From Nitrososphaerales archaeon (lineage in GTDB: Archaea > Thermoproteota > Nitrososphaeria > Nitrososphaerales > Gagatemarchaeaceae), in the NCBI GenBank assembly GCA_014874415.1, contig JACWAI010000079.1, positions 1 through 39,100 of the forward strand: a DNA stretch of 39,100 bases, read 5' to 3'. The notes below the pieces were generated by a model that was given only the letters and a program-made list of their open reading frames with translations, made no database searches and had not been told where the DNA came from. Below are positions 1 through 39,100 of this stretch, piece after piece (the stretch's first letter is position 1; the number at the start of each line of letters is the position of its first letter). The translations under genes were made by a program, and so were the position numbers.

Positions 1-296
1 GCGTTGGGGAGGGGGGGGAGCCCCACGCGCCCTTCTTTCGCTGCAGGCTCGTCCGCGCCTAGATACTTCGACTTCAGGAGATTCTCCTGCTCGGCGAGGG
101 GCATCGAGTTGACGCGCTTCACCGCGTCCGCCGCACCCTTGGACACGAGGCCGGCGTTGGACCGAAGTTCAGGGAGCTCTGCCAGCACCCTGCCTATGAC
201 CGCCCCGATCTCTGCCTTCCCGCCGTGCTTGACGGCGTTGGCCAGGGCCGCCTTCTCGACTGCGGCGAGGGCCTCCGCCCCCAGGGCATTCACCAT
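1..296 (-). CDS. gltX: Glutamyl-tRNA synthetase, N-terminal part (runs off the left edge)
   Basis: This is the first 98 or so codons of the archaeal-type glutamyl-tRNA synthetase, which charges tRNA-Glu in the cytoplasm. The reading frame stays open to base 1, and the visible part includes NAVKHGGKAEIGAVIGRVL followed by VNSMPLAEQE. Those stretches match the helical N-terminal extension typical of archaeal and eukaryotic-type GluRS, upstream of the catalytic Rossmann fold, which lies outside the window. The ATG at 296 overlaps the stop of the prenyl synthase gene by seven bases, so it is probably the last visible gene of the rpoD-to-isoprenoid operon. Identification is by N-terminal resemblance only, because no catalytic motif is in view. 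Confidence 0.8.
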   Translation of the reverse strand, partial: MVNALGAEALAAVEKAALANAVKHGGKAEIGAVIGRVLAELPELRSNAGLVSKGAADAVKRVNSMPLAEQENLLKSKYLGADEPAAKEGRVGLPPLPN

Positions 297-1339
297 TCGC
301 GCTCGACTGCGAAGCGTGCGAAGGAACTAAGCATTTCTGCCGCCTCGGCGTCCCCCTTCCATCTGATGCCCCGGAGGGAGACCATGGACTCCTTCATCAG
401 CTCGGTGGCCCTTTTCCTTGCGAAACCGACGGCGTCGTACTTGTCTATCAGGGACAGGACGAATGACACGTCGGCCTCTGACTTGGCCTCCCTGCCCTTG
501 TTCATTATCGAGACTACCCTGTCCCTGTCGCTCTGGCCCGCCACCCCGAGCAGGTGGAGGAGGATGAGGGTCCTCTTGCCTTCCAGGATGTCGTCCGACT
601 TCGCCTTGCCGAACTTCTTGGTGTCCCCGACGAGATTGAGGGCGTCGTCCTGGATCTGAAACGCCACCCCGAGGTTAATCCCGAACTCTTTCAGTTCGCC
701 GAGCACCTTGCTCCCCGCGCCTGCGATTATGGCCCCGAGCCGGCAGGGGCTTGCGACGGTGTACCACGAGGTCTTCCGGGTGCACATCTCGTAGTAATCC
801 TTCTCATCGAGGTCCCACCTCTTCCCGACCACCCAACCGAGCTCCATGTGCTGGCCTTCGGTGGTCTGGTTGACCATGTGCGAGAACTCCCTCATGACCG
901 CGAATGACTTCTCGAGCCCGAGGGTGTCGCTGTTGCCGAGGAGCGCCTCCCACATCTTGGCATGGAGCGCGTCCCCTGTGTTCAAGGCGAGCCCTTCGTC
1001 GTATTTCACGTGCAGCGATGGCTCCCCCCGCCTCAGCTGGGATCCGTCTTCTATGTCGTCGTGGATCAATATCCAGTTCTGGAAGAGCTCGATGCAGGCG
1101 GCAGTGAGCAGGGCGTCCTCCTCCTTCCCCCCGGCGGCCCTGCAGGCCGTGACGCAGAGGAAGGGCCTCATCCCCTTGGCCTGCCTGGACGGGTAGTCCC
1201 TCATCATGGCATAGAGGAGGTCGACCTCCCTTACCTTGCTCTTCTTCGGCAGAAGCTTCGTGAGGATCAGGTCGTCTACGCTTGCCTTGACCCGCTTCAT
1301 CTCGTCCTGGAGGTCGGTCATCCGCTGAGGGGCACCCAC
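290..1339 (-). CDS. Trans-isoprenyl diphosphate synthase (GGPP/farnesyl synthase type)
   Basis: The enzyme condenses isopentenyl diphosphate with allylic diphosphates, probably giving geranylgeranyl diphosphate for archaeal ether lipids. The first aspartate-rich motif is DDIED at about residues 94-98, in the context LIHDDIEDG. The second is DDALN at about 231-235, preceded by FQIQ, so the last acidic residue of the usual DDxxD is Asn here, as in eukaryotic GGPP synthases (DDxxN). The 349-residue length is normal. The start is GTG at 1339, and ATG at 1321 (MTDLQDEM) is an equally possible shorter start. It sits directly after isopentenyl phosphate kinase and mevalonate kinase, so the operon encodes consecutive parts of one pathway. 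Product chain length cannot be read from sequence alone. Confidence 0.92.
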   Translation of the reverse strand: MGAPQRMTDLQDEMKRVKASVDDLILTKLLPKKSKVREVDLLYAMMRDYPSRQAKGMRPFLCVTACRAAGGKEEDALLTAACIELFQNWILIHDDIEDGSQLRRGEPSLHVKYDEGLALNTGDALHAKMWEALLGNSDTLGLEKSFAVMREFSHMVNQTTEGQHMELGWVVGKRWDLDEKDYYEMCTRKTSWYTVASPCRLGAIIAGAGSKVLGELKEFGINLGVAFQIQDDALNLVGDTKKFGKAKSDDILEGKRTLILLHLLGVAGQSDRDRVVSIMNKGREAKSEADVSFVLSLIDKYDAVGFARKRATELMKESMVSLRGIRWKGDAEAAEMLSSFARFAVEREW

Positions 1340-1345
1340 TTTCCG

Positions 1346-2083
1346 CTAGGACCGGACCACCGTGCCGTAGAAGTCCAGGCCCCGGACCGCCTTCGAGAAC
1401 TCGTTGCGCCTGTATCCCGAGACGAAGCAGACCTTCGTCCCGGCGGCCGCTATCTTGGCTGCGACGTCGAGCTTGAGCTTCATCCCCCCCGTGGCGTCGT
1501 CACCATCGGGGACTCCCATCCTCCTGATCTTCGACGGAGAGAGCTCGGGGATGATCACCCTGGTGTTCTGCTCGTACACCCCGTCCACGTCGAGGGCGAA
1601 GACTGCCCTATCGGGGGCGAGTGTCTTCGAGAGCTCCTGCACTATCACGTCCCCTGACATGACCTTGAAACCTGACTGGGTGAGGGTGACGTCCCCGAAC
1701 GTGACCGGGGTCAGCCCCTCCTTCAGCAGCCCCTTCAGCCAGCTGGCAACCTGCAGCCTCCCTGCCCTGCTCACCGCGTCGAAGGGAGAGAAAGGATAGG
1801 GGCTCAGCTTGTACTCCATCATCGTCTTGCAGACCATCCTGTCGAGCTCGTACATGGCGCCCCTCGTCTGGGCCACCCCCACGGCCGGCGCCTCTGAAAC
1901 TTCTGACGATATGCCGTGCTGTTTTGCGACCACGTGGCCGAACGAGCCTCCTCCGTGGACGACGACGACCTTGTGGTCGGAGGACGCTATCTCTTCAGAG
2001 AGGGCGGAGACCACGTCGGGGCGGTAGGAGAAGGGCTTCGACTTGTCCGTGATGACGGAGCCACCGAGCTTGGCGACTACCGT
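1346..2083 (-). CDS. Isopentenyl phosphate kinase, probable ACG start
   Basis: The enzyme phosphorylates isopentenyl phosphate to the diphosphate in the archaeal mevalonate pathway. It belongs to the amino-acid-kinase fold. AKLGGSVITDK at the N-terminus is the phosphate-binding strand-loop, VVHGGGSFGHVVAKQHG carries the conserved glycines and the catalytic His of this family, and the protein ends in YGTVV. The first ATG/GTG/TTG in frame is GTG at 2014, which would delete the essential GGS loop. In frame upstream lie ACG at 2083 (giving M-V-V-A-K-L-G-G) and CTG at 2092. ACG gives the family-like N-terminus and recurs at three other genes, so I place the start there (245 residues). It overlaps the end of the mevalonate kinase gene. 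The function is sure; the start codon is inferred. Confidence 0.88.
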   Translation of the reverse strand, partial: TVVAKLGGSVITDKSKPFSYRPDVVSALSEEIASSDHKVVVVHGGGSFGHVVAKQHGISSEVSEAPAVGVAQTRGAMYELDRMVCKTMMEYKLSPYPFSPFDAVSRAGRLQVASWLKGLLKEGLTPVTFGDVTLTQSGFKVMSGDVIVQELSKTLAPDRAVFALDVDGVYEQNTRVIIPELSPSKIRRMGVPDGDDATGGMKLKLDVAAKIAAAGTKVCFVSGYRRNEFSKAVRGLDFYGTVVRS

Positions 2084-3006
2084 TCTAGCCAGCTTTTCAC
2101 TCCCTCGGCGGGTATCTTCGCATTGAACGTCTCGAACCCTCGCGCCGACAGCCCCGAGACAATGCTTTTTTCCTTTCCTTCGGGCGCGACCGCGATGACG
2201 CTCCCCCCTCCCCCGGCCCCCGTCAACTTCGCCCCATAGCTACCGAGGGAGCCAAGCAGCTCCACAATGCTGTCGAGGGTCTCGTTGGAGACCCCGACGG
2301 ACCGGAGTATCGCGTGGTTCGCCGTCAGCACCCCTCCCAGCCCCTTCATGTCCCCGTCCCTGACCATCTCCGCGGCCGATAGGCTCAGTCCGCTCACCCC
2401 GTCCGCGAGCATGGAGAAGAGGCGCGGGTACCTCGCCCTCTCCCTCGAGACCCTGCCTATCTGCCCCCTCGTCTTCCGGGTGAGACCAGACTGGGAGACG
2501 ATGAGCGAACGGGGGGACCCGAGGGTGATCTTATTCGGCGGGGAGCCTGGCCTGAAGAGCAGGACGCCGCCGTAGGCGCAGACCGTGGGGTCGACCCCCG
2601 AGGGCTTGCCGTGCACCTGCAGCTCTCCCGCCATGGAATATCGGATGACCTCTTCTATTCCCAGCCCGAGGCCGCACAATCGCGAAAACGCTGAAGCGGT
2701 CGCCACCATGATCGAAGCGGAAGAGCCGAGGCCTGCGCCGCCTGGAACCTCGCTAGATATCCGCACCCTTACGGTCGGGTTCGCAGAGAAGTCCCTGGCC
2801 ATGGCGCCGACCACAGCGTAGACAGGAGCGGATCCTCGGGGGCCGGCATCGGCGAACCGGCTGGAGACGACCTGGAACTTCGCTGAGGGCTCGACCTCCA
2901 CGCGCACCCTGCGGGGGAGGGCGGCGGCGAGAGCCCAGGCACCATGGACGACGAAGTGCTCACCTGTGATTATTGCCTTCGAAGGCGCCTCCGAGACGGC
3001 TTTCAT
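2077..3006 (-). CDS. mvk: Mevalonate kinase
   Basis: This GHMP-family kinase phosphorylates mevalonate, an early step towards isopentenyl units for membrane lipids. It has an N-terminal APSKAIITGEHFVVHG stretch, the GHMP ATP-binding loop PGGAGLGSSAS at residues 88-98, and the C-terminal motif KLTGAGGGGSVIAV. The 309-residue length is usual for archaeal mevalonate kinases. It starts with ATG three bases after the MEMO gene stop and is followed by the overlapping isopentenyl phosphate kinase. The pairing with that kinase suggests the archaeal pathway, in which phosphorylation and decarboxylation precede the final kinase step. Confidence 0.93.
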   Translation of the reverse strand: MKAVSEAPSKAIITGEHFVVHGAWALAAALPRRVRVEVEPSAKFQVVSSRFADAGPRGSAPVYAVVGAMARDFSANPTVRVRISSEVPGGAGLGSSASIMVATASAFSRLCGLGLGIEEVIRYSMAGELQVHGKPSGVDPTVCAYGGVLLFRPGSPPNKITLGSPRSLIVSQSGLTRKTRGQIGRVSRERARYPRLFSMLADGVSGLSLSAAEMVRDGDMKGLGGVLTANHAILRSVGVSNETLDSIVELLGSLGSYGAKLTGAGGGGSVIAVAPEGKEKSIVSGLSARGFETFNAKIPAEGVKSWLER

Positions 3007-3009
3007 CTG

Positions 3010-3852
3010 TCAGACGAATCTGAGGGCGCCATAGCCTACGACTTGAAGGTTGTCTCCCGTCGTGTCCCCGCTTGACGCGTACTTCAGTAGCTCCGCCTTC
3101 TCGAGGCCGAGGATTTTCGCCGTCTCCATGACCGTTGCTATTGCACCGAAGCCGCAGGCAGTCACGTTGAGCCTCTCGAGGGTGGAGTAGAAGCCGTCCA
3201 GGTCCATCTTGAGGACCTGGTGGAGGAGCGCCATGTCCTTCCCCCTGGCGGCGTCGGCGGGCTCGTAATGGGTCAGGTCGGAGGACGCGACGAGGACTGA
3301 CCTCTTCCCGTCGATGACCCTGGCGAGGGCGGAGGAGAGCGACTTGGCGGTGTCCATGTCCTGGAAGGCGAGCGAGATGGGAAGGATCGGGACAGAGTCC
3401 CCGTAGATGCGCTGCAGGAACGGCAACTGGACTTCGAGGGAGTGCTCGAGCCTGTGGGCCTCGGGGTCAAAGGACACGATCTCCGACAGCTCGGCCAGCT
3501 TGCCTGTGGCTCCGGAGTCGACAAGCATCCTGCCGAGGGGGGTCTCCCAGGACCCTTCGCCGAAGGTGGAGACGCCGCTCCCGATGCCGTAGTGGTTCGG
3601 GGCGACGACGACTATGAGCTCGGGGTCGCGGAGGGAGGACACGTGCAGGTAAGAGTGGGCGGCGACGGGGCCGGAGTAGACGTAACCGGCGTGAGGAGAG
3701 ACGACGGCGACGACGGCGGCCTTGGTCCGTGCAGCGGGGGGCTGCCTGCCGGGCCCCAGCGGGTGCGAGTAGCAGCTGTCGACCAGGGAGGCGAGCTCGG
3801 CTGGGTCGGCAGGGTAGAACTGTCCGGCTACGGCAGGCTTCCTTACGAGCAA
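3010..3852 (-). CDS. MEMO1 family protein
   Basis: This is a 280-residue protein of the MEMO family, which is widespread in archaea and eukaryotes and related in fold to class III extradiol dioxygenases. Its biochemical role in archaea is not settled. Recognisable features are RKPAVAGQFYPAD at the N-terminus, VVSPHAGYVYSGPVAAHSY, VVAPNHYG, the HSLEVQLPFLQ stretch and SSDLTHYEP. These contain the conserved His positions of the family's active-site pocket. The start is TTG at 3852. In many archaea this gene sits between rps2 and mevalonate kinase exactly as here, so the neighbourhood supports the call without revealing function. Confidence 0.9.
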   Translation of the reverse strand: MLVRKPAVAGQFYPADPAELASLVDSCYSHPLGPGRQPPAARTKAAVVAVVSPHAGYVYSGPVAAHSYLHVSSLRDPELIVVVAPNHYGIGSGVSTFGEGSWETPLGRMLVDSGATGKLAELSEIVSFDPEAHRLEHSLEVQLPFLQRIYGDSVPILPISLAFQDMDTAKSLSSALARVIDGKRSVLVASSDLTHYEPADAARGKDMALLHQVLKMDLDGFYSTLERLNVTACGFGAIATVMETAKILGLEKAELLKYASSGDTTGDNLQVVGYGALRFV

Positions 3853-3861
3853 CGCCGGTGG

Positions 3862-4557
3862 CTATTCGTTCCTGTCCGATATACGCTCGTCGAACCCTTC
3901 AGGCTTCGGCTCTTCCTCCATCTTGGTCTCAAAGTCCTCGATGCTGTATTTCATGGGCTGGTCTTCGGCGAGAAGCCCGGCGTGGGTCAGCGTCGCCCGT
4001 GCGAGGAGCCAGAATATGGCCGCTATCGCCTTCCGGCCCCGGTTGTTCCCGGGTATGACCAGGTCTATGTCGTCTGTGACGTTGTCAGTGTCGCAGACGG
4101 CTATCACAGGGACCCCCAGCTTCCCCGCCTCGACGATGGCCTGCATGTCTGACATGGGGTCGGCGACTACGACCAGCTCGGCGTCGAGGTGACCGGGATA
4201 CAGCGGGTTGGTGAAAGTTCCGGGCATGAACCTGCCGATGCGCTTCATGGCGCCCGTGAGCTCGCAGAACTTCTCCACCGCCATGGCGCCGTGCTCTCGG
4301 CTCGTGTATACCACCGTGTTCGTGGCCCCCGTCGCGGCGATGAACTTTCCTGCGACGTCGATCCTGTGGAGGGTCTTGGCGTAGTCTATCATGTGGAGCC
4401 CGTCGGGGCGGGGCCTCGCGGTGAACTGTTCCATCGTCTTGGTACGGACGGGGGTGCCGATGCGGATGCCTGTCGCGAGGAGGGCCTTCTCCGAGAGGCC
4501 CTGGACCACCATGGTGTCAGCCGAGCCGGCTTCGTCGTCGAACTCGGACATCGTCAT
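3862..4557 (-). CDS. rps2: Small ribosomal subunit protein uS2
   Basis: Archaeal S2 binds the head-body junction of the 30S subunit. Diagnostic stretches are IRIGTPVRTKTMEQF, RPDGLHMIDYAKT and the later VADPMSDMQAIVEAGKLG followed by PVIAVCDTDN, all characteristic of S2. The acidic C-terminal tail (EEEPKPEGFDE) is common in archaeal forms. It starts with ATG at 4557, with ATG at 4551 as an alternative. It lies 12 bases after rpoN; the enolase gene often found between rpoN/rpoK and rps2 in archaea is absent here. Confidence 0.95.
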   Translation of the reverse strand: MTMSEFDDEAGSADTMVVQGLSEKALLATGIRIGTPVRTKTMEQFTARPRPDGLHMIDYAKTLHRIDVAGKFIAATGATNTVVYTSREHGAMAVEKFCELTGAMKRIGRFMPGTFTNPLYPGHLDAELVVVADPMSDMQAIVEAGKLGVPVIAVCDTDNVTDDIDLVIPGNNRGRKAIAAIFWLLARATLTHAGLLAEDQPMKYSIEDFETKMEEEPKPEGFDERISDRNE

Positions 4558-4569
4558 CCAGACCTGCCC

Positions 4570-4779
4570 TTACTGGAGCTCTGCCTTCCGGCTGAAGAAG
4601 GGGAGCACCTGGTCGATGACGTCGACGGACGAGATGAGCATCCTGCGGCAGCAATACCTCTTCAACCCCAGGGCGTCGAGGACCTTCCCCGGGTCCTCCC
4701 CTGCCTTTACCCTCGACTGGAAGGGGGCGAACTTGTCACCGATGAGGTTGCCGCATGTGAAGCAGCGGATTGGGATCAT
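4570..4779 (-). CDS. rpoN: RNA polymerase subunit Rpo10 (RpoN/RPB10)
   Basis: This is the small zinc-binding assembly subunit of archaeal RNA polymerase, homologous to eukaryotic RPB10. It is 69 residues long with the atypical zinc-binding signature [13 protein letters not shown] near the N-terminus and RYCCRRML in the middle, giving the CxxC...CC ligand pattern. ATG at 4779 is preferred; TTG at 4782 would add one residue. It follows rps9 closely. The rpoK gene that often sits next to it in archaea is not in this window. Confidence 0.95.
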
Positions 4780-4785
4780 CAATTT

Positions 4786-5211
4786 CTATCGATAGCTCTT
4801 TTGGCGCTTTCGCCTCGCGCCTGGACCTCCGAATTTCTTTGGCTCAGCTTGTCGCGGGTCGCCCGATAGCAGGTATTTATTGTATGCATTCAGCTTGTCC
4901 CTGATATCGCTCCCCCGCACCTGGTCCACGTAAGCCCTGGCGATCGCCATGGCCGCGGCATCGGCCTGCCCCATGAACCCCCCTCCCGCCACGCTCACGT
5001 CGAGGTCGTACTTTTCACGGAGCTCCCCGACGACGTGCACCGGACCCAGCAAGTGGAGCCTCGCCGGCTCTGGCTCCCATAGCTCGACGGGGGTCCCGTT
5101 GACCCTTATCCTCCCTGCACCGGGGACTATCGCCGCCGTCGCGCGGGCTGTCTTTCTCGCACCCGAATAGAGCTTCGGGGGCTTCTTGACCGACGCCTTT
5201 GGAGCGGGCAT
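4786..5211 (-). CDS. rps9: Small ribosomal subunit protein uS9
   Basis: S9 of the 30S head, whose C-terminal tail contacts P-site tRNA. The 141-residue protein has SGARKTARATAAIVPG-like basic sequence, DVSVAGGGFMGQADAAAMAIARA and the typical C-terminus KKFGGPGARRKRQKSYR, with the invariant terminal Lys-Ser-Tyr-Arg. ATG at 5211 is used here; ATG at 5226 would add five residues (MERVA) and overlap rpl13. It lies directly after rpl13, the usual archaeal order. Confidence 0.95.
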   Translation of the reverse strand: MPAPKASVKKPPKLYSGARKTARATAAIVPGAGRIRVNGTPVELWEPEPARLHLLGPVHVVGELREKYDLDVSVAGGGFMGQADAAAMAIARAYVDQVRGSDIRDKLNAYNKYLLSGDPRQAEPKKFGGPGARRKRQKSYR

Positions 5212-5213
5212 TG

Positions 5214-5654
5214 CTACTCGTTCCATCCCAGGCTCTTCGAGAGGTCCCCCATCGTCACGTACACGGGGACAGGACGGGGGGCCGAGGTATCGTCGAACTT
5301 CGTAAACTTCGTCGCCTCCACGGCGGAGGGGACGCCGATGTAGACCCTGAGCCTCTTCATCGCCGTCGCGCCCTTGGGCTTCTTGCGCGGGACCATCCCC
5401 CTCACCATCCTTCTGAGTATGTTGTCGGGCCTGCGCGGATGGATGGGGCCGTAGATCGGGTTGACCCTGCTGGACAGCTCGAGCCTCTCCTTCCACTGGT
5501 TTATCACGGACACGCGGGAGCCAGATATGAGCGCCTTCTCGGCGTTCACGACCACCACCCTCTTACCGGAGAGTATGAGCTTGGCGACCTTTGACGAAAG
5601 CCGCCCGGCGATCTGGTCGGTGGCATCGACGTAGACTGTGCCCTCACTTGACAA
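5214..5654 (-). CDS. rpl13: Large ribosomal subunit protein uL13
   Basis: L13 is an early-assembly 50S protein. Diagnostic segments are VYVDATDQIAGRLSSKVAK at the N-terminus, then HPRRPDNILRRMVRGMVPRK, which matches the archaeal/eukaryotic L13 core. The length is 146 residues. The start is TTG at 5654, overlapping the last codons of rpl18e, and the gene ends just before rps9. This order (rpl18e-rpl13-rps9) is standard in archaea. Confidence 0.95.
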   Translation of the reverse strand: MSSEGTVYVDATDQIAGRLSSKVAKLILSGKRVVVVNAEKALISGSRVSVINQWKERLELSSRVNPIYGPIHPRRPDNILRRMVRGMVPRKKPKGATAMKRLRVYIGVPSAVEATKFTKFDDTSAPRPVPVYVTMGDLSKSLGWNE

Positions 5655-5997
5655 GCTTGACCCCGCTCCCTTTCGGATACTTCTTCAGGAACTCCTCGAC
5701 GGTCAGGGCTGACCCCCCTGACGCCTGGATCTTGGACCTCGCCTCTGCTGAAAAGGCGAAGGCCCCTACTGTGACCTTCCTTTCCATCACACCCGTGCCA
5801 AGCACCTTGCCGGGGACGAAGACAGCCTGGCCGTCCTCGGCTATCCTGGAAATCCTCCCCAGGTTCACCTCGACCCGGGTCTTCCCCGGGTTTGAGAGGA
5901 GGACTGAAGCCTCGCTCCATATGGGCGCCTTCTGCTTCTTCCCCGCCTTCTCTAGCATGACCGACGCGTACCTGGCGAGGGGGTTCGACGCTGTCAT
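5644..5997 (-). CDS. rpl18e: Large ribosomal subunit protein eL18
   Basis: Archaeal/eukaryote-specific 50S protein L18e, distantly related to bacterial L15. The 117-residue product has NPLARYASVMLEKAGKKQKAPIW at its N-terminal side, the central VNLGRISRIAEDG strand and VFVPGKVLGTGVMERKVTV, which is the family core. The ATG at 5997 overlaps the rpoD stop in an ATGA arrangement, showing translational coupling. The reading frame continues open far upstream through rpoD, but that extension is only a shadow. Confidence 0.94.
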   Translation of the reverse strand: MTASNPLARYASVMLEKAGKKQKAPIWSEASVLLSNPGKTRVEVNLGRISRIAEDGQAVFVPGKVLGTGVMERKVTVGAFAFSAEARSKIQASGGSALTVEEFLKKYPKGSGVKLVK

Positions 5998-6629
5998 TCT
6001 CCCCCGCCCACCGCGACCTGAATCTCCTTGAGCTTCTTCTCGAGCAGCTCGATTGCCTTCAGGACGATCTGCTTGGCGGGGAGGCCACCGGTCGACTCCA
6101 CCGTCAGGTTGAACACGCCTTCCTTCTTCCCGTCGGTGAGCACGGCGATGCTGCATGGCTGCCACTTCGCGTGCTCCTTCCCCCGTCCCAGCCTCGCGTA
6201 GGCCTCCAGCTTGACGGACTGCCCCATGGCGAGCTTGACGAGCGGGATGGTCTCGCTCACGGGCCTCACCTCTCTGTCCTCCGAAACGAGGTCCCCCGAG
6301 GTCACGGTGGAGACCTTGTCCTTCCCCTTGGCGTCCAGGACGAAGAGCACCCTGCACTTGTGGCAACCGAGCGGGTTCCCGCAGTCGCACTCCTCGGGGA
6401 GGTTGTACTTGGCTAGGTCTGTCTTGATCGGTATCATGCCGAGCCTGTGGGCGAGTATCTCGTCGTAGAGTACGGAGGAGTTCTCGAGGATGACCACGTC
6501 GTCTATCGCCATGGACGGGACCTCGGCTATGCAGAACCTCCTGACGGCGTTGGCGTACGACCTGTCGATCCCTTCGAGCTGAAGGGTGATGGAGTTGCCG
6601 CCCTCTTCCAGGACCTTTACTTCAACCAT
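5994..6629 (-). CDS. rpoD: RNA polymerase subunit Rpo3 (RpoD/RPB3)
   Basis: Alpha-like assembly subunit of archaeal RNA polymerase that pairs with RpoL. It has the dimerisation-domain sequence SYANAVRRFCIAEVPSMAIDDV and LAHRLGMIPI, then CDCGNPLGCHKC at about residues 83-94. This four-Cys loop resembles the zinc loop of eukaryotic RPB3, and no separate ferredoxin-like cluster domain is seen in the 211 residues. The start is ATG at 6629. It heads the minus-strand operon and is divergent from rps13; in most archaea it follows rps11 on the same strand. Confidence 0.95.
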   Translation of the reverse strand: MVEVKVLEEGGNSITLQLEGIDRSYANAVRRFCIAEVPSMAIDDVVILENSSVLYDEILAHRLGMIPIKTDLAKYNLPEECDCGNPLGCHKCRVLFVLDAKGKDKVSTVTSGDLVSEDREVRPVSETIPLVKLAMGQSVKLEAYARLGRGKEHAKWQPCSIAVLTDGKKEGVFNLTVESTGGLPAKQIVLKAIELLEKKLKEIQVAVGGGE

Positions 6630-6816
6630 TGATTACACCGGCTAGATTGATACGAGCTCTCATGAGACGTCGCGTTTCGAGGTGCGGGATTGGTTCTGGT
6701 TAAAAGAGTTTTGGAGAGGAATAGACGAGTTTTGGGGGAGCGTTTCGAGTCGTCTGAATTTTCGCCGTGAGACGCTTCAAAACTTATAACCGAAGGGGGA
6801 AGGGCAGGGCAAGAAC
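6630..6816. promoter_or_regulatory. Divergent promoter region, rpoD / rps13
   Basis: This 187-base region separates two divergent translation operons. On the plus strand, TTATAA at 6784-6789 lies about 30 bases before the rps13 ATG, which implies a very short leader. On the minus strand, TTTTAA (6705 to 6700) is the best TATA-like element for rpoD and would give a leader of roughly 45 bases; this one is weaker. The ten-base sequence GCGTTTCGAG occurs twice in the same orientation, at 6672-6681 and 6740-6749. It could be a shared regulatory site, but nothing in the sequence proves that. Confidence 0.6.
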
Positions 6817-7311
6817 ATGTCGGAAGCCTCCGAGTTCAGGCACCTGGTCAGGATATCCGGAAGGGACCTGGCGGGCGGCAAGAAGCTGATTATCGCCCTC
6901 TCAGACCTGAAGGGGGTAGGCTACAACTTCGCGAACGTGATAACCACCAGGCTCAGCCTCGACCCGAGGGTCAGGCTCGGCACCCTGAGCGAGCAGCAGG
7001 TCAAGGAGATAGAGGAAGCAATTCAGAGCACTTCCAAGGCAGTTCTCCCGAAGTGGTACTACAACAGGAGGAACGACCCCGAGACCGGGGAGGCGAAGCA
7101 GCTCCTCGGGTCTGATCTTGATTTCATCCAGAAGAACGACATACAGGACGAGAAGAACATCCAGAGCTGGAAGGGGATAAGGCACGGGCTGGGGCTGAAG
7201 GTCAGGGGGCAGCGGACCAGGACGACTGGGAGGAAGGGGAGGACAGTCGGGGTGAGGAAGGCTACCCTCGTGGCAGCGGCGAAGGAAGCGGCGAAGAAGG
7301 AAGAGAAGTAA
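6817..7311 (+). CDS. rps13: Small ribosomal subunit protein uS13
   Basis: S13 of the 30S head, contacting the P-site tRNA and the 50S bridge. It has FRHLVRISGRDLAGGKKL and the helix-two-turn-helix sequence LSDLKGVGYNFANVI near the N-terminus. GIRHGLGLKVRGQRTRTTGR followed by GRTVGV closes the conserved part, and an Ala/Lys-rich tail follows. The length is 164 residues. It starts with ATG at 6817, about 30 bases after a TATA box, and leads the rps13-rps4-rps11 group. Confidence 0.96.
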   Translation: MSEASEFRHLVRISGRDLAGGKKLIIALSDLKGVGYNFANVITTRLSLDPRVRLGTLSEQQVKEIEEAIQSTSKAVLPKWYYNRRNDPETGEAKQLLGSDLDFIQKNDIQDEKNIQSWKGIRHGLGLKVRGQRTRTTGRKGRTVGVRKATLVAAAKEAAKKEEK

Positions 7312-7314
7312 GGG

Positions 7315-7869
7315 TTGGGAGATCCGAAGAAGGCGAGGAAGCAGTTCAGCAGGCCCCGCAGCCCATGGCGCGCCGACCAGCTCGCCCAGGAGCTTTACCT
7401 GCTTGGCACCTTCGGGCTCCGCAACAAGAGAGAGCTTTGGAGGGCCCAGACCCAGCTGAGCTCGGTGAGGAAGCAGGCGAGGACCCTCCTCGCCGCGACC
7501 CAGGTTGTGAGAGAGAGGGAGGAGAAGAAGCTCCTCGACAGCCTCAGGAGGAAGGGGCTCATCGGCGAGGCGGCGACTCTGGACGACATACTCAGCCTTA
7601 CGGTGGAGGACATGCTGGGCAGGAGGCTGCAGTCGATGGTCTTCAAGAAAGGGATGGCCCTGTCCCCGCTGCACTCGAGGCAGCTCATCGTGCACGGTCA
7701 CGTGGCGGTAGGAGACAGGATAATCACGGTGCCGGGATACGAAGTAGGCGGCACGGAGGAAGCGACGGTCAAGCTCATGGGCGGGGCCCCTCCGAAGGAG
7801 AGCGCTGCTGCCCCAGAAGCACCTGCAGCGGGACAGGCCCCGGCCGAGCAGCCTGCGGAAGCCAAGTGA
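7315..7869 (+). CDS. rps4: Small ribosomal subunit protein uS4
   Basis: S4 is a primary 16S rRNA binder that nucleates the 30S body. The start is TTG at 7315, chosen because it yields MGDPKKARKQFSRPRSPW, the standard archaeal S4 N-terminus. The S4 RNA-binding domain lies at about residues 100-160 (DDILSLTVEDMLGRRLQ, then HSRQLIVHGHVAVGDRI). An Ala/Pro/Glu-rich tail of about 25 residues ends the 184-residue protein. It lies three bases after rps13. Confidence 0.95.
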   Translation: MGDPKKARKQFSRPRSPWRADQLAQELYLLGTFGLRNKRELWRAQTQLSSVRKQARTLLAATQVVREREEKKLLDSLRRKGLIGEAATLDDILSLTVEDMLGRRLQSMVFKKGMALSPLHSRQLIVHGHVAVGDRIITVPGYEVGGTEEATVKLMGGAPPKESAAAPEAPAAGQAPAEQPAEAK

Positions 7870-7874
7870 GATAG

Positions 7875-8279
7875 ATGTCGGAAGAAGAGCTGCTCGCTGA
7901 CCGCTGGGCCGTCTGTCACATCTACTCGTCGTATAACAACACGATAGTTCACATCACCGACCTTACGGGCGCAGAGACGATAGCCTTCTCTTCGGGCGGG
8001 AGGCACGTGAAGGCAGACAGGTTCGAGTCTTCCCCATACGCGGCCATGCGGAGCGCGTCGGCCGCTTCTGATGTAGCGAAGTCGAAGGGGATAACAGCGG
8101 TACACATCAAGGTCAGGGCTGTCGGCGGGACGGGCCCGAGGACCCCTGGTCCCGGCGCCCAGGCAGCCATCCGCGCCATCGCAAGGGCCGGGTTCAAGAT
8201 AGGACGGATCGAGGACGCCACCCCGATTCCTCACGACACGACGAGGAAGAAGGGCGGGCGCAGAGGCAGAAGGGCCTAG
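7875..8279 (+). CDS. rps11: Small ribosomal subunit protein uS11
   Basis: S11 of the 30S platform. Diagnostic sequences are [47 protein letters not shown] and the C-terminal [20 protein letters not shown]. The length is 134 residues and the start is ATG at 7875. It ends three bases before the convergent stop of the winged-helix regulator. In most archaea rpoD follows here; the break in that order is genuine in this sequence. Confidence 0.96.
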
Positions 8280-8282
8280 CCC

Positions 8283-9233
8283 CTAGAGCAGCTTCAGCAC
8301 GTCGACGGAGTCCACCTTTCCGTCTCCGTCCCTGTCTATCCCCCGGAGGAGCGCGACGAAGTCCCCGGCCCTGTAGTTCTGGAAGAGCGCGTCGGGGAAG
8401 TTGCAGACCCCTATGATGGCCGCCTTGGTCCCAGCTCCCGTAAGCCCCGCGGCGATGATGCACGTCTTGCTGGGGTCCCAGGGGTTCTTCACCTTCTCCA
8501 CGATGCAGTCGAACTCGGAGCCGTAGGTCTTTCCTCCATCGTCGACTATGGAGCCCCAGAAACCCCCCTGGGAGAAACGGACCTTGAGGTGGGGGTTGAG
8601 CTCTTCGGCCACCACGTTCGTCCTCGGACCCCCGACGATCAGCAGGTTCGACGCCATCAGCTTCTCCGCCCTGAGGTCCACGTCCAGCTTGACCGGGAAC
8701 TTCGACGGGAGTGTGACGAACTGGCCCAGGGCGAATCCGAGCTGCACCGCGTAATGGCCGTCCCTTGCCTGGGTCCCGGCTTCCCCGTGCTGCAGGGGCG
8801 AACCGACGACGATGCACCCGTCGAACTCCCCATCGACCAAGAACTCCCTGAAGAAGCGGCCGAGCGCCTTCGACCTGCTCGACGACCTCAGCGTGGGCAT
8901 CTGCTCCCCCTTGACTGGGAACTCGACGGCGTACCCGTCTGATGCCAGGGCGAAGAGGTTCGCCTCCCCTCCCCTGATCTGCTCGCTCCTGACCCTGGAG
9001 ATGAGGCCCGCCTTCTCCAGCCTCCCGATGTGATAGTACACGGTCTGATGATGAGCGTCCAGGGCCCTGGCCATCTCGGCGGGATATTTCGGGCCCGACG
9101 AGAGCAGAGACAGTATCTTCTGGCCCACCCTCCCTGAAGCGGGCCTGAAACCGTCGGGCCTGTCGGAGACGAGGACGCGCTTGACGAGGCTCCCCTTCGA
9201 CTTCGGGTCGAAGAGTATCTTCTCTTTCGCCAT
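8283..9233 (-). CDS. Winged-helix regulator with S-layer-like domain and EF-hand
   Basis: Predicted DNA-binding protein of 316 residues. Residues about 35-100 form an ArsR-like winged helix (KILSLLSSGPKYPAEMARAL, then HQTVYYHIGRLEKAGLI). Residues about 120-295 resemble the conserved region of archaeal S-layer proteins: LIVGGPRTN, a Gly-rich stretch, VKNPWDP and IIAAGLTGAGTKAAIIG. The last residues, DRDGDGKVDSVD at 300-311, fit a canonical EF-hand/dockerin calcium loop with acidic residues at 1, 3, 5, 9 and 12. ATG at 9233 is chosen because a TATA box lies about 27 bases upstream; a longer in-frame start at 9275 would include that box. No signal peptide is seen, so it is probably cytoplasmic. 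It may sense a sugar or calcium, but the ligand is unknown. Confidence 0.8.
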   Translation of the reverse strand: MAKEKILFDPKSKGSLVKRVLVSDRPDGFRPASGRVGQKILSLLSSGPKYPAEMARALDAHHQTVYYHIGRLEKAGLISRVRSEQIRGGEANLFALASDGYAVEFPVKGEQMPTLRSSSRSKALGRFFREFLVDGEFDGCIVVGSPLQHGEAGTQARDGHYAVQLGFALGQFVTLPSKFPVKLDVDLRAEKLMASNLLIVGGPRTNVVAEELNPHLKVRFSQGGFWGSIVDDGGKTYGSEFDCIVEKVKNPWDPSKTCIIAAGLTGAGTKAAIIGVCNFPDALFQNYRAGDFVALLRGIDRDGDGKVDSVDVLKLL

Positions 9234-9257
9234 GTGCCCCCGGGGGAGACAGACCCT

Positions 9258-9265
9258 ACATAAAC
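9258..9265 (-). promoter_or_regulatory. TATA box of the winged-helix regulator
   Basis: GTTTATGT read on the minus strand is centred about 28 bases before the ATG at 9233, predicting a leaderless or nearly leaderless transcript. It excludes the longer start at 9275. Confidence 0.6.
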
Positions 9266-9268
9266 GGC

Positions 9269-9317
9269 TTTGCATGGTGGCAGGCCCCGTGGATTATCTG
9301 AAGCCGACCCATGCAAA
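9269..9317. promoter_or_regulatory. Inverted repeat in the regulator/glmS divergent promoter, candidate operator
   Basis: TTTGCATGG at 9269-9277 and its exact inverse CCATGCAAA at 9309-9317 are separated by 31 bases. The first half-site abuts the regulator TATA box on its upstream side, where TFB would bind. The second lies about 38 bases upstream of the glmS TATA box. The layout suits autoregulation plus control of glmS by the adjacent winged-helix protein, but binding is only inferred. Confidence 0.4.
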
Positions 9318-9354
9318 AGATTGCTTGCAGAGTACAGTACAATGTTGGTCGGGG

Positions 9355-9360
9355 TTTAAA
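9355..9360 (+). promoter_or_regulatory. TATA box of glmS
   Basis: TTTAAA, preceded by GGGG, is centred about 30 bases before the glmS ATG at 9387, implying a leader of only a few bases. Confidence 0.6.
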
Positions 9361-9386
9361 GGGCCAGAGAAAGATTCCGGTAGTAA

Positions 9387-11153
9387 ATGTGCGGCATCGT
9401 GGGCTGCGTTGCCGAGGAGCCCGTGGCTGAGATCCTGCTTGAAGGTCTGAAGCGCGTCGAGTACAGGGGGTATGACTCGGTTGGAATGGCCACGATATCA
9501 GGGGGCAAGTTCGGGGTTCGGAAGGGCGTTGGCAGAGTGGCCGAGGTGGAAGAGAGGCTCCAAATGTCTAGGCTACCAGGTGACGCGGGCATGGCCCACA
9601 GTCGCTGGGCAACCCATGGTGGGGTCACGGACCAGAACGCACATCCCCACGCATCGTGCAGGGAATCGGTAGCTGTCATCCACAACGGCATCATAGAGAA
9701 CTACGTGCCGCTGAAGAAGGCCCTTTCGTCCAGGGGGCACAGGTTCAGGAGCGAGACCGACACCGAGGTCATCGCACACATCATCGAGGATGAGTACAAG
9801 AGGCTCCGGGACCCGGTTAAAGCGACCCTGGCGGGGACGAAGAAGTTGAAAGGGCAGTACGCCATGGCGGTGATGTTCCAGGACAGGCCGGACGTCATGA
9901 TAGGGGCGCGCAAGGACGCGCCGCTCATCGTCGGGGTCGGGGACGGGAAGATGTTCCTAGCCAGCGACGTCCTGGCTTTCATCGGTCACACGGACAGGAC
10001 CATATTCCTCGACAACCTCGAAGTCGTGGAGCTCACGAAGGACAGGGTAAGGATATTCGGACCCCAGGGCAAGGAGGTCAGGCGGAAGCCCACCCAGGTC
10101 GCCTGGGAGCTCTCCGACGTGTCCAAGAGCGACTTCGCCCACTACACCCTCAAGGAGATCAACGAGCAGCCAAAGACCGTGCTGACCGCCTCGGTTCAGG
10201 ACCCGGCGAAGCTGGAAGCGTTCGCGAAGGCGATCAGGAAGGCGAAGTCCCTCTACATCACGGCGTCCGGGACGTCCTATCACGCAGGCCTCCTGATGAA
10301 GTTCAGGCTGAACAAGGAAGCAAAGATCAGGGTGGACACCGTCGTCGCCGGCGAGCTGAAGGAGCACGCCGGTTTCCTCGGGAAGGGCTCCGTCGTCGTC
10401 GCGTTCTCGCAGAGCGGGGAGACAGCCGACGTGATGGAGGCGGTCAAGGAGGCGAAGAAGCACGGGGCCAGGGTCTTCTCCATCGTCAACGCAGCGGGGT
10501 CCACGCTGGCGCGGGAGAGCGACGGGGTCCTGCTCCTGAACTGCGGACCGGAGGTGGGGGTGGCGGCCACGAAAAGCTTCACCGCCCAGGTGGTGGTGGC
10601 CAACCTGGTGGTAGACGCGGTCCTGGGGAAGAGGAGGTCGAACGGTTTCAAGGAGCTCTCCGAGGCCGTGGCCGAGACGCTGAAGTGCGACGAGCAGATC
10701 AGAGACCTGGTGTACGAGTACTCGAGCAGGCCCGACTTTTACTTCGTGGCCAGGGGGTACGAGAGCCCTGTGGCCATGGAGGGGGCGCTGAAGCTGAAAG
10801 AGCTTTCGTACATACACGCCGAAGGGATGCCGGCGAGCGAGCTCAAGCACGGAACGCTTGCCCTCATCGAGAAGGGGACGCCGGTGGTCGTGCTGAACCC
10901 AAGCGGGAGCCTTCACGCCGACACTCTCTCCAATGCCGAAGAGCTCAGGGCGAGGGGCGCGGACGTGATAGGAGTGTCAGATGTGAAGGACGAGGTGTAC
11001 CGGCATTTCGTAAGGGTGCCCAAGGTCCAGCCCAAGTTCGCCCCGATAGTCGAGTCGATCCCGCTGCAGCTCCTCGCCTATCACATGAGCGTTGCGAAGC
11101 GCAACGACCCGGACTATCCGAGGAACCTCGCGAAATCTGTAACAGTAAAGTGA
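9387..11153 (+). CDS. glmS: Glutamine-fructose-6-phosphate aminotransferase (isomerizing)
   Basis: GlmS makes glucosamine-6-phosphate from fructose-6-phosphate and glutamine, the first step to UDP-GlcNAc for surface glycans. The protein begins MCGIVGCVAEE, so Cys2 becomes the N-terminal nucleophile of the class II glutaminase domain (about residues 1-220). RGYDSVGMA and HNGIIENY are also typical. Two SIS sugar-isomerase domains follow, with SGTSYHAG, SQSGETADVMEA and the C-terminal MSVAKRNDPDYPRNLAKSVT. The length is 588 residues. It is transcribed alone from a TATA box just upstream, divergent from the winged-helix regulator, which is a candidate controller. Confidence 0.97.
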   Translation: MCGIVGCVAEEPVAEILLEGLKRVEYRGYDSVGMATISGGKFGVRKGVGRVAEVEERLQMSRLPGDAGMAHSRWATHGGVTDQNAHPHASCRESVAVIHNGIIENYVPLKKALSSRGHRFRSETDTEVIAHIIEDEYKRLRDPVKATLAGTKKLKGQYAMAVMFQDRPDVMIGARKDAPLIVGVGDGKMFLASDVLAFIGHTDRTIFLDNLEVVELTKDRVRIFGPQGKEVRRKPTQVAWELSDVSKSDFAHYTLKEINEQPKTVLTASVQDPAKLEAFAKAIRKAKSLYITASGTSYHAGLLMKFRLNKEAKIRVDTVVAGELKEHAGFLGKGSVVVAFSQSGETADVMEAVKEAKKHGARVFSIVNAAGSTLARESDGVLLLNCGPEVGVAATKSFTAQVVVANLVVDAVLGKRRSNGFKELSEAVAETLKCDEQIRDLVYEYSSRPDFYFVARGYESPVAMEGALKLKELSYIHAEGMPASELKHGTLALIEKGTPVVVLNPSGSLHADTLSNAEELRARGADVIGVSDVKDEVYRHFVRVPKVQPKFAPIVESIPLQLLAYHMSVAKRNDPDYPRNLAKSVTVK

Positions 11154-11178
11154 AGAGCCGCCTGTCGCCTCGTAACGC

Positions 11179-11184
11179 AATTAA
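11179..11184 (+). promoter_or_regulatory. TATA-like box of the deoxyhypusine synthase gene
   Basis: AATTAA centred 26.5 bases before the GTG at 11208 predicts a leaderless transcript. The spacing equals that of guaB in this window. Confidence 0.5.
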
Positions 11185-11207
11185 GCAAACCCCGCAGACG
11201 CCCTGAT

Positions 11208-12227
11208 GTGGTATCGAAGAAGGAAGTTCTTTCAAAACCGGTCTCGACCATCGAGGTAGGGAAGAAGAGCGTCTCGGCACTGCTGGACGAGATGTCACAG
11301 ACAGGCTTCCAGGGGAAGAAGCTTGGAGAAGTCGCGAAGATATGGACGGAGATGGCGAAGGCGAAGGGCCTGACCGTCTTCCTCGGCCTGACTGGCTCGC
11401 TCAGCACCACTGGGCAATGGAAGATAATCCGATGGCTCATCGAGAAGAGGTACGTGGACGTCGTAGTGAGCACGGGCGCGAACATCTCCGAGGACATACT
11501 GGAGGCGCTCGGGTACCACTACTACCAGGGGACCTGGCTCGCTGACGACGAAGAGCTCCTGAAGTTGAAGGTCGACAGGTTCTACGACATATACGCCGAC
11601 GAGATGCAGTATAGGAAGCTGGAGAGGACGATCTACAGCTATGCCAACACCCTGGACGAGAGCAAGGTCTACTCCACGAGAGAGTTCCTGCATGGTTTCG
11701 GGGCGTTCCAGGACAAGAAGGGGATCGACAGCATCACTGCCGCAGCCTACAGGGCCAAGGTGCCTGTCTACTCCCCCGGGCTGATAGACAGCGGCTATGG
11801 GGTCGCCCTCAGCCTCCTCAGGAGGGAGAAGGGTAAGATGATCAGGCTGGACCAGACCAAGGACATGGAAGAGCTGGCGCAGATCGCGGAGAAGACGAAG
11901 AGGACAGGGGTGGTCTACCTCGGCGGCGGGGTCCCCAAGGACACGATACAGCTCTCGACAATTATCAAGTCCCTTTCGAAGGGAGGGGAGGAGGAGACGC
12001 CCCACGAGTTCGCCATACAGGTCACGGCCGACAGCCCGCAGTGGGGAGGCCTATCGGGGTGCACCCTGGAGGAGGCGATAAGCTGGGGGAAGATCTCGTC
12101 GCAGGCCAAGAAGGCGGTCCTCTATGCTGACATCACCCTCGCGCTCCCCCTGGTGGCCCACGCGCTCAACGAGAAGGCGGACGGAAGGTCGGACCCGCCT
12201 GACCTCTCTTGGGTCTTCAAGAACTAG
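11208..12227 (+). CDS. dys: Deoxyhypusine synthase
   Basis: The enzyme transfers the butylamine group of spermidine to a lysine of the translation factor aIF5A. The family core is present: GLTGSLSTTGQWKIIRWLIE, VSTGANISEDILEALG, YSPGLIDSGYG, LGGGVPKD, and GLSGCTLEEAISWGKISS carrying the catalytic lysine at residue 295. The length of 339 residues is normal. The start is GTG at 11208, in the position expected for a leaderless mRNA relative to the upstream AATTAA. The related homospermidine synthase-like group cannot be fully excluded, but the intact WGK site favours deoxyhypusine synthase. Its substrate aIF5A is not encoded in the window. Confidence 0.93.
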   Translation: MVSKKEVLSKPVSTIEVGKKSVSALLDEMSQTGFQGKKLGEVAKIWTEMAKAKGLTVFLGLTGSLSTTGQWKIIRWLIEKRYVDVVVSTGANISEDILEALGYHYYQGTWLADDEELLKLKVDRFYDIYADEMQYRKLERTIYSYANTLDESKVYSTREFLHGFGAFQDKKGIDSITAAAYRAKVPVYSPGLIDSGYGVALSLLRREKGKMIRLDQTKDMEELAQIAEKTKRTGVVYLGGGVPKDTIQLSTIIKSLSKGGEEETPHEFAIQVTADSPQWGGLSGCTLEEAISWGKISSQAKKAVLYADITLALPLVAHALNEKADGRSDPPDLSWVFKN

Positions 12228-12259
12228 GCAGCGGAAGTCAGGACGGAAGGCGGCCAGCG

Positions 12260-13474
12260 TCAGAGCTCGACCGTCTTTGACCTTTCTTCTCCATGGGACA
12301 CCAGCCTGACACGCACCCGGAGCTCGTTCTCGAGGTATTCGACGAACCTCTTCTCTGCGGCGGGGAGTCCATGGTCGTAGCTCGCGCCGTAGAAGGAGAA
12401 AGGAGATTCGTAGACCGGCTCCACCTCGGAGAGATGCGCGAGGGACGCCTGGAAGTCGGAGGTCTCCGACCCGTCCCGCCTGTAGGCGACGCAGACCTTG
12501 AAGTCCTTCACCTGGGAAAGGACGTCGACCTTCGAGAGGGCCAGCTCCGAGGTCCCGTTGAGCTTGACGGTGTATCTCAGCGCCACGAGGTCTATCCACC
12601 CCACGCGGCGGGGACGTCCCGTGGTGGCGCCGTATTCGTTGCCCACTGACCTGATGGTTTCTGCGAGGGGCCCTGTTATCTCCGTGGGGAATGGGCCCCC
12701 GCCGACCCTGGTCGCGTAGCTCTTCGTGACGCCGAGGGACTTCCCGACCAAGGTGTGAGAGATGCCGAGGGCTGCGGGTATGTAGCCCGTCGTGGTGTGG
12801 GTGCTCGTCACGTAGGGGTAGGACCCGTGGAGCAGATCCAGGAGGGAGCCCTGCGACCCCTCGAAGAGGACGGACCCCCCGCTCTCGGATAGCTCGACGA
12901 TCCGCCTGCTGACGTCTCCGACCATGCCCCGCAGGAGCGCCTTCGAGTCCTCAGCCCAGGCGACAAGGCCGGCCGGGTCGACCCCGAGCTTCTGATAGAA
13001 CTTGGAGAGGGCGCTGAAGTCGAACCCCGCGATAAGGTCTGAGGCCCGGGGGGACAGCCGGAGGGCCCTGAGGGCGTAGGCAGGGCCTATGCCCCGCTTC
13101 GTGGTGCCGATGGCGGCAGGGCCCCTCATCTCTTCAAGGACCTTGTCCAGCTCCTTGTCCTGCGGGGAGACAAGGCTGCACCTGCCGTCGACAAGCATCT
13201 TCTTCCTCAGTTCGTCAGGGAGGAGGGAGAGCTCTTCTCTGAGGACCGCCGGGTCGACCACCACCCCGGCGCCTATCAGGAGCTCCTTTCCCTTGAAAGC
13301 CCCGGACGGGATGAGATGGAAGGTGTGCTTTCTGGTGCCTATCACGACGGTGTGCCCGGCGTTGCTCCCCCCGCTGTACCTGGCGACGGCGTCGTACCCT
13401 CCCGCCAGGTAGTCAACGATCTTTCCCTTGCCTTCGTCCCCCCACTGGAGACCCACGACAGAGAGGTTGGGCGT
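12260..13474 (-). CDS. purA: Adenylosuccinate synthetase, probable ACG start
   Basis: PurA joins IMP and aspartate with GTP hydrolysis on the way to AMP. The signature VVGLQWGDEGKGKIVDYLAG is at the N-terminus, followed by SNAGHTVV, KRGIGPAY and ESQGSLLD-like FEGSQGSLLDLLHG and YPYVTSTHTTTG. The first ATG/GTG/TTG in frame is GTG at 13456, which falls inside the conserved first beta strand. Extending to ACG at 13474 gives M-P-N-L-S-V-V-G-L-Q-W-G-D-E, the family N-terminus (404 residues). No standard or table-11 alternative start lies between that ACG and the guaB stop, two bases upstream. An AGAGGG element lies about nine bases before the ACG. It is translated after guaB, so both branches from IMP share one transcript. 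The function is sure; the start is inferred. Confidence 0.93.
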   Translation of the reverse strand, partial: TPNLSVVGLQWGDEGKGKIVDYLAGGYDAVARYSGGSNAGHTVVIGTRKHTFHLIPSGAFKGKELLIGAGVVVDPAVLREELSLLPDELRKKMLVDGRCSLVSPQDKELDKVLEEMRGPAAIGTTKRGIGPAYALRALRLSPRASDLIAGFDFSALSKFYQKLGVDPAGLVAWAEDSKALLRGMVGDVSRRIVELSESGGSVLFEGSQGSLLDLLHGSYPYVTSTHTTTGYIPAALGISHTLVGKSLGVTKSYATRVGGGPFPTEITGPLAETIRSVGNEYGATTGRPRRVGWIDLVALRYTVKLNGTSELALSKVDVLSQVKDFKVCVAYRRDGSETSDFQASLAHLSEVEPVYESPFSFYGASYDHGLPAAEKRFVEYLENELRVRVRLVSHGEERSKTVEL

Positions 13475-13475
13475 G

Positions 13476-14951
13476 CTAGATGACCCTCTGTATGTCGTGG
13501 GGGAGGCTCTCCTTGTGCCCCGCGGAGGTTATCCGCATGAACTCGGCCTTCGCCCTCAGCTCGGGAAAATCGTGAGCCCCGGAGTAGCTCATCCCCGACC
13601 TCAGGCCTCCGACGAGCTGCTTGACGACCTCGTCCACCCTCCCTTTGTAAGGGATGAGCCCTTCGACCCCTTCGGGGACGCTTTCTTCTATCACCTCTTC
13701 GATGAGCTCGTCCTCCTTCGGCCCGGTGCTCTGCGCCTCTCTGACCCTCCTGTCGACGGTCGCCGCCAGAGACGCCATCCCCCTGGTGAGCTTGTACCTC
13801 ACCCCGTCCCTCAGCACAGTGGGCCCTGGGCTCTCCTCCGTCCCTGCGAACAGGCTCCCTATCATGACCGAAGACGCGCCCGCGGCAAGAGCCTTCGTGA
13901 CGTCCCCGGGGTTCCTCACCCCCCCGTCCCCGATTATGGGGATGCTGCTCCCCTCCGCCCCGGCGACGCTGTCCATGATGGCCGTGAGCTGAGGGACCCC
14001 GGAGCCCGTGACCACCCTCGTCACGCAGATGCTCCCTGACCCGACCCCCACCTTGACCGCGTCGGCCCCGGCACCGATGAGGTCCGAGGCGCCCTTCGCC
14101 GTCGCCACGTTGCCTGCCACCACTTCGACGTCCCCCAGCTCCTTCTTGATCGCCTTCACGGCGTCGACGGCGTACGAGGAGTGGCCGTGGGCGATGTCGA
14201 CGACGAGGGCGTCGGCGCCGGCGCCGAGGAGCTTCTCGGACCTGACCAGGAAGTCAGACTTCACCCCGACCGCGGCCGCCACCCTCAGCCTCCCCTTGGA
14301 GTCCTTCGTGGCCATCGGGAACTGCCGCCTCTTCATGATGTCCTTCGACGTGATCAGGCCTGCGAGCCTTCCTCCCCCGTCGACGAGGGGGAGTTTCTCG
14401 ATCTTGTTCTCGTGCAGTATCTTGCGCGCCTGCTCGAGCCTGACCCCCTTCCTAGCGGTGATCAGCCTGCGGGCCGGCGTCATCACCTTCCTGACTTTCC
14501 TCCCTGGTTCGTCTTCGAGGGTGATGTCGCGCTTCGTGAGGAGGCCCAGGATCTTGCCCCCCTTCTCGACTATGACGATCCCCCCCACCCCCCGCTCCCT
14601 CATGATGTCCCAGGCTTCCTTTATGGTGTCGCCGGGGCCAAGCGTCACCGGGTCCTCTATTACGACCCCCTCGGACCGCTTTACCTTGAGGACCTCGCTC
14701 ACCTCTTCTTCGACTGTGAGGAAGCGGTGGATGACGCCGATGCCCCCGAGGCGGGCTATCGCTATGGCCATGGTGGACTCTGTGACCGTGTCCATGTTGG
14801 CGCTCACTATCGGGATGGCGAGGCTGATCTTTCGCGTGAACCTAGTATGCGTGTCGGCGTCCCTTCTGGACTTCACGTCTGAGAACTTTGGGACAAGGAG
14901 GACGTCGTCGAAAGTGAGGCCGACTCTCATTCCTGAGGCGGAATCCTTCAC
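13476..14951 (-). CDS. guaB: Inosine-5'-monophosphate dehydrogenase
   Basis: GuaB oxidises IMP to XMP with NAD, committing to GMP. The 491-residue protein has [13 protein letters not shown] at the N-terminus, two CBS domains at about residues 95-215 ([41 protein letters not shown]), and the catalytic loop [14 protein letters not shown] with its cysteine, then [14 protein letters not shown]. The GTG start at 14951 lies 26.5 bases from a TATTAA box, so the transcript is predicted to be leaderless; ATG at 14930 is an internal alternative. It precedes purA in a two-gene IMP-branch operon. Confidence 0.95.
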
Positions 14952-14974
14952 TTGACTTCGCCTTGTTCCCAGGG

Positions 14975-14980
14975 TTAATA
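14975..14980 (-). promoter_or_regulatory. TATA box of guaB
   Basis: TATTAA on the minus strand, centred 26.5 bases before the GTG start codon at 14951. It is a useful internal yardstick for leaderless genes in this genome. Confidence 0.6.
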
Positions 14981-14997
14981 GTCGTTGTGGAGAGAAG

Positions 14998-15138
14998 CGC
15001 CGGGACAGGGACTTTCCCCTTCTCCATGGAGAAGGATTTGAACCCTGATTTCCGTTTCCGGAAACAGGCTAGCCAGCTGGGAGGTTCCAGGCCTACGCAG
15101 TCGATCTTCTGCGCCCTACCAGATTAGGCGATCCCGGC
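14998..15138 (-). tRNA. tRNA-Ser (anticodon GGA) with three predicted introns
   Basis: The 141-base gene folds to an 86-base serine tRNA once three inserts are removed. The acceptor GCCGGGA at the 5' end pairs fully with TCCCGGC at 15005-14999, and the discriminator is G, as in archaeal tRNA-Ser. The D-arm is GCCT/GGGC with loop AATCTGGTA. The anticodon arm is TAGGC-CTGGAA-A-GCCTG, with GGA at 15088-15086. The long variable arm TTTCCG-GAAA-CGGAAA is a perfect six-pair hairpin. The T-arm is CAGGG-TTCAAAT-CCCTG. Predicted introns are 15112-15097 (16 nt, at position 25/26 or 26/27), 15084-15071 (14 nt, canonical 37/38) and 15035-15011 (25 nt, in the T-arm). Exact ends can shift by a base or two because of repeated G or C. 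CCA is not encoded. Confidence 0.88.
15018..15035. repeat. 18-base perfect palindrome inside the T-arm intron
   Basis: CCTTCTCCATGGAGAAGG is its own reverse complement and occupies most of the third predicted tRNA intron. In the precursor RNA it would form a self-contained stem directly next to the T-loop, consistent with presenting a bulge-helix-bulge site to the archaeal splicing endonuclease. Confidence 0.75.
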
Positions 15139-15162
15139 GTTCGCTGGGCCGAGAAAAGCTGC

Positions 15163-15168
15163 TTAAAA
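15163..15168 (-). promoter_or_regulatory. TATA box of the tRNA-Ser gene
   Basis: TTTTAA on the minus strand is centred about 27 bases before the mature 5' end at 15138, so transcription should begin at or next to the first tRNA base. Confidence 0.6.
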
Positions 15169-15233
15169 CCTCAACACAGACGATGCGCTTGTCCAAGGAA
15201 CCTCCGGCTGGAAGGGGATGAAGGGCGTTTTTC

Positions 15234-15617
15234 TTACGCCGTGCCTATGTAAGTACAGGCTGTGCTGTTCCATGTCCGGTAACCAGTCTGAGTGGTTGTG
15301 GGGATCATGGTATAGGTGGTTGCGTACCCAACGGTCTGACTTGCAGATGTTGTCGTCTGGTAAGTTTGGACCTGAGAACTCTGCGTCGAGGTACCAAAGG
15401 ACGTTGTGCTACTTCCGTAGAACTCATATGCCCTGACAGTATACTCCGTTACTACGCATCGCATGACCCAACCTTGCGGCATTGTGAGGGTCGTGGTGTA
15501 GGTTGACGTCACGGTCTCCGCCCCTGTATTCCCTGCAATCGCGCTCCCGAAGTAGCCAAGGCCAGCGCCGACAAACAGGGCCAGTATGATGAGGATCGTT
15601 GCAACTTGAGCTCTCGT
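15234..15617 (-). CDS. Thr/Ser-rich membrane-anchored surface protein, probable ACG start
   Basis: I do not recognise a family. With ACG at 15617 as start the product is 127 residues. It has a short basic N-terminus (M-R-A-Q), a hydrophobic segment at about residues 5-25 (VATILIILALFVGAGLG) that serves as signal anchor, and a long extracytoplasmic part rich in Thr, Ser, Tyr and Gln with two cysteines. Without that start the first usual codon is GTG at 15512, which would lose the whole membrane segment. A minus-strand TATATT at 15646-15641 is centred 26.5 bases before the ACG, the same spacing as leaderless guaB, so the mRNA probably begins with ACG. The tail resembles Thr/Ser-rich stalks of archaeal surface proteins, which are often O-glycosylated; that is inference. 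Confidence 0.7.
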   Translation of the reverse strand, partial: TRAQVATILIILALFVGAGLGYFGSAIAGNTGAETVTSTYTTTLTMPQGWVMRCVVTEYTVRAYEFYGSSTTSFGTSTQSSQVQTYQTTTSASQTVGYATTYTMIPTTTQTGYRTWNSTACTYIGTA

Positions 15618-15640
15618 TGAACAATGGAACCGTGGTGCGA

Positions 15641-15648
15641 AATATAGC
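15641..15648 (-). promoter_or_regulatory. TATA box of the surface-protein gene
   Basis: GCTATATT on the minus strand; its TATATT core (15646-15641) is centred 26.5 bases before ACG at 15617. No ATG, GTG or TTG in the surface-protein frame lies between the box and that codon. Confidence 0.65.
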
Positions 15649-15675
15649 TCTAATGATTGAAACGCCAGTGAACCG

Positions 15676-16683
15676 CTACTTGCCCTTCGACTGAGAGTCC
15701 AGTTTCTGCTTCGTGTGGGTCTTCCAGAGCCTCGGATATGTCCCCGCCAACATCACGACCCGCTCGGTGGTGGAGGCGAGCCCCCGATGGACCCCGTTCA
15801 TCTCTTCGGTTGCCATCAGCGCCTTCCCTATGGCGACAAGCTCCATCTTGGCGCTGAGGATGGCGACGTTGTCGTCCTTCTTCACCCCTTCGGAGACGGA
15901 GAGGACCCCGGGGACCCCCAAGCGGGCGCCATGACAGATTGCGTCCACAGCCGAGTCCCGGATAACCACCCTGCCTATGTCTCCCAGCGAGTCTTCCACG
16001 GGTAGGATGAGCTTCCTCAGCGGCGACTCGTCCCCTTCCTTCAGGCGGAACATGGCGTCGTTCAGCTGGTGGAGTGTGACGAATCCGTTCTCCTCGTTCA
16101 GGGGGCCGACTTTGGTCCGCCTTAGCTCAACCATGGTGGCCCCAACGCCGAGCACCTCCCCCATGTCATAGACGAGCTTGCGGATGTAGGTCCCCGACTG
16201 GCAAATCACCCTGAACATGTACAGGTTCCCTGACGACTCCGTGAGCTCTAGCTCGTGTATGGTGCGGCTCCTCGTCTGGCGGCTCACCGAAGAACGCTGC
16301 GGGGGCCTCTGGAATATCTCGCCTGTGAACTCTTTGACGACGCCGTCGATCTGCTTCCGGGGGACCGACGAATGGAGCCTCATCACCCCCCGGTACTCCT
16401 TCGGGAAGAGCAGGAGGAGGCTCAACGCCCTGGTCGACTGGCCGAGTCCTATGGGGAGGAGCCCCGACACGGGGGGGTCGAGGGTCCCGCTGTGCCCCGC
16501 CTTGTCAACCCCCAGGAGCTTCTTCGTCCAGGCGACTACTTCGTGGCTCGTCGGGCCGCGAGGCTTGTCCAGGGGTATCAGGCCATACTCGAGCATCTCC
16601 TTCACCGGGCGGGACGCCGGTGGCCACCCGTGGCTGGGGTCGGAGGGCTCCTCGTCCAGGACGACCATTTTCCGGGACTGCAA
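15676..16683 (-). CDS. cbf5: rRNA pseudouridine synthase Cbf5 (TruB family, H/ACA RNP)
   Basis: Catalytic subunit of archaeal H/ACA ribonucleoproteins, converting guided uridines in rRNA and position 55 of tRNA. The TruB core is present: GLIPLDKPRGPTSHEVVAW, then AGHSGTLDPPVSGLLPIGLG with the catalytic Asp, and ICQSGTYIRKLVYDMGEVLG. A C-terminal PUA domain (about residues 245-320) includes GARLGVPGVLSV and LMATEEM. The start is TTG at 16683, with ATG at 16668 as alternative. It closes the long spc-type operon, next to cmk; the rpl14e gene that lies between them in many archaea is absent. Confidence 0.94.
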   Translation of the reverse strand: MQSRKMVVLDEEPSDPSHGWPPASRPVKEMLEYGLIPLDKPRGPTSHEVVAWTKKLLGVDKAGHSGTLDPPVSGLLPIGLGQSTRALSLLLLFPKEYRGVMRLHSSVPRKQIDGVVKEFTGEIFQRPPQRSSVSRQTRSRTIHELELTESSGNLYMFRVICQSGTYIRKLVYDMGEVLGVGATMVELRRTKVGPLNEENGFVTLHQLNDAMFRLKEGDESPLRKLILPVEDSLGDIGRVVIRDSAVDAICHGARLGVPGVLSVSEGVKKDDNVAILSAKMELVAIGKALMATEEMNGVHRGLASTTERVVMLAGTYPRLWKTHTKQKLDSQSKGK

Positions 16684-16684
16684 T

Positions 16685-17251
16685 TCAGTCCCTTCGGCTC
16701 TTCACGTACTCGGTCACTATCTTGGCCACCTTCTCTTCGTCGATGGCGTCTGTTTCGACGACGAGGTCGAACGGTTTCAGGTCCTTCCCGAACTCGATGC
16801 CGTATATCTTCTTGTACAGCTTGTAGTTCTCAAGGTCTCTCACCGAGAGGACCTTCCTGCACCGAGATACTGGGACGCCGTCTCTCTTTGACATCCTCGC
16901 CGCCCTGCTTTTCACCCCGCCCGAAAGCCAGACCTTCAGGCCGTCCTCGGTGAGCCAGGGGACGGGGTAGCTCGTGATGACGACGTCCCCTTTCTTGGCC
17001 TTCTGCAGGAGCCTGGCGTCCACTTCTTTATCGAAGTCGGAGGACCTCTTCCTTTCCTGGAGGAACTTCATCCCCTCCCCCCTGTCCCACCAGTCCTCCC
17101 CACCGGGGGTGTACCCTTCCTCCACTGCCATCTCCTTCAGTACGTCCCCGCCTCCCACCATGGGGACGTGGAGGGCCCTGGCCACCTTCTTTGACACCGA
17201 AGTCTTGCCCACCGCCGGCATCCCCGAGATTATGATCGCCTTCAATTGCAA
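16685..17251 (-). CDS. cmk: Cytidylate kinase, archaeal type
   Basis: Transfers phosphate from ATP to CMP/dCMP. The P-loop SGMPAVGKTS is near the N-terminus, GGGDVLKEMA is the NMP-binding part, and ERKRSSDFDKEVDARL plus RDLENYKLYKKIYGIE are typical of the archaeal Cmk subfamily. The protein is 188 residues from TTG at 17251; TTG at 17245 (MKAIIISGM) is an equally good start. It lies between the DUF106 gene and cbf5, its usual archaeal location. Confusion with other small NMP kinases is possible, but a separate archaeal adenylate kinase sits nearby. Confidence 0.88.
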   Translation of the reverse strand: MQLKAIIISGMPAVGKTSVSKKVARALHVPMVGGGDVLKEMAVEEGYTPGGEDWWDRGEGMKFLQERKRSSDFDKEVDARLLQKAKKGDVVITSYPVPWLTEDGLKVWLSGGVKSRAARMSKRDGVPVSRCRKVLSVRDLENYKLYKKIYGIEFGKDLKPFDLVVETDAIDEEKVAKIVTEYVKSRRD

Positions 17252-17254
17252 ACT

Positions 17255-18154
17255 CTAGGTCGTCGTGTGTAGGAGCCTTGCGAGCATGGTGGAGAATGTG
17301 AACGAGCTCAGGAAATACCACCAGAACAGGCTCACCTCGAAGAGGCTCGGGTTGAGCGTCGGCGCAGCTATCACCGGGATCGGTATCGGGGTGAAGGCCA
17401 CTATCACGCCGTACCCACCGAGGAACGTCGCCATCAGATAGTAGACGACGAGCAGCGGGATGAAGGTGATGCCTGTCACCTTGAGCCTCGACGTCGACAC
17501 CTTTGCCTGTTCCTGGCGGACGGCCAGCTCCCGCTTCTTGAGCTTCTCGAGCTTGACCTTGTCCCCAGCCCGGGTCGCCTCACGCTTCTCCTTGTTGAAG
17601 GCGCTCACCTCGGCTCGCATCCTCCTCTCTTTGTTGAGGTCCACCACCGCTCTTGTGGCGACCTGGGTGATCAGGCCGAGTGCGAGGGAGGTCAGGGTCA
17701 CCACGAAAGTGGAGACGGGCGGGATGTATTGCGGGACGCTGAAGGACGCATCAAAGCTCGAGCTCGCCGCTATCACCACGACAGGGTAGGTCCCTGTCGT
17801 CTCGTTGCCAGGCACCCAGAAGTTGCACCCTTGCAAGTCGCCAGCGGCGGAGGTCAGGCATGTCCCGCTGAGTGCAACCTGCTTGCCGGCGAATGTCGCG
17901 CTGACGTTCTCGTTGGCGGGGAGCTTCTGCCCCGAAATCGTCACCATGGTGCCCGCTATGTCGGTGGACGGCGTGAGGGAAACAGTCCCCGCCGACGCGC
18001 CAGCGGTGTTCGTCGTCGTCGTTCCGCCCTTGGGCGTGAAGACGGGGAGGATGAGAAGGTAGAAGACGAGGAAAGCTATGACTATGATGACGATGTAGTT
18101 GAGAGTCTTGGAGCGTCCGCGGCCGGAGGGGGCCGACTTGTTCCGGGCCGCCAT
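17255..18154 (-). CDS. DUF106 / EMC3-TMCO1-like membrane insertase with extracytoplasmic Ig-like domain
   Basis: The C-terminal half matches archaeal DUF106 proteins, members of the Oxa1 superfamily related to YidC and eukaryotic EMC3/TMCO1: a membrane helix at about 150-172, a charged coiled coil at about 173-222 (DLNKERRMRAEVSAFNKEKR), then two further membrane helices. The N-terminal half is unusual: a basic start, one membrane segment at about 18-40 and a roughly 90-residue beta-rich domain (GTVSLTPSTDIAGTMVTISG, then FWVPGNETTGTYPVVV) like an IPT/TIG or Ig-like fold, presumably outside the cell. It lies in the secY-adk-DUF106-cmk order, consistent with a role in membrane protein insertion. 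The ATG at 18154 overlaps the adk stop. Confidence 0.85.
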   Translation of the reverse strand: MAARNKSAPSGRGRSKTLNYIVIIVIAFLVFYLLILPVFTPKGGTTTTNTAGASAGTVSLTPSTDIAGTMVTISGQKLPANENVSATFAGKQVALSGTCLTSAAGDLQGCNFWVPGNETTGTYPVVVIAASSSFDASFSVPQYIPPVSTFVVTLTSLALGLITQVATRAVVDLNKERRMRAEVSAFNKEKREATRAGDKVKLEKLKKRELAVRQEQAKVSTSRLKVTGITFIPLLVVYYLMATFLGGYGVIVAFTPIPIPVIAAPTLNPSLFEVSLFWWYFLSSFTFSTMLARLLHTTT

Positions 18155-18726
18155 CAGGACTTCGCCTTCCCCAGCATCTTCACAAGTGCCCTGGCGACCT
18201 GGCCCTGCTTCCCCTGCTCGTTCTTCACAATGTTCATGGGCGCGCCGGTGAGGGTCGAGGAGACAGCGAGGAAGCTCCTCGCCAATGCGAGCTCCTCGAT
18301 AAGGCTCTCAGGGGCGACCGAGTCCCTGTACCTCGACTTGTCCGCCGACCTCCTGGTCGCTATCTCTTCAGGAGACGCTTCTACCAGCACGAGGTGCGTG
18401 GGCTGCATCGCCCGGACGACTTCGAACGGAAGCCCCGGCCAGAATCCTTCGTCCGTCCGGATGAAGAGGTGGGTGTCGACTATGACGGCCTTCCCCTTCA
18501 TCTTCGCTATCTTGGACGCCGCTAGGCGCTGGAGGCGCTTCTGCTTCTCGACCGGCATCTTCCTGATTTCGTCCCTGTTCTTGACCCACTTCAGGGAACG
18601 GGCGGCCTCGAACATCAGCGTGCCGAAGTTCACCAGCTTCGCTCCAGGGAGCCCTGAGACCACCCCCTGGACCACCGTGGTCTTCCCGACCCCCGGGATC
18701 CCGACGACGACTACGCGCAGCGCCAC
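18154..18726 (-). CDS. adkA: Adenylate kinase, archaeal type
   Basis: Archaeal AdkA balances AMP, ADP and ATP. The P-loop is VVGIPGVGKTTVVQ, followed by KLVNFGTLMFEAAR, the archaeal-type sequence RDEIRKMPVEKQKRLQRLAA and DTHLFIRTDEGFWPGLP. The length of 190 residues is usual. It starts with GTG at 18726, three bases after secY, and its stop overlaps the DUF106 start. Coupling to secY is the standard archaeal arrangement. Confidence 0.94.
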   Translation of the reverse strand: MALRVVVVGIPGVGKTTVVQGVVSGLPGAKLVNFGTLMFEAARSLKWVKNRDEIRKMPVEKQKRLQRLAASKIAKMKGKAVIVDTHLFIRTDEGFWPGLPFEVVRAMQPTHLVLVEASPEEIATRRSADKSRYRDSVAPESLIEELALARSFLAVSSTLTGAPMNIVKNEQGKQGQVARALVKMLGKAKS

Positions 18727-18729
18727 CCT

Positions 18730-20163
18730 TTACCCAGCTCCTATCAGGCCTGCCAGGGCAGGAGACACCTCCTCCACCTGCTCCTTGAGCAGCATCTGAT
18801 AGTACTGGAGGATGATGTCTACCATCAGTAGGATCCCGATCCCCGTGCCGAAGACTCCGAAGAGGTCGGAGACCCCGGCGACCAGGCCTATCAGGATGCC
18901 TCCTATTATCGTGAGGGTCGGGATGTAGCGGTTGAGCATCTGCTCGATCGAGAGGCCCGTGCGCCTGAAGCCCGGGACCTGGACGTCGGCGTCCATGAGG
19001 TTCTTGGCCACTGCCTTCGGGTTCAGCCCCCCTATCTCTACCCAGAGCCTGGCGAAGAGCACCGCCATCCCGACCAGATAGAGGAGGTAGATGGCTGAAT
19101 GGACCGGGTCCCCTATGGTCTGGCTCACAGACTGGGGGGCCGTCATGAAGTAGACCAGGCCGCCGATGGGGAAGGAGGTGTTCGTGGTGGAGTTCGTAGC
19201 GACAGGAAAGACCGCGAGGTAATGGAACCACCAGGGAGGGCTGTTCCCGACGGAGTTGGCCAGGATCCTCGTGAAGAAGGTAACGTTGGCTCCGAGGGCT
19301 GACACGAGGATGACCGGGATGTTGGAGACGTACAGGAGCTTGATGGGGTAGACGCCCTGGAACCCCCTGTACTTTATCGAAGTGATGGGGAGCTCGACCC
19401 TGATGCCCTCTATGTAGATGAGCACCAGAATCATCACTATGGTGAGCGAGAAGGTGAGGAGGCTGGGGTACTTGAATTCCCTGACCACCATGCCGCCGAG
19501 GGTGTTCGAGAAGAAGGCGCTGATCGAGGCCGGGATGAAACCGAAGTACGCCGTCACCCCCTGGCTTATCTGGAATGTGATCGGGGTGAATGTGTACCAC
19601 AGGACGGTCTGGCAGACCCCCGCCAGGATGAACAGGCTCACACCGCTCCCTATCCCCCACCCCTTCTGGATCAGCTCGTCCAGGAGGAGGACGAGGACGC
19701 TCGCCACGAAAATCTGAACGAAGATAACGAGGGCCTGGGTCTGACCGAGGGACCCGAGCGCCCCGCCATAGATGTATGCAAGGGACTCGCCTACGATGAC
19801 GACGAAGGTCAGGAGCTTCGTCGCCGAGCCGAATATGGCCCTGTCAGAGGGGTCGCTCATGTCGAGCTTGATGATCTCGCTCCCTACCAGCAGCTGCAGG
19901 ATGAGTCCCGCAGTCACGATCGGGCCGATGCCCAGCTCCATCAGCGTACCCTGGGTCGAGGCGAAGACGACCCTCAGGAATGCGAGCTGGTCGTTCTGCC
20001 CCACCCCAGAGAAGCCGTAGAGGGGGGTGGTGGCCATGACGAGGTACGCTATGAGCGCTATTCCAGTCCAGACGAAGCGTTCGTTGAGCGAAGGCTTCTG
20101 CTCAGGCTTCGGGATTTCGGGGAGAACCGTGCCTACGCTCTTGATGAAGTCTCGTAAAGCCAA
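18730..20163 (-). CDS. secY: Protein translocase subunit SecY
   Basis: Channel subunit of the Sec translocon, with ten predicted membrane helices in 477 residues. The first segment is FVWTGIALIAYLVMATTPLYG, followed by the plug region and GIGPIVTAGLILQLLVG. The cytoplasmic loop before helix 7 has LPITSIKYRGFQGVYPIKLLY, and the late helices include GILIGLVAGVSDLFG and GTGIGILLMVDIILQY, all typical of archaeal SecY. The start is TTG at 20163, just after rpl15. A 430-residue open frame overlapping it on the same strand is only a codon-bias shadow. Confidence 0.96.
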   Translation of the reverse strand: MALRDFIKSVGTVLPEIPKPEQKPSLNERFVWTGIALIAYLVMATTPLYGFSGVGQNDQLAFLRVVFASTQGTLMELGIGPIVTAGLILQLLVGSEIIKLDMSDPSDRAIFGSATKLLTFVVIVGESLAYIYGGALGSLGQTQALVIFVQIFVASVLVLLLDELIQKGWGIGSGVSLFILAGVCQTVLWYTFTPITFQISQGVTAYFGFIPASISAFFSNTLGGMVVREFKYPSLLTFSLTIVMILVLIYIEGIRVELPITSIKYRGFQGVYPIKLLYVSNIPVILVSALGANVTFFTRILANSVGNSPPWWFHYLAVFPVATNSTTNTSFPIGGLVYFMTAPQSVSQTIGDPVHSAIYLLYLVGMAVLFARLWVEIGGLNPKAVAKNLMDADVQVPGFRRTGLSIEQMLNRYIPTLTIIGGILIGLVAGVSDLFGVFGTGIGILLMVDIILQYYQMLLKEQVEEVSPALAGLIGAG

Positions 20164-20173
20164 AGGCTGCGGC

Positions 20174-20578
20174 CTACTCCTCTACCAGAATTTTCCCGCC
20201 AGCGGCCTCTATTTTAGCCTGAGCCTTCTTTGTGAACGAGCCGACCCTGATTTCGTAGGCCCCCCCGACCTCCCCTGAGCCCAGGAGCTTGCCAATCCCC
20301 ATCGAAGCCAGGTCAAGGGACTTCGCCCCCTTTGCCAGCCCGTCGAGCTGCCCCACGTTCAGCCACCTCGCGGGGTGGCCGTAGTAGCTGGGCGGCCTGA
20401 ACGGGTCCCTGCCGAAGTGGTCGGGGTCGTTGATCACAAGCCAGCTCCATTTGTGCTTGTGGAGGCCGGCGTTTCCGTGCCCCCCCTGCTTCCCGGAGTG
20501 CCTGTGCTGCCCTATCTGGCCGTAGCCGTGCGTCCTCATACCCCTGTAGCGTCGTCCCTTGCGGGCCCTGGTGGGCGT
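20174..20578 (-). CDS. rpl15: Large ribosomal subunit protein uL15, probable ACG start
   Basis: L15 of the 50S subunit. RYRGMRTHGYGQIGQHRHSG and GHGNAGLHKHKWSWLV are the archaeal L15 core. No ATG/GTG/TTG is available at the expected N-terminus. The frame after the rpl30 stop reads AGC, then ACG at 20578, giving M-P-T-R-A-R-K-G-R-R-Y-R-G, which matches archaeal L15 N-termini in length and basicity. A strong AGGAGG lies about 11 bases upstream. The internal ATG at 20539 would remove 13 conserved basic residues, and CTG at 20584 is a further non-standard option. The family is certain and ACG is the preferred start (134 residues). It lies between rpl30 and secY, as is usual. Confidence 0.9.
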   Translation of the reverse strand, partial: TPTRARKGRRYRGMRTHGYGQIGQHRHSGKQGGHGNAGLHKHKWSWLVINDPDHFGRDPFRPPSYYGHPARWLNVGQLDGLAKGAKSLDLASMGIGKLLGSGEVGGAYEIRVGSFTKKAQAKIEAAGGKILVEE

Positions 20579-20580
20579 GC

Positions 20581-21045
20581 TCAGATCATCCTCCTCACGA
20601 TGACGTCCAGTTTGGGGTTGTTGCCAAGTACACCACGCTCGGTTGCCTGCCTCCGCATCGATATCTTGAACCCGCCCCTTGGCGGGGCGAGCCGGAAGTA
20701 CGGGAGGAGACCCGCGACCGCCGAGAGGCGGACCTGGTCTTTGAGCATCCTTGCAGCGAGGTCCTCGTGCTTCTTGTAGCCCATCGCCTTCAGGGAGCCC
20801 TGGTCCAGGGGACGCGTCGTGCTCACCATCCCGCGCTTCTTCAGCAGGTCTGCAAGCAACCCCGCTTCCAGCGGGCACCAGGAGACGTAGTCCTTGCATA
20901 GCTTCAGCATCCCCACCGTCTGAGCGTCGTCGGTGACCACCGAGGCGGAAAACTTCTTCGCCACCCAGAGCTCGCTGAGAGCCTTCCTCACGGGGGCGGC
21001 GCTGTTGATCGAGCCGTGCAAGTTGACTACCAAGAGGAGGGTCAT
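20581..21045 (-). CDS. rpl30: Large ribosomal subunit protein uL30
   Basis: Archaeal-type L30, about 154 residues, longer than bacterial L30 through a C-terminal extension. Recognisable are LLLVVNLHGSINSAAPVRKAL at the N-terminus, DDAQTVGMLKLCKDYVSW, and the later LPYFRLAPPRGGFK followed by MRRQATERGVLGNN. It starts with ATG at 21045 after rps5 and is followed by the ACG-started rpl15, whose putative ribosome-binding site lies in its last codons. Confidence 0.93.
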   Translation of the reverse strand: MTLLLVVNLHGSINSAAPVRKALSELWVAKKFSASVVTDDAQTVGMLKLCKDYVSWCPLEAGLLADLLKKRGMVSTTRPLDQGSLKAMGYKKHEDLAARMLKDQVRLSAVAGLLPYFRLAPPRGGFKISMRRQATERGVLGNNPKLDVIVRRMI

Positions 21046-21057
21046 CTCTATGTTCTC

Positions 21058-21687
21058 CTACACGTTGAGCCCGTGGGACATGCGGAAGGCGTCGTAGACG
21101 GCGTTCGCCAGCGAAGACATGGTGTTCGTCGAGCCGAACGTCCTGACCCAGGCGTCCTTGACCCCCGCGAGCTGAAGGAGGTTCTTTAGCGCCGGCCCTG
21201 CCACCAGACCGAGGGCGCGCGGGGCAGGGATAATCTCGACTGTCACGCTCCCAGCCTTGCCTCTGATCTTGTAGGGGACCGAGTGGGGCCTTCCATCCCT
21301 GCACTCCCAAGAGCCGCATCCCAGCTTCACGGGGATTATGTTGAGGAGTGCGGCCGTGGTGGCCTTCTCGATAGCCTCCCGGGTCTGCATCGCCTTCCCC
21401 TTGCCGACGCCGAACCAGCCGGCTCCGTTTCCGACAGCTACTATAGCGAGGAAGCGAGTGAGCTCCCCTGCGTCGGTCTGCTTCTGGACCACGCTCACCC
21501 CGACTACCTCGTTCCTCAGGTCAGGGAGTAGCTTCCTTACTATCTCGGCTTCGCGGACGCGCTGCCCGCTCCTGAATATCTCGTCGAGCGAAGTGATCTT
21601 CCCTTCGTTTACAAGCGTCCCGAGTTTCGTCCTCGGGACCCAGACCTGCTCCTCTTCCTGTCGGTCGCGCCTCCCGTATCCTGACAT
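21058..21687 (-). CDS. rps5: Small ribosomal subunit protein uS5
   Basis: S5 of the 30S body, at the decoding-fidelity interface. It has VWVPRTKLGTLVNEGKITS and LLPDLRNEVVGVSVVQKQT (N-terminal double-stranded RNA-binding fold), GNGAGWFGVGKGKAMQTREA, PHSVPYKIRGKAGSV and the C-terminal AGVKDAWVRTFGSTNT. The length is 209 residues. It starts with ATG at 21687, overlapping the rpl18 stop by one base. Confidence 0.96.
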   Translation of the reverse strand: MSGYGRRDRQEEEQVWVPRTKLGTLVNEGKITSLDEIFRSGQRVREAEIVRKLLPDLRNEVVGVSVVQKQTDAGELTRFLAIVAVGNGAGWFGVGKGKAMQTREAIEKATTAALLNIIPVKLGCGSWECRDGRPHSVPYKIRGKAGSVTVEIIPAPRALGLVAGPALKNLLQLAGVKDAWVRTFGSTNTMSSLANAVYDAFRMSHGLNV

Positions 21688-22271
21688 TACTTGCTCGCTC
21701 CCGTGATCGCCGCCTTCACCTTCTCGAATTCTGCAGGGTACTCTTCGGGCTTGAATCCCACTTTCAGCAGGGCCGAGAAGCTGTGAGAGTATGCTTCCTT
21801 GTCCTCGGTCGCCAGTTTGGAAGCGTAATCAGCTATTGACTTGCCCGTCAGGCGCGCATCGTCGGGGAACGCCTCCTCTCCCACGGGGACCTTCACCCCT
21901 GCGTCGACTACCCCTTTCAGGAGCGCCGCGATCCTTGAGCCGCGGATGAAAGGCACCACGCCGTTGTAAACCACAGCGTCCTTCACCCCCGCCGCCATGG
22001 CCTTCTTCCCTGACAGCAGCCCCAGGAGGTAGCAGGCCGGGGTGGACTTCAGAGAGCCGTGCCAGCCCAGCTTCGCCAGCTCCCTCGAATGGGCCGCCGA
22101 AAGCACGACGTCGCCCTTGACCGTGGGCTTCAGGAATTGGGAGAGCACGTTCTTGTTGGAGATCCTGACGACGAGCAGGACTGACTGCGAAGTGATCGCC
22201 CTCTTCCTGGCGCGGTAGTCGGTCACCCCCTCCCGCCTCCTCCTGAGGAGAGGAACGTGCGGGGACATCAC
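21687..22271 (-). CDS. rpl18: Large ribosomal subunit protein uL18
   Basis: 5S rRNA-binding protein L18. The archaeal form starts with PLLRRRREGVTDYRARKRAI, followed by LLVVRISNKNVLSQF, AHSRELAKLGWHG, and TPACYLLGLLSGKKA. It is 194 residues from GTG at 22271; the adjacent ATG at 22268 overlaps the rpl19e stop and is an equally likely start. It is part of the rpl32e-rpl19e-rpl18-rps5 block. Confidence 0.95.
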   Translation of the reverse strand: MMSPHVPLLRRRREGVTDYRARKRAITSQSVLLVVRISNKNVLSQFLKPTVKGDVVLSAAHSRELAKLGWHGSLKSTPACYLLGLLSGKKAMAAGVKDAVVYNGVVPFIRGSRIAALLKGVVDAGVKVPVGEEAFPDDARLTGKSIADYASKLATEDKEAYSHSFSALLKVGFKPEEYPAEFEKVKAAITGASK

Positions 22272-22702
22272 TTCTTGGCCTCCTTCATCAGGTCAAGCAG
22301 GTGCTTGACCCCTCTTACCTGGCCCCCCTTGACCTGCTTGTACAGCTTCCTGTAGGCTCCTTGGCTTATCTCCTTCCTGTCCTTCGCCACTTTGAGCCTC
22401 CACCTGAGAGCACGGACCTTGGATATCCACATGTCCTTTCTCGGGTTCCTCGCGCGGGCGGTACCTTCGGTAGAGCCCGCGCTCCTCCCCCGCTTGAGCC
22501 TCCTCGACTTCGTCCTGAACCTGCCCCTGGAGACCCCCTTCTCGGGCGCGACGGTGATCGCCCCGAACCCTACAAGGCCCCTTATGGTGCTCCTGGTGAT
22601 CGCGTCCTGTATCAGGTCTGAATACTCGTCGTTGAAAATTATCCTGTCGGCACCCACACCCAGCACGGAAGCCGCCAGCCTCCGTTTACTTTTCAGATTC
22701 AA
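22268..22702 (-). CDS. rpl19e: Large ribosomal subunit protein eL19
   Basis: Archaeal/eukaryotic 50S protein L19e, 144 residues and highly basic. It has LKSKRRLAASVLGVGADRI, AITRSTIRGLVGFGAITV, SRGRFRTKSRRLKRGRSAGS and the helical WISKVRALRWRLKVAKD. The start is TTG at 22702, 17 bases inside the end of rpl32e; this is the first start that keeps the conserved LKSKRRLAA N-terminus. Confidence 0.94.
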   Translation of the reverse strand: MNLKSKRRLAASVLGVGADRIIFNDEYSDLIQDAITRSTIRGLVGFGAITVAPEKGVSRGRFRTKSRRLKRGRSAGSTEGTARARNPRKDMWISKVRALRWRLKVAKDRKEISQGAYRKLYKQVKGGQVRGVKHLLDLMKEAKK

Positions 22703-23114
22703 TTATCCTCAACCCTGTCGGATTCACGACCCTGATGCCGAGCTCGTTGGCCCTTCCGAGGATGGTTTCCCTTTTCTTCGCCCCGACCGTCCTTCCTATC
22801 CTCGCGACGTCTGTCCCGGGGACCAGCGAGTCCAGGTCCTTCGCTCTGTGGACCAAGACCTCTCGGTGCCCGCTCGGATGCAGGCCCCTCGCCGCGACGG
22901 GACCCCTGTAGCCCACCCTCACGAGCGCCGGCCATCCCTTGTCCTGGCGCCTCATCTTGCTGTCCACTCCCTTGGGCTTCCGCCATTCCGGGTGAATCCT
23001 GACGTAGCGCCAGCTCTCCTGCCTGACGAAGGCCGGCCTGTTGTCGGAGACCTCCTTCCTCTTGGCGACCAGGGCCTTGAGTTTGTTCTCCTCGGACTCC
23101 TTCGGCTTCGACAT
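22686..23114 (-). CDS. rpl32e: Large ribosomal subunit protein eL32
   Basis: Archaeal/eukaryotic L32e. The family core appears as PAFVRQESWRYVRIHPEWRK, PKGVDSKMRRQDKGWPALV and VGYRGPVAARGLHPSGHREV, then NELGIRVVNP near the end. The N-terminal 25 residues are charged and variable, as in other archaea. The length is 142 residues with ATG at 23114. It is followed by the overlapping rpl19e. Confidence 0.95.
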   Translation of the reverse strand: MSKPKESEENKLKALVAKRKEVSDNRPAFVRQESWRYVRIHPEWRKPKGVDSKMRRQDKGWPALVRVGYRGPVAARGLHPSGHREVLVHRAKDLDSLVPGTDVARIGRTVGAKKRETILGRANELGIRVVNPTGLRIIESEK

Positions 23115-23118
23115 TGCT

Positions 23119-23664
23119 TTACGACCCCTGCTCCTTATGGTATATGTACAGCCCGTCGAGGAAAATCCTCTGGTCCTTCCGTTTGATCTTCGTTGCGAGC
23201 TCGATGTTTGCCGCCGTCTGGCCGACGTCTTCCAGGGACACCCCTTTCACGATCACGTCGTCCCCCTCCACCGTCACCTTGCAGTCCCCCAAGATTTCAG
23301 AGACCCTGGGCGACCTCTCTCCGACAAAGTTCTCAACCAGGACCTGCTTGCCCTTCGTCTTCACCGTTATCGGGAAGTGGGCATAGACCACCTTCACCCT
23401 GTAGGTGTATCCTTTGGTAACGCCTGTCACCATGTTGTTGATTATGCTCGTAACGGTGTTGATTATCACGTTGTCCTTCTTCTTCTTTGAGAAGGGGGAG
23501 ATGACGACCCTGTTTCCGTCCGCCGAGATGTTGACGTTTATCTTGTCGAACTCCTTCTTCGCTTCTCCCAGCTTCCCCCGGATCGAGAGCAGCCTCCCCT
23601 TCAATGACACCGAGACCCCTTCCGGCATCTCGATGGAGGTCTGCTGGACGGCCTCAGTAGACAT
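23119..23664 (-). CDS. rpl6: Large ribosomal subunit protein uL6
   Basis: L6 stabilises the GTPase-associated region of the 50S. The archaeal form has EMPEGVSVSLKGRLLSIRG, NNMVTGVTKGYTYRVKVVY and AHFPITV, then the second L6 domain with ENFVGERSPRVSEILGDCKV and IFLDGLYIYHKE at the end. It is 181 residues with ATG at 23664. The start overlaps the end of the LAGLIDADG ORF by 11 bases, copying the overlap that ORF has with rps8. Confidence 0.95.
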   Translation of the reverse strand: MSTEAVQQTSIEMPEGVSVSLKGRLLSIRGKLGEAKKEFDKINVNISADGNRVVISPFSKKKKDNVIINTVTSIINNMVTGVTKGYTYRVKVVYAHFPITVKTKGKQVLVENFVGERSPRVSEILGDCKVTVEGDDVIVKGVSLEDVGQTAANIELATKIKRKDQRIFLDGLYIYHKEQGS

Positions 23665-23665
23665 A
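23654..23665 (-). repeat. Junction repeat, downstream copy (endonuclease ORF / rpl6)
   Basis: TATGTCTACTGA holds both the rpl6 ATG and the stop of the LAGLIDADG ORF. It differs at two of 12 positions from TATGTCTTCTAA at 24150-24161, at the other end of the inserted ORF. Confidence 0.7.
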
Positions 23666-24160
23666 ATGCCCCTTCCTCCCTCTTCGCTTCTTGTCCCTTC
23701 TCGACTCGATCCAAGTCTGCAGGAACTCGTTCCTAAGTTCAGTAGCTGACATGTGTCTTGTGCGCAAGTAGAATTCGACTTGCCTCATTGTCTTCTTCGT
23801 CAAGAGGTAATCCTTGATATTCTCGACCACCTTGTCGATATCCTCCGTCCTCTGGATTTCAAGCCTAAAGTACGATTTCTTGCTGAATGAGGACTTGCTG
23901 GGCTTGATAATCCGAATTGTAGAGTAAATCCCGTGATCTAGAAGGAATTCGTGCAATGCCGCTAGAGGTTCTCTTTCCATCTGTAGGATGAGGATTTGTC
24001 TCACTATCCTGACGTAGTACGTCCCAGTTCTTGGATTGAGCTTGGAATCTATAGTGGCGTTCAACGAACCTTCAGTCTCAACCCATGCGGTGAAGACTTG
24101 CCAATTAACCAGGTTCGGTTTCAATGCCGTACTAGATTTGAATACTATTTTAGAAGACAT
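23654..24160 (-). CDS. Free-standing LAGLIDADG homing endonuclease-like protein inside the ribosomal operon
   Basis: The 168-residue product carries one LAGLIDADG-type motif at about residues 19-31 (NWQVFTAWVETEGSL), with acidic Glu in the catalytic position. Alternating strands and helices typical of the single-motif fold follow: ILILQMEREPLAALHEFLLD, YFRLEIQRTEDIDKVV, then LLTKKTMRQVEFYLRTR. Such proteins dimerise and cut long target sites. It sits between rps8 and rpl6, which are neighbours in other archaea, and overlaps each by 11 bases. Its base composition is visibly more AT-rich than the ribosomal genes, indicating recent acquisition. It is not fused to any gene and disrupts none. Nuclease activity is inferred from the motif only. 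Confidence 0.85.
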   Translation of the reverse strand: MSSKIVFKSSTALKPNLVNWQVFTAWVETEGSLNATIDSKLNPRTGTYYVRIVRQILILQMEREPLAALHEFLLDHGIYSTIRIIKPSKSSFSKKSYFRLEIQRTEDIDKVVENIKDYLLTKKTMRQVEFYLRTRHMSATELRNEFLQTWIESRRDKKRRGRKGHYVY

Positions 24161-24161
24161 A
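24150..24161 (-). repeat. Junction repeat, upstream copy (rps8 / endonuclease ORF)
   Basis: TATGTCTTCTAA holds the rps8 stop and the ATG of the LAGLIDADG ORF. It matches ten of 12 bases of the sequence at the ORF's other end (23654-23665), so the insertion looks flanked by a duplicated gene junction. Confidence 0.7.
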
Positions 24162-24542
24162 GCCCACCAGCCTCCCGCCTATCTTCTTCTCCTGCGCTTC
24201 CACGTGTGACATCACTCCCTGGGGGGTAGACACGATCAGCGTACCGACCCCGACGGCAGGGAGATACCTGTGCTCCCAGTCGACAAGCTTCAGTGACCTG
24301 ACGGGGAACCTTGGTGAGATGACCCCGCACTTGTTTATCCTGCCGAGGAGCTGTATCCTGAGCTTCCCCCCGACCCCGTCATCGATGTACTCGAACTCGC
24401 CGATGTACCTGCGCTTCTGCAGCACGCGGAGGACCTCGCTTGCCAGGTTGGACGCGGGTATCACCATGCACTCCTTCTTGTTCCTCATCTCCGCGTTCTG
24501 GAGGCTCGCGAACAGGTTGGCCAGGATGTTTGTGGCTGCCAT
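24150..24542 (-). CDS. rps8: Small ribosomal subunit protein uS8
   Basis: S8 binds the central domain of 16S rRNA. It has NILANLFASLQNAEMRNKKE, VLRVLQKRRYIGEFEYIDDG and the later GTLIVSTPQGVMSHVEA, ending LVGYVF in place of the common AYVW. The length is 130 residues with ATG at 24542. The C-terminal codons overlap the start of the LAGLIDADG ORF, but the protein is complete, so the insertion has not truncated it. Confidence 0.95.
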   Translation of the reverse strand: MAATNILANLFASLQNAEMRNKKECMVIPASNLASEVLRVLQKRRYIGEFEYIDDGVGGKLRIQLLGRINKCGVISPRFPVRSLKLVDWEHRYLPAVGVGTLIVSTPQGVMSHVEAQEKKIGGRLVGYVF

Positions 24543-24553
24543 CGAATTCTCCC

Positions 24554-24715
24554 CTAGTCGTACTTCCTGAAGCCGAGCTTCTCAGCGACTTCCCTGAAGC
24601 ATTGCCTGCACAGCACGAGGTCGTAGGACCTGATGACCGCCCCATACTGGCCGCACCGCTTGCAGTAGTGGGTCGACTTGCCGTACTTCCTTTCCTTTGG
24701 ATGGCGCTCTTTCAT
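24554..24715 (-). CDS. rps14: Small ribosomal subunit protein uS14, zinc-binding form
   Basis: A 53-residue S14 with the four-cysteine zinc site: [10 protein letters not shown] followed by [21 protein letters not shown]. The N-terminus [15 protein letters not shown] is typical of archaea. The ATG at 24715 overlaps the rpl5 stop (ATGA), and the gene ends 11 bases before rps8. It is short enough to be missed by automatic calling. Confidence 0.95.
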
Positions 24716-25239
24716 TGGACAGTCACCCCGAAGTTCTCATTGAAGTACTGGACCGCCTCTTCCCTGGAAACCAGGTGAGACTTCCCGACCCTGGAGGTCC
24801 TCCTGCCGCGCCGGGCGACGCTGAACCCGGGCCTCTCCAGCAGGATTGAGACGTTCATTCCGAGGATGCCGATGGCGGGGTCGTACCTGATCCCCGGGAC
24901 CTCGATGTGCTCTTTTATCCCGAAGGAGACCGAGCCCCTCGAGTCGAAGCACGACTCCTGGAGCTTCTTTTCCCTGGCGGCCAGCAGCTTTTCGATGAGC
25001 GGAGTGGTACCGTCCCCCCTGACAGTCACCACCACCCCTATGGGCTCCCCCTCGTGGATGCCGAAGTCCCTGATGGAGCGCTTGGCCTTGGTCTGCGTCG
25101 GGGTCTGCCCTGTGACCTGCTGCAAGACCTTCTTTCCCCTCTCGATCGCCTCGCCGGACTTGCCCAGGCCTATGTTGACAACGACCTTCCCGACCCTTAT
25201 CTTGCGCATCGGGTTCTGCTGCATGGCTGCCTGGCTCAT
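24712..25239 (-). CDS. rpl5: Large ribosomal subunit protein uL5
   Basis: L5 binds 5S rRNA and contacts P-site tRNA. The 175-residue product has [40 protein letters not shown] and [20 protein letters not shown], then [14 protein letters not shown]. The ATG at 25239 overlaps the rps4e stop in an ATGA arrangement; a longer upstream open frame is only a shadow of rps4e. It is followed by rps14 with the same kind of overlap. Confidence 0.95.
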
Positions 25240-25964
25240 TGGGCCCCGGCTCCTACGGTGATCATGGGCGCGTCTGTGCCTACGGGGAAGACGAGCCTCG
25301 ATGGTATCTCGGCGACCCCGCTGGGGAGAGTGATCCTGACCATCTTCTCCCGGGAGATCGTCCCCTTCTTCACCTCGGCGATCTTGCCGAGCTGACCCGC
25401 CCTGTCCCCGGTGAGGACCAGGCCGAGGGACCCCTTCGCGAGCTTCGCCTGGCCGAGTACCTTCTGCGATGGAACCTCGATGAGCACCGCGTCCCCGAGG
25501 GAGAGGTTGATGGAGTCGTCGACCATTGATCGGCCGTCGTGGAGCCCGTACTGGAAGTGCCCCCCTTTCACTTTCGTCTTGGAGTGCACGCTGCACAGCT
25601 TCTTACCAGCCTCGTCGGGCCCCACCTTGGCGAGGGCGAGCCCCTTGGGGGAGGGCACGAGTCGGTAGTCCACCCCTTCGACCGGGACGCTGACCACGTT
25701 GAACAGGCCGACGGGGAACCGCGGTGTCTTCCTTTCAGTGCCGTCGACTTTCACCTTCCCCGAATTCATCATCATCTTTAGCTCCCTGGAGAGGCTGGCC
25801 ATGGAAGCCATGTCCCTGACGACGACACCGAGCGGATAGGAGGCGGCGATGGGGTAGGGCCCTGGGACGGGCTTGAATACGAACCTGTTGGACTTCCTCG
25901 AGATGTCCCAGCTGCGCGGAGCGGCCAGGCGCTTCATCTTGTTCCTCCCGCCCTTCTTGCCCAC
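25236..25964 (-). CDS. rps4e: Small ribosomal subunit protein eS4
   Basis: Archaeal/eukaryotic S4e, 242 residues. The N-terminus GKKGGRNKMKRLAAPRSWDI is diagnostic. It is followed by an S4-like RNA-binding region (GKVKVDGTERKTPRFPVGLF), the central domain (YRLVPSPKGLALAKV) and a C-terminal KOW motif (LVLTGDRAGQLGKIAEVKKG). The start is GTG at 25964, immediately after rpl24. It occupies its standard place between rpl24 and rpl5. Confidence 0.95.
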   Translation of the reverse strand: MGKKGGRNKMKRLAAPRSWDISRKSNRFVFKPVPGPYPIAASYPLGVVVRDMASMASLSRELKMMMNSGKVKVDGTERKTPRFPVGLFNVVSVPVEGVDYRLVPSPKGLALAKVGPDEAGKKLCSVHSKTKVKGGHFQYGLHDGRSMVDDSINLSLGDAVLIEVPSQKVLGQAKLAKGSLGLVLTGDRAGQLGKIAEVKKGTISREKMVRITLPSGVAEIPSRLVFPVGTDAPMITVGAGAQ

Positions 25965-26263
25965 TAGACGCTCCCCTCCAGCTTCTTCTTCCTGAGCTTG
26001 TCCTCGAGCACCAGCGTGGTTATGATGACGTTGGAGGAACGGATGGGCACAGCGGACGTCCCGCCCTTCTTCTTCTCCCGGGAGACCCCTTCCACCATCA
26101 CAGCCCCCTTGTCCGAGTCTACCTTCGTGACCTTACCCTCGATGTCCTTGAACTCCCCCCGGACGATTCTCACCGTGTCCCCGACGCGGGGACGCACGCC
26201 CCTTCTGTGGTGCCTTTCGCGGAGCTCGGTCGAAAGCTGGGACCCGAATTTCACATCATTCAC
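25964..26263 (-). CDS. rpl24: Large ribosomal subunit protein uL24
   Basis: L24 initiates 50S assembly. LSTELRERHHRRGVRPRVGD and TVRIVRGEFKDIEGKVTKVD, the KOW motif, identify it. At 99 residues it is shorter than many archaeal L24 proteins because the basic N-terminal extension is reduced. GTG at 26263 follows the rpl14 stop with no gap. Confidence 0.93.
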   Translation of the reverse strand: MNDVKFGSQLSTELRERHHRRGVRPRVGDTVRIVRGEFKDIEGKVTKVDSDKGAVMVEGVSREKKKGGTSAVPIRSSNVIITTLVLEDKLRKKKLEGSV

Positions 26264-26698
26264 CTATACTATGATGGAAGCCAGGTTGGCGATGCGCGGC
26301 CATTTTTCAGCGGCCTCGCTGGCGACGGGACCTTTGATGTCCGTCCCCTTCAGGTCCCCTTCGGGAGTTATGATGACTGCCGCGTTGTCCTCGAAGACGA
26401 TCCTCTGGCCGCTCACCCTCCGGACAGGGTACTTCTGCCTCACGATGACCGCCCCGAACACCGCCTTCTTCAGCTCCGGCGGGCCCTTCTTCACCACGCA
26501 GACGATCGAGTCCCCGACCGAGGCTGCCGGGACGCGGCTGAGCCTCCCCTTTGCCTTCGTCACCTGGACCACCCTGAGCGTCTTCGCCCCTGTGTTGTCG
26601 GCACAGTTGATGACCGCATAAAGCGGGATGGCCCGGGTGATGTAGTTCTTGAACTCCTCGACCCCTTTGGCCGATACAGCACGGGACTTCGTTGACAC
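26264..26698 (-). CDS. rpl14: Large ribosomal subunit protein uL14
   Basis: L14 lies at the 50S interface and binds initiation-factor-associated sites. Conserved parts are AVINCADNTGAKTLRVVQV, AASVGDSIVCVVKKGPPEL, AVIVRQKYPVRRVSGQRIVF and GPVASEAAEKWPRIANLAS. The length is 144 residues, with a GTG start at 26698 overlapping rps17 by one base. Confidence 0.95.
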   Translation of the reverse strand: MSTKSRAVSAKGVEEFKNYITRAIPLYAVINCADNTGAKTLRVVQVTKAKGRLSRVPAASVGDSIVCVVKKGPPELKKAVFGAVIVRQKYPVRRVSGQRIVFEDNAAVIITPEGDLKGTDIKGPVASEAAEKWPRIANLASIIV

Positions 26699-27024
26699 TA
26701 GGTTCCCCTCCTAGATTCCACCACGACGAAGGAGATGGTCTTCGAAAGCGGCCTGCACTCCCCCAGGGTGACAGAGTCCCCATCTCTCACTTCGATGCAG
26801 GGCGGGACGTGGGCGCTGACTCTGCTGCGGCGCCTCTCCCCCCTGTTGAACTTGGGCACCATGTGCAGGTACTCCATTTCGACCACCGCGAAGCTCTTCC
26901 CAGCTGTGGAGACCGCCCTCCCCGAAAGAAGCCTCCCCCTGACCTTGACGCCCCCGTGGAAGGGGCAGCGGTCGTCCTGGCACTTCTTCCTGGGCGCGGC
27001 CACTTCGAGCCCTGCCGCTGTCAT
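26698..27024 (-). CDS. rps17: Small ribosomal subunit protein uS17
   Basis: S17 of the 30S body. The archaeal form has a Cys-containing N-terminal part (KKCQDDRCPFHGGVKVRGR), then VVEMEYLHMVPKFNRGERR and HVPPCIEVRDGDSVTLGECR, and RPLSKTISFVVVE at the end. The length is 108 residues, and the ATG at 27024 overlaps the rnp1 stop. Confidence 0.94.
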   Translation of the reverse strand: MTAAGLEVAAPRKKCQDDRCPFHGGVKVRGRLLSGRAVSTAGKSFAVVEMEYLHMVPKFNRGERRRSRVSAHVPPCIEVRDGDSVTLGECRPLSKTISFVVVESRRGT

Positions 27025-27257
27025 GGCTTCTGCCTCCCGAGCCTGTCCTGAAGCCTCCCTGCGAGGTCAGACCCCAGGAGCACTTCTCCCGAATCGACAA
27101 GCATGAAAGACGCCCCTGCCTTCGGGATCCGGATTATCCTCCCGCCCGAATCGATCAGCAGGGTGTTCGCGGTGTCAAGCAGCGCAAGTCCAGCCCTCCC
27201 CGCCTTTGACGGGTCCGGAGAAGTGAGCACGGTCAGAGCCTTCCCTATGACGTTCAT
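27021..27257 (-). CDS. rnp1: Ribonuclease P protein component 1 (Rpp29/Pop4)
   Basis: Protein subunit of archaeal RNase P, which removes tRNA 5' leaders. The Sm-like barrel shows as GLALLDTANTLLIDSGGRII, RIPKAGASFML and VLLGSDLAGRLQDRLGRQK. At 78 residues it is shorter than most archaeal homologues, lacking part of the N-terminal helix region. Its position between rpl29 and rps17 is conserved in archaea and strongly supports the call. It is joined to both neighbours by ATGA overlaps. Confidence 0.88.
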   Translation of the reverse strand: MNVIGKALTVLTSPDPSKAGRAGLALLDTANTLLIDSGGRIIRIPKAGASFMLVDSGEVLLGSDLAGRLQDRLGRQKP

Positions 27258-27460
27258 TCGACGACCCCCTTCTCGTGCATCACCGTGAGCAACCGGGCGA
27301 TGTCCTTCCTGAGGCGACGGATGTTCCCAACGTCCTTCTTGACGACCCCCCTCTGGGCACCGCCGGCGAGCTTGGAGAGCTCCGACCTGAGGTCGAAGAG
27401 CGTCTGCCTAAGCTTGTCAGCGTCCTGCTTCCTCAGTTCCTTCGGTTTGAGCTGTGGCAT
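27254..27460 (-). CDS. rpl29: Large ribosomal subunit protein uL29
   Basis: L29 sits near the 50S exit tunnel. The 68-residue helical protein has QLKPKELRKQDADKLRQTLF, LRSELSKLAGGAQRG and NIRRLRKDIARLLTVMHEKG, the classic L29 pattern. ATG at 27460 lies 44 bases inside the end of rps3, an unusually long overlap for this pair. Confidence 0.94.
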   Translation of the reverse strand: MPQLKPKELRKQDADKLRQTLFDLRSELSKLAGGAQRGVVKKDVGNIRRLRKDIARLLTVMHEKGVVE

Positions 27461-28088
27461 CCTCTATTTTCTCCTCTTTGACGTCTTCCCTCAGCTGGAA
27501 GTCCGGGGGGAGCGCGTCCTTGAGCGCAATCTTGACCTTGATTCCGTAGAGGCCCAGCTTCATGAGGACGTCGGTGGTGGCCCCGCTCACCGACCTCTCC
27601 GCCGTATCTCCGCTCTTGGGGACTATGCCGGCCCTGTACTTCTCTCCGTGGGATCTGTCGCTCCTGAGCTTGCCGGCGACCGAAATCTCGACCCCGGCGG
27701 CTCCGGCGTTCATTATGTTGTTCACAGACCATTGGGCCGCCCTCCTGAAGGCCGTCCCCCGGGAAACGATCTGGGCTATCCTGGCCGCCATTATCCGCGC
27801 GTTGAGCTCGGGATTCTCCACCTCTGTGACCGCTATCTGGGCGTTGGGGAGGTTGAACTTCGCGGTGACCTTGTCTGTCAGGTCCTTTATCCCGGTGCCA
27901 CGCCTCCCGATGGCGAGGCCCGGCCTGGCGACGTACACCTTGAGGGTGGTCCCGACAGGGGACTTTTGAACCTCCAGGCCCCCGTAACCCGCGTCTCTGA
28001 GCTCTTTCTCGAAGAACTCGTCCAGGTCAGAGAAGGCGCGGCTGGTTATGAGAATCGACTTCACCGTCGTTCGCTGCTGGACAGACAT
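27417..28088 (-). CDS. rps3: Small ribosomal subunit protein uS3
   Basis: S3 lines the mRNA entry site. It has an N-terminal KH domain (VYVARPGLAIGRRGTGIKDL), then NPELNARIMAARIAQIVSRG, AWSVNNIMNAGAAGVEI-like WSVNNIMNAGAAGVEISVAG, and KYRAGIVPKSGDTAE. The final 25 residues (EKIEDATAQTEGTEEAGR) form a charged tail encoded in the 44 bases that overlap rpl29 and just before it. The length is 223 residues. It lies one base after rpl22. Confidence 0.95.
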   Translation of the reverse strand: MSVQQRTTVKSILITSRAFSDLDEFFEKELRDAGYGGLEVQKSPVGTTLKVYVARPGLAIGRRGTGIKDLTDKVTAKFNLPNAQIAVTEVENPELNARIMAARIAQIVSRGTAFRRAAQWSVNNIMNAGAAGVEISVAGKLRSDRSHGEKYRAGIVPKSGDTAERSVSGATTDVLMKLGLYGIKVKIALKDALPPDFQLREDVKEEKIEDATAQTEGTEEAGR

Positions 28089-28089
28089 G

Positions 28090-28551
28090 CTATACTTCCT
28101 TGCCTACGACTTCGATGTGGACCAGCTGGTGAAAGTTGGGGGAACTCCTGCCGAATGCCCTGGGGGTATAGTCCTTGGTCGTCTTCCCGGCGTACCCCGC
28201 GGCGTGGATTATGCGGACCCTGTCCGTGTCCAGCCCCTTGAACTCCGAGTTCCCCTCGAGGTTGTGAAGGACCTCCAGGTATGCCTTCGCCGCCCTTACC
28301 GGGTACGACCCCGTGGGGAATCCCTGGAGCTCGCTCCTGTGGCCCACCTTCAGCTTGTGCCTTCTGAAGGCGATTGGCATCTTCTTGGCTTCGACTTGCT
28401 CGAGCAGGTCGATTGCCTTCGGAAGCTGCATCCCCTTGATCGTGACCGCTATCTCTCGGGCAGCCTTCGGGGAGACGTTGACCTCCCTCCCGCTCGCCCT
28501 GACGTGCACCGAAGGGTCGAAACCCTCGAAACTGTAACCATAATGAGGCAC
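28090..28551 (-). CDS. rpl22: Large ribosomal subunit protein uL22
   Basis: L22 lines the 50S exit tunnel. It has VRASGREVNVSPKAAREIAV, QLPKAIDLLEQVEAKKMPIA, VGHRSELQGFPTGSYPVRAA and GRSSPNFHQLVHIEVV, the archaeal L22 pattern, in 153 residues. The GTG at 28551 is preceded by a GAGAGGG ribosome-binding sequence five bases away. It is the first gene of this cluster: the rpl3-rpl4-rpl23-rpl2-rps19 genes that usually precede it are not adjacent. Confidence 0.95.
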   Translation of the reverse strand: MPHYGYSFEGFDPSVHVRASGREVNVSPKAAREIAVTIKGMQLPKAIDLLEQVEAKKMPIAFRRHKLKVGHRSELQGFPTGSYPVRAAKAYLEVLHNLEGNSEFKGLDTDRVRIIHAAGYAGKTTKDYTPRAFGRSSPNFHQLVHIEVVGKEV

Positions 28552-28589
28552 TTTATCCCTCTCGTGAACCCGGCCGATTGTTGATGCGG

Positions 28590-28596
28590 TTATAAA
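28590..28596 (-). promoter_or_regulatory. TATA box of the rpl22 operon
   Basis: TTTATAA on the minus strand predicts a transcript start near 28567 and a leader of about 16 bases containing GAGAGGG. This promoter would drive the long ribosomal/secY operon. Confidence 0.65.
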
Positions 28597-28625
28597 GATG
28601 TCCTCGATGAAACAGGATTCAATCG

Positions 28626-28668
28626 GCTGAAAATCCAGGTTTGCGGCGAGGGCAATCCAGTTTTCAGC
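28626..28668. repeat. Inverted repeat in the rpl22/sdhA divergent region
   Basis: GCTGAAAA at 28626-28633 and TTTTCAGC at 28661-28668 are exact inverses 27 bases apart. AATCCAG is also repeated directly inside them (28632-28638 and 28654-28660). It lies just upstream of the sdhA TATA-like box, so an operator for sdh is possible but unproven. Confidence 0.35.
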
Positions 28669-28677
28669 GGGGCTCCG

Positions 28678-28728
28678 TTTTTAGGGAAAGGGCTAAGAAA
28701 ACATCGGCGAGCCCCCATCCGCGGGGGC
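28678..28728 (+). promoter_or_regulatory. sdhA promoter and leader hairpin
   Basis: TTTTTA at 28678-28682 is the best TATA-like element, predicting a start near 28706. The short leader holds GCCCCC (28711-28716) and GGGGGC (28723-28728), a six-pair all-GC hairpin with a six-base loop that ends one base before the sdhA ATG. It leaves no room for a free Shine-Dalgarno sequence. Confidence 0.45.
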
Positions 28729-28729
28729 C

Positions 28730-30445
28730 ATGGTAGAGACTTCACGACACGACATATTGATTGTCGGCTCTGGAATCGCCGGCCTCAGAGCGGCCATCGA
28801 GGCTGCCAGGATAAGCAACGGGAAGCTCGACATCGCGGTGATAACCAAGGTCCAGGCCATGAGGGCCCACTCCGTGAGCGCCGAGGGGGGGACAGCGGCC
28901 GTCCTGTATCCTGAGCTGGGAGACTCCCTGGAGTCGCACATGTTCGACACCGTGAAGGGGTCAGACTATCTGGCCGACCAAGACGCCGTCGAGCGGTTTG
29001 TGAAGGAGATGCCCGGGGAGATATACCAGCTCGAGCATTGGGGGCTCCCCTGGAGCAGGAGGGAGGACGGCAGGATAGCACAGAGGAACTTCGGGGGATA
29101 CACCTACCCCCGGGCGACCTACGCGGAGGACAAGGTAGGCTTCTTCGAGATGCAGACCCTCTACGACACCGCGACGAAATACGGCAACATCAGCTTCTAC
29201 CAGGAATGGTTCGTGACTTCGATCCTTGCGGATGGCGGAGAGTTCAAGGGGGTGACGGCCATCGAGAGGAAGTCGGGGAACTTCTCCCAGATACTGGCGA
29301 AGGCAGGGATCATCGCGACCGGGGGTTCGGGACGCCTGTACAGTTTCGCCACCTATGCCTACAGCTCCACCCCCGACGGCATGGCGGCGGCCTACAGGGC
29401 GGGAATACCGCTGAAAGACATGGAGTTCATCCAGTTTCATCCCTCCGGGCTCATCCCGTCAGGGATCCTCATCACGGAGGCGGTCAGGGGGGAGGGAGGG
29501 GTGCTCGTCAACAAGGATGGCGAGCGGTTCATGAAGAAATACGCGCCCAACAAGCTTGACCTCGCTTCAAGGGACGTCGTCTCCCGGGCGATGATGACCG
29601 AGATCGAAGAGGGGAGGGGGATGAAAGACGATGCCTCCGGGCTGGACTACCTGAACCTGGACCTATCGCCGATAGGGGGCCAGAAGATCAAGGAGAGGCT
29701 TTCCCAGATAAGAGAGATAGCGATCAAGTTCAGGGGGATCGACCCGGTTGAGGCGCCGCTCCCTGTCCGCCCCGTCTGCCACTACGTGATGGGAGGGATA
29801 GACACCGACATCGACGGGGCGACGAAGCTCAAGGGGCTCTGGGCCGCGGGGGAGGCCGCCTGCGTGAGCATAAACGGCGCCAACAGGCTCGGGGCGAACT
29901 CGACAGCCGAGTGCCTGGTGTGGGGGAAGATAACGGGGGGAGAGGCGGCGAAGTACGCCGCGGCACGGCCACAGGCTTCCGTCCCCGGCGAGTTGTCTGC
30001 TCTGGAGGAGAAGAGGATATTCGACGGCATATTCCATGGAAAGGGCGGGACCAACCCCTACGAGGTCAGGGATGCATTGCAGAAGGAGATGGCGAAGGAC
30101 GCCTTCGTCTTTAGGACGGGGGATGGGCTCTCTCAGGCGCTGAGGACGATCAGAGAGCTGAAGCAGAAGGACTTCCTGCACTGCGAGGACAAGAGCCGGG
30201 TCTACAACACGAACCTGAGCGACGTGCTTGAGGTAGAGGGGATGCTCGCGGTAGCCGAGGTCGTGGTGGCCGGCGCCCTGGCCAGGACGGAATCCAGGGG
30301 TGCACACTTCAGAAGGGACTACCCCGGCAGAGACGACAAGAACTGGCTGAAGCACACCCTGGCGTATGCAGGCCCTGACGGCCCCCGGCTAGATTACTCG
30401 ACTGTCGCGATAACGAAGTACCAGCCGGCGGAGAGGCACTACTGA
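28730..30445 (+). CDS. sdhA: Succinate dehydrogenase/fumarate reductase flavoprotein subunit
   Basis: Oxidises succinate to fumarate, passing electrons to SdhB. The dinucleotide-binding motif is ILIVGSGIAGLRAAIEAAR at the N-terminus. MRAHSVSAEGGTAAV holds the His that covalently binds FAD, IQFHPSGL and LASRDVVSRAM contain substrate-site His and Arg, and PVCHYVMGGI plus GANRLGANSTAECLVWG complete the family pattern. The length is 571 residues. It is the first gene of sdhACDB. Direction (succinate oxidation versus fumarate reduction) cannot be told from sequence. Confidence 0.96.
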   Translation: MVETSRHDILIVGSGIAGLRAAIEAARISNGKLDIAVITKVQAMRAHSVSAEGGTAAVLYPELGDSLESHMFDTVKGSDYLADQDAVERFVKEMPGEIYQLEHWGLPWSRREDGRIAQRNFGGYTYPRATYAEDKVGFFEMQTLYDTATKYGNISFYQEWFVTSILADGGEFKGVTAIERKSGNFSQILAKAGIIATGGSGRLYSFATYAYSSTPDGMAAAYRAGIPLKDMEFIQFHPSGLIPSGILITEAVRGEGGVLVNKDGERFMKKYAPNKLDLASRDVVSRAMMTEIEEGRGMKDDASGLDYLNLDLSPIGGQKIKERLSQIREIAIKFRGIDPVEAPLPVRPVCHYVMGGIDTDIDGATKLKGLWAAGEAACVSINGANRLGANSTAECLVWGKITGGEAAKYAAARPQASVPGELSALEEKRIFDGIFHGKGGTNPYEVRDALQKEMAKDAFVFRTGDGLSQALRTIRELKQKDFLHCEDKSRVYNTNLSDVLEVEGMLAVAEVVVAGALARTESRGAHFRRDYPGRDDKNWLKHTLAYAGPDGPRLDYSTVAITKYQPAERHY

Positions 30446-30480
30446 CAATCTGTATATCATGAGAGGAGTGTACACACAGC

Positions 30481-30954
30481 ATGAGCTTGGTCGGGGAAGA
30501 AAGGGCGAAAAACAAACGGGGCATCTGGGGATGGCTCAACCCCTACCACTACAACCTCGAGAGGTGGGCCTACACGTTCCAGAGGGTGACCGGGGTCGCC
30601 GTCCTCCTCTACCTGCTGGGGCACCTCGGGGACACGAGCTTCTTCGTCGGCGGACCCACGGGGACAGGGCCTAGCTCGTCGAGCTGGTCCTTCATAGGCA
30701 GCATCTTCGAGAACTCCTTCGGCCACCTTATCCTGGTCCTCGTCGTGCTTGTGCTAACATTCCACGGAGTCAACGGCATCAGGCTCATCCTGTCGGAGTT
30801 CGGGCTGATAATGAAGAAGCCGTCGGGGATCGAGTACCCCTACAGACCAAAGTCCCTCGGATCCGTCCAGAAGTCCCTGGTCTGGGTGGCGATAGCGGCG
30901 GCCGTCGTCGCAGCTCTCTGGACATACCTGGTCCTGTTCGAGGGGATGGGATGA
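30481..30954 (+). CDS. sdhC: Succinate dehydrogenase membrane anchor subunit, cytochrome b type
   Basis: The 157-residue protein has three membrane segments (about residues 39-56, 78-103 and 127-152) and the SdhC-like signature NPYHYNLERWAYTFQRVTG. His in LYLLGHLGD and LTFHGVNGIRLIL are candidate haem b ligands. It anchors the SdhAB head and passes electrons to quinone. ATG at 30481; the stop overlaps the sdhD start (ATGA). Confidence 0.88.
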   Translation: MSLVGEERAKNKRGIWGWLNPYHYNLERWAYTFQRVTGVAVLLYLLGHLGDTSFFVGGPTGTGPSSSSWSFIGSIFENSFGHLILVLVVLVLTFHGVNGIRLILSEFGLIMKKPSGIEYPYRPKSLGSVQKSLVWVAIAAAVVAALWTYLVLFEGMG

Positions 30955-31304
30955 AGGAGTCAAGGCTGATGCTGATACAGTACGCCACTGCCGTGCTAGC
31001 GTTGGCCCTGGTCGCAGCGCACCTGATAATGCAGGGGGTGATCCTCCCCTACGACACTGCCATCTCCTTCAACAACATCCTTTCGATTTACCAGAACTGG
31101 ATCTACGCCGGGTTCCTCGAGGCCCTGCTCGTGGTAGTCCTCGTCCACGGGTTCAACGGCTTGAGGATCATACTCCACGAGTGGAGGCAGACGGCCCCCT
31201 GGAGCAGGTGGGTGGACTTGGGGACGGTCGCCGCCGTCGCGGTGGCCGTCGGCTACGGGACGAGGACTGTGATCCTGGCCGTATTCGGGGGGGTGTCCGG
31301 TTGA
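30951..31304 (+). CDS. sdhD: Succinate dehydrogenase membrane anchor subunit
   Basis: Second anchor, 117 residues, three membrane helices (about residues 8-31, 48-72 and 88-113). His in LVAAHLIMQGV and in VLVHGFNGLRIILHEW line up with the haem/quinone region of SdhD. The motif HGFNGLRIIL parallels HGVNGIRLIL in SdhC, suggesting the two anchors are related by duplication. Its TGA overlaps the TTG start of sdhB. Confidence 0.87.
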   Translation: MKESRLMLIQYATAVLALALVAAHLIMQGVILPYDTAISFNNILSIYQNWIYAGFLEALLVVVLVHGFNGLRIILHEWRQTAPWSRWVDLGTVAAVAVAVGYGTRTVILAVFGGVSG

Positions 31305-32074
31305 GCGAGTTCAAGCTGGCCGTTCAGAGGTTCGACCCCCTGACAGACGCCAAGCCGAGGCTGGCAGAATACACTGTGCCCATGAGGGAGGGGATGACAG
31401 TCCTGGACGCCCTGCTTTACGCACGCGACTACCTCGACCATTCTATCGCTTTGCGCTTCTCCTGCAGGCAGGCCTCGTGCGGGTCGTGCGGGATGAAGAT
31501 CAATGGGAGGCCCAGGCTCGCGTGCTACACCCAGGTCGAAGAACTGGGGGGCGAGAAGGTGGTCGCCCAGCCACTTGACAACTTCGCCATAGTGAAAGAC
31601 CTGGTGACTGACCTGGAGTCGTTTTTCACGAAGCATAAGCAGCTCATGCCATATGTGCTCCGGTCAGACGCCCAGGAGCTGGACCACCCGACCGCGGAAT
31701 ACCTCATGAAGCCTGAGGAGCTCAAGAAGGTCCTCCAGTTCACCTACTGCATAAAATGCGGCCTCTGCACTTCCGCCTGCCCCACTGTGGCCATGGACGT
31801 GAAGTTCCCCGGCCCCCAGGCCATGGCGCAGGCATACCGGTACCTGATGGACGAAAGGGACGAGGGAGGGGAGAAGAGGCTCGAGGCGCTTGACACGGCC
31901 CACGGGGTCTGGAGGTGCCACTTCGCCGGTTCCTGCTCCTTCGTCTGCCCGAAGGGGGTCGACCCGGCCCTGGGGATACAGCTGCTGAGGAGGCACGTGC
32001 TCTCAGGCAAGGCGCCCAGGAAGCAGGGGGAGGGGGCCAAGGTCTGGAGCGCGCCCGCAGGTTCCACGAAATAG
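31301..32074 (+). CDS. sdhB: Succinate dehydrogenase iron-sulfur subunit
   Basis: Electron-transfer subunit with three clusters. The plant-type [2Fe-2S] site is CRQASCGSCG with a later Cys in RLACYTQ. The bacterial ferredoxin-like domain has CIKCGLCTSACP for [4Fe-4S] and CHFAGSCSFVCPKGVDP for [3Fe-4S] with a shared ligand. The start is TTG at 31301, which gives MSEFKLAVQRFDP and overlaps the sdhD stop; the upstream in-frame extension is only a shadow of sdhD. The length is 257 residues. The SUF system downstream could supply its clusters. Confidence 0.95.
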   Translation: MSEFKLAVQRFDPLTDAKPRLAEYTVPMREGMTVLDALLYARDYLDHSIALRFSCRQASCGSCGMKINGRPRLACYTQVEELGGEKVVAQPLDNFAIVKDLVTDLESFFTKHKQLMPYVLRSDAQELDHPTAEYLMKPEELKKVLQFTYCIKCGLCTSACPTVAMDVKFPGPQAMAQAYRYLMDERDEGGEKRLEALDTAHGVWRCHFAGSCSFVCPKGVDPALGIQLLRRHVLSGKAPRKQGEGAKVWSAPAGSTK

Positions 32075-32092
32075 AGGATTTCGCGGATAATG

Positions 32093-32098
32093 TTAAAT
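32093..32098 (+). promoter_or_regulatory. TATA-like box of the small membrane protein gene
   Basis: TTAAAT centred about 34 bases before ATG 32130 suggests transcription separate from sdh, with a short leader. Confidence 0.4.
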
Positions 32099-32129
32099 TC
32101 CGCTCGGAGGATTATTACCCAGACGCGAC

Positions 32130-32327
32130 ATGTTGGACAAATGGGGTAGTCCGCTGCGCTGGCTCAACAGCCACTTCCCCCGTAACCAGGCCCAACTTGA
32201 GACGGGCCTGAAGGGAGTCCTGAAACTGGCCTTCTGGGCTGCACTGCTTGCCCCCGTGGTCATCGTCCCCCTCTACTATCTCCTGGTCGCCTTCGGGCTG
32301 CTCCCGCCCATACATCTGCCGGGCTAG
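32130..32327 (+). CDS. Small membrane protein, unknown function
   Basis: I do not recognise this 65-residue protein. It has an amphipathic charged N-terminus with Trp residues (DKWGSPLRWLNSHFPRN), then a strongly hydrophobic stretch from about residue 31 to 57 (LAFWAALLAPVVIVPLYYLL, then LVAFGLLPP), enough for one long or two short membrane helices. It follows sdhB by 55 bases on the same strand, has its own TATA-like element, and overlaps the convergent end of sufU by four bases. A role in the respiratory chain is possible only by proximity. Confidence 0.65.
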   Translation: MLDKWGSPLRWLNSHFPRNQAQLETGLKGVLKLAFWAALLAPVVIVPLYYLLVAFGLLPPIHLPG

Positions 32328-32746
32328 ACCATCGGGTCGGAGCCGTCCTGATCTTCGTAGTGAGCACCGAGGTAGCCGTAGACCCCTGTCTTGAGGACTT
32401 TCATCCCCAGCAGGGCGCACTTCACCCTTGAGGGGCCCAGGTCAGGGTTGCCGAGAAGCTTGAAGACGTCCTCCTTAGAGACCTCCTTGACCCATTCGAG
32501 GGGTTTCCCCTTCGCCAGCTCGGTCAGCATCGAAGCAGACGCCTGGCTGATGGCGCACCCCTTGCCGACGAACTTGATCTCCTCTATCTTCTTACCGTCT
32601 CCGACCCTGATCTGCATCTCGATCTCGTCCCCGCAGAGGGGGTTTGTGTCCCGCGAGTCGATGTCGAACTTGTCGAGCTTTCCGAAGTTGCGCGGGTTCC
32701 TGTAGTAGTCCAGTATCAGCTCCCTGTAGATGTCTGCGCTGCTCAT
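32324..32746 (-). CDS. sufU: Iron-sulfur cluster scaffold/sulfur acceptor, SufU-IscU family
   Basis: Accepts sulfur from SufS or holds nascent clusters. The 140-residue protein has YRELILDYYRNPRNFGKL, the conserved cysteine sites NPLCGDEIEM, GKGCAISQASASML and VKCALLGMKVLK. The Asp after the first Cys is conserved, and the segment between the second and third Cys is SufU-like in length. The ATG overlaps the sufS stop (ATGA), so the two are probably translated together. Confidence 0.92.
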   Translation of the reverse strand: MSSADIYRELILDYYRNPRNFGKLDKFDIDSRDTNPLCGDEIEMQIRVGDGKKIEEIKFVGKGCAISQASASMLTELAKGKPLEWVKEVSKEDVFKLLGNPDLGPSRVKCALLGMKVLKTGVYGYLGAHYEDQDGSDPMV

Positions 32747-33981
32747 ATCTTGAAGATGGCACCCGCCTTCAAGAGTCCGGCCTTAAGGGCGTCGACGTCG
32801 TCGTAAGAGTTGTAGACGTGGAAGCTTGCCCTGCTCGTCGACTCCACGTCCAGCCAGCGCATCAGGGGCTGGGCGCAGTGATGCCCCGAGCGGATCGCTA
32901 TACCCTCCTCGTCGAGTATCGTCGCTAGGTCGTGAGGGTGCACGTCGGCGAGGTTGAACGAGATCACACCCCCCTTCTTCTCTGGGTCTTCCGGGCCGTA
33001 GGCGCGGAACCCCTTTACCTCCCGCAATGACTGCAGCGCGTAGGCGATGAGGCGGACCTCGTGCTCCCTCACTTTGTCCATGCCTATGGCCGTGAGGTAG
33101 TCAACGGCCGCTCCCAGTCCGATGGCGTCTGCGATGTTGACCGTCCCGGCTTCGAACTTGTGGGGGACGTCGTTCCAGGTGGAGTGGTCGAGGAACACCT
33201 CCTTGATCATCTCCCCTCCGCCATGGAAGGGCTCCATCTCTTCCAGGAGGTCACTTCTTCCTACCAGCGCCCCGATCCCGGTGGGGCCCAGCATCTTGTG
33301 CCCACTGAACCCGAAGAAATCGCACCCGATCGCGCCAATGTCAACCGGCATGTGCGGCACAGATTGAGCCCCGTCCACTACAGTAATCGCCCCAGCTTTC
33401 CGCGCCTTGGCGCAGATTGTCGCAACGTCGTTGATGGTGCCGAGGACGTTGGAGCAGTGGGTGACCGCGACGAGCTTCGGCGCCTCCCTTAGGAGGGATT
33501 CGAAGCTCCCCATGTCGAGCGTGCCGTCTGGCTGTAGGCCCACGAATTTCAGCGTCGCGCCCTTGCCCTTCGCCAGGAGCTGCCAGGGGACGATGTTGCT
33601 GTGGTGCTCCATCAGCGTGGTCACCAGGGTATCCCCCTTCTTCACGTTCTTCTCCCCCCAGGCGAACCTCACCAGGTTTGTCGCTTCGGTGGTCCCCCGG
33701 ACGAACGCCAGGTCCTTGGCACGGGCTCCCACGAACTTCGCCGCCTTCCCCCTCGCCGCCTCGTAGGCGGCCGTCGCCTCTTCCCCAAGTGTGTGCACGG
33801 ACCTGTGGACGTTTGAGTTGTATCTCGAGTAGTAGTCGACCAGGGCGTCGATCACGGCCTTCGGCTTCTGGGTTGTCGCCGCGTTGTCCAGGTAGACTAG
33901 CCGTTTGCCGTGGACCTGGCGCTTCAGAATCGGGAAATCCTCCCTGATCTTCTCGACGTTGATGACCTCGGTCTTCAACAA
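32743..33981 (-). CDS. sufS: Cysteine desulfurase SufS
   Basis: PLP enzyme releasing sulfur from cysteine as persulfide. The 412-residue protein has YLDNAATTQKPKAVIDAL, RGTTEATNLVRFAWG, MEHHSNIVPWQ, the PLP lysine K229 in FGFSGHKMLGPTGIG, and the catalytic cysteine C369 in RSGHHCAQPLMRWL, the group II (SufS-type) signature. The start is TTG at 33981, preceded by AGGA. It lies between the Rieske ferredoxin and sufU. Confidence 0.96.
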   Translation of the reverse strand: MLKTEVINVEKIREDFPILKRQVHGKRLVYLDNAATTQKPKAVIDALVDYYSRYNSNVHRSVHTLGEEATAAYEAARGKAAKFVGARAKDLAFVRGTTEATNLVRFAWGEKNVKKGDTLVTTLMEHHSNIVPWQLLAKGKGATLKFVGLQPDGTLDMGSFESLLREAPKLVAVTHCSNVLGTINDVATICAKARKAGAITVVDGAQSVPHMPVDIGAIGCDFFGFSGHKMLGPTGIGALVGRSDLLEEMEPFHGGGEMIKEVFLDHSTWNDVPHKFEAGTVNIADAIGLGAAVDYLTAIGMDKVREHEVRLIAYALQSLREVKGFRAYGPEDPEKKGGVISFNLADVHPHDLATILDEEGIAIRSGHHCAQPLMRWLDVESTSRASFHVYNSYDDVDALKAGLLKAGAIFKI

Positions 33982-33997
33982 TTCCTATGAGAACCTC

Positions 33998-34306
33998 CTA
34001 CACTTCGACGAAAATCGTGTCGCCCTCTATTTTAACATTGAAACGCGTGAGAGGGACCTCGGCCGGGGGATTCATGACCTGGCCCGTCTTCAGGTCGAAC
34101 TGCGAAAGATGGAGCGGGCAGACGACCCTGTCCTCGATGAGGAAACCCGAGCCCAGGTCGGTCTCCTCGTGGGTGCAGGTGCCGCTCACGGCTGACACCT
34201 CCCCGCCTATCTTTGCCAATAGGACGTGGGTGCCCATCACTTCTACCGAGGCCATCGAGCCCTCCGCGAGGCCTGCGACCTTCATGGCCGGGACGAATTC
34301 CCCCAA
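33998..34306 (-). CDS. Rieske-type [2Fe-2S] ferredoxin of the suf operon
   Basis: The 102-residue soluble protein has both halves of the Rieske cluster site: GTCTHEETDLGSGF (Cys-x-His) and VVCPLHLSQFDLKTGQ (Cys-x2-His), within an all-beta fold like NirD or dioxygenase ferredoxins. The start is TTG at 34306. It sits between sufD and sufS. Similar small Rieske genes occur in actinobacterial suf operons, and an electron-transfer role in cluster assembly or repair is plausible, but its partner is unknown. Confidence 0.9.
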   Translation of the reverse strand: MGEFVPAMKVAGLAEGSMASVEVMGTHVLLAKIGGEVSAVSGTCTHEETDLGSGFLIEDRVVCPLHLSQFDLKTGQVMNPPAEVPLTRFNVKIEGDTIFVEV

Positions 34307-34312
34307 TTCCGA

Positions 34313-35725
34313 TCAGCGATACTTGTAGTGGCGCTCGAATATGTCTTCAGATTCTTTCACTTCAGGGGTGAGCTCCCCTGTGGCTGCGAGCAGCGCCTCC
34401 CTGTCCACGAGCCTCCTCTTCTCCCCCTGCCACTTGCCTTCTATCATGAACCTGGCCCCCTCCCTGGTCTGCTCGATGGGCACCCTGGAAAGGACAGGCT
34501 CAAAGAAGCCGAGGACCACCATCTTCCTTGCCTCGTCGTAGGCGAGCCCCCTTGCCTCCAGGTAGAAGAGCTGCTCCTCGTCTATCTGGGCAACGGACGC
34601 GGAGTGGGTCGCCTTCACCTCGTTGTTCTCTATCTCCAGGCTCGGGACCCCGTCCGACTTCGCCGTCCGCTCGAGCAGCATGGCGTGGTGGGCGAGGTAG
34701 GACCTAGAGTTCTTGGCCGCGTTCACTATCTTGATCATCCCCTTGAAGATGGACTGGGACTCCCCCTTGAGGACCCCCCTCGCCTGGGTAAAGCCGGTGG
34801 AGTCGGGGGAGCGGTGGATCAGGTTTGTCTCGAAGTCATATCGCTGCTTGGCGTCTGTGAAGAAGATTTCGAATCCTTCAGCCAGGGAGCCCCTTCCGTC
34901 GAGGTAGAAGTTCATCCTTGATCTGGAGACAGCGCCCCCGAGGGAGAGGGAGCTGACCGTGACCTTCGAGTCGTTGGCTGTCTGGGCTGCCCTGTTCGAG
35001 ACGTGGGTCGCGCTTGCGTCAAAAAGCTGAATCGACGAGAAATCGACGTGGGAGCCGGGCCTGGCTAGGATCTCTGTCGTGGAAGCGACGAGAGAGGGGG
35101 CCGGGGTGCCCTTCGAGTAGAGTTCTTCCAGGAAGATGAGCTTCGACTGCTCCTCTGCGATCACGAAATTCTGCTCCACGACGGAGGTGTTCGGGCTGTC
35201 GAGAAGGAGCATCCTGCGGAGAGGCCTGTCGAGCGTGACACCCTTCGGGACGCGAATGAAAGTCCCTGCGTTGAAGAAAGCGTTCACGAAGGCTGCGTAC
35301 TTGTCGCTCCCCGACTTCACCAGCCTCTGCTCCACCAGCTTCCTGACCTTTGCCTCTTCGTTCCTGAGCGCCTCGTGGAAGGACATCAGGTTCACTCCTT
35401 GGGATGATAGGTCATCCTTCAGCTCGGCGTGGACCTGGGTCTCGTTCCCCTGGAGGATGATGTCGCTCTCCTTTCCTGTAAGGAAGTCACTGAAGAAGGC
35501 GCGGAAATCGATCTTCGCGTGCCCGGGGGTCAGCTTGAACTGGTCTAGAGGGAAGTTGAAGGTGCTCACGTACTTTGTGTACAGTGGGTTCTTCTCAGGC
35601 GGGAGGGCCGCGAACTCCTTGTAGGCGCCGAGCCTCGAGTCGGTGAGCCAGTCTGGCTCTTCCAGTGAAGCTGAAAGGGACCTGACCAGGTCCTCGTCAA
35701 ACGAGGATACCGCTGTCTGGGACAA
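34313..35725 (-). CDS. sufD: Fe-S cluster assembly protein SufD
   Basis: SufD forms the SufBC2D scaffold with SufB and SufC. The 470-residue product has FINAG-like VNAFFNAGTFIRVPKGVTLD, LLDSPNTSVVEQNFVIAEEQ, and the right-handed beta-helix core ending with KATHSASVAQIDEEQLFYLE and GLAYDEARKMVVLGFFEPVL. The start is TTG at 35725. It follows sufB by 25 bases. SufB and SufD are paralogues; this one lacks the SufB-specific cysteine-rich start of the core and the intein. Confidence 0.93.
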   Translation of the reverse strand: MSQTAVSSFDEDLVRSLSASLEEPDWLTDSRLGAYKEFAALPPEKNPLYTKYVSTFNFPLDQFKLTPGHAKIDFRAFFSDFLTGKESDIILQGNETQVHAELKDDLSSQGVNLMSFHEALRNEEAKVRKLVEQRLVKSGSDKYAAFVNAFFNAGTFIRVPKGVTLDRPLRRMLLLDSPNTSVVEQNFVIAEEQSKLIFLEELYSKGTPAPSLVASTTEILARPGSHVDFSSIQLFDASATHVSNRAAQTANDSKVTVSSLSLGGAVSRSRMNFYLDGRGSLAEGFEIFFTDAKQRYDFETNLIHRSPDSTGFTQARGVLKGESQSIFKGMIKIVNAAKNSRSYLAHHAMLLERTAKSDGVPSLEIENNEVKATHSASVAQIDEEQLFYLEARGLAYDEARKMVVLGFFEPVLSRVPIEQTREGARFMIEGKWQGEKRRLVDREALLAATGELTPEVKESEDIFERHYKYR

Positions 35726-35750
35726 TCTCCACTCACGCCTGGCCGTGGCT

Positions 35751-38234
35751 CTAGCCTACGGCGTTGGTCATCTCGAGGGACATCAGGCGGTTGAACTCCA
35801 CTGCGTAGGTCATGGGCAACTCCTTGGCGAAGGGTTCCATGAAACCGTTGACGACCATGCTGAGCGCGTCTCCCTCGGAGATACCTCTAGACATCAGGTA
35901 GAAGAGCTGCTCCTCCCCGACCTTGCCGACGCTCGCCTCGTGGGTCACTGTGGCGTCGTCCTCCTGGATCTCCATGTAAGGATAGGTCGCGGTGGTGCTC
36001 TGCGGGTCCAAAAGCAGAGCGTCACACCTTACTGTGCTCTTCACGTTTTTCGCGCCCTTCGCGATGTGGAGCAGGCCCCGGTAGGCGGTGTGTCCTCCCC
36101 CCTTCGAGACTGACCTGGAGATTATCTTAGATGTGGTGTCCTTCGCCAGGTGGATTGCCTTGCCCCCGGTATCCTGGATCTGGCCTGGGCCGGCGTAGGC
36201 GACTGAGATAATATCTGCCTTCGCACGGGGGCCAACAAGGTACACTGAAGGATACTTGCGGGTCAGCCTTGAGCCGCCGTTAAAATCGACCCAGGACACC
36301 GTGGCGTCTTCGTGGGCGTGGGCCCTCTTGGTCACGAGGTTGAGCACGTCTCTTGACCAGTTCTGGAGGGTCGTGTACTTGACGAGGGAGCCCTTCCTGG
36401 CGATGATTTCGACGACGGCAGAATGGAGGGACTGAGCGGAGTAGACGGGGGCTGAGCAGTTGTGAACCGCGAACCCCTTTACCAGGTAGGTCTCGTCTCC
36501 CCTGACACCGATGTTGTAGACGGTCCCGTCGAATTGCTCGGAAAGAATCTTCTTGACCGGGACGAAGTAGACGTTGCCTTTCTTCCTGACGGCGCTCCAT
36601 TTCTTCCCTTCCGTGTATTCGACAATGTACTGGTCTCTTCGAACAATCTTTCTTCCGGCTATGACATCTTCAGATCCCTCCCGGAGATTGATGTTGGCAA
36701 ACACCCCTATCCTTGCAAGGACTTCTTGTAGTTGGAAAGCGAGGTTCTTGCTTGCGGTTGACGCCCGTATCATCATAGACCTTCCCTCTTTCGAATATCT
36801 GTTACCGTCACCGCGTAGGTAATACTGCAAGAGGAGCATCTGGCGGTGGGCTGGGAGAAGCATTATCCGCTCTGACAACACCTTTCTGGGTGCGCCGTTA
36901 CCGCATTCTGACCTGCAGAGTTCAATCAACGTCTTAGAGTATGAAGCTACGACCCAATACTTTCCTCGGGACTTGTAAATGCTGGCATGTTCGCCGATTG
37001 AGTGAATGAGATTGATCAGTTCCTCGGCGAGCAGTTTCTCCGAATTGGACTCGCCAAAGCTGAACGAGAGGTAGTCCCTCCGCAGCTTCTTGTTGTAAGA
37101 GACTCCGCCTTCGGCCAAGTACAGGCCGAGGATTTTGAGCAAAGTGTCAGAAAGGAGCGCGTCGTCCTTCGTTTCTGTAGGAGCTACGTAGAGTATGAAG
37201 TCTCCCACCTGGAGTTTCCCGGCCTCGATGAACTGAGGCTCTGCCTTCATCAGCTTGGCAGTGGACGCTTCAGGGAGCCAGCCATTCCTGCTCTTCCTTA
37301 TTGCCACCGCACTTCTCTTCACTGCCAAGACAGGGTGTTCCGGTGTTAGCCTGAACGCACTGACGCTGGACTGAGGTACGATGGTCAGCATCTGCCCATT
37401 ATGGGGATGGGCATAGGTGTCAGTGACGGCCAGCCTCCGCCCTTGGTGGGTCGCGACCATCTCCCGCAAACCTACACTTTGGATTTGGGTGAAGGAGTGT
37501 CCTTTGCTGACGAGCTCATCCGCCGGGAGGCACCCCTCGTTGTAGGAGACCTCGCTGTACGGCTCCGCGACGATGAGCGTCCTCTCGAATTGGCCCATGT
37601 TTCTCTCGTTTATTCTAAAGTATGCCTGGAGAATCATGGGGACCTTGACCCCCTCCGGGACGTAGACGAAGGAGCCCGCACTCCATACGGCGGTCTGAAG
37701 GGCAGCGATGTAGTTGTCCTGGAAGGGGACGACGGTGCCGAAGTACTTCCTCATTATGTCAGGGTACTCCTTCAGGGCCGTCACGGTGTCGGTGAACACG
37801 ACCCCCTGCTTTTCGAGCTCGCCCTTGATGCTGTGGTACACAGCCTCCGATTCATACACCGCCCCCACTCCGGCGAGGAACTTCTTCTCTGCTTCAGTGA
37901 TGCCCAGCTTGTCGTATGTCTTCTTGATGTACTCGGGGAGCTGGTCCCAGGAGTCGGCAGCCTTGGCCGTCGGCCTCGCGTAGTAGTAGAAGCTCTGGAA
38001 ATCGATGTCGGCGAGGTCAGGAGCCCATGGGGGAGGTTTCAGATCGAGGAAGTGCTTCAGGGCCTTCATCCTGATCTGCTCCATCCAGGCCGGCTCGTCG
38101 TGGAGCCGGACTATCTCCTGGACGACCCGCTCGCTGAGCCCCTTGATGCCCTGGACTGCGTAGGACTCGACCGGATCGCTGAAGCCGTACTTCTCCTTGT
38201 AGTCCTCGGTTACGGTGTCTGTCTTTGAGCTCAA
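35751..38234 (-). CDS. sufB: Fe-S cluster assembly protein SufB, interrupted in frame by an intein
   Basis: SufB is the core scaffold subunit that receives sulfur and iron. The 827-residue precursor consists of a 469-residue SufB and a 358-residue intein at residues 235-592. SufB parts include FQDNYIAALQTAVWSAGSFV, YVPEGVKVPM, SEVSYNEG (before the intein), CSAPVYSAQSLHSAVVEI (after it) and DDATVTHEASVGKVGEEQLF. The insertion falls in the highly conserved EGC(S/T)AP motif, so SufB can work only after protein splicing. The start is TTG at 38234; AGGAG lies one base before it, too close for a normal ribosome-binding site, while TATA-like elements lie 20-45 bases upstream. The gene is 50 bases downstream of sufC. 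Confidence 0.95.
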   Translation of the reverse strand: MSSKTDTVTEDYKEKYGFSDPVESYAVQGIKGLSERVVQEIVRLHDEPAWMEQIRMKALKHFLDLKPPPWAPDLADIDFQSFYYYARPTAKAADSWDQLPEYIKKTYDKLGITEAEKKFLAGVGAVYESEAVYHSIKGELEKQGVVFTDTVTALKEYPDIMRKYFGTVVPFQDNYIAALQTAVWSAGSFVYVPEGVKVPMILQAYFRINERNMGQFERTLIVAEPYSEVSYNEGCLPADELVSKGHSFTQIQSVGLREMVATHQGRRLAVTDTYAHPHNGQMLTIVPQSSVSAFRLTPEHPVLAVKRSAVAIRKSRNGWLPEASTAKLMKAEPQFIEAGKLQVGDFILYVAPTETKDDALLSDTLLKILGLYLAEGGVSYNKKLRRDYLSFSFGESNSEKLLAEELINLIHSIGEHASIYKSRGKYWVVASYSKTLIELCRSECGNGAPRKVLSERIMLLPAHRQMLLLQYYLRGDGNRYSKEGRSMMIRASTASKNLAFQLQEVLARIGVFANINLREGSEDVIAGRKIVRRDQYIVEYTEGKKWSAVRKKGNVYFVPVKKILSEQFDGTVYNIGVRGDETYLVKGFAVHNCSAPVYSAQSLHSAVVEIIARKGSLVKYTTLQNWSRDVLNLVTKRAHAHEDATVSWVDFNGGSRLTRKYPSVYLVGPRAKADIISVAYAGPGQIQDTGGKAIHLAKDTTSKIISRSVSKGGGHTAYRGLLHIAKGAKNVKSTVRCDALLLDPQSTTATYPYMEIQEDDATVTHEASVGKVGEEQLFYLMSRGISEGDALSMVVNGFMEPFAKELPMTYAVEFNRLMSLEMTNAVG
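36459..37532 (-). mobile_element. SufB intein with LAGLIDADG endonuclease domain
   Basis: A class 1-type intein of 358 residues. It starts at Cys1 (CLPADELVSKG), block B is RLTPEHPVLAV with the TxxH pattern, and it ends FDGTVYNIGVRGDETYLVKG then FAVHN, followed by extein Cys593 as the +1 nucleophile. The penultimate His and terminal Asn are intact, so splicing should work. Two LAGLIDADG-type helices lie in the middle (LLKILGLYLAEGGVSYN at about 131-147 and LLLQYYLRGDGNRYS at about 233-247), with acidic residues retained in both, so the endonuclease may be active. Base composition is more AT-rich than the SufB flanks. SufB inteins are known in mycobacteria and archaea. Confidence 0.93.
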
Positions 38235-38284
38235 ACTCCTCTTACCCTTGAATATAACATAGGTTATTTTCCTTGTTAAAAGGG

Positions 38285-39061
38285 TTATGGAGCTGTAGCG
38301 GCCACCTGCTCTTCTTCCTTGTAGCCCTCGATCCAGGTGTACCCCTTCTCCTCGAGCAGCCTCGAAAGGTCCTCCCCTCCCGACTTTATTATGCGGCCCT
38401 GGAACATCACGTGGACGAACTGGGGCTTCACGTACTTCAGAATCCTCTGGTAGTGGGTGATCAATAGTGTGCCCGTCTCCGGGCCGGAGACCTTGTTGAT
38501 ACCCTCGGCCACTATCCTGAGGGCGTCTATGTCGAGACCCGAGTCGGTTTCGTCGAGCACCGCGAACTTCGGCTGCATTAGGGCCATCTGGAGAATCTCG
38601 GCCCTCTTCTTCTCCCCTCCGGAGAAGCCTTCGTTCAGATACCGGTTGAGGAACGACTCGTCCATGCTCAGCATCTTGAGCTTCTCGGCGACAGTCTCCT
38701 TGAACTCGAATATGGTGGGAGGCTCGGAGCCTGCGGGCCTGGAGTTGTTGTAGGCCGCCCTGAGGAACGAGAACATGCTCACCCCCTGCACGCTCACAGG
38801 GTACTGGAAAGCCAAGAACAAGCCCTTCCTCACCCGCTTGTCAGGGGTGAGCCCGAGGATGCTCTCTCCGTCGATCAGCACCTGGCCCGAGGTGACCTGG
38901 TACTTCGGGTGTCCCATCAGTGTGTAAGCGAGGGTGCTCTTCCCTGAGCCGTTCGGCCCCATGAGCGCGTGCGTCTCCCCTTGGCCGATGGAGAGGTCGA
39001 CCCCCTTCAGAATCTCCTTGCCCTCGACCGATGAGTGAAGGCCCTTTATCTCCAGCTTCAT
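38285..39061 (-). CDS. sufC: Fe-S cluster assembly ATPase SufC
   Basis: ABC-type ATPase of the SufBCD scaffold, soluble, 258 residues. Walker A is GPNGSGKST at residues 35-43, the signature region is [20 protein letters not shown], and Walker B is [12 protein letters not shown] followed by [10 protein letters not shown] with the switch His. [20 protein letters not shown] is the SufC-type Q-loop. ATG at 39061 opens the operon sufC-sufB-sufD-Rieske-sufS-sufU. Confidence 0.96.
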
Positions 39062-39087
39062 TTGTAAGTCGCCGCGGCTCTGGACTC

Positions 39088-39095
39088 TTTATAAA
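39088..39095 (-). promoter_or_regulatory. TATA box of the suf operon
   Basis: TTTATAAA on the minus strand is centred about 30 bases before the sufC ATG, implying a very short leader. The sequence upstream of it lies at the window edge, so further regulatory sites cannot be seen. Confidence 0.7.
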
Positions 39096-39100
39096 TATTA

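Follow-up and report, generated by a model that had tools for sequence, protein, structure and literature searches.

NCG codons appear to serve as rare start codons, most clearly in purA, in one clade of uncultured soil archaea

Haloferax volcanii and E. coli translate some overlapping or closely spaced genes by termination-reinitiation (PMC10666635, PMC6728339). A native H. volcanii pair with the second start at +1 nt reinitiates, the efficiency drops as the distance grows, and the start codons used all end in G, with ATT as a rare exception (PMC10666635). In Streptomyces, GTC is a natural non-canonical start codon of sigR (PMC5472188). A survey of close prokaryote genomes followed 61,358 ancestral AUG starts and found that 363 had become GUG, 113 UUG, 2 CUG and 1 AUU; ACG does not occur in its main text (PMC5622118).

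Here we describe putative NCG start codons in an archaeal clade. The window, the whole 39,100-nucleotide stretch of DNA that was analysed, is contig C65 in a 91.6% complete metagenome-assembled genome (MAG) from the Nitrososphaerota (Group I.1c-like). A small share of genes in this group of uncultured soil archaea seem to start at NCG, and purA is the clearest case. We put the probability that ACG, GCG and TCG are rare natural start codons of the clade, beside ATG, GTG, TTG and CTG, at about 0.65. Like the reinitiation pairs of H. volcanii and E. coli, the downstream start lies a few nucleotides from the upstream stop (+1 nt in purA of this genome). Unlike in that work, where ACG has no occurrence in the main text of PMC10666635, the proposed starts are NCG. 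CUG, AUU and the GTC of sigR are likewise weak start codons in real genes, but their mismatch falls at the first and/or third base, whereas here it falls at the middle base. The comparison that we made is of the same kind as the start-switch survey (PMC5622118), applied to one clade in which a single gene has NCG in 11 of 20 distinct sequences.

The four ACG codons of the window

A sequence-only reading of the window had proposed ACG starts at 2083, 13474, 15617 and 20578. All four codons are present on the minus strand; among these genes, an ACG start is well supported by the comparison of relatives in purA alone. Read from ACG, purA (adenylosuccinate synthetase) occupies 12260-13474 on the minus strand and matches PF00709 with E = 1e-124, residue 6 of the protein falling on profile position 2. 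Upstream on the same strand lies a guaB-like IMP dehydrogenase gene (13476-14951; PF00478, E = 3e-139 on 13476-14939). One nucleotide separates its stop TAG (13478-13476) from the proposed start codon (13472-13474). Among 20 distinct clade sequences, the start column holds NTG in 7 (ATG in 4 of the 20), NCG in 11 (8 ACG, 2 GCG, 1 TCG) and another codon in 2. NTG or NCG is thus found in 18 of 20; across eight columns nearby, such codons fill 25 of 160 cells (p = 3e-11 by Fisher's test, kinship ignored). Because the purA tree comprises 11 sequences with open forks, no independent start-codon switches were counted.

The purA gene of the window has no in-frame NTG upstream as far as the in-frame stop (19 codons), and its nearest downstream NTG is GTG at +6 (13456). 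This GTG could be the start, provided that loss of the first strand is tolerated. Across the clade, an in-frame upstream NTG is missing from 10 of the 11 NCG sequences, eight of them read to the in-frame stop and two (G029 and G036) to the end of the fragment; the remaining one, L017, has one 8 codons upstream. GTG or CTG occurs 3-8 codons downstream in all eight ACG genes and in the TCG gene. The two GCG genes lack NTG throughout the stretch that opens at the in-frame stop upstream and runs past the P-loop (+9 to +17), the first being at +42 in L008 and +29 in L011. The two sequences with neither NTG nor NCG in the column carry other candidates: G022 has TTG at +3, and G024 has TCG at +1, 1 nt past TGA, with no downstream NTG within the stretch read. 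Since the ACG and TCG genes have a downstream GTG or CTG, only the purA genes of L008, L011 and G024 appear to be forced to start without NTG.

For isopentenyl phosphate kinase (IPK; 1346-2092, minus strand; NF040647 above cut-off), the proposed ACG start was refuted. CTG lies in frame three codons upstream, at 2092-2090, as that reading had noted as an alternative. This position is CTG in 17 and TTG in 2 of the 19 aligned relatives; 20 stretches had been fetched, near-identical genomes included, and G029 was left unaligned. The ACG (2081-2083) is the fourth codon, in a column where the relatives carry varied, unrelated codons. From the conserved CTG/TTG and the variable ACG column, we conclude that IPK starts at CTG 2092.

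The other suggested CTG, at 20584 in rpl15 (uL15; 20174-20584, minus strand; assigned from PDB uL15 chains), is likewise in frame, two codons upstream of ACG 20578. The ACG column is where relatives have NTG, and rpl15 of L015 has ACG there with no NTG upstream as far as the in-frame stop. The upstream gene (20581-21045, minus strand) has no Pfam match and is presumably rpl30. Its stop TGA (20583-20581) overlaps the CTG, so that the spacing would be +2 nt for ACG or a 4-nt overlap for CTG, and either codon may be the start. The small surface-like ORF with a putative ACG start (15234-15617, minus strand) has no family match and no orthologue among the sequences compared; the nearest upstream NTG is 17 codons away. 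Alignment with orthologues therefore places the ACG of purA and rpl15 at the start column of relatives, and not that of IPK.

NCG codons outside the window

An MvaD-like gene has ACG at the aligned start in this genome and in G024. Of 19 relatives in the same genus, NTG occupies that column in 8 and lies within a few codons of it in 10; G024 is the remaining one, with ACG. The ACG lies 2 nt past the stop in this genome and 0 nt past it in G024. In an L089 gene of unknown function, the start column holds ATG (G018), TTG (G026b and G030) or ACG (this genome, G040 and G026a), and the nearest stop is 14 nt inside the start, not ahead of it. The ACG of purA, the MvaD-like gene and the L089 gene is aligned with canonical starts of orthologues. 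The proposal that the organism initiates at ACG is thus supported by alignment for these three genes; its limitation to ACG did not hold, GCG and TCG also being found at start columns. L180 is GCG in G7 and ATG in this genome, the proteins being 46% identical and both codons lying 1 nt past a stop. Most NCG candidate starts lie 0-2 nt past a stop, which outside purA and rpl15 presumably ends an upstream gene.

Other cases are candidates only. L108 of this genome has TCG 1 nt past TAG, where the orthologue has GTG one codon later, and L095 has ACG after TAG. An aldo/keto reductase (L144) has ACG where homologues of 47-49% identity have ATG or GTG in three of four stretches, the fourth having no motif match. 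A leaderless ACG case in G7 (L167) has no orthologue among the sequences compared. Two calls of the start model described below (L183 and L176:11) failed on inspection, and an ACG match in L182 resembles an antisense frame.

It is unlikely that the true starts lie elsewhere, at a downstream GTG or CTG or an upstream in-frame CTG, with the NCG column a coincidence. This explanation does hold for IPK, rpl15 has its in-frame CTG, and every ACG purA gene offers a GTG or CTG at +3 to +8. It fits poorly with the two GCG purA genes, with the four ATG codons at the purA column, and with the residues just ahead of the VVG part, where the alignment reads N in 19, L in 18 and S in 17 of 20 sequences. The MvaD-like gene also speaks against it: there is no NTG before +10, where the next one lies, in this genome (40 codons read upstream) or in G024.

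The genome-wide statistics on NCG starts are only suggestive. In a strict orthologue comparison of three genomes, 12 of 264 genes had no NTG near the aligned start (18 of 425 in a broader first list). By our own reading, 3-4 of the 12 are probably real N-termini with NCG. NCG occurs 3 times at the start column of the 12 and 3, 2 and 3 times in the next three columns, which is no excess. An assumption-free start model with upstream signals assigned ACG to 20-24 of 609 genes in this genome (3.3-3.9%), placing it fourth in four runs. ACG was the steadiest non-NTG codon here, yet of three Halomarina control runs one equalled its share (10.9 of 266, 4.1%). ACG was low in G5 and G7, AAG reached 18.6 of 381 in G5, and GCG, TCG and CTG stayed within control noise. 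The model was noisy when run without upstream signals. A joint pair model gave no clear NCG excess and was dropped as unfit, since it ranked GAG, GAA and GGG near the top; loosely filtered pairwise start-column statistics reflected mainly misaligned N-termini.

At gene junctions, NCG was found at +1 nt in 15 of 99 cases versus 33 of 411 at same-frame positions +4 to +13 nt (p = 0.035). For pairs without NTG the figures were 5 of 22 versus 13 of 93 (p = 0.33), and in controls NCG was found at +1 nt in 1 of 32 (p = 0.12 against 15 of 99). The claim of a genome-wide habit, made from four cases in 55 genes, overstated the rate. The habit looks rarer, at about 1-3% of genes, and broader, with NCG and not just ACG.

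Proposed initiation at NCG

We suggest that most NCG starts belong to closely linked gene pairs, where they open the second gene, as a rule 1 nt past a stop. In the most likely mechanism, the ribosome that terminates at this stop would go on to reinitiate at NCG with the ordinary initiator tRNA. The stop codon would fix the place of the ribosome, and the A-C mismatch at the middle base would be tolerated. The initiator anticodon, which the sequence-only reading had proposed to inspect, is CAU, and so unaltered, in this genome (L209) and in 8 other clade genomes. The search in G000 gave no one-mismatch match, and its two 3-mismatch matches end in CTCGT. aIF1 was found in 15 of 18 genomes, those without a match being G003, G006 and the MAG of the window; at 8 aligned plus-strand loci it looks ordinary next to an archaeal aIF1. 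What the DNA shows directly is that NCG codons are present and alternate with NTG where starts align, that several genomes offer no other start, how these codons lie relative to stops, and that the anticodon is unchanged. From this we infer translation from NCG, with methionine and via reinitiation.

C-to-U editing of the mRNA, the other alternative of the sequence-only reading, could turn NCG into NUG and restore ordinary initiation, and the well-aligned starts that lack NTG (ACG, GCG, TCG) all have the middle C and final G that such editing would repair. Plant organelles create AUG from ACG in this way. As here, their DNA carries ACG; theirs is edited in the RNA, and in our clade GCG and TCG occur too. 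Such mRNA editing is not known from archaea, the flanks of the NCG sites have no obvious shared motif by eye, and with a GC content of 57-64%, T-to-C mutation yields the same codons with no need for editing. We consider editing improbable.

Production of the second gene as a fusion with the first, by frameshift or read-through, seems very unlikely. The next frame does begin directly past the stop, often TGA C, a context which favours +1 shifting in bacterial prfB, and an in-frame TAG precedes the MvaD-like ACG in G024 and the uL18 ACG in L030, L031 and L041. Equally spaced relatives, however, have ATG, GTG, TTG or CTG there, and the frame relation varies by gene (0, 1 or 2 nt past the stop). 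Misreading of T as C through assembly or sequencing errors is hardly credible, although the sequences are MAGs and some have low coverage, because NCG recurs at one column in 11 distinct purA sequences from separate genomes, and one ACG contig (G040) has the length of a 1.1 Mb contig titled 131x.

Start selection at coupled genes

Loose start-codon recognition at coupled genes is, on the sequence evidence, our best reading. In its stronger form, which we hold tentatively and at somewhat less than even odds, the start of a coupled gene would be set more by position, as the codon adjoining the upstream stop, than by codon identity. Any NYG would then initiate with tRNA-iMet(CAU), and purA would have drifted freely among ATG, GTG, TTG, CTG, ACG, GCG and TCG.

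The stop-plus-one geometry lends itself to testing directly whether place or codon guides post-termination ribosomes in their choice of a start. If NCG initiation is real, it would widen the known repertoire of start signals, and the start codon's middle base, commonly held to be strict, would be tolerant in a natural setting. If it holds across the whole archaeal clade, gene callers that accept only NTG would trim or miss N-termini there.

Proposed ACG starts in the window

The sequence-only reading had placed ACG starts in four minus-strand genes, those of isopentenyl phosphate kinase (IPK, 2083), purA (13474), a surface-like ORF (15617) and rpl15 (20578). An ACG codon is present at all four places. 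Alignment to relatives supported it as the start codon of purA only; it pointed to CTG in IPK and left rpl15 with two possible starts.

The 24 rows of the purA alignment represent 20 distinct sequences. The start column contains ACG in eight, GCG in two and TCG in one (together NCG), and ATG in four and GTG, TTG and CTG in one each (NTG). The remaining two have GTC (G022, with TTG at codon +3) and GAG (G024, where TCG follows next, 1 nt past TGA). NTG or NCG codons occupy 18/20 cells of this column vs. 25/160 cells of the eight adjoining columns (P = 3e-11, shared ancestry ignored). Two outgroup loci (L022 and L027) have TTG there. The upstream gene encodes IMP dehydrogenase (PF00478), and the column lies 1 nt past a stop in all rows except G024 and G032 (2 nt). 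Ten of the 11 NCG rows showed no in-frame NTG upstream, eight of them followed to an in-frame stop and two (G029 and G036) as far as the end of the fragment; the other row, L017, has one 8 codons upstream. In L008 and L011, an NTG start is ruled out because the first downstream NTG (+42 and +29, respectively) falls past the QWGDEGKGK loop, and G024 has no downstream NTG within the stretch read. All eight ACG rows and the TCG row have GTG or CTG at +3 to +8. In our genome this codon is at +6, and starting there would remove residues N, L and S, kept by 17-19 of the 20 sequences; the lost residues match the N-terminal strand when aligned to solved PurA chains.

The IPK start region was taken from 20 same-genus genomes (a label from the genome database search), of which 19 were aligned, near-identical genomes being counted separately. 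The ACG column varies (GCG in eight, ACG in three, GTA in two, and ACC, CCC, GCA, ACA, GAG and GTC in one each). The codon at 2092, three codons 5' and already named as an alternative by the sequence-only reading, reads CTG in 17 of the 19 and TTG in the other two; thus IPK starts at CTG. For rpl15, clade relatives (a term that also takes in named loci of unspecified kinship) have ATG, TTG, GTG or CTG where ours has ACG, in almost every case 1 nt past a stop. L015 has ACG there, with no upstream NTG before the in-frame stop and CTG at +4. Our rpl15 has an in-frame CTG two codons 5' of the ACG, overlapping the stop as CTGA, which resembles the common -4 nt gene overlap; ACG and this CTG are both possible starts. 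The surface-like ORF had no family match and no orthologue among the sequences compared.

NCG codons beyond the window

An MvaD-like gene of our genome (NF040704, E = 3e-55, below cut-off; PF22700, above cut-off) has ACG in the start column, 2 nt past TAG. Among 19 same-genus relatives, NTG is found in the same column in eight and within a few codons in ten, and in G024 an in-frame TAG is immediately followed by ACG; the stretch from G055, the 20th and from another family, was unaligned, and that of G032 was cut by a contig end. The gene at L089:3069-3677, with no assigned function, has ACG in our genome, G040 and G026a, TTG in G026b and G030, and ATG in G018; G027 had no match to the motif used. 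At L180, GCG in the relative G7 stands against ATG in ours (46% identity), each 1 nt past a stop. At L108:2536-3225, our genome has TCG one nt past TAG and the orthologue in the relative G5 has GTG one codon later. Our gene at L143:5068-5709, whose product we take to be RNase HII-like, appears frameshifted relative to its G5 orthologue. In three genomes outside the genus (L030:2437, L031:9411 and L041:295), the ACG of uL18 (PF17144) immediately follows an in-frame TAG, with the next NTG at +13, +15 and +5, respectively; these genes may start further downstream or be translated by read-through.

Frequency of possible NCG starts

A strict orthologue comparison of three genomes gave 12 of 264 genes without NTG near the aligned start. 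By our own reading of the sequences, three appear to have sound N-termini (purA and L089 with ACG, L180 with GCG), and L108, where the match is one codon off, may be a fourth. The other eight seem to reflect either wrongly placed starts in the partner gene or a frameshift. This gene-by-gene reading suggests an NCG-start rate of 1-2%. Among the 12, NCG occurred three times at the start column vs. 3, 2 and 3 times at the next three columns; with no excess, the case rests on gene-by-gene reading.

We also fitted a start model by expectation-maximisation, with no start codons assumed and upstream signals learnt on NTG starts. Four runs on our genome (n = 609) gave ATG 195-212, TTG 158-162, GTG 60-62 and ACG 20-24. 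In the stretches of our genome, G5 and G7, TTG starts were nearly as frequent as ATG (about 160 vs. 200 in ours, and about equal in G7). The ACG values in the Halomarina controls were 0, 10.9 and 2.4 of 266, and in the pSymB controls 0, 0 and 1.5 of 236; values of up to about 11 were seen for other non-NTG codons in controls, and AAG reached 18.6 of 381 in G5. Because one Halomarina value (4.1%) equals our ACG share (3.3-3.9%), only the steadiness of the model makes it suggestive. Where genes adjoin, NCG occurred at +1 nt in 15/99 vs. 33/411 at +4 to +13 nt (P = 0.035). The difference was not significant in pairs without NTG (5/22 vs. 13/93, P = 0.33) or against controls at +1 nt (15/99 vs. 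1/32, P = 0.12).

The window corresponds to contig C65 of our MAG. In uS5, the closest named relatives are MAGs of uncultured Thaumarchaeota/Nitrososphaerota, with SubAcS15-57 best at 98%. Its place in the acid-soil genome table of PMC10640624 suggests that our MAG belongs to Group I.1c (Gagatemarchaeaceae). Titles and opening abstract text on ACG starts in archaea and non-AUG starts in Thaumarchaeota yielded no report of archaeal NCG starts, and ACG is absent from the main text of PMC5622118, which tallies start-codon switches.

Possible initiation next to a stop codon

Direct NCG initiation is the more likely reading, and editing of the mRNA a less likely alternative. A changed initiator anticodon is not the cause, since the initiator tRNA keeps CAU in our genome (L209) and eight other clade genomes (two stretches identical). 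Our initiator tRNA-Met gene (contig C59, about 33.7 kb) is seemingly split by several introns, and those of related genomes carry differing intron-like inserts. A further tRNA-like sequence, apparently intron-containing and absent from the ARAGORN output, lies at 15030-15140 of the window. A search of 18 genomes located the factor aIF1 in 15 of them, and it seems unremarkable at the eight loci compared; it was not found in our MAG (1.69 Mb, 114 contigs, 91.6% complete).

Most NCG cases sit 0-2 nt past a stop. This geometry fits termination-reinitiation as known in H. volcanii, which is active at a spacing of +1 nt and has weakened by 13-23 nt (PMC10666635). In direct NCG initiation, the place next to the stop would substitute for part of codon recognition.
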